From positions 1 to 45,027 of the IMG/VR virus record IMGVR_UViG_3300042890_004414: a stretch of 45,027 nucleotides of DNA; one strand, written 5' to 3'. The translations under genes were made by a program, and so were the position numbers. The notes beneath the pieces are model-generated. The model was not told the DNA's origin, did no database searches, and worked only from the letters and a program-made list of their open reading frames with translations. Positions 1-45,027 of the stretch are shown here, piece by piece (within the stretch, counting starts at the first letter, position 1; each line of letters opens with the position of its first letter). The stretch is from a virus.

Positions 1-2
1 GG

Positions 3-938
3 CGTCCGAAAACTATCGAAGACATCATATTACTTCCAAGAATTAGAAAAGAATTAGAAAGTGGTGTAAACCAACACTATATCTTTCACGGTCACTACGG
101 AACCGGTAAAACTAGTTTAGCTAGAATACTAATCGGTAGATACTCAAAAGAAACTCCTTACTTAGAATTAAACTGTTCAATGGATACATCAATTGATGTT
201 CTTAGAACTGAAATTGATAACTTCTGTAAATTTACTCCTATGATGGATACTAATTCAGATATTAAATATGTATTCCTAGATGAGTTTGAAAGAGTTTCTG
301 CGAACTTCCAAGATGCTTTTAAAGCTTTTATAGAAAGATACAACAGAAATGTTCGTTTTATCATTACAACGAACCATATAAACAAAATATCTGATGGACT
401 AAAATCAAGAATTAAACAAATTGGATTTGATTGTCAAGGAGTAGAAGAAGAAAAATATCTTAAACAAGAAATTTATAAAAAGATTACCAATGAAATTCTT
501 CCTAAAGAAGAATCAGAGATACCAAAAGAAGATTTAGTCAACATTATTACTAAAAAGTTTCCAGATTTTCGTTCAGTATTAGTTGAAGTTCAAAGTTATT
601 TAGAAACAGGTTCTATAAGTGATGGAACAGGTAATGTTTCTGCAAAAGTGAAGTTAGAACTTTATAATACTTTATATGAAGATTTAGACTTTGAGAAAAC
701 ATATCATTTTCTAATGTCAAACTTTGGGGCTGAGAAAATTGATGTGATGATTAAATTATTAGGAAAACCTTTTATTGATTGGTGTATTACAGATAAAAAA
801 GAAAGTGTCAATAAATTATTTGAAACTGCTTATGTAATTGCAGATTATACTTCTAAGTTGGAAACTGCAACAGATCCTCTTATATTAGGAATTACAATTA
901 TAGGAAAATTTAGAGATATATTAAAAAACCCAGTCTAA
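3..938 (+). CDS. 44: Sliding-clamp loader large subunit, gp44-like AAA+ ATPase (5' end missing)
   Basis: The reading frame is open from the window edge, so the first codons are missing; about 312 residues remain, against 319 in T4 gp44. It begins with RPKTIEDIILLPRI, typical of clamp loaders just before the ATPase core. Visible motifs are Walker A (GHYGTGKTSLA), Walker B (YVFLDEFE), sensor 1 (FIITTNH) and a degenerate SRC-like motif (SRIKQIGF). The C-terminal part, about residues 180-312, is helical, as in the collar domain. The family opens the PCNA-like sliding clamp and loads it on primed DNA for the phage polymerase, working with gp62, which is not in the window. The internal ATG at 180 is not the start because Walker A lies upstream. 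The stop codon lies inside the terminator hairpin that follows. Confidence 0.93.
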   Translation, partial: RPKTIEDIILLPRIRKELESGVNQHYIFHGHYGTGKTSLARILIGRYSKETPYLELNCSMDTSIDVLRTEIDNFCKFTPMMDTNSDIKYVFLDEFERVSANFQDAFKAFIERYNRNVRFIITTNHINKISDGLKSRIKQIGFDCQGVEEEKYLKQEIYKKITNEILPKEESEIPKEDLVNIITKKFPDFRSVLVEVQSYLETGSISDGTGNVSAKVKLELYNTLYEDLDFEKTYHFLMSNFGAEKIDVMIKLLGKPFIDWCITDKKESVNKLFETAYVIADYTSKLETATDPLILGITIIGKFRDILKNPV

Positions 939-955
939 CTGGGTTATTTTTTTTT
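927..955 (+). terminator. Rho-independent terminator of gp44
   Basis: An 8-bp stem (AACCCAGT / ACTGGGTT) with a 3-nt loop is followed by a run of Ts. The hairpin includes the gp44 stop codon at 936-938, so termination is built into the end of the gene. Confidence 0.85.
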
Positions 956-962
956 ATATATA
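955..962 (+). promoter_or_regulatory. TATATATA octamer 4 nt before the gp25 start
   Basis: TATATATA is followed by GTTC and then the ATG at 967. It resembles the T4 late promoter TATAAATA. If it is a -10 element, transcription would begin at or just inside the start codon. Confidence 0.5.
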
Positions 963-966
963 GTTC

Positions 967-1347
967 ATGGCAAATAATTTTAATTTTATAGATTTCTATA
1001 TCTGTTATCCAGGACATCCAATGTTTAAATTGGCAGAACTTATCGAAGATGACGTAATCAGAGTTATCATACAAAAGTATGAAATGATTATCTTTACTAA
1101 TAAAGGTGAAGTTTTAGGTGAGCCTAACTTTGGTGCTAATCTAACAGAACTACTACACGAAACTAGATTATCTGCGGAATCAATTGAAGGAGAAATAATG
1201 GCACAAATTGCTGATTATATACCAGAAGTAGATTCTGTTCCTTATGAACTATTCGTAGAATTTTTTGAAGATCCTGAAAGATACCAAGAATATATGGTTA
1301 TAAATTTTACGGTTTCTGATTATCAAGTTTATGCGACAGTAAGTTAA
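967..1347 (+). CDS. 25: Baseplate wedge protein, gp25/gpW family
   Basis: A 126-residue protein, close to the 132 residues of T4 gp25. Residues 41-65 carry the family signature, IIFTNKGEVLGEP followed by NFGANLTELLHE, matching the conserved FTxxGExxxxPxFGxxLxxLLxE pattern of gpW/gp25 domains. This protein sits in the inner baseplate wedge, binds the gp6/gp53-type core bundle and helps start sheath assembly. It follows the gp44 terminator and has its own octamer 4 nt before the ATG, so it is probably a separate late unit. Its stop overlaps by 3 nt the stop of the convergent SET gene. The remaining sequence is acidic, as usual for gp25. Confidence 0.88.
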   Translation: MANNFNFIDFYICYPGHPMFKLAELIEDDVIRVIIQKYEMIIFTNKGEVLGEPNFGANLTELLHETRLSAESIEGEIMAQIADYIPEVDSVPYELFVEFFEDPERYQEYMVINFTVSDYQVYATVS

Positions 1348-1790
1348 AGTCTATAAGAATTATTGTTCCAATAGTTTTCACCATATTCAACAAATATTTC
1401 CTCACCAGATTCTATATCTCTTGTTGCAACAAGAACAACATCATCACCATCCATTGAAATGATACAATTATTTTTAAAGCCAGTATTAGAACCCTCTGCA
1501 TCATTTGCATATTTTGCAAAACAATCAGTTTGTTTACAATCTAATATATCACCATTTGGTAGGTTCATGAAATAATCATCATCTCCTGATTCAGTTCTTG
1601 ATTTAATTTCTTCATCCGAAAGTATTTCTCCTTTAAAAATAGAAATAACCTCGTCTTTTTCAATATCAATTGCGGTGAATAAACCTCTTCCAGAATTAGG
1701 TATCTGTGAAGTTTCTACATATAAATAGTCTGATTCATCAGAATCAATTCTATCAAAATCAAAATTTTCAAAAGTTTTTAAGTATCTCAT
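1344..1790 (-). CDS. SET-domain protein (putative lysine methyltransferase) with capsid-targeting-like N-terminus
   Basis: This 148-residue protein is a minimal SET domain behind a short N-terminal tag. Residues 1-10 (MRYLKTFENF) belong to the shared MKxLKxFExF peptide. Residues about 30-38 (IPNSGRGLFTA) form the SAM-contacting GRG motif. IFKGE follows, then FAKYANDAEG with NNC as the substrate/knot region, ATRDIESGEEI, and the terminal VEYGENYW holding the conserved Tyr-Gly. The pattern fits small viral and bacterial SET proteins that methylate protein lysines with S-adenosylmethionine. It is the last gene of a leftward operon with three other tagged proteins; the spacer to the gene before it is 9 nt. 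The tag suggests (inference) packaging in the virion and delivery to the host. The target is unknown. Confidence 0.82.
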   Translation of the reverse strand: MRYLKTFENFDFDRIDSDESDYLYVETSQIPNSGRGLFTAIDIEKDEVISIFKGEILSDEEIKSRTESGDDDYFMNLPNGDILDCKQTDCFAKYANDAEGSNTGFKNNCIISMDGDDVVLVATRDIESGEEIFVEYGENYWNNNSYRL

Positions 1791-1799
1791 ATCTTTTAT

Positions 1800-2417
1800 T
1801 TATTTTATTGGACAATGATTTGCAGAGTAGATATATTTAAAATCCCTCTTTATTTTAACACCAAATGATTTAGCCGCAGTTTCAACATCTAAATAACACT
1901 CTGAATCAGAACCACCAACCATAACAACTTCTTGTCCTTTTAGTTCAGTGAATAGTTCTTGTAGTTTTTTCGGTAAATGATACCACTTATGATTATTTCC
2001 AATATAAATTATAAATGTACCTTCTTTAGTATTGAATGTATCACCTCTTTTTAATTCTTTATTAGACTCTTTTTCTTTTAAATCTTTATAAACATCTTTA
2101 CTTAAAATCTTTTTATAAAAATCCACATCTACATCATAGTTATATCTTTTCTCTATTAAATCTTTTTGATTAGGAAAACGATATAAATCGTTATGAACTG
2201 GAATATCTGGATTCTCATCATATAGATAATCTTTATCTACATTCTTACCATCGACGTGGTTATCCCAAATTTGATAGACTGATTCAAACTTCTTACAATA
2301 GTTTTTTAATTCATGTAAATACATTTCAGTAAAAAACTTTCTAAAAGACTTTTGAACATCAACAATTATCAATGTTTGTTTATCTTGAAAATTATCAAAT
2401 ATTCTCAAGTGTTTCAT
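1800..2417 (-). CDS. Isochorismatase/nicotinamidase-like cysteine hydrolase with capsid-targeting-like N-terminus
   Basis: A 205-residue protein starting MKHLRIFDNF, the shared virion-type tag. The isochorismatase-like pattern is visible: LIIVDVQKSF with Asp20, IEKRYNYD with Lys90 as candidate catalytic lysine, and VVMVGGSDSECYLD with Cys174 followed by VETAAKSFGVKI, matching the family's VxGxxTxxCVxxTAxxAxxxGxxV. An Asp-Lys-Cys triad is thus plausible. About 40 residues (roughly 105-150) are inserted between the Lys and Cys parts, and the usual cis-peptide segment is altered. Family members hydrolyse isochorismate, nicotinamide or N-carbamoyl compounds; the substrate here cannot be told. The gene starts directly after the stop of the 590-aa gene (0-nt spacer), so it is co-transcribed. 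Confidence 0.68.
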   Translation of the reverse strand: MKHLRIFDNFQDKQTLIIVDVQKSFRKFFTEMYLHELKNYCKKFESVYQIWDNHVDGKNVDKDYLYDENPDIPVHNDLYRFPNQKDLIEKRYNYDVDVDFYKKILSKDVYKDLKEKESNKELKRGDTFNTKEGTFIIYIGNNHKWYHLPKKLQELFTELKGQEVVMVGGSDSECYLDVETAAKSFGVKIKRDFKYIYSANHCPIK

Positions 2418-4190
2418 TTAGTCTAACATTGCTAGTTTTTTTCTAATAATTGTAATTATAGATTGAATACCATTATTTATATTACCATAATATTGTCTTC
2501 TATCTATAAGTGCTGGATATAAATGACGAACATCATTATAATAACTACCTGGACGCATTCTATCAAATAAACCATTTAAGTTAGTTATAGACATTCTATC
2601 AGATCTTAATAAACTTTTTATAGAATAAATCTCTTGTATTAGAAATTCAACATCCTCTAAAGTATCTACTTTGATTGATGAAATATATTTATTTATCTCT
2701 ATAGATAAGTTATCTATATTAGATAGTATTCTAAGATCTTTATCCGTCCAATCTTCATTAGTCTCTGCTTTAATTCTATCTTTAAGTTGTTTAAGTAATC
2801 TGTTTGTACTATCTACTTTTTTAATTGAATTATCCAATAAGCTTTTATATTTATCGTTAATAATAGTAATAATATCTATAAAGTCTCTATCCAGTTTTAA
2901 ATCTTCAACTGCTGTTCCTACTAATCCATCTTCTGCAGATTGATTATCTATTTTTTCTGCAGTTTTTATTTTTTTAATCATCTTAAAGATATAACCTGCT
3001 ATAGTTGACAGAGTATCCATTTCATTAGTACTTGCAGAATTATTTAAGAAGTACACACAAGATCTAGCACCAAGAGCTCTAATAGCCATACTAGTAAATT
3101 TACTAACATCTTGTAATTCTCCAGTTAGTTTAAAATTAGTGGCAATTTTATCAAAGTATCTTTTAATATTTGCTTTCTTTATATCATCATTAGATATAAG
3201 AGCAGTTGCACCTGCTCTTAATTCTGTTCTACCAGATTTTAATTCTGTTTTCTTTACAACTCCCAACTTCTCTAATTTAGAGAAGTCTAATATAATTGCA
3301 AAGTTTGCATCTTTCAATGTAGAAGCAACTTGAACAGGTCTAATACGGAAGTTAGACATATCAAATAATGTATTATATCCATAAGGATCTTGACCACCTG
3401 CATTAGCTTTAGCTTTTAATAAATTTATATTATTAACTCTGGATTGACTCATTTGCCAATATCTACCTGCTATTTGATTCCAACCAGTAGTTTCTCTAGG
3501 ATAGTTATTATAATAACTCGCAGTATTTTGTAATGCAAAAACCTTTGTTCCTGACCAAGTTTGAGCTTTCATAACATAACTAACAACTTGTGGATATAAC
3601 TCATTTCTCCAACCACCATTATTAACTAAGTCTAACGCAATAATATCACCTGTTTCAAGTTCATTTATACGCGACTTTGGAATTCTTTTAACTACATCAT
3701 AATCTACAAGATTTGGTGAGAATGTTGTTGCTGCGGTATTAGTTGATGCTCTATAAATACCATCTACTGCAGTTGTAGCAATATACTTACCTTCAGCATT
3801 AAACCAAAATTTAAGTAAAGATAAATCTGATCTTTTAGGCTTGATACCAGTACCTTTACAAGTACCACAATCAACAACTCTAAATCCTCTACCCCAAGGT
3901 CTTCTTACTTTACCGTTATCACATCTTTCACCATGAATAAACTCACCTACTGCACCACAAGGTTGGTCATCAGAAACAACATTGTTGAATCTCAATGCTT
4001 TATTAAAAGGCAAATAAGTAAATAAGTCATCTGTAAGTTTAGACTCAGGTATGTCAAATTTTTGACATACTGTTTTTAGATTTGATAAAAAGTTATTTTT
4101 ATCATCTTTTCCATTAATATGTTTAAGTGTTGCGTTAAGTGTTGTAGCATCAAATGCTTCAAATAATTTTATATATTTTAGATTTTTCAT
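2418..4190 (-). CDS. Large tagged protein of unknown function with a DnaJ-like half zinc motif
   Basis: A 590-residue protein with no family I recognise. It opens with MKNLKYIKLFEAF, a longer form of the shared tag with a possible LFE|A cleavage site. Residues about 78-120 hold four cysteines, the last pair as CGTCKGTG, which matches one CxxCxGxG repeat of DnaJ-type zinc domains. Residues about 400-590 are lysine-rich and helical. The middle is rich in Asn and aromatic residues. The start overlaps the end of the 567-aa gene by 4 nt (ATGA-type coupling). I infer a virion-internal or injected protein from the tag only. Confidence 0.72.
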   Translation of the reverse strand: MKNLKYIKLFEAFDATTLNATLKHINGKDDKNNFLSNLKTVCQKFDIPESKLTDDLFTYLPFNKALRFNNVVSDDQPCGAVGEFIHGERCDNGKVRRPWGRGFRVVDCGTCKGTGIKPKRSDLSLLKFWFNAEGKYIATTAVDGIYRASTNTAATTFSPNLVDYDVVKRIPKSRINELETGDIIALDLVNNGGWRNELYPQVVSYVMKAQTWSGTKVFALQNTASYYNNYPRETTGWNQIAGRYWQMSQSRVNNINLLKAKANAGGQDPYGYNTLFDMSNFRIRPVQVASTLKDANFAIILDFSKLEKLGVVKKTELKSGRTELRAGATALISNDDIKKANIKRYFDKIATNFKLTGELQDVSKFTSMAIRALGARSCVYFLNNSASTNEMDTLSTIAGYIFKMIKKIKTAEKIDNQSAEDGLVGTAVEDLKLDRDFIDIITIINDKYKSLLDNSIKKVDSTNRLLKQLKDRIKAETNEDWTDKDLRILSNIDNLSIEINKYISSIKVDTLEDVEFLIQEIYSIKSLLRSDRMSITNLNGLFDRMRPGSYYNDVRHLYPALIDRRQYYGNINNGIQSIITIIRKKLAMLD

Positions 4191-5890
4191 ATTACTGGTC
4201 CAACTATTTCTATTTTTAATCCTTTACTTCTAAGAGATGATATTATTGATTTACTTTCTTTAGTTACTAAATCTCCAGAAATTATCAATTTCTTTAGACT
4301 ATCTGATACAATTGATTTCAAATCTTCTGCAGAATCTAAAGTATATAATACTTGTAACTCTTCTAATGACTTGAATGTAGAGAAGTCAAAAGATCCAACA
4401 TTATCACAACTAATTATTTGTAGTTTTTTAATATTTGGATTTGACTTATTAATATCTTGTAAAACATCATTAGAAAATTTACATTTATCAAATGCTATAT
4501 TTGTTGTTTTGATATTATCAAAGTCTTTTAAAGTATGTATTTCAATGAATTTAAACTTAATCCAATCTAATGTGATATTTAAAGTTAGTAAACTATCTGG
4601 TATTTCAGTAGTTTCAATAATCAATTCTTTAATTCTTGCATTTGGATCAACTCTAACATTTTTCCAATTACCAATTTGACTTAAATATAATGTCTTAATG
4701 TTTTTACCAATCATCTTACCTTGAGTAAGTGATAATTTATCTTGATATGGTGAGTCTAATGCATCTTCAAAATCAATATCTGGAGTATATAAATATCTAT
4801 CACCTCTTTGACCAGTACTTACATTTTTACTATATTTAGTAACTATTTCTTCAAATTTATCTTGCATTCTATCTGGATAAGCTCTATCAAAATATAATTT
4901 TGTAGGAGCATTTTCTTCAAATGATTCTAGATTTCTAATAATCATTCTAGATAATGGTAAATGTTCTGATATTTTTTCACCTTCCCAGAAAATAGGAGTT
5001 TCAAAAATTAAAAATGCCGGTATACTATTTGGATCAAATACATTTGCCAAAACCTGACGACTATATCCACCACTATATAAGTGTTGACATGAAGAATAGA
5101 ATTTAGAAATAGACATATTTAAAATGTCTTTTGGATTATGACTAATTTTTAAGAAAATATCTTTATTAAAAATTTCAAAGTCTAATTTATATTGTGTATT
5201 CTCATTTGTTGCTGCAAAGTTTATAAAACTACCTAGGTTTCTGTTTTCGGAAAATAAATTTGATGATGCTATTTTATCCATAGTAGACCATCCTTCAACA
5301 TTTGCGTCAATACATTTATCAACTAAATCATTGTAATCTACAATGAAAGAGTTTATATTGATTAAGTTATTACTAAAAGCTAAATCACCGGGTTTCTTTT
5401 CAACTCTAATCATATTACCTTGTTCATCTCTGATTGGTCTATTTGATTCATCTTTAGAGATTACAGAAGTTGCCATTGTATCAGGAATTGATAGTTTTCT
5501 AAAAACTGAACTGAATATAGCAAGTATTTGATCTAATTTAGGTTTTCTAATATCAAATCCCTCAAAAATTCTTTCATATGTAGCTTTATCTTCTCTAAAT
5601 AGATCAGTATTGATAGATTGATTTAAAACATTACCAAATTGTTCTGGTAAACTTGAAAACAAAGTAAAAAGCTGTGGCATATCTGTTTGACAAAATACAC
5701 CTAATACATCATTCTTATCTTCTTCAGATAACTTCCAACTTCCTTGTATAATCTTATCAGTAGGTGTTACCTCTTCATAATCTAAGTATTTCTCTCCCCA
5801 TTTTGATATTACTGCTTTTGCTTGTCTTGGTAGAATAACATCACGTAATTTAGCTTCTAAAAAAAGATTTCTGTTTTTAATCCATTTCAT
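4187..5890 (-). CDS. Large tagged protein of unknown function, C-terminal leucine-rich-repeat-like
   Basis: A 567-residue protein, first in the leftward four-gene operon. Its N-terminus MKWIKNRNLFLEA combines the shared tag with a FLE|A site like the T4 prohead-protease site. Residues about 400-560 are a series of short strands with regularly spaced Leu/Ile (for example IKELIIETTEIPDSLLTL, LKKLIISGDL), resembling leucine-rich repeats as in many protein-binding effectors. The middle contains SSCQHLYSGGYSRQVLANVF; I do not recognise a catalytic family. An AATATATA octamer lies 28 nt upstream in the divergent spacer. The tag and a possible protein-binding fold fit a delivered effector, but this is inference. 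Confidence 0.72.
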   Translation of the reverse strand: MKWIKNRNLFLEAKLRDVILPRQAKAVISKWGEKYLDYEEVTPTDKIIQGSWKLSEEDKNDVLGVFCQTDMPQLFTLFSSLPEQFGNVLNQSINTDLFREDKATYERIFEGFDIRKPKLDQILAIFSSVFRKLSIPDTMATSVISKDESNRPIRDEQGNMIRVEKKPGDLAFSNNLININSFIVDYNDLVDKCIDANVEGWSTMDKIASSNLFSENRNLGSFINFAATNENTQYKLDFEIFNKDIFLKISHNPKDILNMSISKFYSSCQHLYSGGYSRQVLANVFDPNSIPAFLIFETPIFWEGEKISEHLPLSRMIIRNLESFEENAPTKLYFDRAYPDRMQDKFEEIVTKYSKNVSTGQRGDRYLYTPDIDFEDALDSPYQDKLSLTQGKMIGKNIKTLYLSQIGNWKNVRVDPNARIKELIIETTEIPDSLLTLNITLDWIKFKFIEIHTLKDFDNIKTTNIAFDKCKFSNDVLQDINKSNPNIKKLQIISCDNVGSFDFSTFKSLEELQVLYTLDSAEDLKSIVSDSLKKLIISGDLVTKESKSIISSLRSKGLKIEIVGPVI

Positions 5891-5918
5891 ATTAGTATAA
5901 TTATAATTTATTGTGATT

Positions 5919-5926
5919 TATATATT
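5919..5926 (-). promoter_or_regulatory. AATATATA octamer upstream of the four-gene tagged operon
   Basis: On the minus strand AATATATA lies 28 nt before the ATG of the 567-aa gene, the only such octamer for the operon running to 1344. It is a candidate late promoter. Confidence 0.4.
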
Positions 5927-6020
5927 AAAAAAAATTATCTTAAAAACATATTTTTTCATATATTTGTACAATCAATAAACAAACTAATAAAAAAACTATA
6001 TAGTTAAAAAAGATTTTAAT

Positions 6021-6287
6021 ATGGAAAAAGAAATAAGAACAGTCTTCAATGAAATTACATTTACAAACTTATGTAAAACTGGAACAGTAACACATGGTAT
6101 TGGTTATAATAAAACTGATGTTTATTTTACTAAGGAAGATGTAAGAAAATTAGCAAAAGGTGAAATGGTAACTAAAAATGAGAACGATCAAGTATTCTTA
6201 TATTTACTTCAAGATCTAGGAATTGAGTTGATTAAAGAGATAATTAGAAGATCTCCAATCTATGGTGAAATGTATTACGAACTTTAA
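6021..6287 (+). CDS. Small protein of unknown function, 88 aa
   Basis: This 88-residue protein is not recognised. It has no signal peptide or membrane segment and looks like a small soluble alpha/beta fold (TDVYFTKEDVRKLAKGE, then a helix LQDLGIELIKEIIRR). It opens a rightward operon of three genes; the next start is 11 nt after its stop. The 130-nt divergent spacer upstream is A/T-only apart from a few bases and contains TATATTTG at 5959-5966, which resembles the Bacteroidota -7 element TAnnTTTG. Host-sigma transcription early in infection is possible. Confidence 0.7.
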   Translation: MEKEIRTVFNEITFTNLCKTGTVTHGIGYNKTDVYFTKEDVRKLAKGEMVTKNENDQVFLYLLQDLGIELIKEIIRRSPIYGEMYYEL

Positions 6288-6298
6288 TAAAATTAAAT

Positions 6299-6808
6299 AT
6301 GACTGCAATTACAATACTACAAACTACAGTATTCGTACTATCACTATGTCTTTTAGGTTCACTACTAGGAATTGTTAAACTTTACTCTAAATGTGAAGAA
6401 ATAAGAGAAGAGAAAGACAAAATCACAAAAGAAAAAGATCAAATTAAAAAAGATAAAGATAAAGCAGATTCTTTTAGAAAAAATTTAATTTCTATAGAAC
6501 CTGGTCATAAAGTTATTTATCCAGACTATGGACTTAGTTGGACTGATACGGATAAAGATGGTAAAAAAATGAAACCAGAGTCTTTCAAAGTAACTTATGA
6601 ATTAGAAGTTCTAGAGGTAACTGAGTATAGGATCAAAGTCAAAGCAGTTGACTTTACATCAATGGATCAAATCGGAAGAGATGCTTCAAAAAAATCAGGT
6701 ATAATTCAATTTATGCAAGATAAATGGATAAATAAAAATGAGGTTCAACTTATAGTTGATGATTCTGTTAAAAGAAATCTTAAACTTGAACAATTAGGTA
6801 TAGAATAA
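6299..6808 (+). CDS. Membrane-anchored coiled-coil protein of unknown function
   Basis: A 169-residue protein. Residues about 4-28 form a hydrophobic membrane segment. Residues about 32-60 are a lysine/glutamate-rich coiled coil with a repeated EKDKITKEKDQIKKDKDK pattern. From about residue 68 the sequence becomes a strand-rich domain (HKVIYPDYGLSWTDTDKDG, then YELEVLEVTEYRIKVKAVDF), compatible with an SH3-like or OB-like barrel on the cytoplasmic side. It is reminiscent of phage spanin- or lysis-related membrane proteins only in layout; nothing specific supports that. Its TAA stop overlaps the next ATG (TAATG), indicating translational coupling. Confidence 0.68.
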   Translation: MTAITILQTTVFVLSLCLLGSLLGIVKLYSKCEEIREEKDKITKEKDQIKKDKDKADSFRKNLISIEPGHKVIYPDYGLSWTDTDKDGKKMKPESFKVTYELEVLEVTEYRIKVKAVDFTSMDQIGRDASKKSGIIQFMQDKWINKNEVQLIVDDSVKRNLKLEQLGIE

Positions 6809-7137
6809 TGAAAATAATTTACTTTGCTTCACCGTACTCAGATAACAATCCAGACGTTGTTACTGAAAGATATAATAAAACTTGTAATAAAGTCGCCGAA
6901 CTTGTATCACAAGGCCATATAGTTATGTCACCTATTGTATATGGTCACACTTTATTACAATATAAAGAAATGCCTGGTGACTGGCAATTTTGGAAAAATT
7001 TCTGTGAATCATTTTTATATAAATCAGATGAAATGTTTGTATATAAAATAGAAGGTTGGGATAAATCAACTGGACTTCTAGCAGAAGTTGAACTAGCGAA
7101 ATCACTAAATATTAAAATTACTTATTTAGAAGAATAA
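6808..7137 (+). CDS. DUF1937-like / nucleoside 2-deoxyribosyltransferase-like protein
   Basis: A 109-residue protein with the features of the DUF1937 group, which shares the Rossmann-like fold of nucleoside 2-deoxyribosyltransferases. It starts with a strand and ASPYS at residues 7-11, then ERYNKTCNKVAELVSQGHIV, SPI at 41-43, a Trp-rich stretch and GWDKSTGLLAEVE at 83-95, where the family has its conserved GWxxSxGxxxE. The related enzymes cleave or exchange the base of (deoxy)nucleosides or nucleotides; a role in phage nucleotide handling or in processing a signalling nucleotide is possible but unproven. The start codon overlaps the previous stop (TAATG). A strong terminator follows. Confidence 0.75.
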   Translation: MKIIYFASPYSDNNPDVVTERYNKTCNKVAELVSQGHIVMSPIVYGHTLLQYKEMPGDWQFWKNFCESFLYKSDEMFVYKIEGWDKSTGLLAEVELAKSLNIKITYLEE

Positions 7138-7138
7138 A

Positions 7139-7166
7139 AAAAGTCGAGATTGTTCTCGACTTTTTT
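7139..7166. terminator. Bidirectional rho-independent terminator
   Basis: The stem AAAGTCGAG / CTCGACTTT with a short loop is flanked by As on one side and Ts on the other, between convergent genes, so it can end both. Confidence 0.85.
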
Positions 7167-7674
7167 ATTTTAACTTTATCACTCTAATATTAGACTTATC
7201 TAAGTAGAATTCTTTTAAATTTTTATTCAATATCAATTTAGAGGATTTCTCACCGATCACAATTTGATTCTCAAACTCATCTGATAAGTAAACATTATAT
7301 CCTAAATCTTTAATATAAGTATCATATATATGATTAGAAGTGATTATCCAGTTATTTGATGTAAGACCATCTAATTCTTTTTTAAGTCGTTTATTTGACT
7401 TTAAATTGAATAATTTAGATACTATATTCTTTGGATAAAAATCCAGTTCTTTTGATTGACAATCAGACATTAGTTCAAACAAAAAAGTGTTAGTATCTTC
7501 CAAAGAAGTTACTAACAAATCTTGTAATTGATAAACTTCTACTTTATTTGAAGTTCTTATATTTCCATTTTCTTTAAAAGTCTCACTAATAGTAAATTCA
7601 ACTGGATTTTCATCCACCCAAATTACTTCATTAAAGTAAGATAATAATAAATATTCTATTGATTCAGTTTCCAT
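7165..7674 (-). CDS. Protein of unknown function, 169 aa
   Basis: A 169-residue acidic protein with no family I recognise. Residues about 25-60 look strand-rich; about 85-110 are a basic helix (LFNLKSNKRLKKELDGL); the end is again strand-rich. It is second in a leftward pair: its ATG follows the stop of the 165-aa gene by 2 nt, so the two are translated from one message and may function together. It ends at the bidirectional terminator. Confidence 0.65.
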   Translation of the reverse strand: METESIEYLLLSYFNEVIWVDENPVEFTISETFKENGNIRTSNKVEVYQLQDLLVTSLEDTNTFLFELMSDCQSKELDFYPKNIVSKLFNLKSNKRLKKELDGLTSNNWIITSNHIYDTYIKDLGYNVYLSDEFENQIVIGEKSSKLILNKNLKEFYLDKSNIRVIKLK

Positions 7675-7676
7675 AA

Positions 7677-8174
7677 TTAAAAATCACAATCAAAGTAATC
7701 TAAAACCATACCATTTCTATCGTTTACAAAAAGTAACTCAGATCTTTTAACTAATTGATATTCAAAATGACGACCAACTTTGAATAAAGTTCTTACAAAA
7801 GGAATATCTTCATTATAATTTACTTGACCTTCATCAACCATTAAACAAAGAACTTTTTTATCATCTTCTGAATTATAATTTACTATTTCTTCATCATAGT
7901 CTTTTTGTAGTCCTGTCTTACCAAAACAAATAAACTTTGTTTTTAATTCTTCACCAGTTGGAGTCCATTTGATAGAAATATCATCTCCTATCTCTAAATT
8001 AGAATCTTCTTCTTTTAGATAAAGTCTTATCCAAAAATAAACTTTTTGTTCTTCAACTACTTGTTTTATTTCTTGTTCTTCTTTACTTATTTCGTCAGAT
8101 AACTCAGTAGTATCTAAAGTTTTAACTTGTTCAACTAAATCCTCTAAGTAACCAATTGTTGTAATATCACTCAT
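7677..8174 (-). CDS. Protein of unknown function, 165 aa
   Basis: A 165-residue very acidic protein. Residues 1-45 are helical with heptad-like spacing (VEQVKTLDTTELSDEISKEE) and probably a short coiled coil. From residue 45 it is strand-rich (VYFWIRLYLKEED, DDISIKWTPTGEELKTKF), suggesting a small beta-barrel domain. No known family is recognised. It is the middle member of a leftward group, with a 49-aa small gene upstream and the 169-aa gene 2 nt downstream. Confidence 0.65.
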   Translation of the reverse strand: MSDITTIGYLEDLVEQVKTLDTTELSDEISKEEQEIKQVVEEQKVYFWIRLYLKEEDSNLEIGDDISIKWTPTGEELKTKFICFGKTGLQKDYDEEIVNYNSEDDKKVLCLMVDEGQVNYNEDIPFVRTLFKVGRHFEYQLVKRSELLFVNDRNGMVLDYFDCDF

Positions 8175-8196
8175 TTAATAATTTACTATTTTCTAG

Positions 8197-8346
8197 TTAT
8201 ATATCTTTTTTCAAATTAGTTTCAATATTCCTAGGAATATCATGTTTATCCAAATCTTCATGTGTCAAGTCAAAACCATAAGAAATATGTTTTTTATATT
8301 TATTACAAAACAATTGTACTCTTTCTTCTAATGTTAGTTCTCTCAT
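8197..8346 (-). CDS. Small protein of unknown function, 49 aa
   Basis: A complete 49-codon frame reads MRELTLEERVQLFCNKYKKH, continues through GFDLTHEDLDKHDIP and ends with a stop at 8197-8199. The charged amphipathic composition and good codon use for this genome support a real gene. It ends 22 nt before the start of the 165-aa gene on the same strand. No function is recognised. Confidence 0.5.
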   Translation of the reverse strand: MRELTLEERVQLFCNKYKKHISYGFDLTHEDLDKHDIPRNIETNLKKDI

Positions 8347-8385
8347 ATTTATTATATGAAGAATATAAATGTGAGTTTAAAAAAT

Positions 8386-8393
8386 AATATATA
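8386..8393 (+). promoter_or_regulatory. AATATATA octamer 4 nt before the 328-aa tagged gene
   Basis: AATATATA, then GTTT, then the ATG at 8398. This is the same short-spacing class as before gp25. Confidence 0.5.
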
Positions 8394-8397
8394 GTTT

Positions 8398-9384
8398 ATG
8401 AAATGGATTAAAACTTATGAAGAACTAACACCTAAAATCTATAGAGATGCTGGACAAAGATTTATGTATATGCCTCACAAAGTAGATAAAGGTAAAAAGT
8501 TAAAAGATTACGGATCAGAAAAAGAATGGGGTGTTTATAATATTGAACTTGTTAAAAGTTATAGTGATTTAACTCATGAAGTTAAATTTACAAATCCTAA
8601 GGCAAAGTTTATTCTAAATGCGAAAACACCGGGTTCAAATGTAGTAAGTGATATTAATACAAGATATGAAGATATATCAGAAGAAGAAATGCTTGATCTT
8701 TGGAGTGATGCACAAAGAGAGTTATACTTTACAATACAATTTTATTTTGATCCATTAGAAGAAACAAAAACAAGAATTGGTAGTATATTGCCAGGATGGG
8801 ATGTTCCGTTATTTTCTTTTAAAGTAAATTTATCTAATTGGGATGATGGATTAGAAAGTTGGAATAGTCCAGATGATTGGGATGAAGAAGATCCACCAAA
8901 ACAATACACATTACAAGAACTTTATGATGATTGTAGTGAATTAAACATTAGTTTAAGACTTCCTCAAGCCAATCCAAAACAGGTATATATGCCAGCTGGT
9001 CAGGGATATCGTGATGTTTATTATTATGGCATATTCTCAGATAGAAATAGTGCATTTAAGTTTAAGAAATTACTACCAAGTCTTATAGATGATCAGATAG
9101 AAGGGGAAATTTGGAAGGTATTTTCATTATTAGGAGATTCTAGAAACTTCCAAAAATGTATTCATGCTTTAAAATATGGTATAAAAGTAAATCAGTTGTA
9201 TGATGATACGAAAACACTTAGAGGTTCAGCAGATTATAAAAACCCAAATAAATGGTTTCGTTATAGTATTGCAGATATACCAAGAGAATTACCTAAAAAA
9301 GAAGAAATTAAAGAAGAAGAGCCAAAACAATTGGAACAACCTAAGGAAGAGCCAAAATCAATGTGGTATCAATCAAGAACATAA
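8398..9384 (+). CDS. Tagged protein of unknown function, 328 aa
   Basis: A 328-residue protein opening with MKWIKTYEEL, the shared virion-type peptide. The body is rich in Trp, Tyr and Asp (WNSPDDWDEEDPPKQYTLQE, YGIFSDRNSAFKFKKLLPS). The last 40 residues form a Glu/Lys/Pro-rich tail (EEIKEEEPKQLEQ) ending in MWYQSRT, probably unstructured. No catalytic family is recognised. It stands alone between its own octamer and a terminator, so it is a single-gene unit. A virion-internal location is inferred from the tag only. Confidence 0.72.
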   Translation: MKWIKTYEELTPKIYRDAGQRFMYMPHKVDKGKKLKDYGSEKEWGVYNIELVKSYSDLTHEVKFTNPKAKFILNAKTPGSNVVSDINTRYEDISEEEMLDLWSDAQRELYFTIQFYFDPLEETKTRIGSILPGWDVPLFSFKVNLSNWDDGLESWNSPDDWDEEDPPKQYTLQELYDDCSELNISLRLPQANPKQVYMPAGQGYRDVYYYGIFSDRNSAFKFKKLLPSLIDDQIEGEIWKVFSLLGDSRNFQKCIHALKYGIKVNQLYDDTKTLRGSADYKNPNKWFRYSIADIPRELPKKEEIKEEEPKQLEQPKEEPKSMWYQSRT

Positions 9385-9386
9385 AA

Positions 9387-9412
9387 AAAGAGGATAATAT
9401 CCTCTTTTTTTA
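9387..9412. terminator. Bidirectional rho-independent terminator
   Basis: AAAGAGGAT / ATCCTCTTT stem with a 3-nt loop and flanking A and T runs, between the rightward 328-aa gene and the leftward 2H phosphoesterase gene. Confidence 0.82.
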
Positions 9413-9988
9413 TTTAAACTCTATTATATCGTGGTCACTTAAAGGTTTTCTCGGTTCATTAGAAATCAATTCGTGTCTTTTACAACACTCTAAAATATAT
9501 TTAGAATGTTCTATATAATCTTTTCTTACTTTAATTGCAAGTGGACTATCATTTAGTGCAGTAGCTTCTGGATATTTAACTAAGGCATATCCTAAAGTTA
9601 AGTGCATTCCATAGAATGGTTCTCTTGATAAACCCATAACTTCTCTAATACTTTCCGCTTCTGGACAGTGAACTCTTAACCACCAGTGTTCACCATTACT
9701 TCTTGGTTCAGTTTCAACATAGAAATCAATTTCTTTACCATTGAAGATTTGTGCAAATTGTTCAAATGTTTTAGCATCCATTTTATCATTGATGAAAGTA
9801 ACGTGAGTTCCTCTCAAGGTACTATTTAATTCAAGACTAAATCTTTTCTTTAAAAACCAAGCGTAGTATCTATCTAACTCACAATTAGTACGGATCATAG
9901 CAACTCTCTTCCAAGAAGCTTGACTAACATGCTTCTTAGTTTTGTCCTCAGGACTGAAATCTAATATACCTCTTACTTTAAATACCAT
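9410..9988 (-). CDS. 2H phosphoesterase-family protein, possible Acb1-like anti-CBASS nuclease
   Basis: A 192-residue protein with the two His-x-Thr motifs that define 2H phosphoesterases: HVT at 62-64 inside RGTHVTFIND, and HLT at 129-131 inside FYGMHLTLGYA. The 67-residue spacing is near that of T4 Acb1 (gene 57B; recalled H44/T46 and H113/T115). Trp102/Trp103 lie between the motifs, where Acb1 uses a Trp to stack on the nucleotide. Acb1 degrades the cyclic nucleotides of CBASS defence. Other 2H enzymes act on 2',3'-cyclic phosphates of RNA, so the substrate remains open. The enzyme class looks firm; the anti-defence role is inference. It is divergent from a 50-aa gene across a shared TATATATA. 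Confidence 0.72.
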   Translation of the reverse strand: MVFKVRGILDFSPEDKTKKHVSQASWKRVAMIRTNCELDRYYAWFLKKRFSLELNSTLRGTHVTFINDKMDAKTFEQFAQIFNGKEIDFYVETEPRSNGEHWWLRVHCPEAESIREVMGLSREPFYGMHLTLGYALVKYPEATALNDSPLAIKVRKDYIEHSKYILECCKRHELISNEPRKPLSDHDIIEFK

Positions 9989-10007
9989 ACGACAAAGATA
10001 GTAAAAT

Positions 10008-10015
10008 TATATATA
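10008..10015. promoter_or_regulatory. Palindromic TATATATA in a divergent spacer
   Basis: This self-complementary octamer lies 19 nt from the leftward 2H phosphoesterase start and 17 nt from the rightward 50-aa start, so one element could serve both directions. Confidence 0.4.
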
Positions 10016-10032
10016 AAATAAAAATCAAAGTT

Positions 10033-10185
10033 ATGAAAACTAAAACAAGACAAGAAATTTCTTTTTTAAGAGAGAAATTTTTAGTAGAATATTGTAAAAA
10101 GATGGGTTGGAACCATAATGAACTATCAACTAGTCAAATGTTACATATAACTAAACAAAATGGTTATCAAAACCCACTAAACTAA
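10033..10185 (+). CDS. Small protein of unknown function, 50 aa
   Basis: A 50-codon frame begins MKTKTRQEISFLREKFLVEY and ends in NGYQNPLN with a TAA at 10183-10185. It is basic and helical, with a KKMGWNHNELSTSQML segment. It fills most of an otherwise empty spacer and has an octamer 17 nt upstream. No family is recognised. Confidence 0.5.
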   Translation: MKTKTRQEISFLREKFLVEYCKKMGWNHNELSTSQMLHITKQNGYQNPLN

Positions 10186-10226
10186 TTGGTAAAATAAGAT
10201 ATAATTAGAAAAATAATAAATTAGTA

Positions 10227-10955
10227 ATGAATACACATTCTTTTACCTATATAATTGGATATAGACACAGCCCGGATAGGCTAAACAATCTTAGACGAGT
10301 TCTTGATTGGATAAATGGGTTTGCAAATGTAGAAGTTATTCTTGTTGAACAAGACAAACACTCTAAGATATCACACTTATCATTAAAATGTAAACACATC
10401 TTTATAAAAACTAATAAAGCATATAATAAATCTTGGGGATATAATGTTGGATTAAAGTCTTCAAATACAAATATTGTAATATTTGGTGATGCAGATACTA
10501 TAGTAGATCCAAATAAACTTATTGAGTCTATTCAATCACTTGATAAATATGAAATGGTTAGTCCACATAATTCTATGGTTGATCTTTTTCCTAATGAAGC
10601 AAATATTCAATATGAAGACATATTAAAAATAAGTAGACCTGGTAAAGAAACTTCTTTATGTAGTGGAATTTCTGTATTTAGAAAAGCGGCTATACAAAAA
10701 ATAGGTGGTTGGAATGAATCATTTATTGGATTAGGTGGTGCTGATGAGTTTTTATCACATAAAGTTAAAAACTTTTTAACAAGTAATGTATTACCAATCA
10801 GTGCTTATCATTTCTTTCATAATAAAATTGATACTAATCCAGTAAATGAAAAGATTCTTCAACAAATGGTTGGAATCTCTAAAGAAGATTTAGTTAGATC
10901 TATAAATATGAGTGCACAAAAAATAGGTATGCGTAATTTCTATGATACTTTCTAA
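10227..10955 (+). CDS. GT-A fold glycosyltransferase, family 2-like
   Basis: A 242-residue protein with a glycosyltransferase A fold. It starts with a strand (FTYIIGYRHSPDRLNNLRRV), has EVILVEQDKH, then NKSWGYNVGLKSSNTNIVIF leading to a DxD metal site (D88-A-D90 in FGDADT). IGGWNESFIGLGGADEF in the C-terminal half matches the galactosyltransferase-type GWxExFxGxGxED region. Such enzymes transfer a sugar from an NDP-sugar; in phages they may modify DNA bases, capsid proteins or host surface polymers. The acceptor cannot be told here. It overlaps the next gene by 14 nt, indicating a shared message and perhaps a shared role. Confidence 0.82.
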   Translation: MNTHSFTYIIGYRHSPDRLNNLRRVLDWINGFANVEVILVEQDKHSKISHLSLKCKHIFIKTNKAYNKSWGYNVGLKSSNTNIVIFGDADTIVDPNKLIESIQSLDKYEMVSPHNSMVDLFPNEANIQYEDILKISRPGKETSLCSGISVFRKAAIQKIGGWNESFIGLGGADEFLSHKVKNFLTSNVLPISAYHFFHNKIDTNPVNEKILQQMVGISKEDLVRSINMSAQKIGMRNFYDTF

Positions 10956-11712
10956 AACCGAAGATGAAATAAAAAAGGAAATAAAATACTTATGTAATTT
11001 TTCCGAAAAACAACATAATGGGTCAGTTGCTACTATATCTTACATGGATTATATAGAAGAAGACACATTAGAAGAACAATTGAAGGTAAAATCACAAAAT
11101 CGAGAATTGGCAATTGATATTGTAACTGGTGAAAAACAAGAATCTGCTTGGGATAATAGAGTTGATCTACCAAAAAATGATAATTATACACAGACTATTA
11201 GTCCAAAAATATTTTCAATGACTGTACAAGCAACTAAATTTACTTCTTATGAAGATTTACATACAGATCTATTAAAATATATTGAAAAATTTACACAAGG
11301 ACAACCTGTTTTAAAAAATGGAATGTCATCATTTGATTTAACTATAACTAATGATCCTGATAAAACTTCTAGGGAAAACTTTGAATATAATCAAAGAAGA
11401 ACTATGTCTAAATTAGTTAGTTGTGGTAGTTATATTGCAATGAGTAATAGACGTGGTCCAGGAACTACTTTAATTGTTCATCCAGAAACTATATCAAAAT
11501 ATTTTGAAGATAAGACTCTTGTAAAATCAGCAAATTATACCTTAATTGAATCTAATATAATCTCAAAAGATAAATTTATTATTTTAAGAGCAGATATAAA
11601 TGGTGGTAGTGAAGATGGTTTATTTGTAATAAAATCAATTGATGAAGATAAATACTTTATGAAGGAAACACCAAGTCTAAAAAATAGAATTATGTGGTTT
11701 CATATAAAATAA
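10942..11712 (+). CDS. Protein with weak resemblance to the A-domain of T4-type capsid proteins
   Basis: A 256-residue protein, not a recognised family. Residues about 165-230 read YIAMSNRRGPGTTLIVHP, followed by a helix, then NIISKDKFIILRADINGG and GLFVIKSIDEDKYF. T4 gp23, from memory, has at the matching place RQTGRGEGNFIIASRNV, then GKYRVYIDQYA and YFTVGYKGP. The order (arginine-glycine loop, strand, helix, strand pair) is similar but identity is low. The N-terminal 90 residues are acidic and helical. It could be a capsid-fold relative, a decoration protein or a chance match. It is coupled to the glycosyltransferase by a 14-nt overlap and followed by a terminator. Confidence 0.6.
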   Translation: MILSKTEDEIKKEIKYLCNFSEKQHNGSVATISYMDYIEEDTLEEQLKVKSQNRELAIDIVTGEKQESAWDNRVDLPKNDNYTQTISPKIFSMTVQATKFTSYEDLHTDLLKYIEKFTQGQPVLKNGMSSFDLTITNDPDKTSRENFEYNQRRTMSKLVSCGSYIAMSNRRGPGTTLIVHPETISKYFEDKTLVKSANYTLIESNIISKDKFIILRADINGGSEDGLFVIKSIDEDKYFMKETPSLKNRIMWFHIK

Positions 11713-11714
11713 GA

Positions 11715-11742
11715 AAAACCTCTCAATTTGAGAGGTTTTTTA
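11715..11742. terminator. Bidirectional rho-independent terminator
   Basis: AAAACCTCTC / GAGAGGTTTT stem with a 5-nt loop and T tract, between convergent genes. Confidence 0.85.
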
Positions 11743-12279
11743 ATTTATAGATTGTACTCTAACTTTATCATACTTTAAAAGAAGTTTATACATTCGTTCC
11801 CATTCATCATTAGGATTTTCAACTACTTTTTGAGACCATTGATTATTATTAAGATATTCAACGATCATACCTACTTTAAAATCTTCTTTAGATTTAGGAA
11901 TCCAATATCTTTTTGATTCAACAAAAGAAAATGATAATCCTCTATATAAATATGAAACATTTTCAGAATCAGTATTAAACATATTGATTTCTAATAGTTT
12001 CTCTGCACCTGTTCTATAGATTCTTCTTGGAGTTTTTTCACCTTTATATTTTATAATTGCCGATTCTTGATGAAAATGATTTAATAAGAAAATAACATCT
12101 TTTCTCAATGTATCATTATCAACATCACTATAACCCATAGCAGAATTATCAAAAGATTCTTTATAATAAGTTTGTAAGGGAAGTATCTGATAATCTTTGG
12201 CATAAAGAACAGATGTCATATCATCTAATCCATCAGATGATAATATAAGATAAGATATATTTGGGTTTTCTAAATTCAC
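11740..12279 (-). CDS. Protein of unknown function, 179 aa (GTG start)
   Basis: A 179-residue soluble protein, not recognised. It begins with a GTG codon (MNLENPNISYLILSS). The segment PRRIYRTGAEKLLEINMF is followed by strands and by FKVGMIVEYLNNNQWSQKVV, which looks like a small SH3-like module near the end. The start is supported by an AATATATA octamer 4 nt upstream on the minus strand, the same spacing as at several ATG starts. That octamer overlaps the stop codon of the 52-aa small gene upstream. Confidence 0.62.
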   Translation of the reverse strand: MNLENPNISYLILSSDGLDDMTSVLYAKDYQILPLQTYYKESFDNSAMGYSDVDNDTLRKDVIFLLNHFHQESAIIKYKGEKTPRRIYRTGAEKLLEINMFNTDSENVSYLYRGLSFSFVESKRYWIPKSKEDFKVGMIVEYLNNNQWSQKVVENPNDEWERMYKLLLKYDKVRVQSIN

Positions 12280-12283
12280 AAAG

Positions 12284-12291
12284 TATATATT
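12284..12291 (-). promoter_or_regulatory. AATATATA octamer 4 nt before the GTG-start gene
   Basis: Minus-strand AATATATA, then CTTT, then the GTG at 12279. It overlaps the stop codon of the upstream small gene. Confidence 0.45.
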
Positions 12292-12448
12292 ATTTTTTCG
12301 ATTCAGTAATCAAGAATATACTTACTAAATCTTTTTTTGGTAATTGTTTAACTTTTGAAAAGTAATCAATTGCTTGTTCGATACTATAACAAGATGTTTT
12401 TATTAAAACTTCTTTCGTATTCTTTATTCTTAAATAAAATGTTTTCAT
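12290..12448 (-). CDS. Small protein of unknown function, 52 aa
   Basis: A 52-codon frame starting MKTFYLRIKNTKEVLIKTSC, with a helix SIEQAIDYFSKVKQL and a final strand VSIFLITESKK. The beta-helix-beta pattern is coherent for a small fold. An AATATATA octamer lies 4 nt before the ATG. No family is recognised. Confidence 0.6.
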   Translation of the reverse strand: MKTFYLRIKNTKEVLIKTSCYSIEQAIDYFSKVKQLPKKDLVSIFLITESKK

Positions 12449-12452
12449 TTCT

Positions 12453-12460
12453 TATATATT
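12453..12460 (-). promoter_or_regulatory. AATATATA octamer 4 nt before the 52-aa gene
   Basis: Minus-strand AATATATA, then AGAA, then the ATG at 12448. Same short-spacing class. Confidence 0.45.
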
Positions 12461-12464
12461 ATTT

Positions 12465-13697
12465 TTAGTTTATGTTAAACTCTTTTTTGAGCTCTATCTC
12501 AAAAATTTGATTGACTTCTTCCTTATATTTTCTAGGTATAACGATACTATCATGAATTGTTATTAGTTTTATCTCTGGATAAAATTGCATTACTTTCTTT
12601 ATAACGGTATTAAAGACTAAATCCGATTCCGCCTTTTGTAAGTCATATGCCAGAACTCTATAATCACCATTTTCTTTTTTATAATTTTTAATAAACTGAT
12701 GAATTGTTGGAAATAACTTTTTAAAATCCTTATCTACTTTACTTGTAGCAATATTTCTTCCAAAAAGAACCTTATATGTCATCTCTTTAACTCTTTTCTT
12801 ATTACTCTCACCTAATTGATTCATAACATATTGATAATATGTTCCTGATATGGTAAGTTTTTTAAATAAGAGAAGTTCCTTTTGATCTACTAGATTAGAA
12901 TCCATATCAATTATTTTAGTTAGAAAGAGTGGTTGGCTGTTGGGTATGTCGATCTCACAAGTTTCTTCACCATCTATAAGTAAACAGTTTTTTCTAATAA
13001 ATGATTTAAGAATAGTATAGTTTGTGTGCATTCGACCATAATCATCAAAGTGGTAAAAAATATGTTTATCATTGATACAATCAACAGAGTATATGTTTCT
13101 GTTATAGATGTCTATATCTTGATGTTTTAAGGAGTCTAGAAAGAAAATAGCCCTATCATATTCGATTTTAACACTGAATAAATCAGAGACTAATTTTTCC
13201 TTTATAAGTGGTTCAATTAAACTCACTTTAGAAGTATCATTGATATGAATCATATCAATAAATTTATTTTTAAACTTTTTTAGTAGAACTTTATCAAGAT
13301 TTTTATATCTTTTTATTTTATTAGTAAATATTCTTTCATCTAAACCATATATTCTTGATGTAACTCCGTTTTGATAATTTGTTTTAAGTATCAAAATACC
13401 ATTTGAAACTAAGTAGTTGATATAATAATTATAAAGATAACCATACTTATCCTTTAGAATAGTTGCATTTAGTGCGAATCTATTTTCTTTTTTGAAGTAA
13501 TACTTTAATATTAAATTATGTACTATATCAATTAAATAGTTTGTTTTAAGTTTAACTCCATTAAATTCTAATGACTTTACAGTTGATATTCCATATAAAC
13601 ATTCTGGCAAAAATTGAAGAGAAAACAATTTATCATCTATGCGTTTTGCTACGCTTTCAGAGCTTTCTTTAGTGACTATTACGTTTTCAATATACAT
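12465..13697 (-). CDS. Minimal A-family-type polymerase (PolA / single-subunit RNAP superfamily)
   Basis: A 410-residue protein. Residues 73-125 look like a winged helix. From about 215 it has polymerase motifs: GRMHT (221-225), the place of PolA TGR or RNAP RGR; motif A as EIDIPNSQP with Asp250; an O-helix with K300, K304, Y308, F312 and G313 in the register of Klenow R754, K758, F762, Y766 and G767; LQKAESDL (353-360), like the PolA PIQGxAAD segment; and motif C as IHDS with Asp383. Both catalytic Asp are present. Motif C ends in Ser, as in T7 RNA polymerase, not Glu as in DNA polymerases, and the motif A glutamate gate is absent. There is no exonuclease domain. Whether it makes DNA or RNA is open. 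Confidence 0.72.
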   Translation of the reverse strand: MYIENVIVTKESSESVAKRIDDKLFSLQFLPECLYGISTVKSLEFNGVKLKTNYLIDIVHNLILKYYFKKENRFALNATILKDKYGYLYNYYINYLVSNGILILKTNYQNGVTSRIYGLDERIFTNKIKRYKNLDKVLLKKFKNKFIDMIHINDTSKVSLIEPLIKEKLVSDLFSVKIEYDRAIFFLDSLKHQDIDIYNRNIYSVDCINDKHIFYHFDDYGRMHTNYTILKSFIRKNCLLIDGEETCEIDIPNSQPLFLTKIIDMDSNLVDQKELLLFKKLTISGTYYQYVMNQLGESNKKRVKEMTYKVLFGRNIATSKVDKDFKKLFPTIHQFIKNYKKENGDYRVLAYDLQKAESDLVFNTVIKKVMQFYPEIKLITIHDSIVIPRKYKEEVNQIFEIELKKEFNIN

Positions 13698-13713
13698 AGT
13701 TTTTATATCAAAA

Positions 13714-13923
13714 TTAAACAGTATGTTTGGTTAAATTTTCAATTTTTTTCTTTCTATTTTGTTTTCTAATCTCACCAACCACTAACCTTTCTAATTCTGC
13801 CTCCGCATCAATATTATGAAAAGAATTAACATCTTTTACTAACTCTGTAGACCAATCACATCTAAGTTTTCTAGATTTTGTCTCAACATTAACTGTTTTT
13901 ATTTTTAAATTTATCTCTTTCAT
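13714..13923 (-). CDS. 69-aa protein matching the central helix segment of the T4 major capsid protein
   Basis: Residues about 10-57 read VNVETKSRKLRCDWSTELVK, then DVNSFHNIDAEAELERL and VVGEIRKQ. T4 gp23, from memory, has VIEAKSRQLKAAYSIELAQ, then DLRAVHGMDADAELSGI and LATEIMLE. The match runs without gaps over roughly 45 residues, with shared KSR, L, S-EL, D, H, DA-AEL and EI positions. The rest of the capsid protein is missing: the gene is a free-standing 69-codon frame with its own start and stop, ending in a basic tail (KQNRKKKI). It starts 16 nt upstream of the polymerase-like gene on the same strand. It may be a capsid-assembly modulator, an antitoxin-like mimic or a remnant. Confidence 0.68.
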   Translation of the reverse strand: MKEINLKIKTVNVETKSRKLRCDWSTELVKDVNSFHNIDAEAELERLVVGEIRKQNRKKKIENLTKHTV

Positions 13924-13934
13924 TTCTATATTAT

Positions 13935-13963
13935 AAAAAAAAACCCACTTATGTAGGTTTTTT
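13935..13963 (-). terminator. Probable terminator after the pseudo-ligase-like gene
   Basis: On the minus strand ACCTAC and GTGGGT pair with one G-U, around a short loop, and are followed by a run of Ts. Confidence 0.6.
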
Positions 13964-15280
13964 TGTTGTATTTATTGGTTCTATTGGCATTTTACCACCT
14001 TTACCTTTTTTCTTTTTATCATTTGATACTCCTTTTTCAAATTCAGAGTAAACATCTGGATAAACTTCTCCTTCTCCATCAACATCATATTGAATATCAA
14101 AGAAATCTCCAAAATCTAATAAACCAGCTCTTGTCAATTCTATCTCACTAATTCTTTGTAAGTAAGTTCCAATGTGATCGTCAATATCATCAATAAACTT
14201 ATTAAATAATTTTACTGTATTATCAGTGAATATACCAATTGCTTTTTTTCTTTTCTTGCTAAATGAACCAAGAATAACCTTGAAGATATATTCAAGTTTT
14301 TCAGACTCCGATAAATATTCTTTAGTTACTTTATTTAGAATAAGTTCTGTATTTATTTTAAATTTATCTTTATCAAAAAATTCTGGTACTACAAAATCAA
14401 AGTCCAATAGATCCTGTTTTACTTCACTAATATAGATATTATAAAGTTTACATATTAAGTAAATATAAATTTCATCTTTTGATGAACCTTTTAATTTTAA
14501 ATCTTTTAAATCAACAGATTGACAGAAGTTTAAAAAGTTTATCAATATCAAAGTGTATATTTCAACAAACTCAGTATCATTATTTTCACCTAATCTAGTA
14601 TATAAAGGATTTAATAGTTCAAATGACATATCATCTGAGTTATTTCTAATAATCAACTTCTCAATATTCTTTTGAAAATCATCATCCATTAAAAATGAAC
14701 CTTCAGAAAGTGGATTTAATATTTTATAAAAGAAAAATGTAAATGATTTCTCACCAAAGATATAATCTAAGTCTTCTTCACTGGTATTTAAAAAGTATTT
14801 AATTGCTTCAATCATTTTATCAGTTAGTTTTCCTTGAAAAACAACTGGTATAATCTCAACATCAAAAAGTCTTGCATACTCATTCAATTCTTCTAAAACA
14901 AACTCATACTTACCTGACTTATTTATCGCAGTTAAAACTAATTTATTTTTAGGAACTCTATTATACTCTATGTTAGCAGGTTGTTCGTCTGGAAAATATT
15001 CAAAACAAAACCACCATTTTCTATTCAATAGACTTTTTACTCTATTATCTAAAGAGTTGAAATAATTAATTGCAGGATTATAATAGTTCTGCATCGCCAA
15101 ATCTATAAGACTGATTGGCTCACTTGAAATACTTTTAGTTTTAATAGTGAATTCTTTACCATTCCAATTAACCCAAATTTTACTTCCTTGTATATCTTCT
15201 ATAATAGATATTTCATTACTAAATAAAGAATTTAATAATTCTTCATCATTTATACCATTTAAGGTAACTAATTTACTCAT
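13949..15280 (-). CDS. Protein with a degenerate nucleotidyltransferase (ligase-like) N-terminus, unknown function
   Basis: A 443-residue protein. Residues 26-50 read SIIEDIQGSKIWVNWNGKEF, then TIKTKS, resembling motif I of ATP-dependent DNA/RNA ligases (ExKxDGSR followed by xxxxNGxxxxxxTR). The nucleotide-accepting lysine is replaced: Asp29 or Ile30 stands where it should be. WWFCFEYF (89-96) resembles motif III. An EGxV motif IV is not visible. From about 150 the protein is helical; the last 30 residues are a Lys/Gly-rich tail. I infer a catalytically dead ligase-fold protein used structurally or for binding. An AATATATA lies 32 nt upstream. The fold assignment is tentative. Confidence 0.6.
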   Translation of the reverse strand: MSKLVTLNGINDEELLNSLFSNEISIIEDIQGSKIWVNWNGKEFTIKTKSISSEPISLIDLAMQNYYNPAINYFNSLDNRVKSLLNRKWWFCFEYFPDEQPANIEYNRVPKNKLVLTAINKSGKYEFVLEELNEYARLFDVEIIPVVFQGKLTDKMIEAIKYFLNTSEEDLDYIFGEKSFTFFFYKILNPLSEGSFLMDDDFQKNIEKLIIRNNSDDMSFELLNPLYTRLGENNDTEFVEIYTLILINFLNFCQSVDLKDLKLKGSSKDEIYIYLICKLYNIYISEVKQDLLDFDFVVPEFFDKDKFKINTELILNKVTKEYLSESEKLEYIFKVILGSFSKKRKKAIGIFTDNTVKLFNKFIDDIDDHIGTYLQRISEIELTRAGLLDFGDFFDIQYDVDGEGEVYPDVYSEFEKGVSNDKKKKGKGGKMPIEPINTTKKPT

Positions 15281-15312
15281 AACTTGATTTCTGTTTTTTT
15301 ATCAATTCGTTA

Positions 15313-15320
15313 TATATATT
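15313..15320 (-). promoter_or_regulatory. AATATATA octamer upstream of the 443-aa gene
   Basis: Minus-strand AATATATA, 32 nt before the ATG at 15280. It is a candidate late promoter of the longer-leader class. Confidence 0.35.
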
Positions 15321-15325
15321 GTATT

Positions 15326-15607
15326 CTACTGTTGTTCCTGTAAAGAAATTATAATTTTATCTAAATTCTCTTTAGTAAATCCATTTAGTGGACCACCACC
15401 TGCTTTTAGATAATCTTGATATAGTTGATTATAATCATCTAGTGTATAAATTGTATTATTTATATCACTAAAAATTACTGAGGTATCTGATGAACTTATT
15501 GTATTATTATCCAATGGAGTTGTTCCAAATCCCATACCCATTTCTGGACCAACTAATTCAGTACCGCTTACTTCATTTATAAAGTTATCAAATGTTTTAA
15601 TCTTCAT
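15326..15607 (-). CDS. Small tagged protein, 93 aa, closest match to the T4 capsid-targeting sequence
   Basis: A 93-residue protein starting MKIKTFDNFINEVSG. This is the tag closest in form to T4 MKTYQEFIAEA: a basic start, aromatic residues, FIxE, then a small residue (FINE|V), so cleavage by a gp21-like protease after Glu12 is predicted. The rest is Gly/Ser/Thr-rich, then a short helix with a possible partner-binding segment (LDDYNQLYQDYLKAGGG). No family is recognised. Its start lies inside the last codons of the 154-aa gene (11-nt overlap), so the two are coupled. A virion-internal protein is the best guess. Confidence 0.66.
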   Translation of the reverse strand: MKIKTFDNFINEVSGTELVGPEMGMGFGTTPLDNNTISSSDTSVIFSDINNTIYTLDDYNQLYQDYLKAGGGPLNGFTKENLDKIIISLQEQQ

Positions 15608-16061
15608 TACTCTGTTCTATTTTTTCATAATATTCACCTTGTTCTTGTAGAGAATACTTGTTTAATTTTTGATTATAAATTATGTTGTATAAAAATCTAT
15701 CTTGAAGTTTATATGTTTCATCACCTTTCATAAATATAGTACAATCATCTTCTGAATGTACATTCTCTATACTTAGAATTTGTAATCCAATTTTACCATT
15801 TCTATCACTTAAATCACAAATTACTGACTTACCGGTATCAAGTAAGTTTCTAACTCTCTCAAAAGTTGTATTCTTAGACAAATACATATGGTCTTTAGGA
15901 GTTTCTTCAGATTTATGATTATATAATTCTAAAAATCTTTTTTCCCTGTCTGAAAGTGATTTCTTTTTAGAAATTTTATCTAATATACGATTAGCTTCAA
16001 TTTCCTTTAAAGATTCACCAAGAATATAGTACTTCAAAGTCTTTTTTAGTCCCATCTCCAT
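15597..16061 (-). CDS. Protein of unknown function, 154 aa
   Basis: A 154-residue protein. A second Met at codon 3 (16055) is an equally good start. Residues 1-60 are basic and helical (GLKKTLKYYILGESLKEIEA, then KISKKKSLSDREKRFLELY); the second half is strand-rich. The first residues are only loosely like the virion tag (LKYYILGES), too far to count. It is divergent from the tape-measure-like gene, with an AATATATA octamer 18 nt upstream of its start. No family is recognised. Confidence 0.62.
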   Translation of the reverse strand: MEMGLKKTLKYYILGESLKEIEANRILDKISKKKSLSDREKRFLELYNHKSEETPKDHMYLSKNTTFERVRNLLDTGKSVICDLSDRNGKIGLQILSIENVHSEDDCTIFMKGDETYKLQDRFLYNIIYNQKLNKYSLQEQGEYYEKIEQSNED

Positions 16062-16079
16062 ATGATTTATTTTATTTAT

Positions 16080-16087
16080 TATATATT
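16080..16087 (-). promoter_or_regulatory. AATATATA octamer upstream of the 154-aa gene
   Basis: Minus-strand AATATATA, 18 nt before the ATG at 16061, in the 55-nt spacer shared with the tape-measure-like gene. Confidence 0.35.
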
Positions 16088-16139
16088 ATTATTTATTATA
16101 GTAAAAAATATATAAAATGTTAAAAGGATTAAGTTTTTT

Positions 16140-16147
16140 AATATATA
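16140..16147 (+). promoter_or_regulatory. AATATATA octamer 5 nt before the preferred tape-measure start
   Basis: AATATATA, then CTTTT, then the ATG at 16153. A second AATATATA at 16107-16114 lies 2 nt before the alternative ATG at 16117. Confidence 0.45.
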
Positions 16148-16152
16148 CTTTT

Positions 16153-19100
16153 ATGGATAAGCAGTTATTAGAAGCATTAAATAATTTATCAGATTCACTC
16201 GAAATGATCTCAAAAGCACTTGAGAATAAAGAGGGTAGTAATACTACAACTACCAATGCTCTTCAAAGTGGTGATTTCTCAAAACAACTAACTGAGATTA
16301 CAACTAGTTTGAAATCTATTAAGTCAGATACTAAAAAGATTTTAGAGAAACAAAACACTATTTTAGAGATGCAGAAACAAAAAGATTCTGACAAAAAAAA
16401 TGCTATTGATGAAACTGGAGAAGATCCTAAAAAACAAAGTGATCTGAAAAAGGGTGTAACTACAATACTTTTAATCGCTGTTGCAGTATTAGCAATTGGT
16501 TTAGCATTTAAAATAATAGGTAAGGTTGATTTTCTATCAGTTGTCTCACTTGGTTTAGCAATTGTTTTAATAGCTCACGCATTTCAAAAGATTGCGGAAG
16601 CTGAGATTACAGAAGACCAGGCAATTGATGCGGGTGCAACTATGGTTATAATGTCTATGGCTATTATGGTATCATCTTGGATACTATCTTTTATAAAACC
16701 AATATCATTTACTCAAGCAGTAACTGCTATTTTAATCGCAGGTATGTTTACAGTAATTGCGTTTGGAATTAAAAAATTGATAAACGCACTAGGTGAAAAT
16801 ATAGGAACGTTGATGAAATCTATTTTATTTTTACCTCTAATATTACCTGCAATAGCTTTAGGAATAACACTATCATCTTGGGTACTAGCATTTATAAATC
16901 CTATATCATTTGCACAAGCAATAACCGCTATTTTAATCGCAGGTATGTTTACAGTAATTGCATTTGGAATTAAAAAATTGATAAACGCACTAGGAGCTGA
17001 TATAACAACATTAGGTAAAGCAATTCTATTCTTACCTCTAATATTACCTGCAATAGCATTGGGTATTGCAGCATCATCTTGGGTATTACAAATGATAGTT
17101 CCAATATCATTTACACAAGCACTGACAGGTATTTTAATTGCAGCAATGTTTACAGTAATTTCATTTGGAATTAAAAAACTAATAGGTGCATTTAAAGGAT
17201 TAGACCCAGCACAGGCTGCAGTTGCCGCAATATTGATGCCTTTATTACTAATTGCTATGTCAATGGCAATAGCCGCATCATCATTCTTTCTAGCACAAAT
17301 AACTCCTATAGGATTTGATCAATTCTTTACAGCAATTGGTATATCAATAGTATTTGTTGTATTGGCGTTTGCTTTAAAACTAATGGCACCTGCAATTAAA
17401 AAGATAAAAATAGGAGATGTTGTTGTATTACCTTTATTATTTACTGCATTATCACTTGCGATTATGTTATCTTCTAAAATATTGGTAGAAACTACTCCAA
17501 TTGACTATTCTCTATTATTTAATATTGTAGTATTCTCTATTGTTTTTGCGATATCCGCAATTGCAATGGGATTTGCAGCTTTTGTACTTGCAAAAATAGG
17601 AATTAAGAAGATTATAGAAGGCGGATTATGTATGATTATACTAGCTGGAGTTGTAGCAGTATCATCACTTTTAATTTCAGAAGGTAAATATGATAATTAT
17701 CCTGGTTGGGAATGGGCACTTGGTACAGGTGCTTCTATATTAGCATTTGGTTTAATTGCAACAGTATTTGGTTTAATAATTGAAACTGGTATTGGTGGGG
17801 CAGCACTAGCATTAGGAGCACTTGCTATAGTAGGGATTGCAGCAGTAATAGTTGCAACTTCTTATATTTTATCAAAAGGTAAATATGAGAACTATCCTGG
17901 TATAGGATGGGCAATGGGTGTTGGTATAAGTTTAACTGCATTTGGTTTAGCTATGGCTGGTTTAGGTAGTGTAATTCTTTTATCGTTTGGATTAGGAATG
18001 ACAGCATTAGCTGCAGGTGGTGAAGCAGTTTTATTGATTGCACAAACAATAGTTGATTCCGCGGCAATATTATCAAAAGGTAATTTTACAGGTGGTCCTA
18101 CATTAGAATGGGCAGGTGGAATAGCTCTTGCATTAGCAGCATTCTCTCCAATCTATGCTATGTTGGCAGCAAATAAAATAATGAGTTTATTTGGCGGTGG
18201 AATTGGACCTGATGAATTCTCAAATGCAATAAGAACAGTATCTCAAGGAATTGCTGATGCGGCAAACTATTTTTCTGATCCTAAAGATAAAAATGGTAAG
18301 CCAATGAAAGTTAGTTTTAAAGGTGGTCCTACATTAGAATGGGCAGGTGGAATAGCTCTTGCATTAGCGGCATTCTCTCCAGTCTATGCTATGTTAGCAG
18401 CCAATAAAATAATGAGTTTGTTTGGTGGTGGAGTTGGACCAGAAGACTTTGCAAATGCAATAAGAACCGTATCTCAAGGAATTGTTGATGCGGCAAACTA
18501 TTTTTCTGATCCTAAAGATAAAGATGGTAAGTCAATAAAAGTTGATTTTAAAGGAGGACCACCTAAAGAGTGGGCAGAGGGAGTTGGTGGTGCGATAGCA
18601 GCATTTGCACCAGTATATGCCGCACTTAGTAGTGGTGGCATGTTTAGTGTAAAGGTTACACCAGAAGATATGAAAACAGGTATTCTAACTATTGTAGATG
18701 GTATAATTGCAGCAGCAGATGCTTTTGGACTAAATAAGTCTAAGTTTGATTTATCAAATACACCTTCTGCAGACTGGGGTAAAAATGTTGGAGGAGCTTT
18801 ACAAGCATTTGCACCAGTATTTACTTATATGAATGAAAATAGTGGTTGGTTTAAATCAGGCCCAGAAGCGGCAAATGAAATGGTATATGGAATTAACACA
18901 GTTGCTAATGCAATAGTTTCAGTTGCTAATAAATTTGGTAAAGTTAAACTAGCTGTTTGGAAATCTTATCCACCAAGTACGTGGATAACTAATATATCAA
19001 AATCAATTAAAGATTATGTTAAACTTGCAACTAGTTTAGTCAATGTTGATTTATCAAGTATTTTAAACATAGATGTTATTGTACTTTTAATGGTGGCAAC

Positions 19101-19929
19101 TGCAAGAATAATTCATAATAATAAAAGGTATTTTACCACTATGAATAATGCTTTTGTTACAAGTTTAACGAGAAATTTAACTGGATACAAAAGTCTAAGT
19201 AGTCGTCTAGCAAATACAAGTTTAATAGGTTTGGCGAAAACTAATTTAGTAGCTTTATCATTAGTAAGAGTAGCAAAAACTATATGGTCAGGAAGACAAT
19301 TTTTTTCAAAAAGTATTGATCCTAATTATATGAAGAATTTATCTAAAAACGTAATGGATTATGCAAAACTAGCAAATTATCTAACTAGTACTAACAAAAA
19401 TTCTGGTTTCTTTAGTGGAGTTAAATCATTACTTGGTTTAGATCCTATTTCACAAGCAGCAAGAGGTATGATTACTATTGCAGGTGCTTATGATAAGTTA
19501 GCAACATCATTGAGGAAATTTGGTGGTGCACTTTCATCAATAGATGGTAAGAAGGTCAACCTAATAAGAAATCTAACTGGTAATTTAGCAGTATTAGCTT
19601 CAATGAATCAGGATAATTTAGAAAATATGATGAAAACTCTTGAAGAAAGAGCAAGTGTATTTAGTAAGTTGGTTGAATATGATGGTACGAAAACAAAACG
19701 TCCAGCAGTTGGAGACAAAAAGGCCGCACCTACAACACCAGGAAAACCAGGAGGTAAACCAAAAATGGATACTCATGCACAATTAGACATGATTATTCAA
19801 TTATTAAGTAATATAAATCAAACTACGGTATCTTTAGATCAACATATTACTGGTGCATCTGAAGGTAATGTACAGACTAAATCTGTTGCAGGTGGTGGAA
19901 ATAGTGGTAGCAGTTGGTTCAATTGGTAA
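16153..19929 (+). CDS. Very long hydrophobic repeat protein, probable tail tape-measure protein
   Basis: About 1,258 residues from the preferred ATG, which has an octamer 5 nt upstream; an in-frame ATG at 16117 would add 12. Residues 1-90 are a coiled coil (LNNLSDSLEMISKALENKEG). Residues about 100-600 contain many Ala/Ile/Leu-rich membrane-like helices, three of them in 67-residue tandem repeats. Residues about 645-860 hold 77-residue repeats starting GGPTLEWAGGIALALAAFSP. The C-terminus is hydrophilic (HAQLDMIIQLLSNINQ), ending SSWFNW. Length, helicity, hydrophobic segments and tail-gene neighbours fit a tape measure, which sets tail length and may enter the host membrane on ejection. No specific gp29 motif was seen, so a different large virion membrane protein is possible. 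Confidence 0.65.
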   Translation: MDKQLLEALNNLSDSLEMISKALENKEGSNTTTTNALQSGDFSKQLTEITTSLKSIKSDTKKILEKQNTILEMQKQKDSDKKNAIDETGEDPKKQSDLKKGVTTILLIAVAVLAIGLAFKIIGKVDFLSVVSLGLAIVLIAHAFQKIAEAEITEDQAIDAGATMVIMSMAIMVSSWILSFIKPISFTQAVTAILIAGMFTVIAFGIKKLINALGENIGTLMKSILFLPLILPAIALGITLSSWVLAFINPISFAQAITAILIAGMFTVIAFGIKKLINALGADITTLGKAILFLPLILPAIALGIAASSWVLQMIVPISFTQALTGILIAAMFTVISFGIKKLIGAFKGLDPAQAAVAAILMPLLLIAMSMAIAASSFFLAQITPIGFDQFFTAIGISIVFVVLAFALKLMAPAIKKIKIGDVVVLPLLFTALSLAIMLSSKILVETTPIDYSLLFNIVVFSIVFAISAIAMGFAAFVLAKIGIKKIIEGGLCMIILAGVVAVSSLLISEGKYDNYPGWEWALGTGASILAFGLIATVFGLIIETGIGGAALALGALAIVGIAAVIVATSYILSKGKYENYPGIGWAMGVGISLTAFGLAMAGLGSVILLSFGLGMTALAAGGEAVLLIAQTIVDSAAILSKGNFTGGPTLEWAGGIALALAAFSPIYAMLAANKIMSLFGGGIGPDEFSNAIRTVSQGIADAANYFSDPKDKNGKPMKVSFKGGPTLEWAGGIALALAAFSPVYAMLAANKIMSLFGGGVGPEDFANAIRTVSQGIVDAANYFSDPKDKDGKSIKVDFKGGPPKEWAEGVGGAIAAFAPVYAALSSGGMFSVKVTPEDMKTGILTIVDGIIAAADAFGLNKSKFDLSNTPSADWGKNVGGALQAFAPVFTYMNENSGWFKSGPEAANEMVYGINTVANAIVSVANKFGKVKLAVWKSYPPSTWITNISKSIKDYVKLATSLVNVDLSSILNIDVIVLLMVATARIIHNNKRYFTTMNNAFVTSLTRNLTGYKSLSSRLANTSLIGLAKTNLVALSLVRVAKTIWSGRQFFSKSIDPNYMKNLSKNVMDYAKLANYLTSTNKNSGFFSGVKSLLGLDPISQAARGMITIAGAYDKLATSLRKFGGALSSIDGKKVNLIRNLTGNLAVLASMNQDNLENMMKTLEERASVFSKLVEYDGTKTKRPAVGDKKAAPTTPGKPGGKPKMDTHAQLDMIIQLLSNINQTTVSLDQHITGASEGNVQTKSVAGGGNSGSSWFNW
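16670..17200 (+). repeat. 201-bp in-frame tandem repeat, about 2.6 units
   Basis: Matching points recur at 16699, 16900 and 17101, exactly 201 bp (67 codons) apart. The first two units are nearly identical in DNA over about 100 bp (around GCTATTTTAATCGCAGGTAT), indicating recent duplication; the third has drifted. Confidence 0.85.
18091..18552 (+). repeat. 231-bp in-frame tandem repeat, two close copies
   Basis: The copies begin at 18091 and 18322 (GGTGGTCCTACATTAGAATG) and differ at few positions. A third, diverged start at 18553 continues the pattern. The unit is 77 codons and includes the motif ANYFSDPKDK. Confidence 0.87.
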
Positions 19930-19964
19930 AATAATAAGTTCTAATTTACTCTAAACAAATGCAA

Positions 19965-19972
19965 TATAAATA
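19965..19972 (+). promoter_or_regulatory. TATAAATA, exact T4 late promoter octamer
   Basis: TATAAATA lies 14 nt before the ATG at 19987. It is the exact T4 late consensus and would give a short leader for the three-gene unit 19987-21568. Confidence 0.45.
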
Positions 19973-19986
19973 CATATAATATAATT

Positions 19987-20418
19987 ATGAATAAAATATC
20001 TTTTTTTAAAAAATTAAAACTTTTTCTATCTTATAGAAAAATAGTTAAAGAAAATAAAGTAGATCTTGAGAGAAACTTAAATATAAGAGTCGATAATGCT
20101 TATCGATTATATACAGTATTAAATGTTCCTGAAGAACTTGTAGGTGAGGCGTATTCACTAAAAAAGTCTGATATTGATAGAATATCAGAAACTTATATTA
20201 GAGAATATAGTGGAGAAGTTGCAAGATTCCTAAATTCTAAAGGATTAGTTGAACTTTTTAGATCATATGAGATTAAGAAGGTTGATAAATACTCTTATCT
20301 AATTGTAATTGGATTCTCATTACTTGAGACACCTAAACTTTATAACAATCTTTATTATAAATTTATTCCGACCTTAGTGATATTAAGTATCATATCTTAC
20401 TTTTTACTTAAAAATTAG
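19987..20418 (+). CDS. Tail-anchored membrane protein of unknown function, 143 aa
   Basis: A 143-residue protein with a basic N-terminus (KISFFKKLKLFLSYRKIVKE), a soluble helical middle and a single hydrophobic segment at the very C-terminus (FIPTLVILSIISYFLLKN), so it may be tail-anchored in the inner membrane. No family is recognised. It leads a rightward group of three genes after the tape-measure-like gene and has a T4-consensus late octamer 14 nt upstream. Confidence 0.68.
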   Translation: MNKISFFKKLKLFLSYRKIVKENKVDLERNLNIRVDNAYRLYTVLNVPEELVGEAYSLKKSDIDRISETYIREYSGEVARFLNSKGLVELFRSYEIKKVDKYSYLIVIGFSLLETPKLYNNLYYKFIPTLVILSIISYFLLKN

Positions 20419-20466
20419 TAAACTTTCCTTCATATTTTTTTATAATATAAAAATATAAAATATAAT

Positions 20467-20892
20467 ATGGATAATTTTTATGAGCTATCGGAAGATACAA
20501 TAAATGATTTTTTTGATGTTTTTAATAAAAAAACATTTCCTGTGAAAATTGAATTTGAATTCATTGGAGTTAAAAAACAAAAACAACTTATTAAAATCTC
20601 TAAAATTGCAGATGATTACGCATTCGTTCTTAAAAAAGATTTGAAGATTACTATCAATGAAGATTTAATGGATGCATTTGATGAGGAGTCAAGAACTATC
20701 TTAATTGAACAAGAGATTGATAAAATCAACATGAATTTAGAAAGTGGTAAAATTAAGTTAGTAGGAACTGACTTTAATACATTTTCTTCAATTGTAGTAA
20801 AATATGGTGTTGAAAAAGTTAGTAGAGCCAACCAAGTAGAAACTTTATTTGCTGAGCAAAAAGAAGATCAAGATAACGATTTTATCGTATAA
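20467..20892 (+). CDS. Protein of unknown function, 141 aa
   Basis: A 141-residue acidic soluble protein. Strands in the first 60 residues (PVKIEFEFIGVKKQKQL) are followed by helices rich in Glu and Asp, ending QKEDQDNDFIV. No family is recognised. It lies 48 nt after the 143-aa gene and 16 nt before the 219-aa gene, so they probably share a message. Position after a tape-measure-like gene makes a tail role possible, but no motif supports it. Confidence 0.65.
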   Translation: MDNFYELSEDTINDFFDVFNKKTFPVKIEFEFIGVKKQKQLIKISKIADDYAFVLKKDLKITINEDLMDAFDEESRTILIEQEIDKINMNLESGKIKLVGTDFNTFSSIVVKYGVEKVSRANQVETLFAEQKEDQDNDFIV

Positions 20893-20908
20893 AAATAATT
20901 AAAAAAGT

Positions 20909-21568
20909 ATGTCAGATATACAAACAAACGTAATTAAACCAAGTGTTATTTTTACAGAAAATGATATAGATTATAAAAATATTGGAGAAGATTTTGAATC
21001 TAATCTAGATAATAAATATCAAGCAATATTAGACTTTATCAAAAATAATGATGGTAAAGGAAAAACAGAATTAGAAAAAGATAGTCTTTATAAAAGTGCT
21101 CAAGAACTTTGTATAGATTATACAAATGCGTTAAAGTCAACTAAGTATAACTTTAACTTAAATAGAGTTCAATATAAATTTCTAAGTGATTTGATTCAAA
21201 GTAAATTAGAATATGATGTAAATACTATATTCTTAGCAATTGAATTAACAGAAATATTAGGAACTATGAGAACCGATAAATTTACAAATGATACAGACTC
21301 TATTCCATTCTTAGTAGATGCAACAGAGATAACATATATCTATCATTTAATTGCGGAACACAAAGTTAAAGGTCTTACAAAAGATACTTATACATTTTCA
21401 GAAATTCTTAAAAGAATTGGTGCGGTTAGTAAAGTTTTTAACTACTATGATACTATTGGTAAAAATGTTGCAACAGATGTCTTAGACTGGGTTGCTTGTT
21501 TTGAAGAAGGAGTTTCTAAAGAAGTTAGAAGTAATCAAACAGAAATTGAATTTGAAGAAGTAAAGTAA
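20909..21568 (+). CDS. Protein of unknown function, 219 aa
   Basis: A 219-residue, mostly helical acidic protein with no family I recognise. The N-terminal 25 residues are probably unstructured; residues about 60-200 form an all-helix domain (NRVQYKFLSDLIQSKLEYD, FSEILKRIGAVSKVFNYYD). It is last in the three-gene rightward unit, ended by a 16-bp terminator stem. A structural or assembly role is possible from context only. Confidence 0.65.
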   Translation: MSDIQTNVIKPSVIFTENDIDYKNIGEDFESNLDNKYQAILDFIKNNDGKGKTELEKDSLYKSAQELCIDYTNALKSTKYNFNLNRVQYKFLSDLIQSKLEYDVNTIFLAIELTEILGTMRTDKFTNDTDSIPFLVDATEITYIYHLIAEHKVKGLTKDTYTFSEILKRIGAVSKVFNYYDTIGKNVATDVLDWVACFEEGVSKEVRSNQTEIEFEEVK

Positions 21569-21600
21569 TAATTTTTGACTGACTAAATCAATATATAAAT

Positions 21601-21640
21601 AAAAATACTCTTAATTATTTAAAATTAAGAGTATTTTTAT
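21601..21640. terminator. Strong bidirectional terminator
   Basis: A 16-bp perfect stem (AAAAATACTCTTAATT and its complement) with a 6-nt loop, between the rightward three-gene unit and the leftward giant baseplate gene. Confidence 0.88.
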
Positions 21641-21659
21641 TTATTAATTTTATGAAATT

Positions 21660-24600
21660 CTAAGGATTTCTTGTCAAAGCACCTAGAAATGGCGGTGTAG
21701 TATTGATTATAATAGGAATAAATGGTCCTATTGTCTCAATAGGTTTATAAGGTTCTACCAAATCCTTTAATCCTCTTATTTCATAATTCTTTTTATCATT
21801 ATAAATACATCCATACCCATTGTCTGATATTACCTCTACAGTTACAAATGGATCAATATTTGAGTCTAATGTAAAGTTAAATGGTAATAGATCATTTCCT
21901 TGTCTAAATTCAGAAATAGTCTGAACTGGATCCCAATCGATTTCTTTCCATTCTGTTACTTTATTCCAAATATAAGTACCACCTCCAAGATTAGTAGTAA
22001 AATCAGAATATGGTGTGACATTTGATTGAGTTGGACTCAATAAAACATAAATATCTCTATTATATTCAACTAAACTTGTTTCCAAATAAGACTGATTAGA
22101 TATCCAACTGGTAACATTCTCATATTTTCGAGGAGAGTTTATTTTATTAGGACTGTCTACTAACTCATAAATTCTTGTTACTTGATTAAATACTACTGTT
22201 TGATAAACAGAATCATATAACTTACCATAGTAAGTAACTCTATCACCAAAATCATAACTAACAAATGGTGCCCATTCTTTATATGTTTTATAAGTTCTAA
22301 TTTTAATAGTAAAGTAATCTGGTAAATTTAATACTTTACCATTAAAAGGTTTTGGAGGTACAACCAAACCTGTTTTAGTTTTGTCTGCACCAACATCTGG
22401 AATAATCGAATAGAAGTCCAATACACAGTTATAAACAGTAGAACCACTATTTACTGGCATAAGGTAAGCTTCGTTTAATTTAGATGTAATTGGTGTCATA
22501 TTATCATAAATATTGACTATTCTAGTATCTTGTAATTTATGTTGTATTTGAGTTCCTCCAGTAAAATAAGCATTACCAGTAATATCAAGTATCTTATGTG
22601 TTAAAGGTATAATATTTTTCTTTAGCCAATATTTTAATCCCTGAAGTTTTATGATAACCTCATCTAATGTATAATTTAAAGTATTATTACCTTCTTTATC
22701 AGTAATAAAGTATGTTAAATTAAATAAATTAGTTCCCTCAAAATTATCATTTGGCATTGTATGTCTAATAAAATCATTCTCGGTCCAACCTTCAACACTA
22801 TTATCAAAAATATCAGGAATCTCAACTTTAAAAAGTTTTAAAAAGTTTTCAGAACTAGCATCAATATTTCTATAATACTCATTTAATTGTAAATCATTAT
22901 AACCAAAAAAGTTTATAGCATTTATAATTGATTTATAAGATCCGATATAAGGATATATTAGATGTTTCATCATCAACATTTCCTTTCTCTTCATATTCAA
23001 ATAAACCCAATCAATACCACCTTCTTCAATATCATATTGTTTAAATATAAATACGTCTTCCGGTGATATTAGTTTACCAACATTACCTAATTCAATCTTA
23101 TGTCTAATATCTTCTTCTTCTGTCTGACCATAAGTAAAAAATCTACCAATTTCCTTATCAATAACTTTAATACCAAAACTTAAATAAAGTACATCATTTG
23201 CAGTTGGATGATTAACAGTTGTTGATTCTAAATCCAAAATATCAGTTGTTAAATTAAAGAAATCTACTATTAAAGATTTTGAATAAACTTCTCTAATTTT
23301 AAGTAAAGTACCATTATTATATGATATATACTGATTTGTACGACTAGTCTTATCTTTAAGATAAATAACAATATGTTGACCTGGTTTTAATCCTTTATCA
23401 GTAAAATACTCTGTTGAATATGAACTAAGTGATATTAAACCTCTTTTATCTGGACCATTTACATCTAATGTTTGTAGAATTACCTCTGTATCTTCTTTAG
23501 TCTCAATAGTAAAGTTTATATCTTCTTTTTTATACAATTGTAATATAGAACGAAGAGCTCCTTCATTTTGTGATTGAAATCCAACAAATAATTGAAGTGG
23601 TTCTACTGAAGTAGAAATATCAACCTCATCATCAATATAACTTAATGAATATTCAATTTTATCAAAAATTGTTTGTTGATATTCAGATACAGAAACCTTA
23701 GATACATCAGTATTAGAATTTCTATTTAAAACAATATTATTTAAAGGCTTTGGACCAATATATGAATATGATCCGGTTGTAGTTCTAGTCAATTGATCAC
23801 CAGAAAAGTCATATAAAAAGAATTGTGGTACATTATCAGAAAACCATTTCCAATAATATTGTACTCTATAATCATCTGTGAAGTTTTCTCTAGGTCTTCT
23901 AAAGTAATCTCTAGTTTTTAACCATATATCATCTCTTTCCTCAAAATTAGGATCTAAAGTACCATATACATTGTCATTTATATAACTCGCAGTACCAACC
24001 ACTACTGTCGCATCATTATTTAAACCTACTTCTATTTCAATTATTTGATTAAATGATGGTTGTAATACCCAAATAGATTTTCTATCAGGATTATAAATTA
24101 TTTTTGTTGTGGGTGCTGAAAGTGAATTTTGATAAACTAACTGCTGTGTTATTGAATCTATAACAACTACAGAATTTGCATTTTGTGATGAGATATAAAT
24201 GGCACCATCATATTGATTCAATGCCATATATCCATAGTTTGCAATATTAGTTTGTTTCAAAATACTACCATCTAATCCTAATCTTGTTACTTCAAAAGAT
24301 GAATCTGATATATTCATATCACCAGTTAAATTATTAAAAATAATATCATTAAATGTCTGTGTTGAAATTGATAAAGTTGAAAGAGAACCATTATCAATTC
24401 TATATAAATCTGTGCTACCATAAACAAATATAGATTCATTAACTGGCTCATATAGTATATAATCAATAACACCTGGTAGATTATAAACTACTTGTAATGA
24501 TCTTGTATTACCGTCTATTCTTAAAATATTATCAACGGTAATAACATAAATATCATTCTCAAATTCGTTATAAGCCATTTTACCAGTACTAGCAAAAGTA

Positions 24601-27482
24601 GAAATTGGAAAGTCTGGACTTAAATTAAATGTTGTAGATTTAAAAATATGTACTTCCGATAAATTACTATAACTAATGTAAACATCACCATTATTAGGAT
24701 TTACCAATAAATCAACTGCATCATTAGTTAAGCCAAAAGATGTAATTAAGTAATTGGTAGATGGATCAACAATCCAAACTTTATTTAAAGATAAACAATA
24801 AACATAGTTATTTATAGGATTAAATTCCATTTTAATACTATTCACATTACCAGATAAAGTAATTGTTGTAATATATATTCCACTATATGAATCATGTACA
24901 ACTAAATCATCACCTAGAGAAAGTACAGTCTCTGATAGTTGTATATACTTAATATCAACTAAATTAGTAGTCGATTCATATTCGCTAAGTGTATAAGTGT
25001 TAGGATAAAAGTTTATATTAAATTGAGTATCACTAAACTGATACTGATTAAATTGGCCACCCTCTGTAGCACTAATTGGATCACATTCTGTCTGCCCAAA
25101 TCCTAAATTAAATGCAATAGTAACAAATGGTGATTTATTACAAATTGTATTATTATAATCCCAAAAAGGACCTTGATAACTTAAATTCAATACAAGTGGA
25201 TCTAAAAACTCAATAGCAAACTCTTGATTCATCCAAGGCCAATATGTATTATTAAGTGAAAATACCATACCTGTAGCGAATCCTTCTTGTTCAAATGATA
25301 AAGATGATGATGCAGACAAAATAACTTCATTAGAAGCAACTAAAGTGCCTCGATTACCCCTTATCTTTTTTGTTATTTTATAATCATTTAAACCAGGTAA
25401 ATTTACCTTACCTGTTGTAATAGTATAATCAAACGCAACATCAGTTTGTTTAATATCAAACTTTAAAACACTATTTATATTATTAATAATAAATCCATAT
25501 TCCTTTAAATCATTTGAATATAAATCAACCCAAGACTTCAATGTTAGTGGAACATCAAAGACAGATGCAGTTGCAGTTGATAATGAGGATGTTGTACTTT
25601 GTACAATGTGATCTTTATTATTTATCTTTACATTTAAAGAAGGTCCTAAATCATTAAAAAGTACTCTTGAATGTTCAATAAAATAATTTGCAGTAGTTCC
25701 AACTAATACAGAACTAACATCAATTGGTACATTAGGATATTCAGTTTTAATAACTATTGAATTAAAAAATACAGAACTAATAGGACCACCAGCAACATAT
25801 GTATATTCCAATTCAGCATTGATACCTAACTTATATAAAGTAATATAATTTCTTGTTAACCAATTTCTAAGTGTTCTATCAATTGTTCTTGGTAAATCTA
25901 AACCAATTCCAGTATAAACATAAGATATTTCTTCCTCATAAACCATTTTGTTTATGATTATCTTTAACCCATATTCATCTAAATCAGTAAAAACTATATT
26001 GTATTTAAAGTTCTCTGAGTAATCATAATTAAATTCAGGTTTAAGAGTCTCATTTACCTCAATAAGTCTATCAAATGCTCTATATTCATCTCCAATCGAG
26101 TATGTTGGTCCAACCTGTGTATGATAGAAATTAACAACCGCATATCTACTTGGATAAACTAAATCCGCTTTTAAATAACCTTTATCATAATAAAGATCAA
26201 CATTAAATATATCTAAATCAGTTTTATATTTCTCTGCAGCGGCGGCCATTGTTACAGAACTAGATTGAGTAAAACCATAGTCATAGTAATACTTTTCTTT
26301 TGTTAAGTATATCTGTGCAAATAATAATGATTCATCCACTGTCGATTCATTTACTCTAATAAATGTTGGATTTGACCAGTGAGTATTATCATTACTAGGA
26401 TTTATAAATTTAGTTGCCTGATCTGCGTGACTATGAGTATAAGCTTGAACACACTGATATAGTTTACCATCAAAAGTAACTTGATCATCTAAATTATAAA
26501 ACTTTATATTATTATTTGAAGTAAAGTCATAAGTATCAGCAGTTGTAAAAAAGTTTTCATTTGTTACAGAACCAACAACCTTAAATTCTTGTCCAGATTT
26601 TAACATAGTTGGATAGTATATATAGTTAGTTACCAATATTTTACTATCCGCAGTTATCTCTAAACCACCATCATATAACTTTGGTAAGTCTGTTCCTAAA
26701 ACAACCTCAATAATTAAATCAGAGTTTGTCGGTAGTAAAGCAGGAGTAGTTAAATATTCAAAATGAATTATATCTGTTATCTCTGGACCCTTTATAGTAT
26801 AAATACCATCATTTATATTACTATTTACTACATTTAACTTTTTACCTCTATAAACTTTATCATAAAAGTTTGGTTCATTCCAAACTGATAAATTATTTAC
26901 ATAATTTGTATCAATATAATTATAAACACCAACTGCATTTATACCAGATATTGTTTTACCGACATATAAAGAATTATTTGAATAATCACTATAGTAAGTA
27001 GTCTCAAAAGTAGAGTTATCTACTGTTGATATAATTAAAATTGCATTCTTTTTTGTACCAACAACAACAAATGTTTGATCTGGATTAGTAAATTCTAATA
27101 ATGATTGATTAAATATAATCAAAGTTCCTACTGGAAATACTGATTCAAAATCAGTACCATATATCCATTTAGAATAGAAGTCAGGATCATTATTTACCGG
27201 TTCTATCTTAGTTATTTGTTTATTTAATGTGTCTTTACATCCATAAAAATGAAATCCATATTCATTAAATAACTGAAATTTATTAGTTCCTAATTCACCT
27301 GGTGACTCAAATTCAAATGATGGTATTCTCTCCAATGTATAAAGAGCATATGTTTTAAAAGTATCTGTTGAATTCTCATCAAAAAGAATATCTCCTTGAA
27401 ATAATTGAGTTGTTTCATCATATCTGAAGTTTAGAGCGTCTCCTTGTTTATTAAAGAAATATAAATTTTCGTGACTTGACAT
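21660..27482 (-). CDS. Giant baseplate-type protein with beta-propeller and CBM5/12-like modules
   Basis: A 1,940-residue protein, the largest in the window. Residues about 865-1155 are propeller-type repeats with YVTN/NHL-like blades (IYVITVDNILRIDGNTRSL, IIYNPDRKSIWVLQPS). Residues about 1505-1540 (KHLIYPYIGSYKSIINAI, then FFGYNDLQLNEYY) resemble the P2 tail protein I / gp7-type region that links wedge to fibre. Three segments, near 335, 1747 and 1800, follow the WxxxxxYxxGDxVxYxGxxY pattern of chitin-binding-type modules (DFGDRVTYYGKLYDS). Such modules bind polysaccharide. I infer a peripheral baseplate wedge protein with receptor-contacting domains. An AATATATA lies 20 nt upstream. Confidence 0.72.
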   Translation of the reverse strand: MSSHENLYFFNKQGDALNFRYDETTQLFQGDILFDENSTDTFKTYALYTLERIPSFEFESPGELGTNKFQLFNEYGFHFYGCKDTLNKQITKIEPVNNDPDFYSKWIYGTDFESVFPVGTLIIFNQSLLEFTNPDQTFVVVGTKKNAILIISTVDNSTFETTYYSDYSNNSLYVGKTISGINAVGVYNYIDTNYVNNLSVWNEPNFYDKVYRGKKLNVVNSNINDGIYTIKGPEITDIIHFEYLTTPALLPTNSDLIIEVVLGTDLPKLYDGGLEITADSKILVTNYIYYPTMLKSGQEFKVVGSVTNENFFTTADTYDFTSNNNIKFYNLDDQVTFDGKLYQCVQAYTHSHADQATKFINPSNDNTHWSNPTFIRVNESTVDESLLFAQIYLTKEKYYYDYGFTQSSSVTMAAAAEKYKTDLDIFNVDLYYDKGYLKADLVYPSRYAVVNFYHTQVGPTYSIGDEYRAFDRLIEVNETLKPEFNYDYSENFKYNIVFTDLDEYGLKIIINKMVYEEEISYVYTGIGLDLPRTIDRTLRNWLTRNYITLYKLGINAELEYTYVAGGPISSVFFNSIVIKTEYPNVPIDVSSVLVGTTANYFIEHSRVLFNDLGPSLNVKINNKDHIVQSTTSSLSTATASVFDVPLTLKSWVDLYSNDLKEYGFIINNINSVLKFDIKQTDVAFDYTITTGKVNLPGLNDYKITKKIRGNRGTLVASNEVILSASSSLSFEQEGFATGMVFSLNNTYWPWMNQEFAIEFLDPLVLNLSYQGPFWDYNNTICNKSPFVTIAFNLGFGQTECDPISATEGGQFNQYQFSDTQFNINFYPNTYTLSEYESTTNLVDIKYIQLSETVLSLGDDLVVHDSYSGIYITTITLSGNVNSIKMEFNPINNYVYCLSLNKVWIVDPSTNYLITSFGLTNDAVDLLVNPNNGDVYISYSNLSEVHIFKSTTFNLSPDFPISTFASTGKMAYNEFENDIYVITVDNILRIDGNTRSLQVVYNLPGVIDYILYEPVNESIFVYGSTDLYRIDNGSLSTLSISTQTFNDIIFNNLTGDMNISDSSFEVTRLGLDGSILKQTNIANYGYMALNQYDGAIYISSQNANSVVVIDSITQQLVYQNSLSAPTTKIIYNPDRKSIWVLQPSFNQIIEIEVGLNNDATVVVGTASYINDNVYGTLDPNFEERDDIWLKTRDYFRRPRENFTDDYRVQYYWKWFSDNVPQFFLYDFSGDQLTRTTTGSYSYIGPKPLNNIVLNRNSNTDVSKVSVSEYQQTIFDKIEYSLSYIDDEVDISTSVEPLQLFVGFQSQNEGALRSILQLYKKEDINFTIETKEDTEVILQTLDVNGPDKRGLISLSSYSTEYFTDKGLKPGQHIVIYLKDKTSRTNQYISYNNGTLLKIREVYSKSLIVDFFNLTTDILDLESTTVNHPTANDVLYLSFGIKVIDKEIGRFFTYGQTEEEDIRHKIELGNVGKLISPEDVFIFKQYDIEEGGIDWVYLNMKRKEMLMMKHLIYPYIGSYKSIINAINFFGYNDLQLNEYYRNIDASSENFLKLFKVEIPDIFDNSVEGWTENDFIRHTMPNDNFEGTNLFNLTYFITDKEGNNTLNYTLDEVIIKLQGLKYWLKKNIIPLTHKILDITGNAYFTGGTQIQHKLQDTRIVNIYDNMTPITSKLNEAYLMPVNSGSTVYNCVLDFYSIIPDVGADKTKTGLVVPPKPFNGKVLNLPDYFTIKIRTYKTYKEWAPFVSYDFGDRVTYYGKLYDSVYQTVVFNQVTRIYELVDSPNKINSPRKYENVTSWISNQSYLETSLVEYNRDIYVLLSPTQSNVTPYSDFTTNLGGGTYIWNKVTEWKEIDWDPVQTISEFRQGNDLLPFNFTLDSNIDPFVTVEVISDNGYGCIYNDKKNYEIRGLKDLVEPYKPIETIGPFIPIIINTTPPFLGALTRNP

Positions 27483-27502
27483 TAAGTTTATTAAGTTTTG
27501 AT

Positions 27503-27510
27503 TATATATT
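27503..27510 (-). promoter_or_regulatory. AATATATA octamer upstream of the giant baseplate gene
   Basis: Minus-strand AATATATA, 20 nt before the ATG at 27482, in a 76-nt divergent spacer that also holds a rightward copy. Confidence 0.42.
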
Positions 27511-27532
27511 AAATTTTGAGTTCTTGATATTT

Positions 27533-27540
27533 AATATATA
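27533..27540 (+). promoter_or_regulatory. AATATATA octamer upstream of the 192-aa tagged gene
   Basis: Plus-strand AATATATA, 18 nt before the ATG at 27559. Together with the leftward copy it gives each divergent gene its own element. Confidence 0.42.
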
Positions 27541-27558
27541 CTAAAAAAATACTTACTT

Positions 27559-28137
27559 ATGAAGTACTTAAAACTATTTGAATCATTTTCTGGTAGAATA
27601 TCAGAAAATCTACAATATCACATTGATAATAATAAACCTATTGTTGAAAATGTGTTTAGACCTGGTTCTAATCAATACTTTAACTTAATCAAAGAAGCTA
27701 GAGAACTATATGATAATAATCAAATTGAATTGTCTGAATTAGATACTGAATTATTTGAATCAACTGATATAGGTAGATTTGCAGAATATGAAGGAGTAAC
27801 AGTTCCATTAGATTTACCAATGGAAACTATTGAAGAATTAAACGAAGCAGAATACCAAGGTAGAGAAGTTAAGTTAAATTATCCAATGAGAGGTGGTACT
27901 AAGAAATATCAAGTTTTTGTTAAAAATCCTAAAACAGGTAATGTCAAAAAGATTGCATTTGGTGATGTACACGGTGGCTTAACTGCTAAAGTAAGTAATC
28001 CTAAGGCAAGAAGTTCTTTTGCGGCAAGACATAAGTGTTCAACTAAAAAAGATAGAACTACGGCAGGTTATTGGGCTTGTAGAATAAATAAATATGGACA
28101 TCTGTGGGGTGGACGTACGTACCCCGGCTTCTGGTAA
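27559..28137 (+). CDS. Tagged protein with a conserved phage C-terminal basic Cys/His/Trp module
   Basis: A 192-residue protein. Residues 1-10 (MKYLKLFESF) are the shared virion-type peptide with an LFE|S site. After an acidic middle, residues about 110-192 form a basic module: KKYQVFVKNPKTGNVKKIAF, then ARSSFAARHKC, TKKDRTTAGYWACRINKYG and a final TYPGFW. I recognise this from many large marine and T4-like phages as a short conserved domain of unknown function; the His/Cys pair and second Cys could bind metal or nucleic acid. It heads a three-gene unit (tagged, tagged, cupin). DNA binding inside the capsid would fit the charge but is inference. Confidence 0.75.
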   Translation: MKYLKLFESFSGRISENLQYHIDNNKPIVENVFRPGSNQYFNLIKEARELYDNNQIELSELDTELFESTDIGRFAEYEGVTVPLDLPMETIEELNEAEYQGREVKLNYPMRGGTKKYQVFVKNPKTGNVKKIAFGDVHGGLTAKVSNPKARSSFAARHKCSTKKDRTTAGYWACRINKYGHLWGGRTYPGFW

Positions 28138-28152
28138 AAAATTTATAATAAT

Positions 28153-28545
28153 ATGAGATATTTAAAAGAATATAAAATTTTTGAATCTACAAACAAAAAA
28201 TTCATCAATGATTTTTTGTTTGATTTTGGTATGTTGATAACAATGGGATTTTCACAAATAACCAAAATGGGTGTTGATCAAAAAGCAACAGATGAATTGA
28301 GTTCTATGATGAAAAGACTTAGAGAACCTCTTATAAATGGGAAAACATATGCAGAACTAATTGATAATCTTAGTTTATTATATAATAATCCTAAAATGTT
28401 ATCTGCATTTATAGGACAAATAAGAGAACTTCTACTATATGTTGAACCAAGAGTTAAAAACTATGTAAAAGATTGTGATGTAAAAGATAATTGGTTAGGT
28501 AAAATTGATAAATTCAAAGAAAGATATAAAGAAATAGTAAACTAA
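28153..28545 (+). CDS. Tagged helical protein of unknown function, 130 aa
   Basis: A 130-residue protein starting MRYLKEYKIFES, the shared tag with an IFE|S site. The rest is all-helical (DELSSMMKRLREPLINGK, FIGQIRELLLYVEPRVKN), with a Phe/Met/Gly-rich stretch at about 20-40. No family is recognised. It starts 15 nt after the 192-aa tagged gene, and its stop overlaps the cupin start (TAATG). Probably packaged with its neighbour, by inference from the tag. Confidence 0.7.
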   Translation: MRYLKEYKIFESTNKKFINDFLFDFGMLITMGFSQITKMGVDQKATDELSSMMKRLREPLINGKTYAELIDNLSLLYNNPKMLSAFIGQIRELLLYVEPRVKNYVKDCDVKDNWLGKIDKFKERYKEIVN

Positions 28546-28811
28546 TGTTACCTTTTAAAGAAGAAATAGTATCAGATAATATATTTATCAGAGAGTTTAA
28601 ACAAGATACTGACTCAGGAGATTATCAATGGCATCGTGATAGAGAAGATAGAATAATTGAATCTATAGGTGAAACAGATTGGAAAATACAATTAGATGAT
28701 GAATTACCAAAAGTTATTCAAGGTGAAATTTTTATACCAATGGGTGTTTATCACAGAGTTATAAAAGGAACCGGAGACTTAAAAATAAGATTACAAAAAA
28801 ACCCTATCTAA
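28545..28811 (+). CDS. Small cupin-like protein
   Basis: An 88-residue protein with a compact cupin pattern: WHRDREDR (His30, Asp32), TDWKIQLDDELP, then FIPMGVYHRVIKG with His70. I recognise this HxDxxDR...DWxxQxDxxLP...HRxIKG layout from short phage proteins of unknown activity. The His/Asp/His set could hold a metal, as in cupins and 2-oxoglutarate oxygenases, but the fold is small and no substrate can be named. It is translationally coupled to the tagged 130-aa gene. Its stop lies in a terminator hairpin shared with the convergent gene. Confidence 0.65.
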   Translation: MLPFKEEIVSDNIFIREFKQDTDSGDYQWHRDREDRIIESIGETDWKIQLDDELPKVIQGEIFIPMGVYHRVIKGTGDLKIRLQKNPI

Positions 28812-28821
28812 TAGGGTTTTT
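28798..28821. terminator. Bidirectional rho-independent terminator
   Basis: AAAACCCTAT / ATAGGGTTTT stem with a 3-nt loop. The stop codons of both convergent genes lie within it. Confidence 0.83.
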
Positions 28822-29004
28822 GTAATTTAACTCGTGGTTAAATCTTTTACTTATAAAATCATTTAGTATTACACATTTCTCAAACTTCTCTTGTTGTTCA
28901 AGTTCTATTACAATTCCTTGTAAATAGTCTTTTGTATAAACTTTTAAATTACGATTGTATAGTATACCATTTGTAATTCTTTCAAATACGTTTTCTGCTC
29001 TCAT
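28804..29004 (-). CDS. Small helical protein downstream of gp47, 66 aa
   Basis: Translation from the ATG at 29004 gives 66 residues starting MRAENVFERITNGILYNR. The longer frame upstream overlaps gp47 and is rejected because the start lies 1 nt after the gp47 stop, a typical coupling. Residues about 30-55 (IVIELEQQEKFEKCVILN, then DFISKRF) resemble a UVR-type helical hairpin (LxxAExFExxAxLRDxI). It could be a partner of the gp46/gp47 recombination complex, judging by position only. Confidence 0.6.
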   Translation of the reverse strand: MRAENVFERITNGILYNRNLKVYTKDYLQGIVIELEQQEKFEKCVILNDFISKRFNHELNYKNPIR

Positions 29005-29005
29005 T

Positions 29006-30124
29006 TTAATCTTTTTTAGAACTATAGTTCTCATTATAAATTTTAATAACCTCATCATATTCAGCTACTACTCCTTCTCTAAAAGTATCATTATCATACT
29101 TTTGTTTGTTTATATACTCTTTTATATAATCAGCATAATCAAGTTGTATAGAAATATCTAATTTTTCTTCATCAAATTCTTCATCAGGTGTTGTATCAAC
29201 AGATTCGTCAACCTTAGTAACTATATCATCAATATAATCAACAGAAGAAAATCCACTATTTTCTAATAAAACTTCTAACTTTCTTCTTAACTTTCTATTA
29301 CTAATAAGTAAGTTATTTGAGATAGATAAGTCAATATAATCTTTTGAATTTCTTAAAGCATCTAATCCATCAACATCAGTTTCTGAAATAACATTATATT
29401 TTCTAAATACAGGTGAATATGTATTTGGTATAAAAGTAACTTCATCATCAGATAAATCTAACATTGTTATTCCCTTTTGATCACCATAATCATTTCTATC
29501 CATTTGATATAAAGACCCTATAAACGTGAAATTACTATTCTCTTGGCGAATATGTATATGACCAGAAAAGGCTCTCTTATACGACTTAAAATCTTCTACA
29601 TCTATCTTATCAGCGTTTCTATGAGCAACTGAATTAAGGTGCATTTTACATCCATTTAAGTCGGAGTGACACATTAGATAATCACCTTGATTAGATCTAA
29701 TTTCATTGACCATATCTAAACGTTTTTCAACCCAAGGCATTAAAACGATTCTTTGACCACCCAATTCTAAGGTTGTTGTTTCTTCATATACGGTAATGTT
29801 ATCGATATAACCATATAATCTAACAGAGTTTACTTCATTAGATCCTTTATTAAACAAGTCATGATTTCCCAACATTATATGAACTGGTAATATCTTACTT
29901 AACTCTTTTAAAATCTTTTCTACTTTATTTAAAGTTATTATTGGTATACTAGTTCTATTATCAAATAAATCACCAAGATGTATTAGTACATCACCTTCTC
30001 TAACATTTTCTTTTAAATAAGGAATTACAAAATCATAAAATGTAGATTCCATCATATTTTGCCATTTGTCCAGATTATTTAGATAGATACCAAAATGAGT
30101 ATCTGTTATCATAAAAACTCTCAT
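29006..30124 (-). CDS. 47: Recombination endonuclease subunit gp47 (SbcD/Mre11-like)
   Basis: A 372-residue metallophosphoesterase, close to the 339 residues of T4 gp47. All family motifs are visible: DTHFG (D8, H10), GDLFDNR (D52), GNHDL (N87, H88), a CHSDL histidine and GHIHIRQ. With the ATPase gp46 (Rad50/SbcC-like, not in the window) it processes DNA ends for phage recombination-dependent replication. I place the start at the ATG at 30124; a TTG codon directly before it is an unneeded extension. The C-terminal 100 residues are acidic and helical, probably the gp46-binding region. The 66-aa gene follows with a 1-nt gap. Confidence 0.93.
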   Translation of the reverse strand: MRVFMITDTHFGIYLNNLDKWQNMMESTFYDFVIPYLKENVREGDVLIHLGDLFDNRTSIPIITLNKVEKILKELSKILPVHIMLGNHDLFNKGSNEVNSVRLYGYIDNITVYEETTTLELGGQRIVLMPWVEKRLDMVNEIRSNQGDYLMCHSDLNGCKMHLNSVAHRNADKIDVEDFKSYKRAFSGHIHIRQENSNFTFIGSLYQMDRNDYGDQKGITMLDLSDDEVTFIPNTYSPVFRKYNVISETDVDGLDALRNSKDYIDLSISNNLLISNRKLRRKLEVLLENSGFSSVDYIDDIVTKVDESVDTTPDEEFDEEKLDISIQLDYADYIKEYINKQKYDNDTFREGVVAEYDEVIKIYNENYSSKKD

Positions 30125-30167
30125 CAATAAAAATTCTTTTTTATTTATATGATATTTATCTATAAAG

Positions 30168-30995
30168 TTATATGTTTTGATCTAATATTTCATTTATTCT
30201 ACTATATTCCCAATAAGGTACTCTAATCAATCTTATATTATTATCAATACAATATTTATTTTTAATTTCATCATTTGTGGTTATATATTCTAAATTTCTA
30301 ATACCAAAGTATTTATTTTCTATAAAGTGATGTTCACCATCATATTCAATAATCATTTTATAATCAGGTAAATAAAAGTCAAACTTTAATCTCTTTATTC
30401 TTTTACAATCTTCAAAAGAGTGATTCATAAAAAATAATATTTTTTTACTTTCAAGATAAAATTTAATACTATTTTCTCCTCTTGATGTCGAATTACATAA
30501 AGAACAACCGTGGCCATATTCATGATAGTATAAGTATTGACTAAATGTTCCGTGAATTTTACAATAGATATTAATAAATCCCTTATATACATTTAAGTCA
30601 TTATAAAGATAAGCATCTTTATGTATTTTTTTTAGATTATTTAATCTTTCCTCGGTAATGTTAGTAAGTTTGTGAGAGTCTCTTGCACATTGCTCACAAC
30701 CAGAACCAGCATATAGATGTGCATCTGGTGTCTGCTCAAATATACCATGAACAGGACATATTATCCGAACCTTTGTCCTGGCATTTTTATAAATCACTAA
30801 ATCGTATTTATATCTAGAATTATGTTTTACTTCAGACCTTACTATGAAATCTTTACCTCTTTTAGACTTTATATTTAACGATTTAATCTCTCTAACTATA
30901 GCATTCTCCTTTAATCGACAATTCTTATTACAGAATTTTCTATCTGGTCTACCATAATTAATCTCTTTACTACAATATCTATAACTACATTCCAT
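30168..30995 (-). CDS. Free-standing homing endonuclease, EDxHD/Vsr-like, with zinc-binding repeats
   Basis: About 275 residues from the ATG at 30995, chosen because an AATATATA octamer lies 4 nt upstream and the protein then starts directly with a zinc motif (C3, C8, C22, C26). Two DUF723-like modules follow (VRIICPVHGIFEQTPDAH, GCEQC; then INIYCKIHGTFSQY, GCSLC). The C-terminal nuclease domain has GENSIKFYLESKKILF, KFDFYLPDYKMIIEYDGEHH and IRLIRVPYWEY, fitting the PD-(D/E)XK-related EDxHD homing nucleases. Such genes are selfish elements that cut phage genomes lacking them. It sits between gp47 and the tail tube gene on its own promoter. Confidence 0.82.
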   Translation of the reverse strand: MECSYRYCSKEINYGRPDRKFCNKNCRLKENAIVREIKSLNIKSKRGKDFIVRSEVKHNSRYKYDLVIYKNARTKVRIICPVHGIFEQTPDAHLYAGSGCEQCARDSHKLTNITEERLNNLKKIHKDAYLYNDLNVYKGFINIYCKIHGTFSQYLYYHEYGHGCSLCNSTSRGENSIKFYLESKKILFFMNHSFEDCKRIKRLKFDFYLPDYKMIIEYDGEHHFIENKYFGIRNLEYITTNDEIKNKYCIDNNIRLIRVPYWEYSRINEILDQNI

Positions 30996-30999
30996 ATAA

Positions 31000-31007
31000 T
31001 ATATATT
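31000..31007 (-). promoter_or_regulatory. AATATATA octamer 4 nt before the homing endonuclease start
   Basis: Minus-strand AATATATA, then TTAT, then ATG at 30995 in minus-strand order. This decides the start against an upstream Met at 31043. Confidence 0.5.
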
Positions 31008-31079
31008 ATATACTAAAAGTGGAAATGTCAAATTTCTTAACATATTTAATAAAAAGACAGATATGTATAAAAAAATAAT

Positions 31080-31087
31080 AATATATA
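31080..31087 (+). promoter_or_regulatory. AATATATA octamer upstream of the tail tube gene
   Basis: AATATATA, 26 nt before the ATG at 31114, followed by an A/T-only leader. Confidence 0.4.
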
Positions 31088-31113
31088 ATTTATAAAAAAT
31101 AATTAAAAAACAT

Positions 31114-31737
31114 ATGCCCTTACCTCACTTTACCCAGTTACAAGGCGTTGGTTCACCTGGGGGACCTGGTACACTTCCAGACGAAGTAGTATATTTAAAC
31201 CTATTTGAGATAACATTTATATTACCTGTTATCTTACAAGCACAAGGTAGAGATCCAATCTTGTTATTGCAAAATGCAACTAAGATAGACCTTACTACCC
31301 TAACTGAATTTGATATAACCTCTAAACAACAGAGATTCAAATACTCTACAAGAGAGTTTCTTTCAACTCCTACAAAAACTTCTGGTGAGCTTACTATACC
31401 TTTTCAGGTTAATGTAAATCAACAGGGTTCTATGGAGAATTGGAATACTATGAAAGCTTGGTATGACTTAGCATTCAACTCTCAAAATGGTGCACTTCAC
31501 TATAAAAGTGATTTAATTGGTACTATCATTGTAAATCAACACGATAAAAAAGGAGTTGTTTTAAGAAGAGTTACATTTCAAAACTGTCAATTATATAAAC
31601 TAAGTGGATATTCACTTGACTGGTCTTCAAATAATATCATAGATAACGTTAGTGGTACTTTCACATATGATTACTTCATTGATGAGTATATTGATAACAA
31701 CTTTACAATCAGTCCACCATTGGTTTCTGGTTACTAA
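31114..31737 (+). CDS. 19: Tail tube protein, gp19-like
   Basis: A 207-residue protein. The central and C-terminal parts follow the T4-type tail tube family: YLNLFEITFILP, FQVNVNQQGSMENWNTMKAW, then GVVLRRVTFQNCQLYKLSGY, SLDWSSNN and VSGTFTYDYFIDEY. This order of strands with a final xxFxYDYF is typical of gp19-like proteins. T4 gp19 is 163 residues; the N-terminal Pro/Gly-rich 20 residues here are an addition. Tube hexamers stack inside the sheath and carry the DNA. It could also be the gp54-type tube initiator, which shares the fold. It faces the hub and sheath genes across a terminator. Confidence 0.78.
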   Translation: MPLPHFTQLQGVGSPGGPGTLPDEVVYLNLFEITFILPVILQAQGRDPILLLQNATKIDLTTLTEFDITSKQQRFKYSTREFLSTPTKTSGELTIPFQVNVNQQGSMENWNTMKAWYDLAFNSQNGALHYKSDLIGTIIVNQHDKKGVVLRRVTFQNCQLYKLSGYSLDWSSNNIIDNVSGTFTYDYFIDEYIDNNFTISPPLVSGY

Positions 31738-31757
31738 GATCATCTTATATTAAATAA

Positions 31758-31790
31758 AAAAAATCCATCAAATTGATGGATTTTTTATTT
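31758..31790. terminator. Bidirectional rho-independent terminator
   Basis: AAAAAATCCATCAA and its perfect complement TTGATGGATTTTTT lie back to back, followed by Ts, between the tube gene and the convergent 85-aa gene. Confidence 0.87.
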
Positions 31791-31799
31791 TTATCTATT

Positions 31800-32057
31800 T
31801 TAGAATTTAGGCATTTGCATATTTCCTGTCATACTTTGAGCACTTTTCATCATCGATCCAGTGTCTGGCATTGAAGATCTTTGACCCTCTTCCTCTTTTT
31901 TCTGATTCTTGTCTTCTTCTTCAAGAATTTCATTAACTAACTTAATGTTTTCTTCAAGCATCCAAAAAGGCCATTCATCCATTGCAGCTTCCTGAGTATG
32001 GAAATGTTTTTGAAGTAATAATTTATTCTTTAATATATGCTTCAAAGGCATCATGAA
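31800..32057 (-). CDS. Overlapping downstream frame of the hub/assembly protein, GT-like chaperone part
   Basis: From a double ATG at 32057/32054 this gives 85 residues (MMPLKHILKNKLLLQKHF, then TQEAAMDEWPFWMLEENIKL), ending in a Met/Ser/Gln-rich tail. It overlaps the end of the 314-aa gene by about 35 nt in the +1 (or -2) frame. The helical part with a Trp-Pro-Trp region resembles the T extension of tail-assembly chaperones, where G and GT are joined by frameshifting. No canonical -1 slippery heptamer was seen in the overlap, so either separate initiation or a -2/+1 shift (a -2 shift is known in Mu) must be assumed. It lies next to tail genes, as such chaperones do. Confidence 0.6.
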   Translation of the reverse strand, partial: FMMPLKHILKNKLLLQKHFHTQEAAMDEWPFWMLEENIKLVNEILEEEDKNQKKEEEGQRSSMPDTGSMMKSAQSMTGNMQMPKF

Positions 32058-32967
32058 TAACGAAAATACCTGACGTTCCGTTGGGAAACTGCATTTCTGT
32101 GGTAACCTCCTCACCACAACTACAAACCTTACCTAATTTTTCTATACCAAAGGTCATTTTACCTATAGCAGCATTTAAAAATTGAAATGAAATATCATCC
32201 ATTTCTTGAAATTCTTTTAATTTTGCTTTAATTCCATCATAAGTAATACTTGATCTACCATTTAACATAAATGGAATAATTTTCAAGAAAGATAAATTAG
32301 GAGTATTTTTCTCATTATTTTCTTTAATGATATAATCAGTGAAAGCTTTTTGTAATCCAATATTTGGAGGAGTTATTTCAAACTGACCACCATTTATTGT
32401 TTTAAATGAGAATGAACTTGATGCAGGTGAATAAAATTTATCTAACTTTTCATCAATTTTATGAAATCTAAAGTTATCTCTTTTTAATTCTATTGCTATT
32501 TCTTCACCACAAGTACATTTTGCATTTACGGTCAATGAATTACCTTGTTGAAATGTTAGTTCTCTAATTAAGAAAATTAAATAAATTCTATCTTGGTCTT
32601 TCACTTCTAAAAAAGAACCTACTCTACCATCGGTATATTTAATACGAACACACGATTGTAACATATCATTCATTTTTTCAACCACATCATAGAAGTTATT
32701 ATCATCTACCATTGAGTAAGCTTGAATTTCTCTAACTTGTGCCGGTCTAACCATAAACATAGTTCCGATTGGATAGAATTTTCCACAAGGAAAGTCTCTA
32801 ACATCAAAGCTAAAATATTGTAGATCACTAGTTCTTGTACTTTCAAGTACTGGTTCAGTGATAGTATCATCAAATGAACTTGGTGTATTTTTTTTAGTAG
32901 TGTCTATATCACCTAAATGTCTTTTTAAGTAATCTTCTTCACTCATATCCTTTTTATTATCTGACAT
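32023..32967 (-). CDS. Zinc-finger baseplate hub/assembly protein, T4 gp26-like group
   Basis: A 314-residue protein. Two CxCG pairs are visible, CTCGEE near residue 150 and CSCGEE near 285, which together could hold one zinc. DFPCGKFYPIG and VRPAQVREIQAYSMVDDNNF precede it, followed by an all-helix part. This CxCG-helix-CxCG layout is what I know from the T4-type baseplate hub/assembly proteins of large phages (gp26/gp51 group); the exact T4 counterpart is uncertain. It probably helps assemble the baseplate hub or chaperones the tape measure. The downstream overlapping frame supports the chaperone idea. An AATATATA lies 22 nt upstream. Confidence 0.65.
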   Translation of the reverse strand: MSDNKKDMSEEDYLKRHLGDIDTTKKNTPSSFDDTITEPVLESTRTSDLQYFSFDVRDFPCGKFYPIGTMFMVRPAQVREIQAYSMVDDNNFYDVVEKMNDMLQSCVRIKYTDGRVGSFLEVKDQDRIYLIFLIRELTFQQGNSLTVNAKCTCGEEIAIELKRDNFRFHKIDEKLDKFYSPASSSFSFKTINGGQFEITPPNIGLQKAFTDYIIKENNEKNTPNLSFLKIIPFMLNGRSSITYDGIKAKLKEFQEMDDISFQFLNAAIGKMTFGIEKLGKVCSCGEEVTTEMQFPNGTSGIFVIHDAFEAYIKE

Positions 32968-32989
32968 AATTTAATTATTATTTTTTATT

Positions 32990-32997
32990 TATATATT
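32990..32997 (-). promoter_or_regulatory. AATATATA octamer upstream of the hub/assembly gene
   Basis: Minus-strand AATATATA, 22 nt before the ATG at 32967. It is a candidate late promoter separate from that of the sheath gene. Confidence 0.4.
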
Positions 32998-33049
32998 GAT
33001 ACAATCAATGTCTCTATTATATTAAATAATAACTAATTGGTTTAAAATA

Positions 33050-33078
33050 AAAAACCCTTAGATTTCTCTAAGGGTTTT
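33050..33078 (-). terminator. Rho-independent terminator of the sheath gene
   Basis: AAAACCCTTAGA / TCTAAGGGTTTT, 12-bp stem with a 4-nt loop, followed on the minus strand by a T-rich run. Confidence 0.87.
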
Positions 33079-33095
33079 AATATTTATTTAAGTGA

Positions 33096-36000
33096 TTATG
33101 CGTTTTGGAATCCTCCAGCAGCAATAGCACCAGTTCTTAAAATTGTAACATTATTTACAATGATACCCATACCTTTAATTGGCTCTACATAAGTATCAAG
33201 AACTCCAATTTGACTATCAATAATATCAGATGTATTATTCTCATCATCCATTTTGTTGAAGTAGTTAAATAAACCATTTCTGTTTACATAAGTTTCACAA
33301 ATAACATCAGCTCTTAATTTAATTTCAGCTCTAACATCAGGAGTGTTGAATTTCCATTGGTAATCAAGTAACATTGCAGAAAGCTCTCTTTCTAACTCAA
33401 CTAGAACTTCTCTCACGTGGATTAAAGATAATGCTGATTTATAAAGTGTTAAAGCAGTGTTTTCTGTCTCAATAACAAATCCTCTATTTCTTTTGAATAC
33501 AATTGGATTCATTTGTGCTTGATTTAAGAATTCAATATCTGTCGGATCAAATTCGTGTTCAACACCAGCAATATTAGTAATTCTACCATTTGTAACACCA
33601 GCTGCAATTGTCCAAGGAGTAACTGAACTTACGTTAGAAATGTGTTTTCTCATAAAAGTAGTTGCCACATAAGACGCAGGCGGGAAATCTAATGGTCTAC
33701 CATTATCATTTACCGTTACGTAAGGTGTGAAATAACCAACTGTAGAAACACCATTTCCATCACCGAATGAGTAAAGGAATGCAGGATTACTTTCTGGGTC
33801 ACCACCTTTAGCAATATACTCAACTTGTAAAGTACCTTCATTGTTTACGAAACTAGGAGATGAAGAGTTTTTGAATGATTTTAATGATGGCATATTTATG
33901 AAACCAAATACATTTAATCTTTCACCACAAATATCTACTAATTGTTGTTTTGATCTTTCAGTTAAACCTAATCCAAATGAATCTATTAAATATCTAAAGT
34001 CAAATGCTTCTTTATTGATTAAAGCTTTGAATAATGGAGTTCCTTTAGCGACTAAGTTTAAAACTTGATTTTGTCTGTTTTCTGTACCATCTGGTAAAGA
34101 AGCTTGTCTCATTCTAAATCCTTTCATTGAAATACCTTTATAAGTTGTTGTATATTGATCAACACTTGAATATCTTGTTGTTTGATAATCTTGACCACCA
34201 ACATCATTAGTATATGGTGTTCTTAATATTTTTGCATCACAAGTAATTTCAGATAAACTAGTATTACCAGCATATTGTCTTTTACTTAAAACTCTTGTAA
34301 GATTTCTTGGTGATTGACCAACTGCTAATTCAACATTATCATTATCTGCCAATAAGAAATCACCAACTTTTAATTCAGTATATCTTGAACCATTTACTAA
34401 AATTTTATTAGGAACTTCAACATATCCAGATGGAGTTTCAATTTCAATAGTTTGTTTTAAGTTACTTAATTCTGACTGTACATTAAACGTAAAGTTAGTT
34501 CGTATATCAATATTTTCTATTGATTCTAAAGATTTTTCTGTAAAGTCTACTTCTAAAGTACCATCTAAATTAAGAAGCATTTTTAAATAATGTTTATCTA
34601 AATTATTATAAACCATAGTAACATCCAATACTTGTTCAAATGTAACATTCTCAGATACAGGATAAGCAATGAAATTATTACTTGCAGTAAATCCTAATGC
34701 AGTTGCTAATTGAACTGCACTATATTGTGGATTAACAGTGTTTTGAGTTATTGTAAATACACCAGTATTACTCTCAGACTGAGGGAATGAAATTTCTTCC
34801 AATAAACCTAATTCTAAAGTATCTTCTGCTTGAGCACCGGTAATTCCATCTACTTCGAAAACAATATAATTATATCCAGCATAATCTCCAGTAACTCCGG
34901 ATGTTGGGGCAATATTTGTTGGACTTGGAGAAGCTTCACCATTTACAAAAGTAACATTTACTTTTAAAACATTACCATCATTATCAATAAGATCATTAAC
35001 AATTCCATCAGAACCACAAAGTAGTCTATTATCATAGAAGTAGTCACGAGTATTGATTAAACCATTAAAATATCTCTCATAGAATGTAGAATATTTAGCA
35101 ACAATACCTTGTGCTGGTGTAGCAGCAATATCATGAGTACGTAAACCATCAGTACCAAGTATAAACTCATTGTCTTCTTTATAGAAAATCAATCTACCTG
35201 CAACTAGGTAAGATACATCAGATAATCCAGTTTTAAGTACAAAAGATTTGTTTTGAGATGTTGATGTAACGATATTTGTTACAGTCATACCCGCTAAACT
35301 TTTCTTAGTTCTATTACCTTCTACATCTTCACTAATAATCATAGTAGCTCTATCTTTATAAGAACTATTGATGAAAGATAAAATTGTATTAAACATTTTT
35401 ATTTTTCTATATTGGTTATAGTTTTTAGAGGTTGCCGCAGCATTTGTTCCCCAGAAAACCACTTGAACATCACCTTGTGCATAACCAGGAGTATTACTTA
35501 AATCATAAACATAATAGTCATGTTGTGAACTTGTACCATATCCAAAGTCATTATAAACACCGTCAGTAACATAAATACCCTCAACATAACCAGGAGTAAC
35601 ATAATCAAATATACCACCCGATGTACTTAATGTAACCGCTTCAAAATTTATTGATGATTCAATAAATTCTTGTTGATAAACATCAACTGTTAAGAAACCT
35701 AGAACTATATCACTTGCTCCAACTGATGGAGGATTACCAGCAGAATAACTACTAACACTTGAAATAACTCCACTTGAGTTAAGAGTAAATGCAGTTGTAT
35801 AACTTGCAGTTGCATTACTATAAGGATAGTTTGATGATCTCAATGTAGTTGATACAGTACCACCTACAACTGGAACATATTGTCCACCTATAACACAAAA
35901 TGGTTCATATTGTGAATTATCCGCAAAATATTTAACATTTATTGTTGATGATGTACCAGAGCCAGCATAAGTATATCCAGAACCAGGTTGACCACCTTCT

Positions 36001-37184
36001 AAAACGCTAACGTGTAATACAGCACCTTCTGTAAACCAAGCACTTCTATATCTACCTGAAGTAACTACACCAGATAGAGCAGGATCACCATAAGCGTGAC
36101 CCAATTGACCTTCACTATATGAATAAGTACCAAATAAAGCAACAACATTCCCAGGTAAATCCAATGGAACTTGTGAAAATTCTACTGACTCTACAATAGT
36201 TTCTTTGTAAGATAAGAAATCAATAGTTTTTTTCTCAGAACCAACTAAAGTACCACCTATAAGGTCAACTAAACCAGTATAGAAGTCTTGTTCTACTAAA
36301 TCTGCATTAAATGCACAGTATAAACCTGTTGAATCAGTATCTCTATTTATTGTTGTTTCGATAAATATATTTTTACCATCTAAATCTCTAAAATATGGAA
36401 TCAATGACAAACCTTCATAATAAGCTAATAAAGTCATATTTCTATCATTAGCAAAATTTCTTAATTGACCTTTAATTAAACCATCTGCATTAAAATATTG
36501 ACCCCATCTGTTATCAACTGCTAACTCTCTGTAGTTAGACCAATCACCACCTACAACTACAACATCAACCATATAGTCAGATGCGTAATCTACTGTGCTT
36601 ACATAAGCAGGCATTTTTTCAATAGAACCATACCACTCTAATAAAGTTCTATCAAATCCAGATACAGCAGTTTTTACTACAAAAACTGTAATATATCTAT
36701 CAGATAAGTTAGTAAAGCTAAATGCTCTATCAGAGTATCCACTATTATTTTTTGTTAGATTGATAAATGATTCAGTATCTTTCTTCCAGAAACCAGTTGT
36801 ATCAAAGAATCTTCTATAAGGTCCTTCTCTCTTAATATCATTAGTTTTTAACGCAGAAGAAGACAAAGATTTATATTCAATAATATCTAATGTATCATCA
36901 GTTATCAATAAGTTCATTGCGAAAACAGGACTTGTTTCTAACATTTTAGAAACAGTTCTGTGAAAAAATGAACCTTTTCTTTCCAAGTTTCTATCCAACT
37001 GACCAAAAACTGTTTCTAAGTCATTTACAGTTGTTAGTCTAATCGGTGTGTTAACAGGTCCTTTTTTAGAAACTCCCATTACAAGGTTAGTTATTCCTTC
37101 TACAGTAGCTGTACTGAATACAGACTTGTCAATTTCTTCGATGAAGATACCAGGTCTTTTGTATTTTCCAATTTGAATTGCCAT
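33096..37184 (-). CDS. 18: Giant contractile tail sheath protein, gp18-like, with large insertions
   Basis: A 1,362-residue protein, about twice T4 gp18 (659). The N-terminus, IGKYKRPGIFIEEIDKS, is the sheath signature that exchanges strands with neighbours. The C-terminal 150 residues (FKRNRGFVIETENTAL, LIHVREVLVELERELSAM, then VEPIKGMGIIVNNVTIL) match the conserved inner sheath domain with its handshake strand. Residues about 330-600 form a Gly/Ser/Thr/Tyr-rich, strand-heavy insertion (GSGYTYAGSGTSSTINVKYF), and another lies at about 700-1000. These probably protrude outside the tail. It is a single-gene unit with its own terminator and an octamer 29 nt upstream. Confidence 0.9.
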   Translation of the reverse strand: MAIQIGKYKRPGIFIEEIDKSVFSTATVEGITNLVMGVSKKGPVNTPIRLTTVNDLETVFGQLDRNLERKGSFFHRTVSKMLETSPVFAMNLLITDDTLDIIEYKSLSSSALKTNDIKREGPYRRFFDTTGFWKKDTESFINLTKNNSGYSDRAFSFTNLSDRYITVFVVKTAVSGFDRTLLEWYGSIEKMPAYVSTVDYASDYMVDVVVVGGDWSNYRELAVDNRWGQYFNADGLIKGQLRNFANDRNMTLLAYYEGLSLIPYFRDLDGKNIFIETTINRDTDSTGLYCAFNADLVEQDFYTGLVDLIGGTLVGSEKKTIDFLSYKETIVESVEFSQVPLDLPGNVVALFGTYSYSEGQLGHAYGDPALSGVVTSGRYRSAWFTEGAVLHVSVLEGGQPGSGYTYAGSGTSSTINVKYFADNSQYEPFCVIGGQYVPVVGGTVSTTLRSSNYPYSNATASYTTAFTLNSSGVISSVSSYSAGNPPSVGASDIVLGFLTVDVYQQEFIESSINFEAVTLSTSGGIFDYVTPGYVEGIYVTDGVYNDFGYGTSSQHDYYVYDLSNTPGYAQGDVQVVFWGTNAAATSKNYNQYRKIKMFNTILSFINSSYKDRATMIISEDVEGNRTKKSLAGMTVTNIVTSTSQNKSFVLKTGLSDVSYLVAGRLIFYKEDNEFILGTDGLRTHDIAATPAQGIVAKYSTFYERYFNGLINTRDYFYDNRLLCGSDGIVNDLIDNDGNVLKVNVTFVNGEASPSPTNIAPTSGVTGDYAGYNYIVFEVDGITGAQAEDTLELGLLEEISFPQSESNTGVFTITQNTVNPQYSAVQLATALGFTASNNFIAYPVSENVTFEQVLDVTMVYNNLDKHYLKMLLNLDGTLEVDFTEKSLESIENIDIRTNFTFNVQSELSNLKQTIEIETPSGYVEVPNKILVNGSRYTELKVGDFLLADNDNVELAVGQSPRNLTRVLSKRQYAGNTSLSEITCDAKILRTPYTNDVGGQDYQTTRYSSVDQYTTTYKGISMKGFRMRQASLPDGTENRQNQVLNLVAKGTPLFKALINKEAFDFRYLIDSFGLGLTERSKQQLVDICGERLNVFGFINMPSLKSFKNSSSPSFVNNEGTLQVEYIAKGGDPESNPAFLYSFGDGNGVSTVGYFTPYVTVNDNGRPLDFPPASYVATTFMRKHISNVSSVTPWTIAAGVTNGRITNIAGVEHEFDPTDIEFLNQAQMNPIVFKRNRGFVIETENTALTLYKSALSLIHVREVLVELERELSAMLLDYQWKFNTPDVRAEIKLRADVICETYVNRNGLFNYFNKMDDENNTSDIIDSQIGVLDTYVEPIKGMGIIVNNVTILRTGAIAAGGFQNA

Positions 37185-37213
37185 ATTTTTTATTTTAATT
37201 TTTTAGTTTAATG

Positions 37214-37221
37214 TATATATT
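37214..37221 (-). promoter_or_regulatory. AATATATA octamer upstream of the sheath gene
   Basis: Minus-strand AATATATA, 29 nt before the ATG at 37184; the leader is A/T-only. Confidence 0.42.
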
Positions 37222-37244
37222 AAAAGAAAAAAATCATATTTTCT

Positions 37245-37826
37245 CTATTTTTGATTAACATTAGATATTTTTTTGATATATTCGGTCATATCTGAACCCA
37301 TCTTGTTGATTTTAGTAGTATGTTCTGCAAAACTTTTATTAAAATCATTTTGAACCTGTGTCAATTTCGGAGTTCTATCCGTAATTCTTTTATTTACATC
37401 CGCGATTTTTTTAGCAATGACTAATTTTTGTGCGGGATCATTACTCTTATTAGCATCTAAATCTTTTAACTCTTGATTAAAATCATCAATGAATGCTTTA
37501 TCATATACATTTTGTTGTTTCATTGATTCTACATCTGCTTTTAACTTTGCCAAATGTGCATATTCTACCAAAAAAGGATTTCTATCTTTACCATTCTGTA
37601 TATCAGTACCACCTAGTATTTCCTTTAATTTAGTCTCAATTTGAGTAGGATCTTTTACTTCTAAGTATAACTTATCAATTAAAGATTTCTTTGTCTTATA
37701 CTCATCTAAATTAAGTTTCATAGTATTCATACCATCCTTTGCTATCTTAACATCAGGAGTATCTGTAGCCTGAACATCAAATTCGGCTTCTTCTAAAAAC
37801 ATAACATATTTTTTTAAATGTTTCAT
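37245..37826 (-). CDS. Tagged coiled-coil protein, 193 aa
   Basis: A 193-residue protein starting MKHLKKYVMFLEEAEFD, the shared tag with an LEE|A site much like T4 internal proteins. The rest is a long charged helix set with heptad character (KTKKSLIDKLYLEVKDPTQ, FIDDFNQELKDLDANK), ending in IKKISNVNQK. A coiled-coil, scaffold-core-like or internal head protein is plausible. Its start touches the stop of the 908-aa tagged gene (1-nt overlap), so both are made from one message and may be packaged together. Confidence 0.7.
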   Translation of the reverse strand: MKHLKKYVMFLEEAEFDVQATDTPDVKIAKDGMNTMKLNLDEYKTKKSLIDKLYLEVKDPTQIETKLKEILGGTDIQNGKDRNPFLVEYAHLAKLKADVESMKQQNVYDKAFIDDFNQELKDLDANKSNDPAQKLVIAKKIADVNKRITDRTPKLTQVQNDFNKSFAEHTTKINKMGSDMTEYIKKISNVNQK

Positions 37827-40552
37827 TATATTGTGTTTATTTTAGCACCCGTTACAATGGCTGCCTTTATATCACTTTTTATTCCTGCTTTATTAAGAAT
37901 TCCATTAAACTTAGTTCTTTGTTCATCAGATAGTTTATATAGTTCACCATCATCTACTTTATTAAGTGTATAAACATTTGTTATCTGTATATTATTCACT
38001 TCAGATAAAGCGCCCTTTGTATCTTGTGTAGTCATACTTAACTTCTGATTAGATTTTAATTTCTTAAAATCTTCAACAGTTATTTTAGTGTAATAAAGTT
38101 CACCTCTTGTATCATTAGTTAAGTTTTTTGAAAAATCACCTTGACTAATTTCATGTTTTGGTTCCAAAGAATCTAAATAAGGATTAAATCTTTTCAAATA
38201 TGTTGTACCAATAAGCCAAACTTCGCTAGCAGTAATTTGATCTATAAAGAATGTTCTTTGTACTGATTCATCAAAAACATCAGGTTTTGAAGCATCTTTA
38301 GGTCTCATACCCTCTATCGTAAAGAATATATTTTTATCCGGTGTAATGGTACTTTGTTTTTTTAATTCTAATTTAACTGAATTTGCTGCAATAGCTGTAG
38401 CATTTTCACCACATTCTACTAACGCCGCAGAATCAATATCAGTTCCAGCTTTACCTTCACTAACAGTACCATCACCAAAATATTTCTCAATAAATGTAGC
38501 AACCGCACCTGTTGTAGAAGCGTTTTTATATAATGTATCACCATCTAAAACATCATTGATAAATTTTCTAAATGACGCACCTGCTTTAGGCTTAATAGTC
38601 CAATCTTCTGGGTTAGCAGGATCTGGATCTGTTACTTTCGGTAATCTTAAATTTGCATTATCAGTAAAGATTGCTTGGTACTTACGGTCTTTTCTTATAT
38701 TATTTACCGCTTCTTCCCACATATCAAATAATTTGTTATTTCTATAAGGACCTGTTTTACCACCATCTTCACCTGATTGACCAAATGATGTATATTCAGA
38801 TAATGTATTTGTATCAACGGCCTCTGTTCTCTTAGTAATAGTTTTAACAGTATAAATCTTATACGCTTTAATGAATAAATTCATAATTGCAATAATTGGA
38901 TCTATTGTCATCTCTATTTTTTTACCATCTTCTGTTTTTACTTGATCTATTTTAGTTTGTATAGACTTTCTTTCTTCATCAGAAACAGTATAAGCTCTTA
39001 CTTCAATACAAGTCTTATTAAAAAACTCTAATATTTTTGCAGAAACGTCATCAACGTTATCTTTATTATCATCCTTTCCTTGTGTCTGTGATGCAGTTCC
39101 AGTAGTTGTAGGTTTATTATCATCACCACTTGGTGCTGCTTGTCCACCACCTTGATTATCTAAAATATTTTTAGCTTCTAAGAATGAATAGTAATCAAAT
39201 AAAGACTCTTTTTTAGCAGTAACTATAGGTAATTTATTTATTTCTCTCAATGTTGTTACAAACGTTTGTAATGGAACTTTTAGATCACCTAAACCACCAT
39301 ATAAATTCTCTTTCTCAAATTGAAGAGCTCTTTTAGAAAATCTTGCAATTTTCTCAGCAACAACTACAATTTTATTCTTATCATTTAATACTTCAATACC
39401 CTCAGTATAAAGTTTATCCTTTTCTTGTATTGTTGCTTTTTTATCACCAACCAAATATCTATTTATCTCATTATAAAGATTTTTTATAAGTTCTTTATTA
39501 CTAGTATTATTTGAATTTGTAGCAATATCATTGATAAATTTATAATCAACACCAATTCCCTTTTCTTTTGTAGAAATTAAAACTTCAATATCTTTTTTCA
39601 ATTTATTGAATGCTTGAGTTAAATGATCTTCACCTGCAACTACAGTTCCTCTGTTTGCAGACCCACCTGTTCCAATTGTATCTACAGTTGCCTCCATAAC
39701 AAGTGTAATACCTGCAGCCATAGTAATATTATCCTGTTTATACTTATCTAATTTGCCAGGATTTTTACTTCTAATTGTAACCGTATCTAATTTATTAGGG
39801 TTTATTTTAGGGTTATTTTGGATCTTAACCAAAGTATCTCCCGCAACAGTAATATATGTACTTATTGGTTTACCAGTTTTTGTAGAGGTTGATACTTTAG
39901 TATTGACCTTTGTATAGTTAGCCAAAATTAAAGCAAGTGCTTTTAAATTTTTAACCATCGTAACATATCCAGTACCAGCGGCACCAGTATCAGTAGATTT
40001 ATCAGTAGATTTATCAGTAGAATCTTTATCATCCTCTTTATCCTCTTCGTCATCATTTGAACCCTGATCATCTTTAAATTGATCTAAAAACTCTCTAAAT
40101 TTCTTCAATTCTTCTAAAAGAACTGCTTTTTTATCAAACTCTGCCATATCAGTAACTCTTTTAATACAACCATCAGTCAATCCTTTTAGAATACCAACTT
40201 TGAAATTATTTTCAACCGCATATATTAATTCTTTAAAGAATACATCTAGTTCTATTTGAATTACTAATTGTTGATCCTCTGAGGATAAACTATAAATTTT
40301 AGCTTGTCCTACAATTTGTTCAAACTCATCTTTTAATTGACTAATTAAACTTTTTATTCTTGGAACCTTTGCAGCAATTCTTGCTTTTCTAATAACATGA
40401 TTTATTAAACGACCTAATAAAGAGTCATTCCAACCTACATCATTTGCAAATGGACCAGCATTTGAGGCCACCTCTAATAATGTTTCATATGGAACTCCTT
40501 GTATATGTTGTTTCTTCTTTAAGAAATCTTCTCTTTTGTTTAAATATCTCAT
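37826..40552 (-). CDS. Large tagged protein of unknown function, 908 aa
   Basis: A 908-residue protein, the largest with the tag-like start (MRYLNKREDFLKK). Residues about 150-200 contain an acidic linker with a short DKSTDKSTD repeat; another low-complexity linker (Gly/Gln/Thr-rich) lies at about 460-510. Between and after the linkers are helical and mixed domains, including VWLIGTTYLKRFNPYLDSLE near residue 790. I do not recognise a catalytic family. Size, multi-domain layout and tag recall T4 Alt, a packaged enzyme delivered with DNA, but no ADP-ribosyltransferase motif was found. It leads a two-gene unit under a TATATATATA element. Confidence 0.7.
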   Translation of the reverse strand: MRYLNKREDFLKKKQHIQGVPYETLLEVASNAGPFANDVGWNDSLLGRLINHVIRKARIAAKVPRIKSLISQLKDEFEQIVGQAKIYSLSSEDQQLVIQIELDVFFKELIYAVENNFKVGILKGLTDGCIKRVTDMAEFDKKAVLLEELKKFREFLDQFKDDQGSNDDEEDKEDDKDSTDKSTDKSTDTGAAGTGYVTMVKNLKALALILANYTKVNTKVSTSTKTGKPISTYITVAGDTLVKIQNNPKINPNKLDTVTIRSKNPGKLDKYKQDNITMAAGITLVMEATVDTIGTGGSANRGTVVAGEDHLTQAFNKLKKDIEVLISTKEKGIGVDYKFINDIATNSNNTSNKELIKNLYNEINRYLVGDKKATIQEKDKLYTEGIEVLNDKNKIVVVAEKIARFSKRALQFEKENLYGGLGDLKVPLQTFVTTLREINKLPIVTAKKESLFDYYSFLEAKNILDNQGGGQAAPSGDDNKPTTTGTASQTQGKDDNKDNVDDVSAKILEFFNKTCIEVRAYTVSDEERKSIQTKIDQVKTEDGKKIEMTIDPIIAIMNLFIKAYKIYTVKTITKRTEAVDTNTLSEYTSFGQSGEDGGKTGPYRNNKLFDMWEEAVNNIRKDRKYQAIFTDNANLRLPKVTDPDPANPEDWTIKPKAGASFRKFINDVLDGDTLYKNASTTGAVATFIEKYFGDGTVSEGKAGTDIDSAALVECGENATAIAANSVKLELKKQSTITPDKNIFFTIEGMRPKDASKPDVFDESVQRTFFIDQITASEVWLIGTTYLKRFNPYLDSLEPKHEISQGDFSKNLTNDTRGELYYTKITVEDFKKLKSNQKLSMTTQDTKGALSEVNNIQITNVYTLNKVDDGELYKLSDEQRTKFNGILNKAGIKSDIKAAIVTGAKINTI

Positions 40553-40572
40553 TATTGATAAAAAATTTTTAG

Positions 40573-40582
40573 TATATATATA
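40573..40582. promoter_or_regulatory. TATATATATA in the divergent spacer at 40.57 kb
   Basis: This self-complementary decamer lies 20 nt before the leftward 908-aa gene. It is also 66 nt before the rightward ATG at 40649, so it could serve either or both. Confidence 0.38.
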
Positions 40583-40648
40583 AAATAATAAGTATCATTT
40601 TTGGATATTTTAAATATTATCTTTATCTTTGTTAAAATAAAAATAACT

Positions 40649-41203
40649 ATGGCAGATTTTAATATTGATAAGGTAATTTGTATAAATCTAAAGACAATGG
40701 ATTTAAGACAAATTTTTAGTATTGCAGAAACCTATTCTTGGGGATTTGAAGTATTAGTAAGTGATAAAAATACAGGTTCTAATAAATTGTATATCGCAAC
40801 TGATACAGGCGAAGTTATTGGCATGGAAGAACAACTAATGTGTAAATATACCAATAAATTACATGACCCACAATTCATGGTTTTTAGTAAGTTCTCACCA
40901 GTTACTAAAAAAATCTATGATAGATTAAAAAATATGAAGCCAGTAAAAGTACCAAAAGTACCAAAAAATGAAAGATCAATAAATGCTTACTTATATTTTC
41001 TAGAAAAAGGTTATGACATCAGAATGCCTAGTTTCGATAGATATATTGAGTCTTTAAGAAATAAACAAAGTGAAAATAACGATGTTCTTATTACAGAAGA
41101 CTTATCAAAATTAAGAAAAAAAGACTTTCAATCATTGATTGATGATGCGTTAGATAGAAAAGATTACGCAGAAGTTGATAGATTGATGAAGTCAAAAAAA
41201 TAA
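40649..41203 (+). CDS. Protein of unknown function, 184 aa
   Basis: From the ATG at 40649 (MADFNIDKVICINLKTMDLR); an upstream in-frame TTG at 40601 is rejected as a start. The N-terminal 90 residues are mixed alpha/beta (FEVLVSDKNTGSNKLYIATD); a basic linker with KVPKVPK follows, then a helical C-terminus ending KDYAEVDRLMKSKK. No family is recognised. It is a single-gene unit with a strong terminator. Confidence 0.66.
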   Translation: MADFNIDKVICINLKTMDLRQIFSIAETYSWGFEVLVSDKNTGSNKLYIATDTGEVIGMEEQLMCKYTNKLHDPQFMVFSKFSPVTKKIYDRLKNMKPVKVPKVPKNERSINAYLYFLEKGYDIRMPSFDRYIESLRNKQSENNDVLITEDLSKLRKKDFQSLIDDALDRKDYAEVDRLMKSKK

Positions 41204-41207
41204 TATT

Positions 41208-41236
41208 AAAACCAGGTAAATAACCTGGTTTTTTTT
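41208..41236 (+). terminator. Rho-independent terminator
   Basis: AAAACCAGGT / ACCTGGTTTT stem with a 5-nt loop and a T run. The T run merges into the next gene's TATATATA. Confidence 0.87.
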
Positions 41237-41243
41237 ATATATA
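41236..41243 (+). promoter_or_regulatory. TATATATA octamer 5 nt before the 165-aa tagged gene
   Basis: TATATATA, then CTCAT, then the ATG at 41249, directly abutting the preceding terminator. Confidence 0.5.
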
Positions 41244-41248
41244 CTCAT

Positions 41249-41746
41249 ATGAAAAACTTAAAAACATATGAGAATTTCTCAGGTAAAATAAAATATACTA
41301 AACCCGAAGACTTAGATACACACGAAGTTATCGAACTAATCAATATTTTATTTGAGCTAAAACCTAGTTTACCAGATGAATTTCCAAAAGCAGACTTGTC
41401 AAAACTAATTAAGAATGAAGTAATTTATTCATCGGATGATGATAGATTTAATATCAAAGTAGGATTTAGTGAAAATGATACGTATGTAAATAAAGAAGGT
41501 GAATTGGTAACAGGTAAGTATAAGACTATATTTAGAGTAAATATTAGTAGAACAGAAAAAGAAAGTTTTAAAATATCAGAAGTTAAAGAATATATTCTTT
41601 TAACATCACAATTAGTTGAGAAAACTTATGATAAAGTTAAAATGTTAGTTAGAATAAAAGAAGAAAAATTATCAATAGAAGAGTTTGAAGAATTATCAGA
41701 TAATGATGAAGTTGAAGAAGTAACTTTTCTTATAAAAATATTATAA
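41249..41746 (+). CDS. Tagged protein of unknown function, 165 aa
   Basis: A 165-residue protein opening with MKNLKTYENFSGK, the shared tag. The remainder is acidic, with strands (RFNIKVGFSENDTYVNKEGE, YKTIFRVNISRTEKESF) followed by a helix pair and an acidic end (IEEFEELSDNDEVEEV). No family is recognised. The unit is bounded by a terminator on each side and has an octamer 5 nt before the ATG. Confidence 0.7.
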   Translation: MKNLKTYENFSGKIKYTKPEDLDTHEVIELINILFELKPSLPDEFPKADLSKLIKNEVIYSSDDDRFNIKVGFSENDTYVNKEGELVTGKYKTIFRVNISRTEKESFKISEVKEYILLTSQLVEKTYDKVKMLVRIKEEKLSIEEFEELSDNDEVEEVTFLIKIL

Positions 41747-41774
41747 AAAACCGAGAGTAATCTTGGTTTTTTTT
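41745..41774 (+). terminator. Rho-independent terminator
   Basis: AAAAAACCGAGA / TCTTGGTTTTTT stem with one G-U pair and a GTAA loop, overlapping the stop codon of the tagged gene and followed by a T run. Confidence 0.8.
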
Positions 41775-41855
41775 TATTTTTTATTTTTTTCAAATCCAAA
41801 TCTTCATTTTTGAGGAAAAATTAGATAAAGTGAAAAAGAATGTCAGGTGTCAAAA

Positions 41856-41865
41856 AATATATATA
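41856..41865 (+). promoter_or_regulatory. AATATATATA element upstream of the WxxG-repeat gene
   Basis: AATATATATA, 23 nt before the ATG at 41889, in the spacer after the terminator. The rest of that spacer shows nothing further. Confidence 0.38.
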
Positions 41866-41888
41866 CTTGTAAAAAGATTATTTTTAGA

Positions 41889-42179
41889 ATGGGAATTATA
41901 GAACTTAAATATAGTGATAAATCTATCACAACAAAATCAGAAATTTTAAAGAAATTAAAAGAACTTGGATTCAATTGGCTAATTGATTCTGAAGTAGAGA
42001 ATGCTATTATAGAAATTAAGAAAGAAACCTTAATTTGGCATGAAGGAATTTTTAAATATGGAGATTGGAAATACGGGATATTCAAGAATGGTGCTTTTCA
42101 TGGAACATGGGAAAACGGCATTTGGGAAGATGGATTTTTTAAAGGAACTTGGAAGAGTGGGTTGAATAAACCTATCTAG
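41889..42179 (+). CDS. Small protein ending in W/F-x-x-G repeats, 96 aa
   Basis: From the ATG at 41889 (MGIIELKYSDKS), preferred over an in-frame GTG at 41847 that would overlap the octamer. Residues about 48-92 are a regular repeat of aromatic-x-x-Gly steps (WHEGIFKYGDWKYGIFKNG, then TWENGIWEDGFFKGTWKSG), recalling MORN-like or beta-solenoid repeats seen in many phage and bacterial proteins. The repeats should form a short beta sheet; the N-terminal 45 residues form a separate alpha/beta cap. It shares a message with the 151-aa gene 19 nt downstream. Function unknown. Confidence 0.68.
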   Translation: MGIIELKYSDKSITTKSEILKKLKELGFNWLIDSEVENAIIEIKKETLIWHEGIFKYGDWKYGIFKNGAFHGTWENGIWEDGFFKGTWKSGLNKPI

Positions 42180-42198
42180 ATAAAAATAATTACTAACT

Positions 42199-42654
42199 AT
42201 GAGAAAGAAAAAGACTTTACTGAAAGAAATTGGAACTAAAATCATTTATGATAACAATACAATAATAATTAGCAGGGAAGGAAATGAATGGTTCTTCGAA
42301 ATAGGTAAAGAGTTGACAACAGATTTAGGGGAAGCAGTTTCATTATTACTAAGAAATTGCGATGCAAGTGATGAAGTTTGGAAAACTGATATTAAAGAAA
42401 TGAATATTGATAATATATCACCAGAAAAAAGTTTATATTGGCTAACAGGTGGTGAGAGAGAGTGGAAAACACTAGAGAATTATAATAGACCTTGGTGTGA
42501 TTGTTACTTAGATTTTCAAGAAGAATTTGGATTATTAGTTATAAGTATTATAAAAAGATCTAAAACATTAGAAGATATGAGAAAACACTTTATAGAATAT
42601 TTAAACTTACCTGTTCTATATGACTTTGCACTAAGTAGAAAATTATTAAGATAA
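42199..42654 (+). CDS. Protein of unknown function, 151 aa
   Basis: A 151-residue protein with a basic start (MRKKKTLLKEIGTK), strands in the first 40 residues and a Trp-rich middle (GGEREWKTLENYNRPWCDCY), then a helical end. The CDC near residue 96 is unlikely to be a metal site on its own. No family is recognised. It is second in a two-gene unit closed by a terminator. Confidence 0.64.
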   Translation: MRKKKTLLKEIGTKIIYDNNTIIISREGNEWFFEIGKELTTDLGEAVSLLLRNCDASDEVWKTDIKEMNIDNISPEKSLYWLTGGEREWKTLENYNRPWCDCYLDFQEEFGLLVISIIKRSKTLEDMRKHFIEYLNLPVLYDFALSRKLLR

Positions 42655-42658
42655 AAAA

Positions 42659-42690
42659 TAAAAACCTATCATAAAAGATAGGTTTTTTTA
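42659..42690 (+). terminator. Rho-independent terminator
   Basis: AAAACCTATC / GATAGGTTTT stem with a 6-nt loop and a T run. The next octamer starts 3 nt after it. Confidence 0.86.
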
Positions 42691-42692
42691 TT

Positions 42693-42700
42693 TATATATA
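42693..42700 (+). promoter_or_regulatory. TATATATA octamer 5 nt before the HAD-like gene
   Basis: TATATATA, then GTACT, then the ATG at 42706. Confidence 0.5.
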
Positions 42701-42705
42701 GTACT

Positions 42706-43554
42706 ATGAACGCACACTTCTTTGACCTTAATAGTCTAATAACAATGAATAGTAAAGTTTGGATAGTAAATACCCGAACTCCTAATAAACCTTTGATAAG
42801 AATATCAAAGTCTGAATTTAATCTTTTAAGAAAAGGTGTTTATAAAAAGGATAATATAAACTTTAATATAGATGGACAAACTTATTGGCTAAGTGAAGAA
42901 CTTTTTAATAAGATTAAAATTAAATCTAAAAATAATAATGTAAATATATCAGAACTTTCTTTCTCAATGCAAGAGTTTATGAATAAAGATATTATTGAAA
43001 ATGGTGACTTTACAATCCATTTAGAAAATATTAGACATCTTAAAAATAGTCAAGATGATATTTATGTTATTTGTTCTAAAAATTCTAAAAGAAGTTATGA
43101 ATCACTAATTGAAAAATTAGAAGAAAAACTATTAGATTTTGGTTTAAAAATAAAGAACTTCTACTTCATATCAGAAACATTCTATAACAGAGATAGAGAC
43201 GATATAGTACACAAAAAAGTAAGATTGGTACTCCAACATATAATTGGATTAAAGACCGCGGATACGAAGTTTACAGAAGAAGAAATAACTAAATATGATC
43301 AAGTTTCTTTATATGATGATGACACCAATACTATTAAGTTAGCAAAAGGAATCAATGATGTACTTCAATTTCTAGTAAAGAATAGTGATGATGAAGTAAA
43401 AGAGAAAGTAAAAGAGGTACTTAAAATGGAAGAATGTGAATTGATTATAAATCAAGTTACATTTAATAAAGTAAATACATTTATTACAACAAAAGTAGAA
43501 TTAAATCTTTATAAGATTGTAAGAACCTTTGAAAATTTTAATTATAAAAAATGA
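42706..43554 (+). CDS. Protein with HAD-like C-terminal half, 282 aa
   Basis: A 282-residue protein. Residues about 115-215 resemble the core of a HAD-type phosphatase as seen in phage proteins: a strand with a Ser-containing loop (IYVICSKNSKRSYESLIEKL), a helix, a strand (IKNFYFISETFYNR), a helix with a conserved Lys (HKKVRLVLQHIIG) and YDQVSLYDDDTNTIKLAKG in the place of the acidic DD motif. The first catalytic DxD is not seen, so it may be inactive. The N-terminal 90 residues are a separate small domain. The stop overlaps an ATG (ATGA at 43551-43554) just before the ParB-like gene. Confidence 0.6.
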   Translation: MNAHFFDLNSLITMNSKVWIVNTRTPNKPLIRISKSEFNLLRKGVYKKDNINFNIDGQTYWLSEELFNKIKIKSKNNNVNISELSFSMQEFMNKDIIENGDFTIHLENIRHLKNSQDDIYVICSKNSKRSYESLIEKLEEKLLDFGLKIKNFYFISETFYNRDRDDIVHKKVRLVLQHIIGLKTADTKFTEEEITKYDQVSLYDDDTNTIKLAKGINDVLQFLVKNSDDEVKEKVKEVLKMEECELIINQVTFNKVNTFITTKVELNLYKIVRTFENFNYKK

Positions 43555-43556
43555 TT

Positions 43557-44342
43557 ATGAAGTATTTAAAATTATACGAAGAGTTTGTTAGTAAAGAAAC
43601 TAAAGTAAATTGGGGAGAAGCCGAACTTGAGATCAAAGAAATGTTTAGAATCTTTAAAGAGTTAAAACAACTACCAAGTGAATTGATTGTCGATGGTGAG
43701 AAATTTACTATAGATAAATCTATCTTCAATCTTGATGAACCTAAAGAGTTTGAAACACAAGTAGATGATATAAATGGCAAACACACAGATACTTCAAAGA
43801 TTGGACCAACTGCAGACGAAATTCTATCAATGAAAGAGTTGACAGTTAGTGACAAAAAGGTAGATGCAAAACCTTATTACGATTTTATTAAATTTTGTAA
43901 GAAGGTATTTTGGAAAGGTCAGAAAGTTCAATTAGATAAAACAACAATTCAAAAGTTAGCGGATGATTCACAATCAATAGGTAGAGGTGAATTTTCAAAT
44001 TTCATAAAAGATGCCAGTGAGTATCAAAGATTATCAAAAGCTTATGATAACACTATGACTTTCTTGAAAGAAAAAGGTGCAGAAGATAAATTTAATACTA
44101 CTGGCTTATTTAGTAAGTACCCTGACATCAATAAAAAAGACTACAATGACGCGGTTCATTACTTTGACTACTATGGTAAATCTTATTTATTCTTTGAAGA
44201 ACAAATAAGGAAAGGTGGTAAAATGCCAATAACATCGGCAATTGAAATTGAAGGAAAATGGTATATTGTTGGTGGTAATAGAAGAATGAGTTTTTATGTA
44301 TTAAGTGGTATAGACCCAGTGATATGGCTTACTAAGCTTTAA
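43557..44342 (+). CDS. Tagged protein with ParB/sulfiredoxin-like C-terminal domain
   Basis: From the ATG at 43557 it starts exactly with the shared tag (MKYLKLYEEF); an ATG two codons earlier overlaps the previous stop and would mask it. Residues about 215-261 read MPITSAIEIEGKWYIVGG, then NRRMSFYVLSGIDPVIWL, matching the ParB/Srx-type pattern (IxxxxYxIVxGxRRxxAxxxxGxxxxxV), known for CTP/ATP or DNA-linked roles. The middle (about 100-200) is helical and lysine-rich. It is one of the few tagged proteins with a recognisable domain; DNA-related action after delivery is possible. A terminator follows. Confidence 0.72.
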   Translation: MKYLKLYEEFVSKETKVNWGEAELEIKEMFRIFKELKQLPSELIVDGEKFTIDKSIFNLDEPKEFETQVDDINGKHTDTSKIGPTADEILSMKELTVSDKKVDAKPYYDFIKFCKKVFWKGQKVQLDKTTIQKLADDSQSIGRGEFSNFIKDASEYQRLSKAYDNTMTFLKEKGAEDKFNTTGLFSKYPDINKKDYNDAVHYFDYYGKSYLFFEEQIRKGGKMPITSAIEIEGKWYIVGGNRRMSFYVLSGIDPVIWLTKL

Positions 44343-44348
44343 TAAACG

Positions 44349-44378
44349 AAAAAGACTAACCTATGTTAGTCTTTTTTT
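44349..44378. terminator. Bidirectional rho-independent terminator
   Basis: AAAAAGACTAAC / GTTAGTCTTTTT, 12-bp stem with a 4-nt loop, between convergent genes. Confidence 0.87.
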
Positions 44379-45000
44379 ATTTCTCATCTCTTTTAGTCAT
44401 CGCATTTTTAATCAAATCATTTAGATCTCGATTATTAGTAATCAATCCCTCTGAAGATGTATCTGCTTGACTTTCTGCCTCAGCTTGTTTAACTTCAGGA
44501 TTTTCTATTTCATTATAACCTAAGTCTTTTCTTAATGTTTTATAGAACTTCTCTAATTCAGTTCTTTGATTTGATAAAAACTTACCATTCTCTCTAATCT
44601 GACCAATTGTTTGATTGACAACTTCATGCATTCTTGCAGCGTTATCACCATTATCAACTTGTCTCAGTTGAGATAAGAAGTTTTTTCTAGTCATTTTTGA
44701 TAAGAAAATTGCTTCAGCGTAAACCATAGCATCTTCTCTCATCTTATTTCTTATATAAGAATGCTCTTTTAATTTTGGTATATCACTTAAATATAAATCA
44801 ACCAAAGATTCTAATACATCCATCGATTGTTGTGTAGCTACAGTTAAATCAGCATCATAATCATATATCTCAATTTCACCTAAATCAGGTAAATCTTCTG
44901 GCTTTGCTAAGTGTAGAGAAATGTCGAATTCCGAGTTTTCTGACTGGATTTGATCGAATTCATCTTGTAGTCTAATTCTTTGTTCTTCACTTTTTGACAT
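44377..45000 (-). CDS. Helical acidic protein, possibly small terminase subunit-like
   Basis: A 207-residue, mostly helical protein. Residues 1-45 are acidic; about 50-170 form long helices (ATQQSMDVLESLVDLYL, FLSQLRQVDNGDNAARMHEV, IRENGKFLSNQRTELEKFY); the end is flexible, with a basic last helix (NDLIKNAMTKRDEK). The size, a central helix pair and acidic flanks are compatible with a T4 gp16-type small terminase subunit of phage packaging motors, but I cannot point to a decisive motif, and gene 17 is not in the window. Upstream the window ends in an AT-repeat that may be the next octamer. Confidence 0.6.
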   Translation of the reverse strand: MSKSEEQRIRLQDEFDQIQSENSEFDISLHLAKPEDLPDLGEIEIYDYDADLTVATQQSMDVLESLVDLYLSDIPKLKEHSYIRNKMREDAMVYAEAIFLSKMTRKNFLSQLRQVDNGDNAARMHEVVNQTIGQIRENGKFLSNQRTELEKFYKTLRKDLGYNEIENPEVKQAEAESQADTSSEGLITNNRDLNDLIKNAMTKRDEK

Positions 45001-45027
45001 AAGTAAACGGTTTTTTACAATATATAT

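Follow-up and report, generated by a model that had tools for sequence, protein, structure and literature searches.

The window analysed here is a stretch of viral DNA of 45,027 nucleotides, and it raises the question of why twelve proteins encoded in it begin with similar residues. In a sequence-only reading, the shared peptide was taken as a capsid-targeting address that loads proteins into the phage head. All twelve open reading frames were recovered at their positions with the quoted first residues (Table 1). The leader consists of 10–14 residues, M-[KR]-x-[LI]-[KR]-x-[FY]-x-x-F, and ends near h-x-E/[SAN], where the slash marks the predicted cut. According to a position-specific score (PSSM) trained on the tag, with a cut-off of 9, the tag is strong in ten of the twelve proteins (10.9–27.3), but it is weak in those at 8398–9384 and 37826–40552, which fall below the cut-off. 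The strict motif is present in 7 of the 45 window genes, against 0.02 expected when each N-terminus is shuffled.

Table 1. Features of the window; W01 and W02 are the gene prefixes of two relatives (see text).
Feature	Coordinates	Strand	Observations
SET-domain protein, tag MRYLKTFENF	1344..1790	-	Tag codons 1761–1790; PSSM 21.8; SET Pfam E 8.5e-14, residues 34–137; tag retained in orthologs at 64–97% identity
Tagged protein MKHLRIFDNF	1800..2417	-	PSSM 15.8; family of 3 (W01, W02 included), tag in all; no significant profile match of the body in Pfam or PHROGs
Tagged protein MKNLKYIKLFE/AF, 590 aa	2418..4190	-	PSSM 13.6; site LFE/A; homologs in W01 and W02
Tagged protein MKWIKNRNLFLE/A, 567 aa	4187..5890	-	PSSM 10.9; site FLE/A; W02 homolog MKWILPRNRFINE/AKLRDV
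Weak candidate MKWIKTYEEL	8398..9384	+	PSSM 7.7 (below cut-off); without site
93-aa protein MKIKTFDNFINE/VSGTELVGP	15326..15607	-	PSSM 12.3; closest T4-like form in the window
Promoter-like box AATATATA	27533..27540	+	About 26 nt upstream of ATG of 27559
Tagged protein MKYLKLFESF...ISE/N	27559..28137	+	PSSM 22.1
Tagged protein MRYLKEYKIFE/S	28153..28545	+	PSSM 27.3; site IFE/S
Tagged protein MKHLKKYVMFLEE/A (Y-x-x-F-L-x-E/A)	37245..37826	-	PSSM 21.0; tag in all three genomes
Weaker tag MRYLNKREDFL...LLE/VAS, 908 aa	37826..40552	-	PSSM 8.1; W02 ortholog 11.5
Promoter-like box TATATATA	41236..41243	+	Directly before ATG of 41249 (leaderless type); hairpin and T-run precede box
Tagged protein MKNLKTYENF	41249..41746	+	PSSM 20.6; nearby site not found
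Tagged protein MKYLKLYEEF	43557..44342	+	PSSM 24.3; longest ORF start 43551

The window groups with the 634–642 kb Mahaphages LR745206 and LR756502, whose genes carry the prefixes W01 and W02; the hosts of these tag-bearing giant phages are Bacteroidota. A motif search in the two complete genomes revealed a far larger cohort than the twelve proteins noticed before. The tag is located on about 99 of 915 genes in LR745206 and 122 of 943 in LR756502, with about one expected by chance, so that about 100–120 genes per genome (11–13%, roughly one in eight) have the leader. The strict motif is found in 30 of 915 and 41 of 943 genes, against 0.25 and 0.22 expected. The Mahaphage consensus is MK[YH][LI]KxY-KIFES, and it retains the grammar of T4, in which aromatic-x-x-aromatic serves targeting and [IL]xE serves processing. 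This grammar is observed in 68 and 78 genes of the two relatives, compared with about 5 in shuffles, and its strict T4 form in 24 and 27 N-termini, at a density 7–8 times that elsewhere. In T4 IPIII, residues 4 and 7 serve targeting, and residues 8 and 10 serve processing (PMC9026906). In the orthologs of the 93-aa protein, MIKKFYQFINE/ISGTE (W01) and MAIKSFKSFNEE/VSGTE (W02), the tag and the junction are both conserved.

The tag is spelled by many codon variants, and synonymous codons vary at most positions, which indicates conservation at the protein level and not at the DNA level. This variation argues against the reading that the N-terminus serves translation initiation or expression, as an A-rich start of leaderless mRNAs, and is not a protein address. 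Such an element would fit the enrichment of tagged genes for a TATATA box no more than 16 nt from the ATG (21/35 versus 37/294 in W01 and 24/37 versus 48/303 in W02, for gaps of at least 40 nt; p about 1e-9), and early AAA is favoured in AT-rich genomes. However, many tagged genes lie inside operons with an upstream gap of less than 10 nt (42 in W01 and 50 in W02), neither the E/S site nor the conservation of residues 7, 10 and 11 is explained, and the peptides of other lineages differ while their grammar is the same. We regard an expression element as very improbable. The tag-specific position of the box is only that directly before the ATG. Boxes like AATATATA precede the portal, protease and MCP genes of W01 and W02 at about -30; a late-promoter box as proof of co-expression with the head genes was rejected, because the -30 box is not tag-specific (16% versus 17% in W02).

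At the end of the tag, a prohead-protease-like site, h-x-E/[SAN], is present in 52% and 46% of the tagged proteins of the two relatives, selected blind to the site, compared with 3–4% inside the same proteins and 8–10% in untagged proteins. Asn occupies P2 in 43% (background 7%), and Ser occupies P1' in 39% (background 8%). In about half of the tagged proteins, no such site lies within 18 residues of the tag core. Most of the twelve proteins were earlier said to carry an [I/L/F]xE site; an h-x-E-[SANGEV] tetrapeptide is located near the tag in eight of them. In the window alone the frequency (22–33% versus 9–13% inside the same proteins, n=9) is not significant, but in the relatives it is. The predicted sites of the leaders match those predicted for the protease in capsid and scaffold proteins, namely at the MCP junction and in the protease/scaffold protein. 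The junction between propeptide and mature MCP can be aligned, across the tag, with two tagged proteins, W02_80294 and W01_93266 (E 7e-8, 4e-7 and 6e-7). The MCP of PAU, the one protein for which N-terminal data were found among the relatives compared, is processed N-terminally by experiment within one residue of the matching LME/N (PMC5646251).

A gp21-type protease gene, suggested as something to look for outside the window, is absent from the 45-kb window itself and present in the Mahaphage relatives, where the protease is fused to a scaffold with about 11 tandem repeats Y-S-E-Y-[IL]-A-E-N, corresponding to the T4 targeting motif. The Peptidase_S77 matches in the two relatives (E 1e-4 and 2e-5) are under the curated cut-off, and the W02 protease, encoded at 225272–227371 of its genome, matches phrog_207 with E 6e-28. 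The protease is also found in eight other tag-bearing records. The fusion is the most site-rich protein of the genome (p about 1e-14 and 1e-13; the next about 1e-2 to 1e-3), and it is the only protein with 11 internal copies of [FYW]xx[FY][ILV]xE. Scaffold repeats occur in eight more large phage records, seven of them with 10–12 copies and LR756500 with 2. Alternatively, the tag might send its proteins to a destination other than the head, for example the membrane or a compartment built by the phage, or it might be a docking motif recognised by a shared partner, with head packaging absent in either case; an N-terminal address by itself does not prove the compartment, and some cargo proteins are enzymes useful in the cytoplasm. 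However, the protease-site signature, the MCP-junction homology and the scaffold-repeat match together point to the prohead as the destination, and another destination seems quite improbable.

The capsid-targeting reading agrees with all the sequence tests that were run, and on these grounds the shared N-terminus is probably a capsid-targeting propeptide like the T4 CTS, removable by cleavage; we propose this with considerable confidence. In the proposed mechanism, the leader would mimic one scaffold repeat during prohead assembly, co-assemble with the core and bring the body inside. Then the protease would cut the scaffold, the MCP propeptide and the leaders after Glu, and the bodies would become free in the head. 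We infer that the tagged proteins are present in virions and injected into the host; the freed bodies would leave the head together with the DNA and exert their effects at an early stage in the next host.

According to BLAST, the 233 tagged bodies fall into 196 families, 164 of which have a single tagged member, and the column identity after the tag is 5%. The same bodies are found elsewhere without the tag or with another leader. The body of 27559–28137 is 52% identical from residue 18 to a protein of Flavobacterium phage immuto starting with MIRLQEIVGLP. A pattern search for the alternative leader EQxxKMKKLMGL gave no further members. The proposal of a modular address on unrelated bodies is supported. 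By the same family counts, it is hardly credible that the shared N-termini are mere remains of one expanded paralogous family, even though several W02 tagged proteins are similar by eye (DIxxELxDDG-like segments) and adjacent tagged genes are over-represented. In the AF2 model of a tagged LYHG-family protein, the tag is predicted to be disordered (pLDDT < 50) and the first strand begins at residue 17; this model rests on a wider alignment, as the initial model was poor (pLDDT 58). The PDB sequence search with this family gave just weak, irrelevant matches. Relatives of the LYRG protein were not confirmed in viral_contigs. A tagged ORF that resembles the LYRG protein is present in L108. Among the body labels given earlier, SET is supported by Pfam, but 'hydrolase', 'ParB-like' and 'LRR-like' found no support in Pfam or PHROGs searches, nor did the first two in PDB sequence searches.

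By profile or fold, the cargo types include an ADP-ribosyltransferase-like fold, the SET protein, NUDIX hydrolases, an HNH nuclease, a 2'-5' ligase/Acb1-like protein fused to an exonuclease, and a CCA-adding-type enzyme. PADLOC matches among the tagged proteins are few, and weak to moderate in strength. Cytoplasmic replication proteins, on which the tag would speak against a head address, are mostly clean, as 2 of 68 T4-homologous core genes are tagged; however, a Toprim/primase-like fragment and the CCA-adding-type enzyme are tagged. These two and the homolog of one T4 gene, which we take to be nudE, resemble ordinary cytoplasmic enzymes. The tag might also mark core or scaffold components of the prohead that are consumed in assembly and never delivered to the host. 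Among the tagged proteins, some are small, conserved or similar to the MCP arm (15326–15607, W02_80294 and W01_93266), and gp21 cuts T4 gp22 and gp67 into fragments (PMC9026906). However, the bodies are mostly lineage-specific, several are recognisable enzymes, and internal sites are few outside the scaffold. Consumption in assembly is thus considered unlikely.

The T4 CTS system (IPI–III and gp21) likewise uses a short N-terminal leader on unrelated bodies, with aromatic-x-x-aromatic and [IL]xE/A, and an S77 protease. T4 cargo includes counter-defence proteins and the ADP-ribosyltransferase Alt (PMC9026906, PMC12373910). The Mahaphages differ from T4 in the leader consensus, in the fusion of the protease to a scaffold of tandem leader-motif copies, and in the number of candidate cargo genes, as T4 has only a handful; more than 100 candidates, many times the T4 number, count against head loading. 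The exact Mahaphage tag pattern has no match in T4, PAU, PTm1, MA9V-2 and MaF61. By blind N-terminal clustering, from which PTm1 was left out, MKTYQEFIAEA of T4 was recovered as a positive control (the coordinates match ipII/ipIII), and tag dialects were detected in PAU, MA9V-2 and a 735-kb phage, with none in MaF61. In Chryseobacterium phage MA9V-2, about 5 proteins are predicted cargo. The T4 MNYxxIYNxL N-termini, which may belong to paralogous homing endonucleases, also form a cluster; thus N-terminal clustering by itself is insufficient. In Sphingobacterium phage PAU, MK[TS][LI]xxLYE[AS] is common to 19 genes, several of them in the head cluster and two annotated as 'internal capsid protein'; PAU differs in the leader dialect, in separate protease and scaffold genes, and in a much smaller cohort. 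SPN3US and phiKZ resemble the Mahaphage proposal in mass protein delivery and in their large number of head proteins, several of which a T4-like prohead protease cleaves after Glu (PMC5694885). Their propeptides, however, are mostly long (> 100 residues), lack a common short address and are cut at A-x-E, whereas the Mahaphage leaders have 10–14 residues, with Asn or Phe at P2 and Phe, Ile or Tyr at P3.

The mechanism is already known from the T4 CTS, and the Mahaphage case is a greatly expanded variant; no earlier report was found. We cautiously favour the view that Mahaphage heads are preloaded with about a hundred different proteins, encoded by about one gene in eight, by mimicry of one scaffold repeat. 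This would be a general modular delivery system, in which a promoter-plus-leader cassette turns any gene into virion cargo. If so, the largest known phages carry a big protein payload, and candidate injected effectors could be listed from sequence by the tag in genomes whose genes mostly lack an assigned function. The use that huge phages make of their additional genes would become a testable question. The finding would also suggest that larger genomes go with more head loading and that the T4 CTS works by copying a scaffold motif, and it would offer short programmable leaders, with a matching scaffold and protease, for protein delivery.

The window, a 45,027-bp IMG/VR contig with 28% GC, belongs to a myovirus and carries genes for T4-like gp25, tail tube, tail sheath and clamp-loader. 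When 24 kb of the window was searched against 50,697 phage records, only two DNA relatives were found, W01 (LR745206, 634,780 bp) and W02 (LR756502, 642,428 bp), with 72-78% identity over the aligned parts. Mahaphages of 634 and 642 kb have Bacteroidetes as predicted hosts (Al-Shayeb et al.; PMC7162821). The window lacks the head module and on its own has too few tagged genes for the site test; the whole W01 and W02 genomes were the test ground, with crude gene calls from a simple ORF caller.

All twelve ORFs claimed in the sequence-only reading to share an N-terminal leader (the tag) begin as described, and by position-specific score ten tags are strong and two are weak. Beyond the window, the tag is abundant throughout both genomes. 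The strict motif occurs at 30/915 gene starts in W01 and 41/943 in W02 (shuffled expectation, 0.25 and 0.22), and the cut-off score of 9 or more is reached by about 99 genes in W01, about 122 in W02 and 10 in the window, where ~1 would be expected. Synonymous codons differ at most tag positions, which places selection at the protein level. The bodies after the tag are indeed unrelated (196 families, 164 with one tagged member); in 96 aligned tagged proteins, MKxLKxYxxFE is followed by 5% mean column identity. Of the 414 W01-W02 pairs that are reciprocal best matches, both partners carry the tag in 20 and one partner does in 23; several of the partners scored as 'untagged' have degenerate leaders such as MIKKFYQFINEISGTE. 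Tagged genes are clustered: adjacent pairs number 27 in W01 and 52 in W02, where 11 and 16 would be expected. Clusters in accessory regions (e.g. W02 10-81 kb) resemble cargo hotspots.

For the site test, genes were chosen solely by the residues preceding the site, and h-[NFKL]-E-[SANE] was sought within 18 residues. It follows 52% of tags in W01 and 46% in W02, about half being without a site of this form, whereas it occurs in 3-4% of internal windows of tagged proteins and 8-10% of untagged N-termini. Asn occupies P2 in 43% (background 7%), and Ser occupies P1' in 39% (background 8%).

The tag end is, as judged by alignment, equivalent to the propeptide junction of the major capsid protein (MCP). 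A tagged W02 protein, MKHLKNYKSFNE/DATANASTAGMGGV (a slash marks the predicted cut), aligns through the tag with the W01 MCP, MSEYAEFHSINE/NAYANASNVSGMGAV (50% identity, E 7e-8). A tagged W01 protein likewise aligns through the tag with the MCP (E 6e-7). In an alignment of ten relatives and T4 gp23, the Mahaphage INE/N falls beside LME64/N65 of PAU. By N-terminal sequencing, the PAU MCP is cut down from 585 to 520 residues (PMC5646251), which places the processed N-terminus at most one residue from LME64/N65. Small proteins with an MCP-like N-terminus, which either duplicates the mature N-arm (NE..GMG..GSGD) or is a truncated version of the MCP start, are possible capsid-arm mimics in two lineages.

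A gp21-like protease was sought elsewhere, and a 699-aa W02 ORF adjoining the portal and MCP genes is a member of phrog_207, a family of head maturation proteases (E 6e-28). After the protease domain it has about eleven 14-residue repeats, N-I-S-Y-S-E-Y-[IL]-A-E-N-L-D-K, whose core Y-S-E-Y-[IL]-A-E matches Y-Q-E-F-I-A-E of the T4 leader. Because this part is repetitive and lies behind the protease domain, it is probably a scaffold. For h-[NA]-E-[SNA], the tag-end signature, the protease ORF ranks first in both W01 and W02 (13 sites, p 1e-14; 12 sites, p 1e-13), the next-best protein reaching p about 1e-2 to 1e-3. Every other protein contains [FYW]xx[FY][ILV]xE internally three times at most, and the motif is 7-8 times denser at gene starts than in the remainder. 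These repeats recur in eight further records of large phages, LR756500 having 2 copies and the other seven 10-12. Targeting by the T4 leader depends on its residues 4 and 7, and its processing on residues 8 and 10 (PMC9026906). The tag keeps both pairs, as Y-x-x-F then [IL]-x-E; they overlap in Y-K-I-F-E/S and are separate in F-D-N-F-I-N-E/V.

The tag is a modular add-on. One tagged body recurs in Flavobacterium phage immuto behind a different N-terminus. The tagged LYHGNRKGDF family has 67% body identity in four contigs (L253-L256), where the leader, MNLQEQTYKMKKLMGLKELTLE/N, is unrelated to the tag and possibly another head-targeting dialect. In its AF2 model (pLDDT 83), residues 1-14 are disordered and the fold starts at residue 17. 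The best PDB matches, MbcT, RES toxin and AcrIF11 (Foldseek probability 0.75-0.94, E 0.02-0.09), are suggestive of an ADP-ribosyltransferase fold. T4 Alt is both a head protein and an ADP-ribosyltransferase. By profile, the cargo includes SET (window), NUDIX, HNH, a CCA-adding-type enzyme and a 2'-5' ligase/Acb1-like plus exonuclease fusion. An HExxH motif resembling that of zinc proteases occurs in several different tagged proteins, and none of those scanned matched Pfam significantly. Tagging of replication proteins had been named as evidence against head delivery: T4 homologs are mostly untagged, but 2/68 in W01, W02 and the window carry the tag.

Positions of individual features
Sequence	Position	Feature
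Window	15326-15607	Separate targeting and processing pairs
Window	27559-28137	Body 52% identical in immuto from residue 18
Window	33096-37184	Tail sheath protein, unusually long (1362 aa); sheath-like part at C-terminal end
Window	41236-41248; upstream of 42706	TATATA box
W01	93266	Tagged, aligns with MCP
W02	80294	Tagged, aligns with MCP
W01 (within L005-L069)	291407; 554784	MCP-like N-terminus
W02 (within L005-L069)	542908	MCP-like N-terminus
PTm1 (L158)	12178-13011	ORF-299, MCP-like N-terminus
W01	252909; 372795	Tagged, HExxH
W02	108263; 221232; 347493	Tagged, HExxH
Melnitz-3 (L240)	3808-8471	Neighbouring genes with leaders

Blind N-terminal clustering recovered the T4 MKTYQEFIAEA pair as positive control, presumably ipII/ipIII from the coordinates. 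It also found dialects in PAU (MK[TS][LI]xxLYE[AS], 19 genes) and MA9V-2 (MKTFxxFINEA, 5 genes), and none in MaF61. The 735-kb phage LR756501 has the dialect MIKxFxxFIxES: in its first 400 kb, two or more N-terminal neighbours were found for each of 84 gene starts (6 when shuffled). Most of these starts read MIKxFxxF[IL]xE[SA], which resembles the T4 leader even more than the window's Mahaphage form does. About 70 other IMG/VR contigs also contain the Mahaphage form; large contigs have 2-33 copies each, and the reversed pattern gives 0-1. In Melnitz-3, a T4-like Methylophilales phage, leaders such as MQGFKTFLSEA and MKKFSEIIEA look like a further short series.

Throughout W01 and W02, TATATA ends a few bases 5' of the ATG in many genes, above all tagged ones, sometimes directly after a hairpin and T-run. 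This suggests leaderless transcripts from compact terminator-promoter-gene cassettes.

Address, site, matching protease/scaffold and modularity are established at the level of sequence. A literature search excluding most subscription journals found no published description of such a tagged cohort in huge phages. A tagged protein would co-assemble with the prohead core through scaffold mimicry, its tag would be cleaved in the prohead, and the cargo would be ejected along with the DNA. By analogy with the internal proteins and Alt of T4 (PMC12373910, PMC9026906), a payload for counter-defence and host takeover is plausible.

Follow-up and report, generated by a model that had tools for sequence, protein, structure and literature searches.

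The 45,027-nt window analyzed here (IMGVR_UViG_3300042890_004414, positions 1 to 45,027), which was read as DNA of a huge phage with a bacterial host, carries a minus-strand gene for a SET-domain protein (1344-1790) whose first ten residues form a putative capsid-targeting tag. We consider the chances to be evenly balanced that this predicted protein-lysine methyltransferase is phage-head cargo that is delivered into the next host and acts there; its packaging, ejection, enzyme activity and substrate are what we infer. The gene has an ATG start, encodes 148 aa (coordinates include the stop codon; the ends of the protein read MRYLKTFENFDFDR...EYGENYWNNNSYRL) and is the last of four tagged genes in an operon. 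Its unusual feature among phages is the tag and not the SET domain.

The ORF lies exactly at 1344-1790, as an earlier note on this DNA had proposed, and the four sequence motifs listed there are all present: GRGLF (aa 34-38), NNC (aa 107-109), GEEI (aa 129-132) and EYGENYW (aa 135-141). Its claim of a complete SET domain is likewise borne out. Pfam SET (PF00856) is the single domain of the 148-aa protein (E-value: 8.5e-14; 52.3 bits, with the curated cut-off at 22.4), and the match covers the whole profile (positions 1-105 of 105). The domain proper spans aa 34-137 (1380-1691, minus strand) and includes G34 and G36, N96, D97, Y136 and G137. Matches found by phmmer and with a nine-sequence profile include EZH2, MLL2-4, SETD7, NSD1 and Legionella LegAS4. 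Structure prediction, a check that had been named beforehand, also returned a SET fold: an AlphaFold2 model made with 23 diverse viral SET sequences has a pLDDT of 74 and a pTM of 0.70, with low confidence at aa 1-6. This wider alignment was needed, as a model made with the nine close orthologues only was unusable (pLDDT 33). In Foldseek searches, the model matched the SET structures of MLL1 and MLL3 (probability 1.00, TM about 0.60-0.63) and also EZH2, LegAS4 was among its best PDB matches, and its matches in BFVD were giant-virus SET proteins and several SET proteins of uncultured Caudovirales. The match extends over the two C-terminal motifs that would form the pseudoknot (126-128 columns). 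As modelled, 1344-1790 encodes an intact-looking SET fold with most of the active-site residues.

The tag, MRYLKTFENF (aa 1-10; 1761-1790, minus strand), is nearly invariant in the orthologues. When the ORFs of the window and of the 642-kb uncultured phage LR756502.1 were pooled, N-termini of the form M[KR][HYNWF][LI][KR] were found in 103/968, with 0.75 expected from shuffled N-termini; a different tag expression gave 72/923 (5.5 expected) and 11/45 (0.4 expected). Common forms are MKHLKxYKIFES, MKYLKxFExF and MKHLKKYNES. Many otherwise unrelated proteins thus carry the tag, which resembles the N-termini of the T4 internal proteins, MKTYQEFIAE or MKTFKEF. The first ten residues of IPIII are enough to direct it into the T4 head, and cleavage by the protease follows [LI]xE (PMC9026906). 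A hydrophobic-x-Glu-[SNAG] site follows the tag in 53 of the 103 tagged proteins (7.5 expected) and [LI]xE followed by S, N, A or G in 26 (3.1 expected). The gp21-type site [LI]xE is not evident in the SET tag, which reads T-F-E-N; because KTFE-N does not fit this pattern, cutting of the tag is not predicted. Pfam analysis of 91 tagged proteins gave few matches, to eight families (SET, lysozyme, NUDIX, HNH and others), while 89 size-matched untagged proteins gave 36 families, including DNA polymerase, helicase, NusG and glutamine synthetase. Unlike the untagged set, the tagged proteins with Pfam matches included no replication proteins. In LR756502.1, most of the approximately 100 tagged genes are grouped at 0-100 kb, 400-440 kb and 540-600 kb, many of them in tandem and distant from the structural block.

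All four operon genes are on the minus strand. The first encodes a tagged 567-aa protein (4187-5890), the second a tagged 590-aa protein with CxxC pairs (2418-4190) and the third a tagged 205-aa protein (1800-2417) that is a conserved neighbour of SET. The 205-aa gene is present in 55 IMG/VR loci, LR756502 and LR745206; its product has no Pfam match, and its likeness to isochorismatase-type cysteine hydrolases was noted by eye only. It also occurs in 735-kb phages, there without a tag match. A putative late promoter element of the operon, TTTAATATATA (5919-5929), lies on the same strand, 29 bp upstream of the start codon of the 567-aa gene.

Orthologues of the SET gene were found in 17 IMG/VR contigs and in LR756502.1 (64-100% identity), the latter being the one named record that has an orthologue (64% identity). 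In most loci the gene is located between the 205-aa gene and gp25, while in the L047 group it is on the other side of the 205-aa gene. Pairwise dN/dS is about 0.04-0.26 across the orthologues, and the gene is under purifying selection. So is the tag peptide: over the first 12 codons, the window and locus L007 have silent differences only (pN 0, pS 0.69), such that the peptide is kept while its codons change. The gene is missing from L074 and L075 (where the neighbour gene is 97% identical) and from the 635-kb phage LR745206, and is accessory. Two scans of genome contigs, using patterns made from very conserved stretches only, found no bacterial relative. Weak matches to the phages SynMITS9220M01 and MT837890 were inspected and rejected as chance.

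Two motifs are abundant upstream of LR756502 genes, TATATTTG and (TTT)AATATATA. The first, which fits the Bacteroidetes -7 element TAnnTTTG (PMC7366714), precedes 158/829 untagged genes and 2/94 tagged genes. The second usually lies 10-40 bp upstream of the start codon, and these TTTAATATATA-like sites precede 73/94 tagged compared to 208/829 untagged genes (p=1.7e-23) or, counted per operon, 51/66 compared to 118/415 (p=7.7e-14). The motif also precedes 35/37 tagged and 51/165 untagged genes in 13 other loci, although any p value from these loci is too good because they are related. This late-like motif, which consists of A and T only and was found by looking, precedes the genes for the portal, major capsid protein, prohead protease and baseplate gp25, and is absent before those for two ribonucleotide reductases, DNA polymerase and the clamp loader. 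Exceptions are DnaB, which has the motif, and the LR756502 sheath gene, which has only a variant. In LR756502, L044 and L047, where SET heads its own unit, the motif is directly upstream of it. The window contains five exact copies of TTTAATATATA (0.75 expected), of which four precede the SET operon, the sheath gene, a gene encoding 1940 aa and a tagged gene. The fifth, at 16137, is 20 bp downstream of the start listed for a 1270-aa ORF (16117-19929); a later ATG (MDKQLLEALNNL) may be the true start of this ORF, as in LR756502. The upstream regions show no enrichment of the T4 late promoter TATAAATA. From its distribution, we infer that the TTTAATATATA-type motif is a late promoter. TTTAATATATA-like sites mark both tagged and structural genes, and one precedes the SET operon, so its SET product is probably made late and directed to the capsid, in the manner of T4 internal proteins. 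The link between tagged genes and TTTAATATATA-like sites is new here. Upstream regions of the window and LR756502.1 fall into two promoter-like classes, with the Bacteroidetes-type TATATTTG before untagged genes and TTTAATATATA before tagged and structural ones. With respect to the host, a Bacteroidota bacterium is suggested by the Bacteroidetes-type promoter motif together with the type IX secretion sorting domain of one untagged protein.

LR756502 has head genes of the T4 type, including Portal_T4 (1.2e-58) and a Gp23 major capsid protein (4.5e-28); the S77 match of its prohead protease (1.8e-5) is below the curated cut-off. The occurrence of the tag on unrelated proteins, its likeness to T4 N-termini and the promoter motif that it shares with structural genes support the view that it behaves like a capsid-targeting sequence. 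As a separate observation, a 699-aa ORF (L018:25272-27371; LR756502.1 225272-227371) begins with an S77/gp21-like prohead protease and continues with more than 10 repeats like DKNISYSEYIAENL, which form repeated [LI]AE cleavage-type sites; it resembles a fusion between the protease and a scaffold that digests itself. DNA polymerase B matches in LR756502.1 are split over several ORFs (120483-121919 and 254-255 kb), one with in-frame stops; this could reflect an intron, a split gene or an assembly error.

Although the earlier note had called SET methyltransferases rare in phages, a search of IMG/VR at the DNA level for GEE(L/I)xx(D/E/N/K)YGxxYW identified phage SET genes in at least 119 stretches, and 120/120 ORFs among the matches listed fit the SET profile. 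The gene is also carried by cultured Stenotrophomonas phages of the genus Menderavirus (Mendera gp270), where it corresponds to ORF62 of phage Ps15 (PMC9025141). Most phage SET proteins, including that of the 735-kb phages, have no tag, and phage SET proteins can therefore act without packaging. In other phage lineages, SET genes are close to structural or terminase genes. We found no packaged phage SET protein in the literature. A second group of phage SET proteins (231-422 aa; L146:8725-9420, L152:8649-9419 and L177:6098-7366) has tag-like N-termini (MKHRIKSLDEYLNE in L146 and MKHKIKPLEDYLQ in L152) and a conserved C-terminus, NPAVSGVAIKG, with the SAM-site Asn replaced (SHS/KHS/RHS). Because this Asn is lost, the L146 and L152 N-termini were set aside as support for tagging.

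If the SET protein is delivered cargo, it would be made late, alongside the portal, capsid and prohead-protease proteins. The tag would bind it to the prohead core, so that it would be enclosed in the head and would enter the next cell with the phage DNA. There, with S-adenosylmethionine supplied by the host, it would methylate lysines in host proteins (or, with lower likelihood, phage proteins) as infection begins. Several observations count against this reading: approximately 100 packaged species are far more than T4 has, the SET tag contains no [LI]xE, the His of the Asn-His pair is Asp in every orthologue, most phage SET proteins are untagged, and the late-like motif is composed of A and T only, was found by looking and has the exceptions given above.

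A late, core-bound SET protein might alternatively modify the phage's own head or core proteins during assembly or maturation, its delivery being incidental. A late-type promoter and a tag would suit assembly as well as delivery, and the proximity of SET genes to structural or terminase genes in other lineages fits this role. Such an explanation is unlikely, however, as a gene that is accessory (absent from L074, L075 and LR745206) would be unusual for a needed assembly step. Somewhat more doubtful again is that the protein is an ordinary intracellular lysine methyltransferase that is not packaged, with a tag that serves otherwise, for example in localization to the assembly site. That most phage SET proteins lack a tag, and that no cleavage site is evident in this one, would be expected of such an enzyme, but its tag is conserved, resembles T4 capsid-targeting sequences and is linked to late-type promoters.

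The active site bears on a further alternative. By profile alignment, N96 would be the SAM-site Asn and Y136 the catalytic Tyr. G34, G36, N96 and Y136 are invariant in the orthologues and at least 90% conserved in the wide alignment, and G137 is invariant or nearly so. The NNC sequence at aa 107-109, previously listed as part of the SET pattern, is not the SET Asn motif (NHxC): its C varies (C/S/T), and the real position is N96-D97 (YAND), which aligns with the Asn-His of EZH2 by phmmer and with the nine-sequence profile. Where NH(S)C has its His, every orthologue has Asp (D97). An N-D pair (FAND) is also found in the related phage SET protein of L149, which indicates that the His-to-Asp change recurs. 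It is improbable that the protein has weak or no catalytic activity and serves as a binding module (for lysine or SAM, or as a decoy): D97 in all orthologues would suit this role, but N96, Y136 and the GxG loop have been retained, dN/dS is low and the L149 protein is also FAND.

Taking delivered cargo as the preferred reading, a broader proposal is that huge T4-like phages, probably of Bacteroidota, load approximately 100 late, tagged gene products per genome into the head, including an injected SET protein that methylates proteins of the bacterium as infection begins and would be the first prokaryotic counterpart of packaged vSET. We regard this full proposal as possible, with the balance tipped against it. 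What is new is a combination of known parts, phage SET and T4-like capsid targeting, and virion delivery is plausible. If true, phages would inject a protein-methylating enzyme into bacteria as they do ADP-ribosyltransferases, and a first testable role would be available for the numerous SET genes in environmental phages that still lack an explanation. The tag and promoter motif together provide a simple sequence rule for listing candidate packaged proteins of uncultured huge phages.

T4 Alt, to which the earlier note had drawn a parallel, is an ADP-ribosyltransferase delivered by the virion to modify host proteins as infection begins. The idea of a packaged host-modifying enzyme is common to both; the chemistry and fold differ, and the Alt N-terminus (MELITELFDE) is not a tag of this kind, which makes the parallel a loose one. 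In T4 IPI-III, as in the phages described here, a short N-terminal peptide is common to unrelated proteins (MKTYQEF or MKTFKEF, compared to MRYLKTFENF), and both T4 and LR756502 have gp20/gp21/gp23-type head genes. Unlike that of IPI-III, this tag has a longer KxLK start and is found on approximately 100 proteins, and the SET copy has no [LI]xE site. Although the best NCBIfam match of the SET protein is Legionella LegAS4/AnkI (NF043024), its score of 46.6 bits is far below the cut-off of 550, so it is not a member of that family; LegAS4/AnkI is a multi-domain secreted effector, unlike the 148-aa phage protein. The SET proteins of Menderavirus, of BFVD Caudovirales and of marine IMG/VR phages are, like this one, small phage-encoded SET domains, but nearly all are untagged and many keep the NHS motif, in contrast to the tagged window protein with its ND pair. 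The vSET of chlorovirus PBCV-1 is packaged in the virion, is tied to host shut-off and acts on histone H3K27 (PMC7019647, PMC3089700). Set beside it by description, the window protein is also a small, stand-alone viral SET domain of similar size; it differs in its N-terminal tag, in that its packaging is predicted and in its bacterial host, that of vSET being a eukaryote. As the host is bacterial, the chromatin target of vSET cannot apply unchanged. By analogy, the tagged SET protein would have closer counterparts than T4 Alt: IPI-III of T4 with regard to targeting, and the packaged vSET of chlorovirus with regard to the enzyme.
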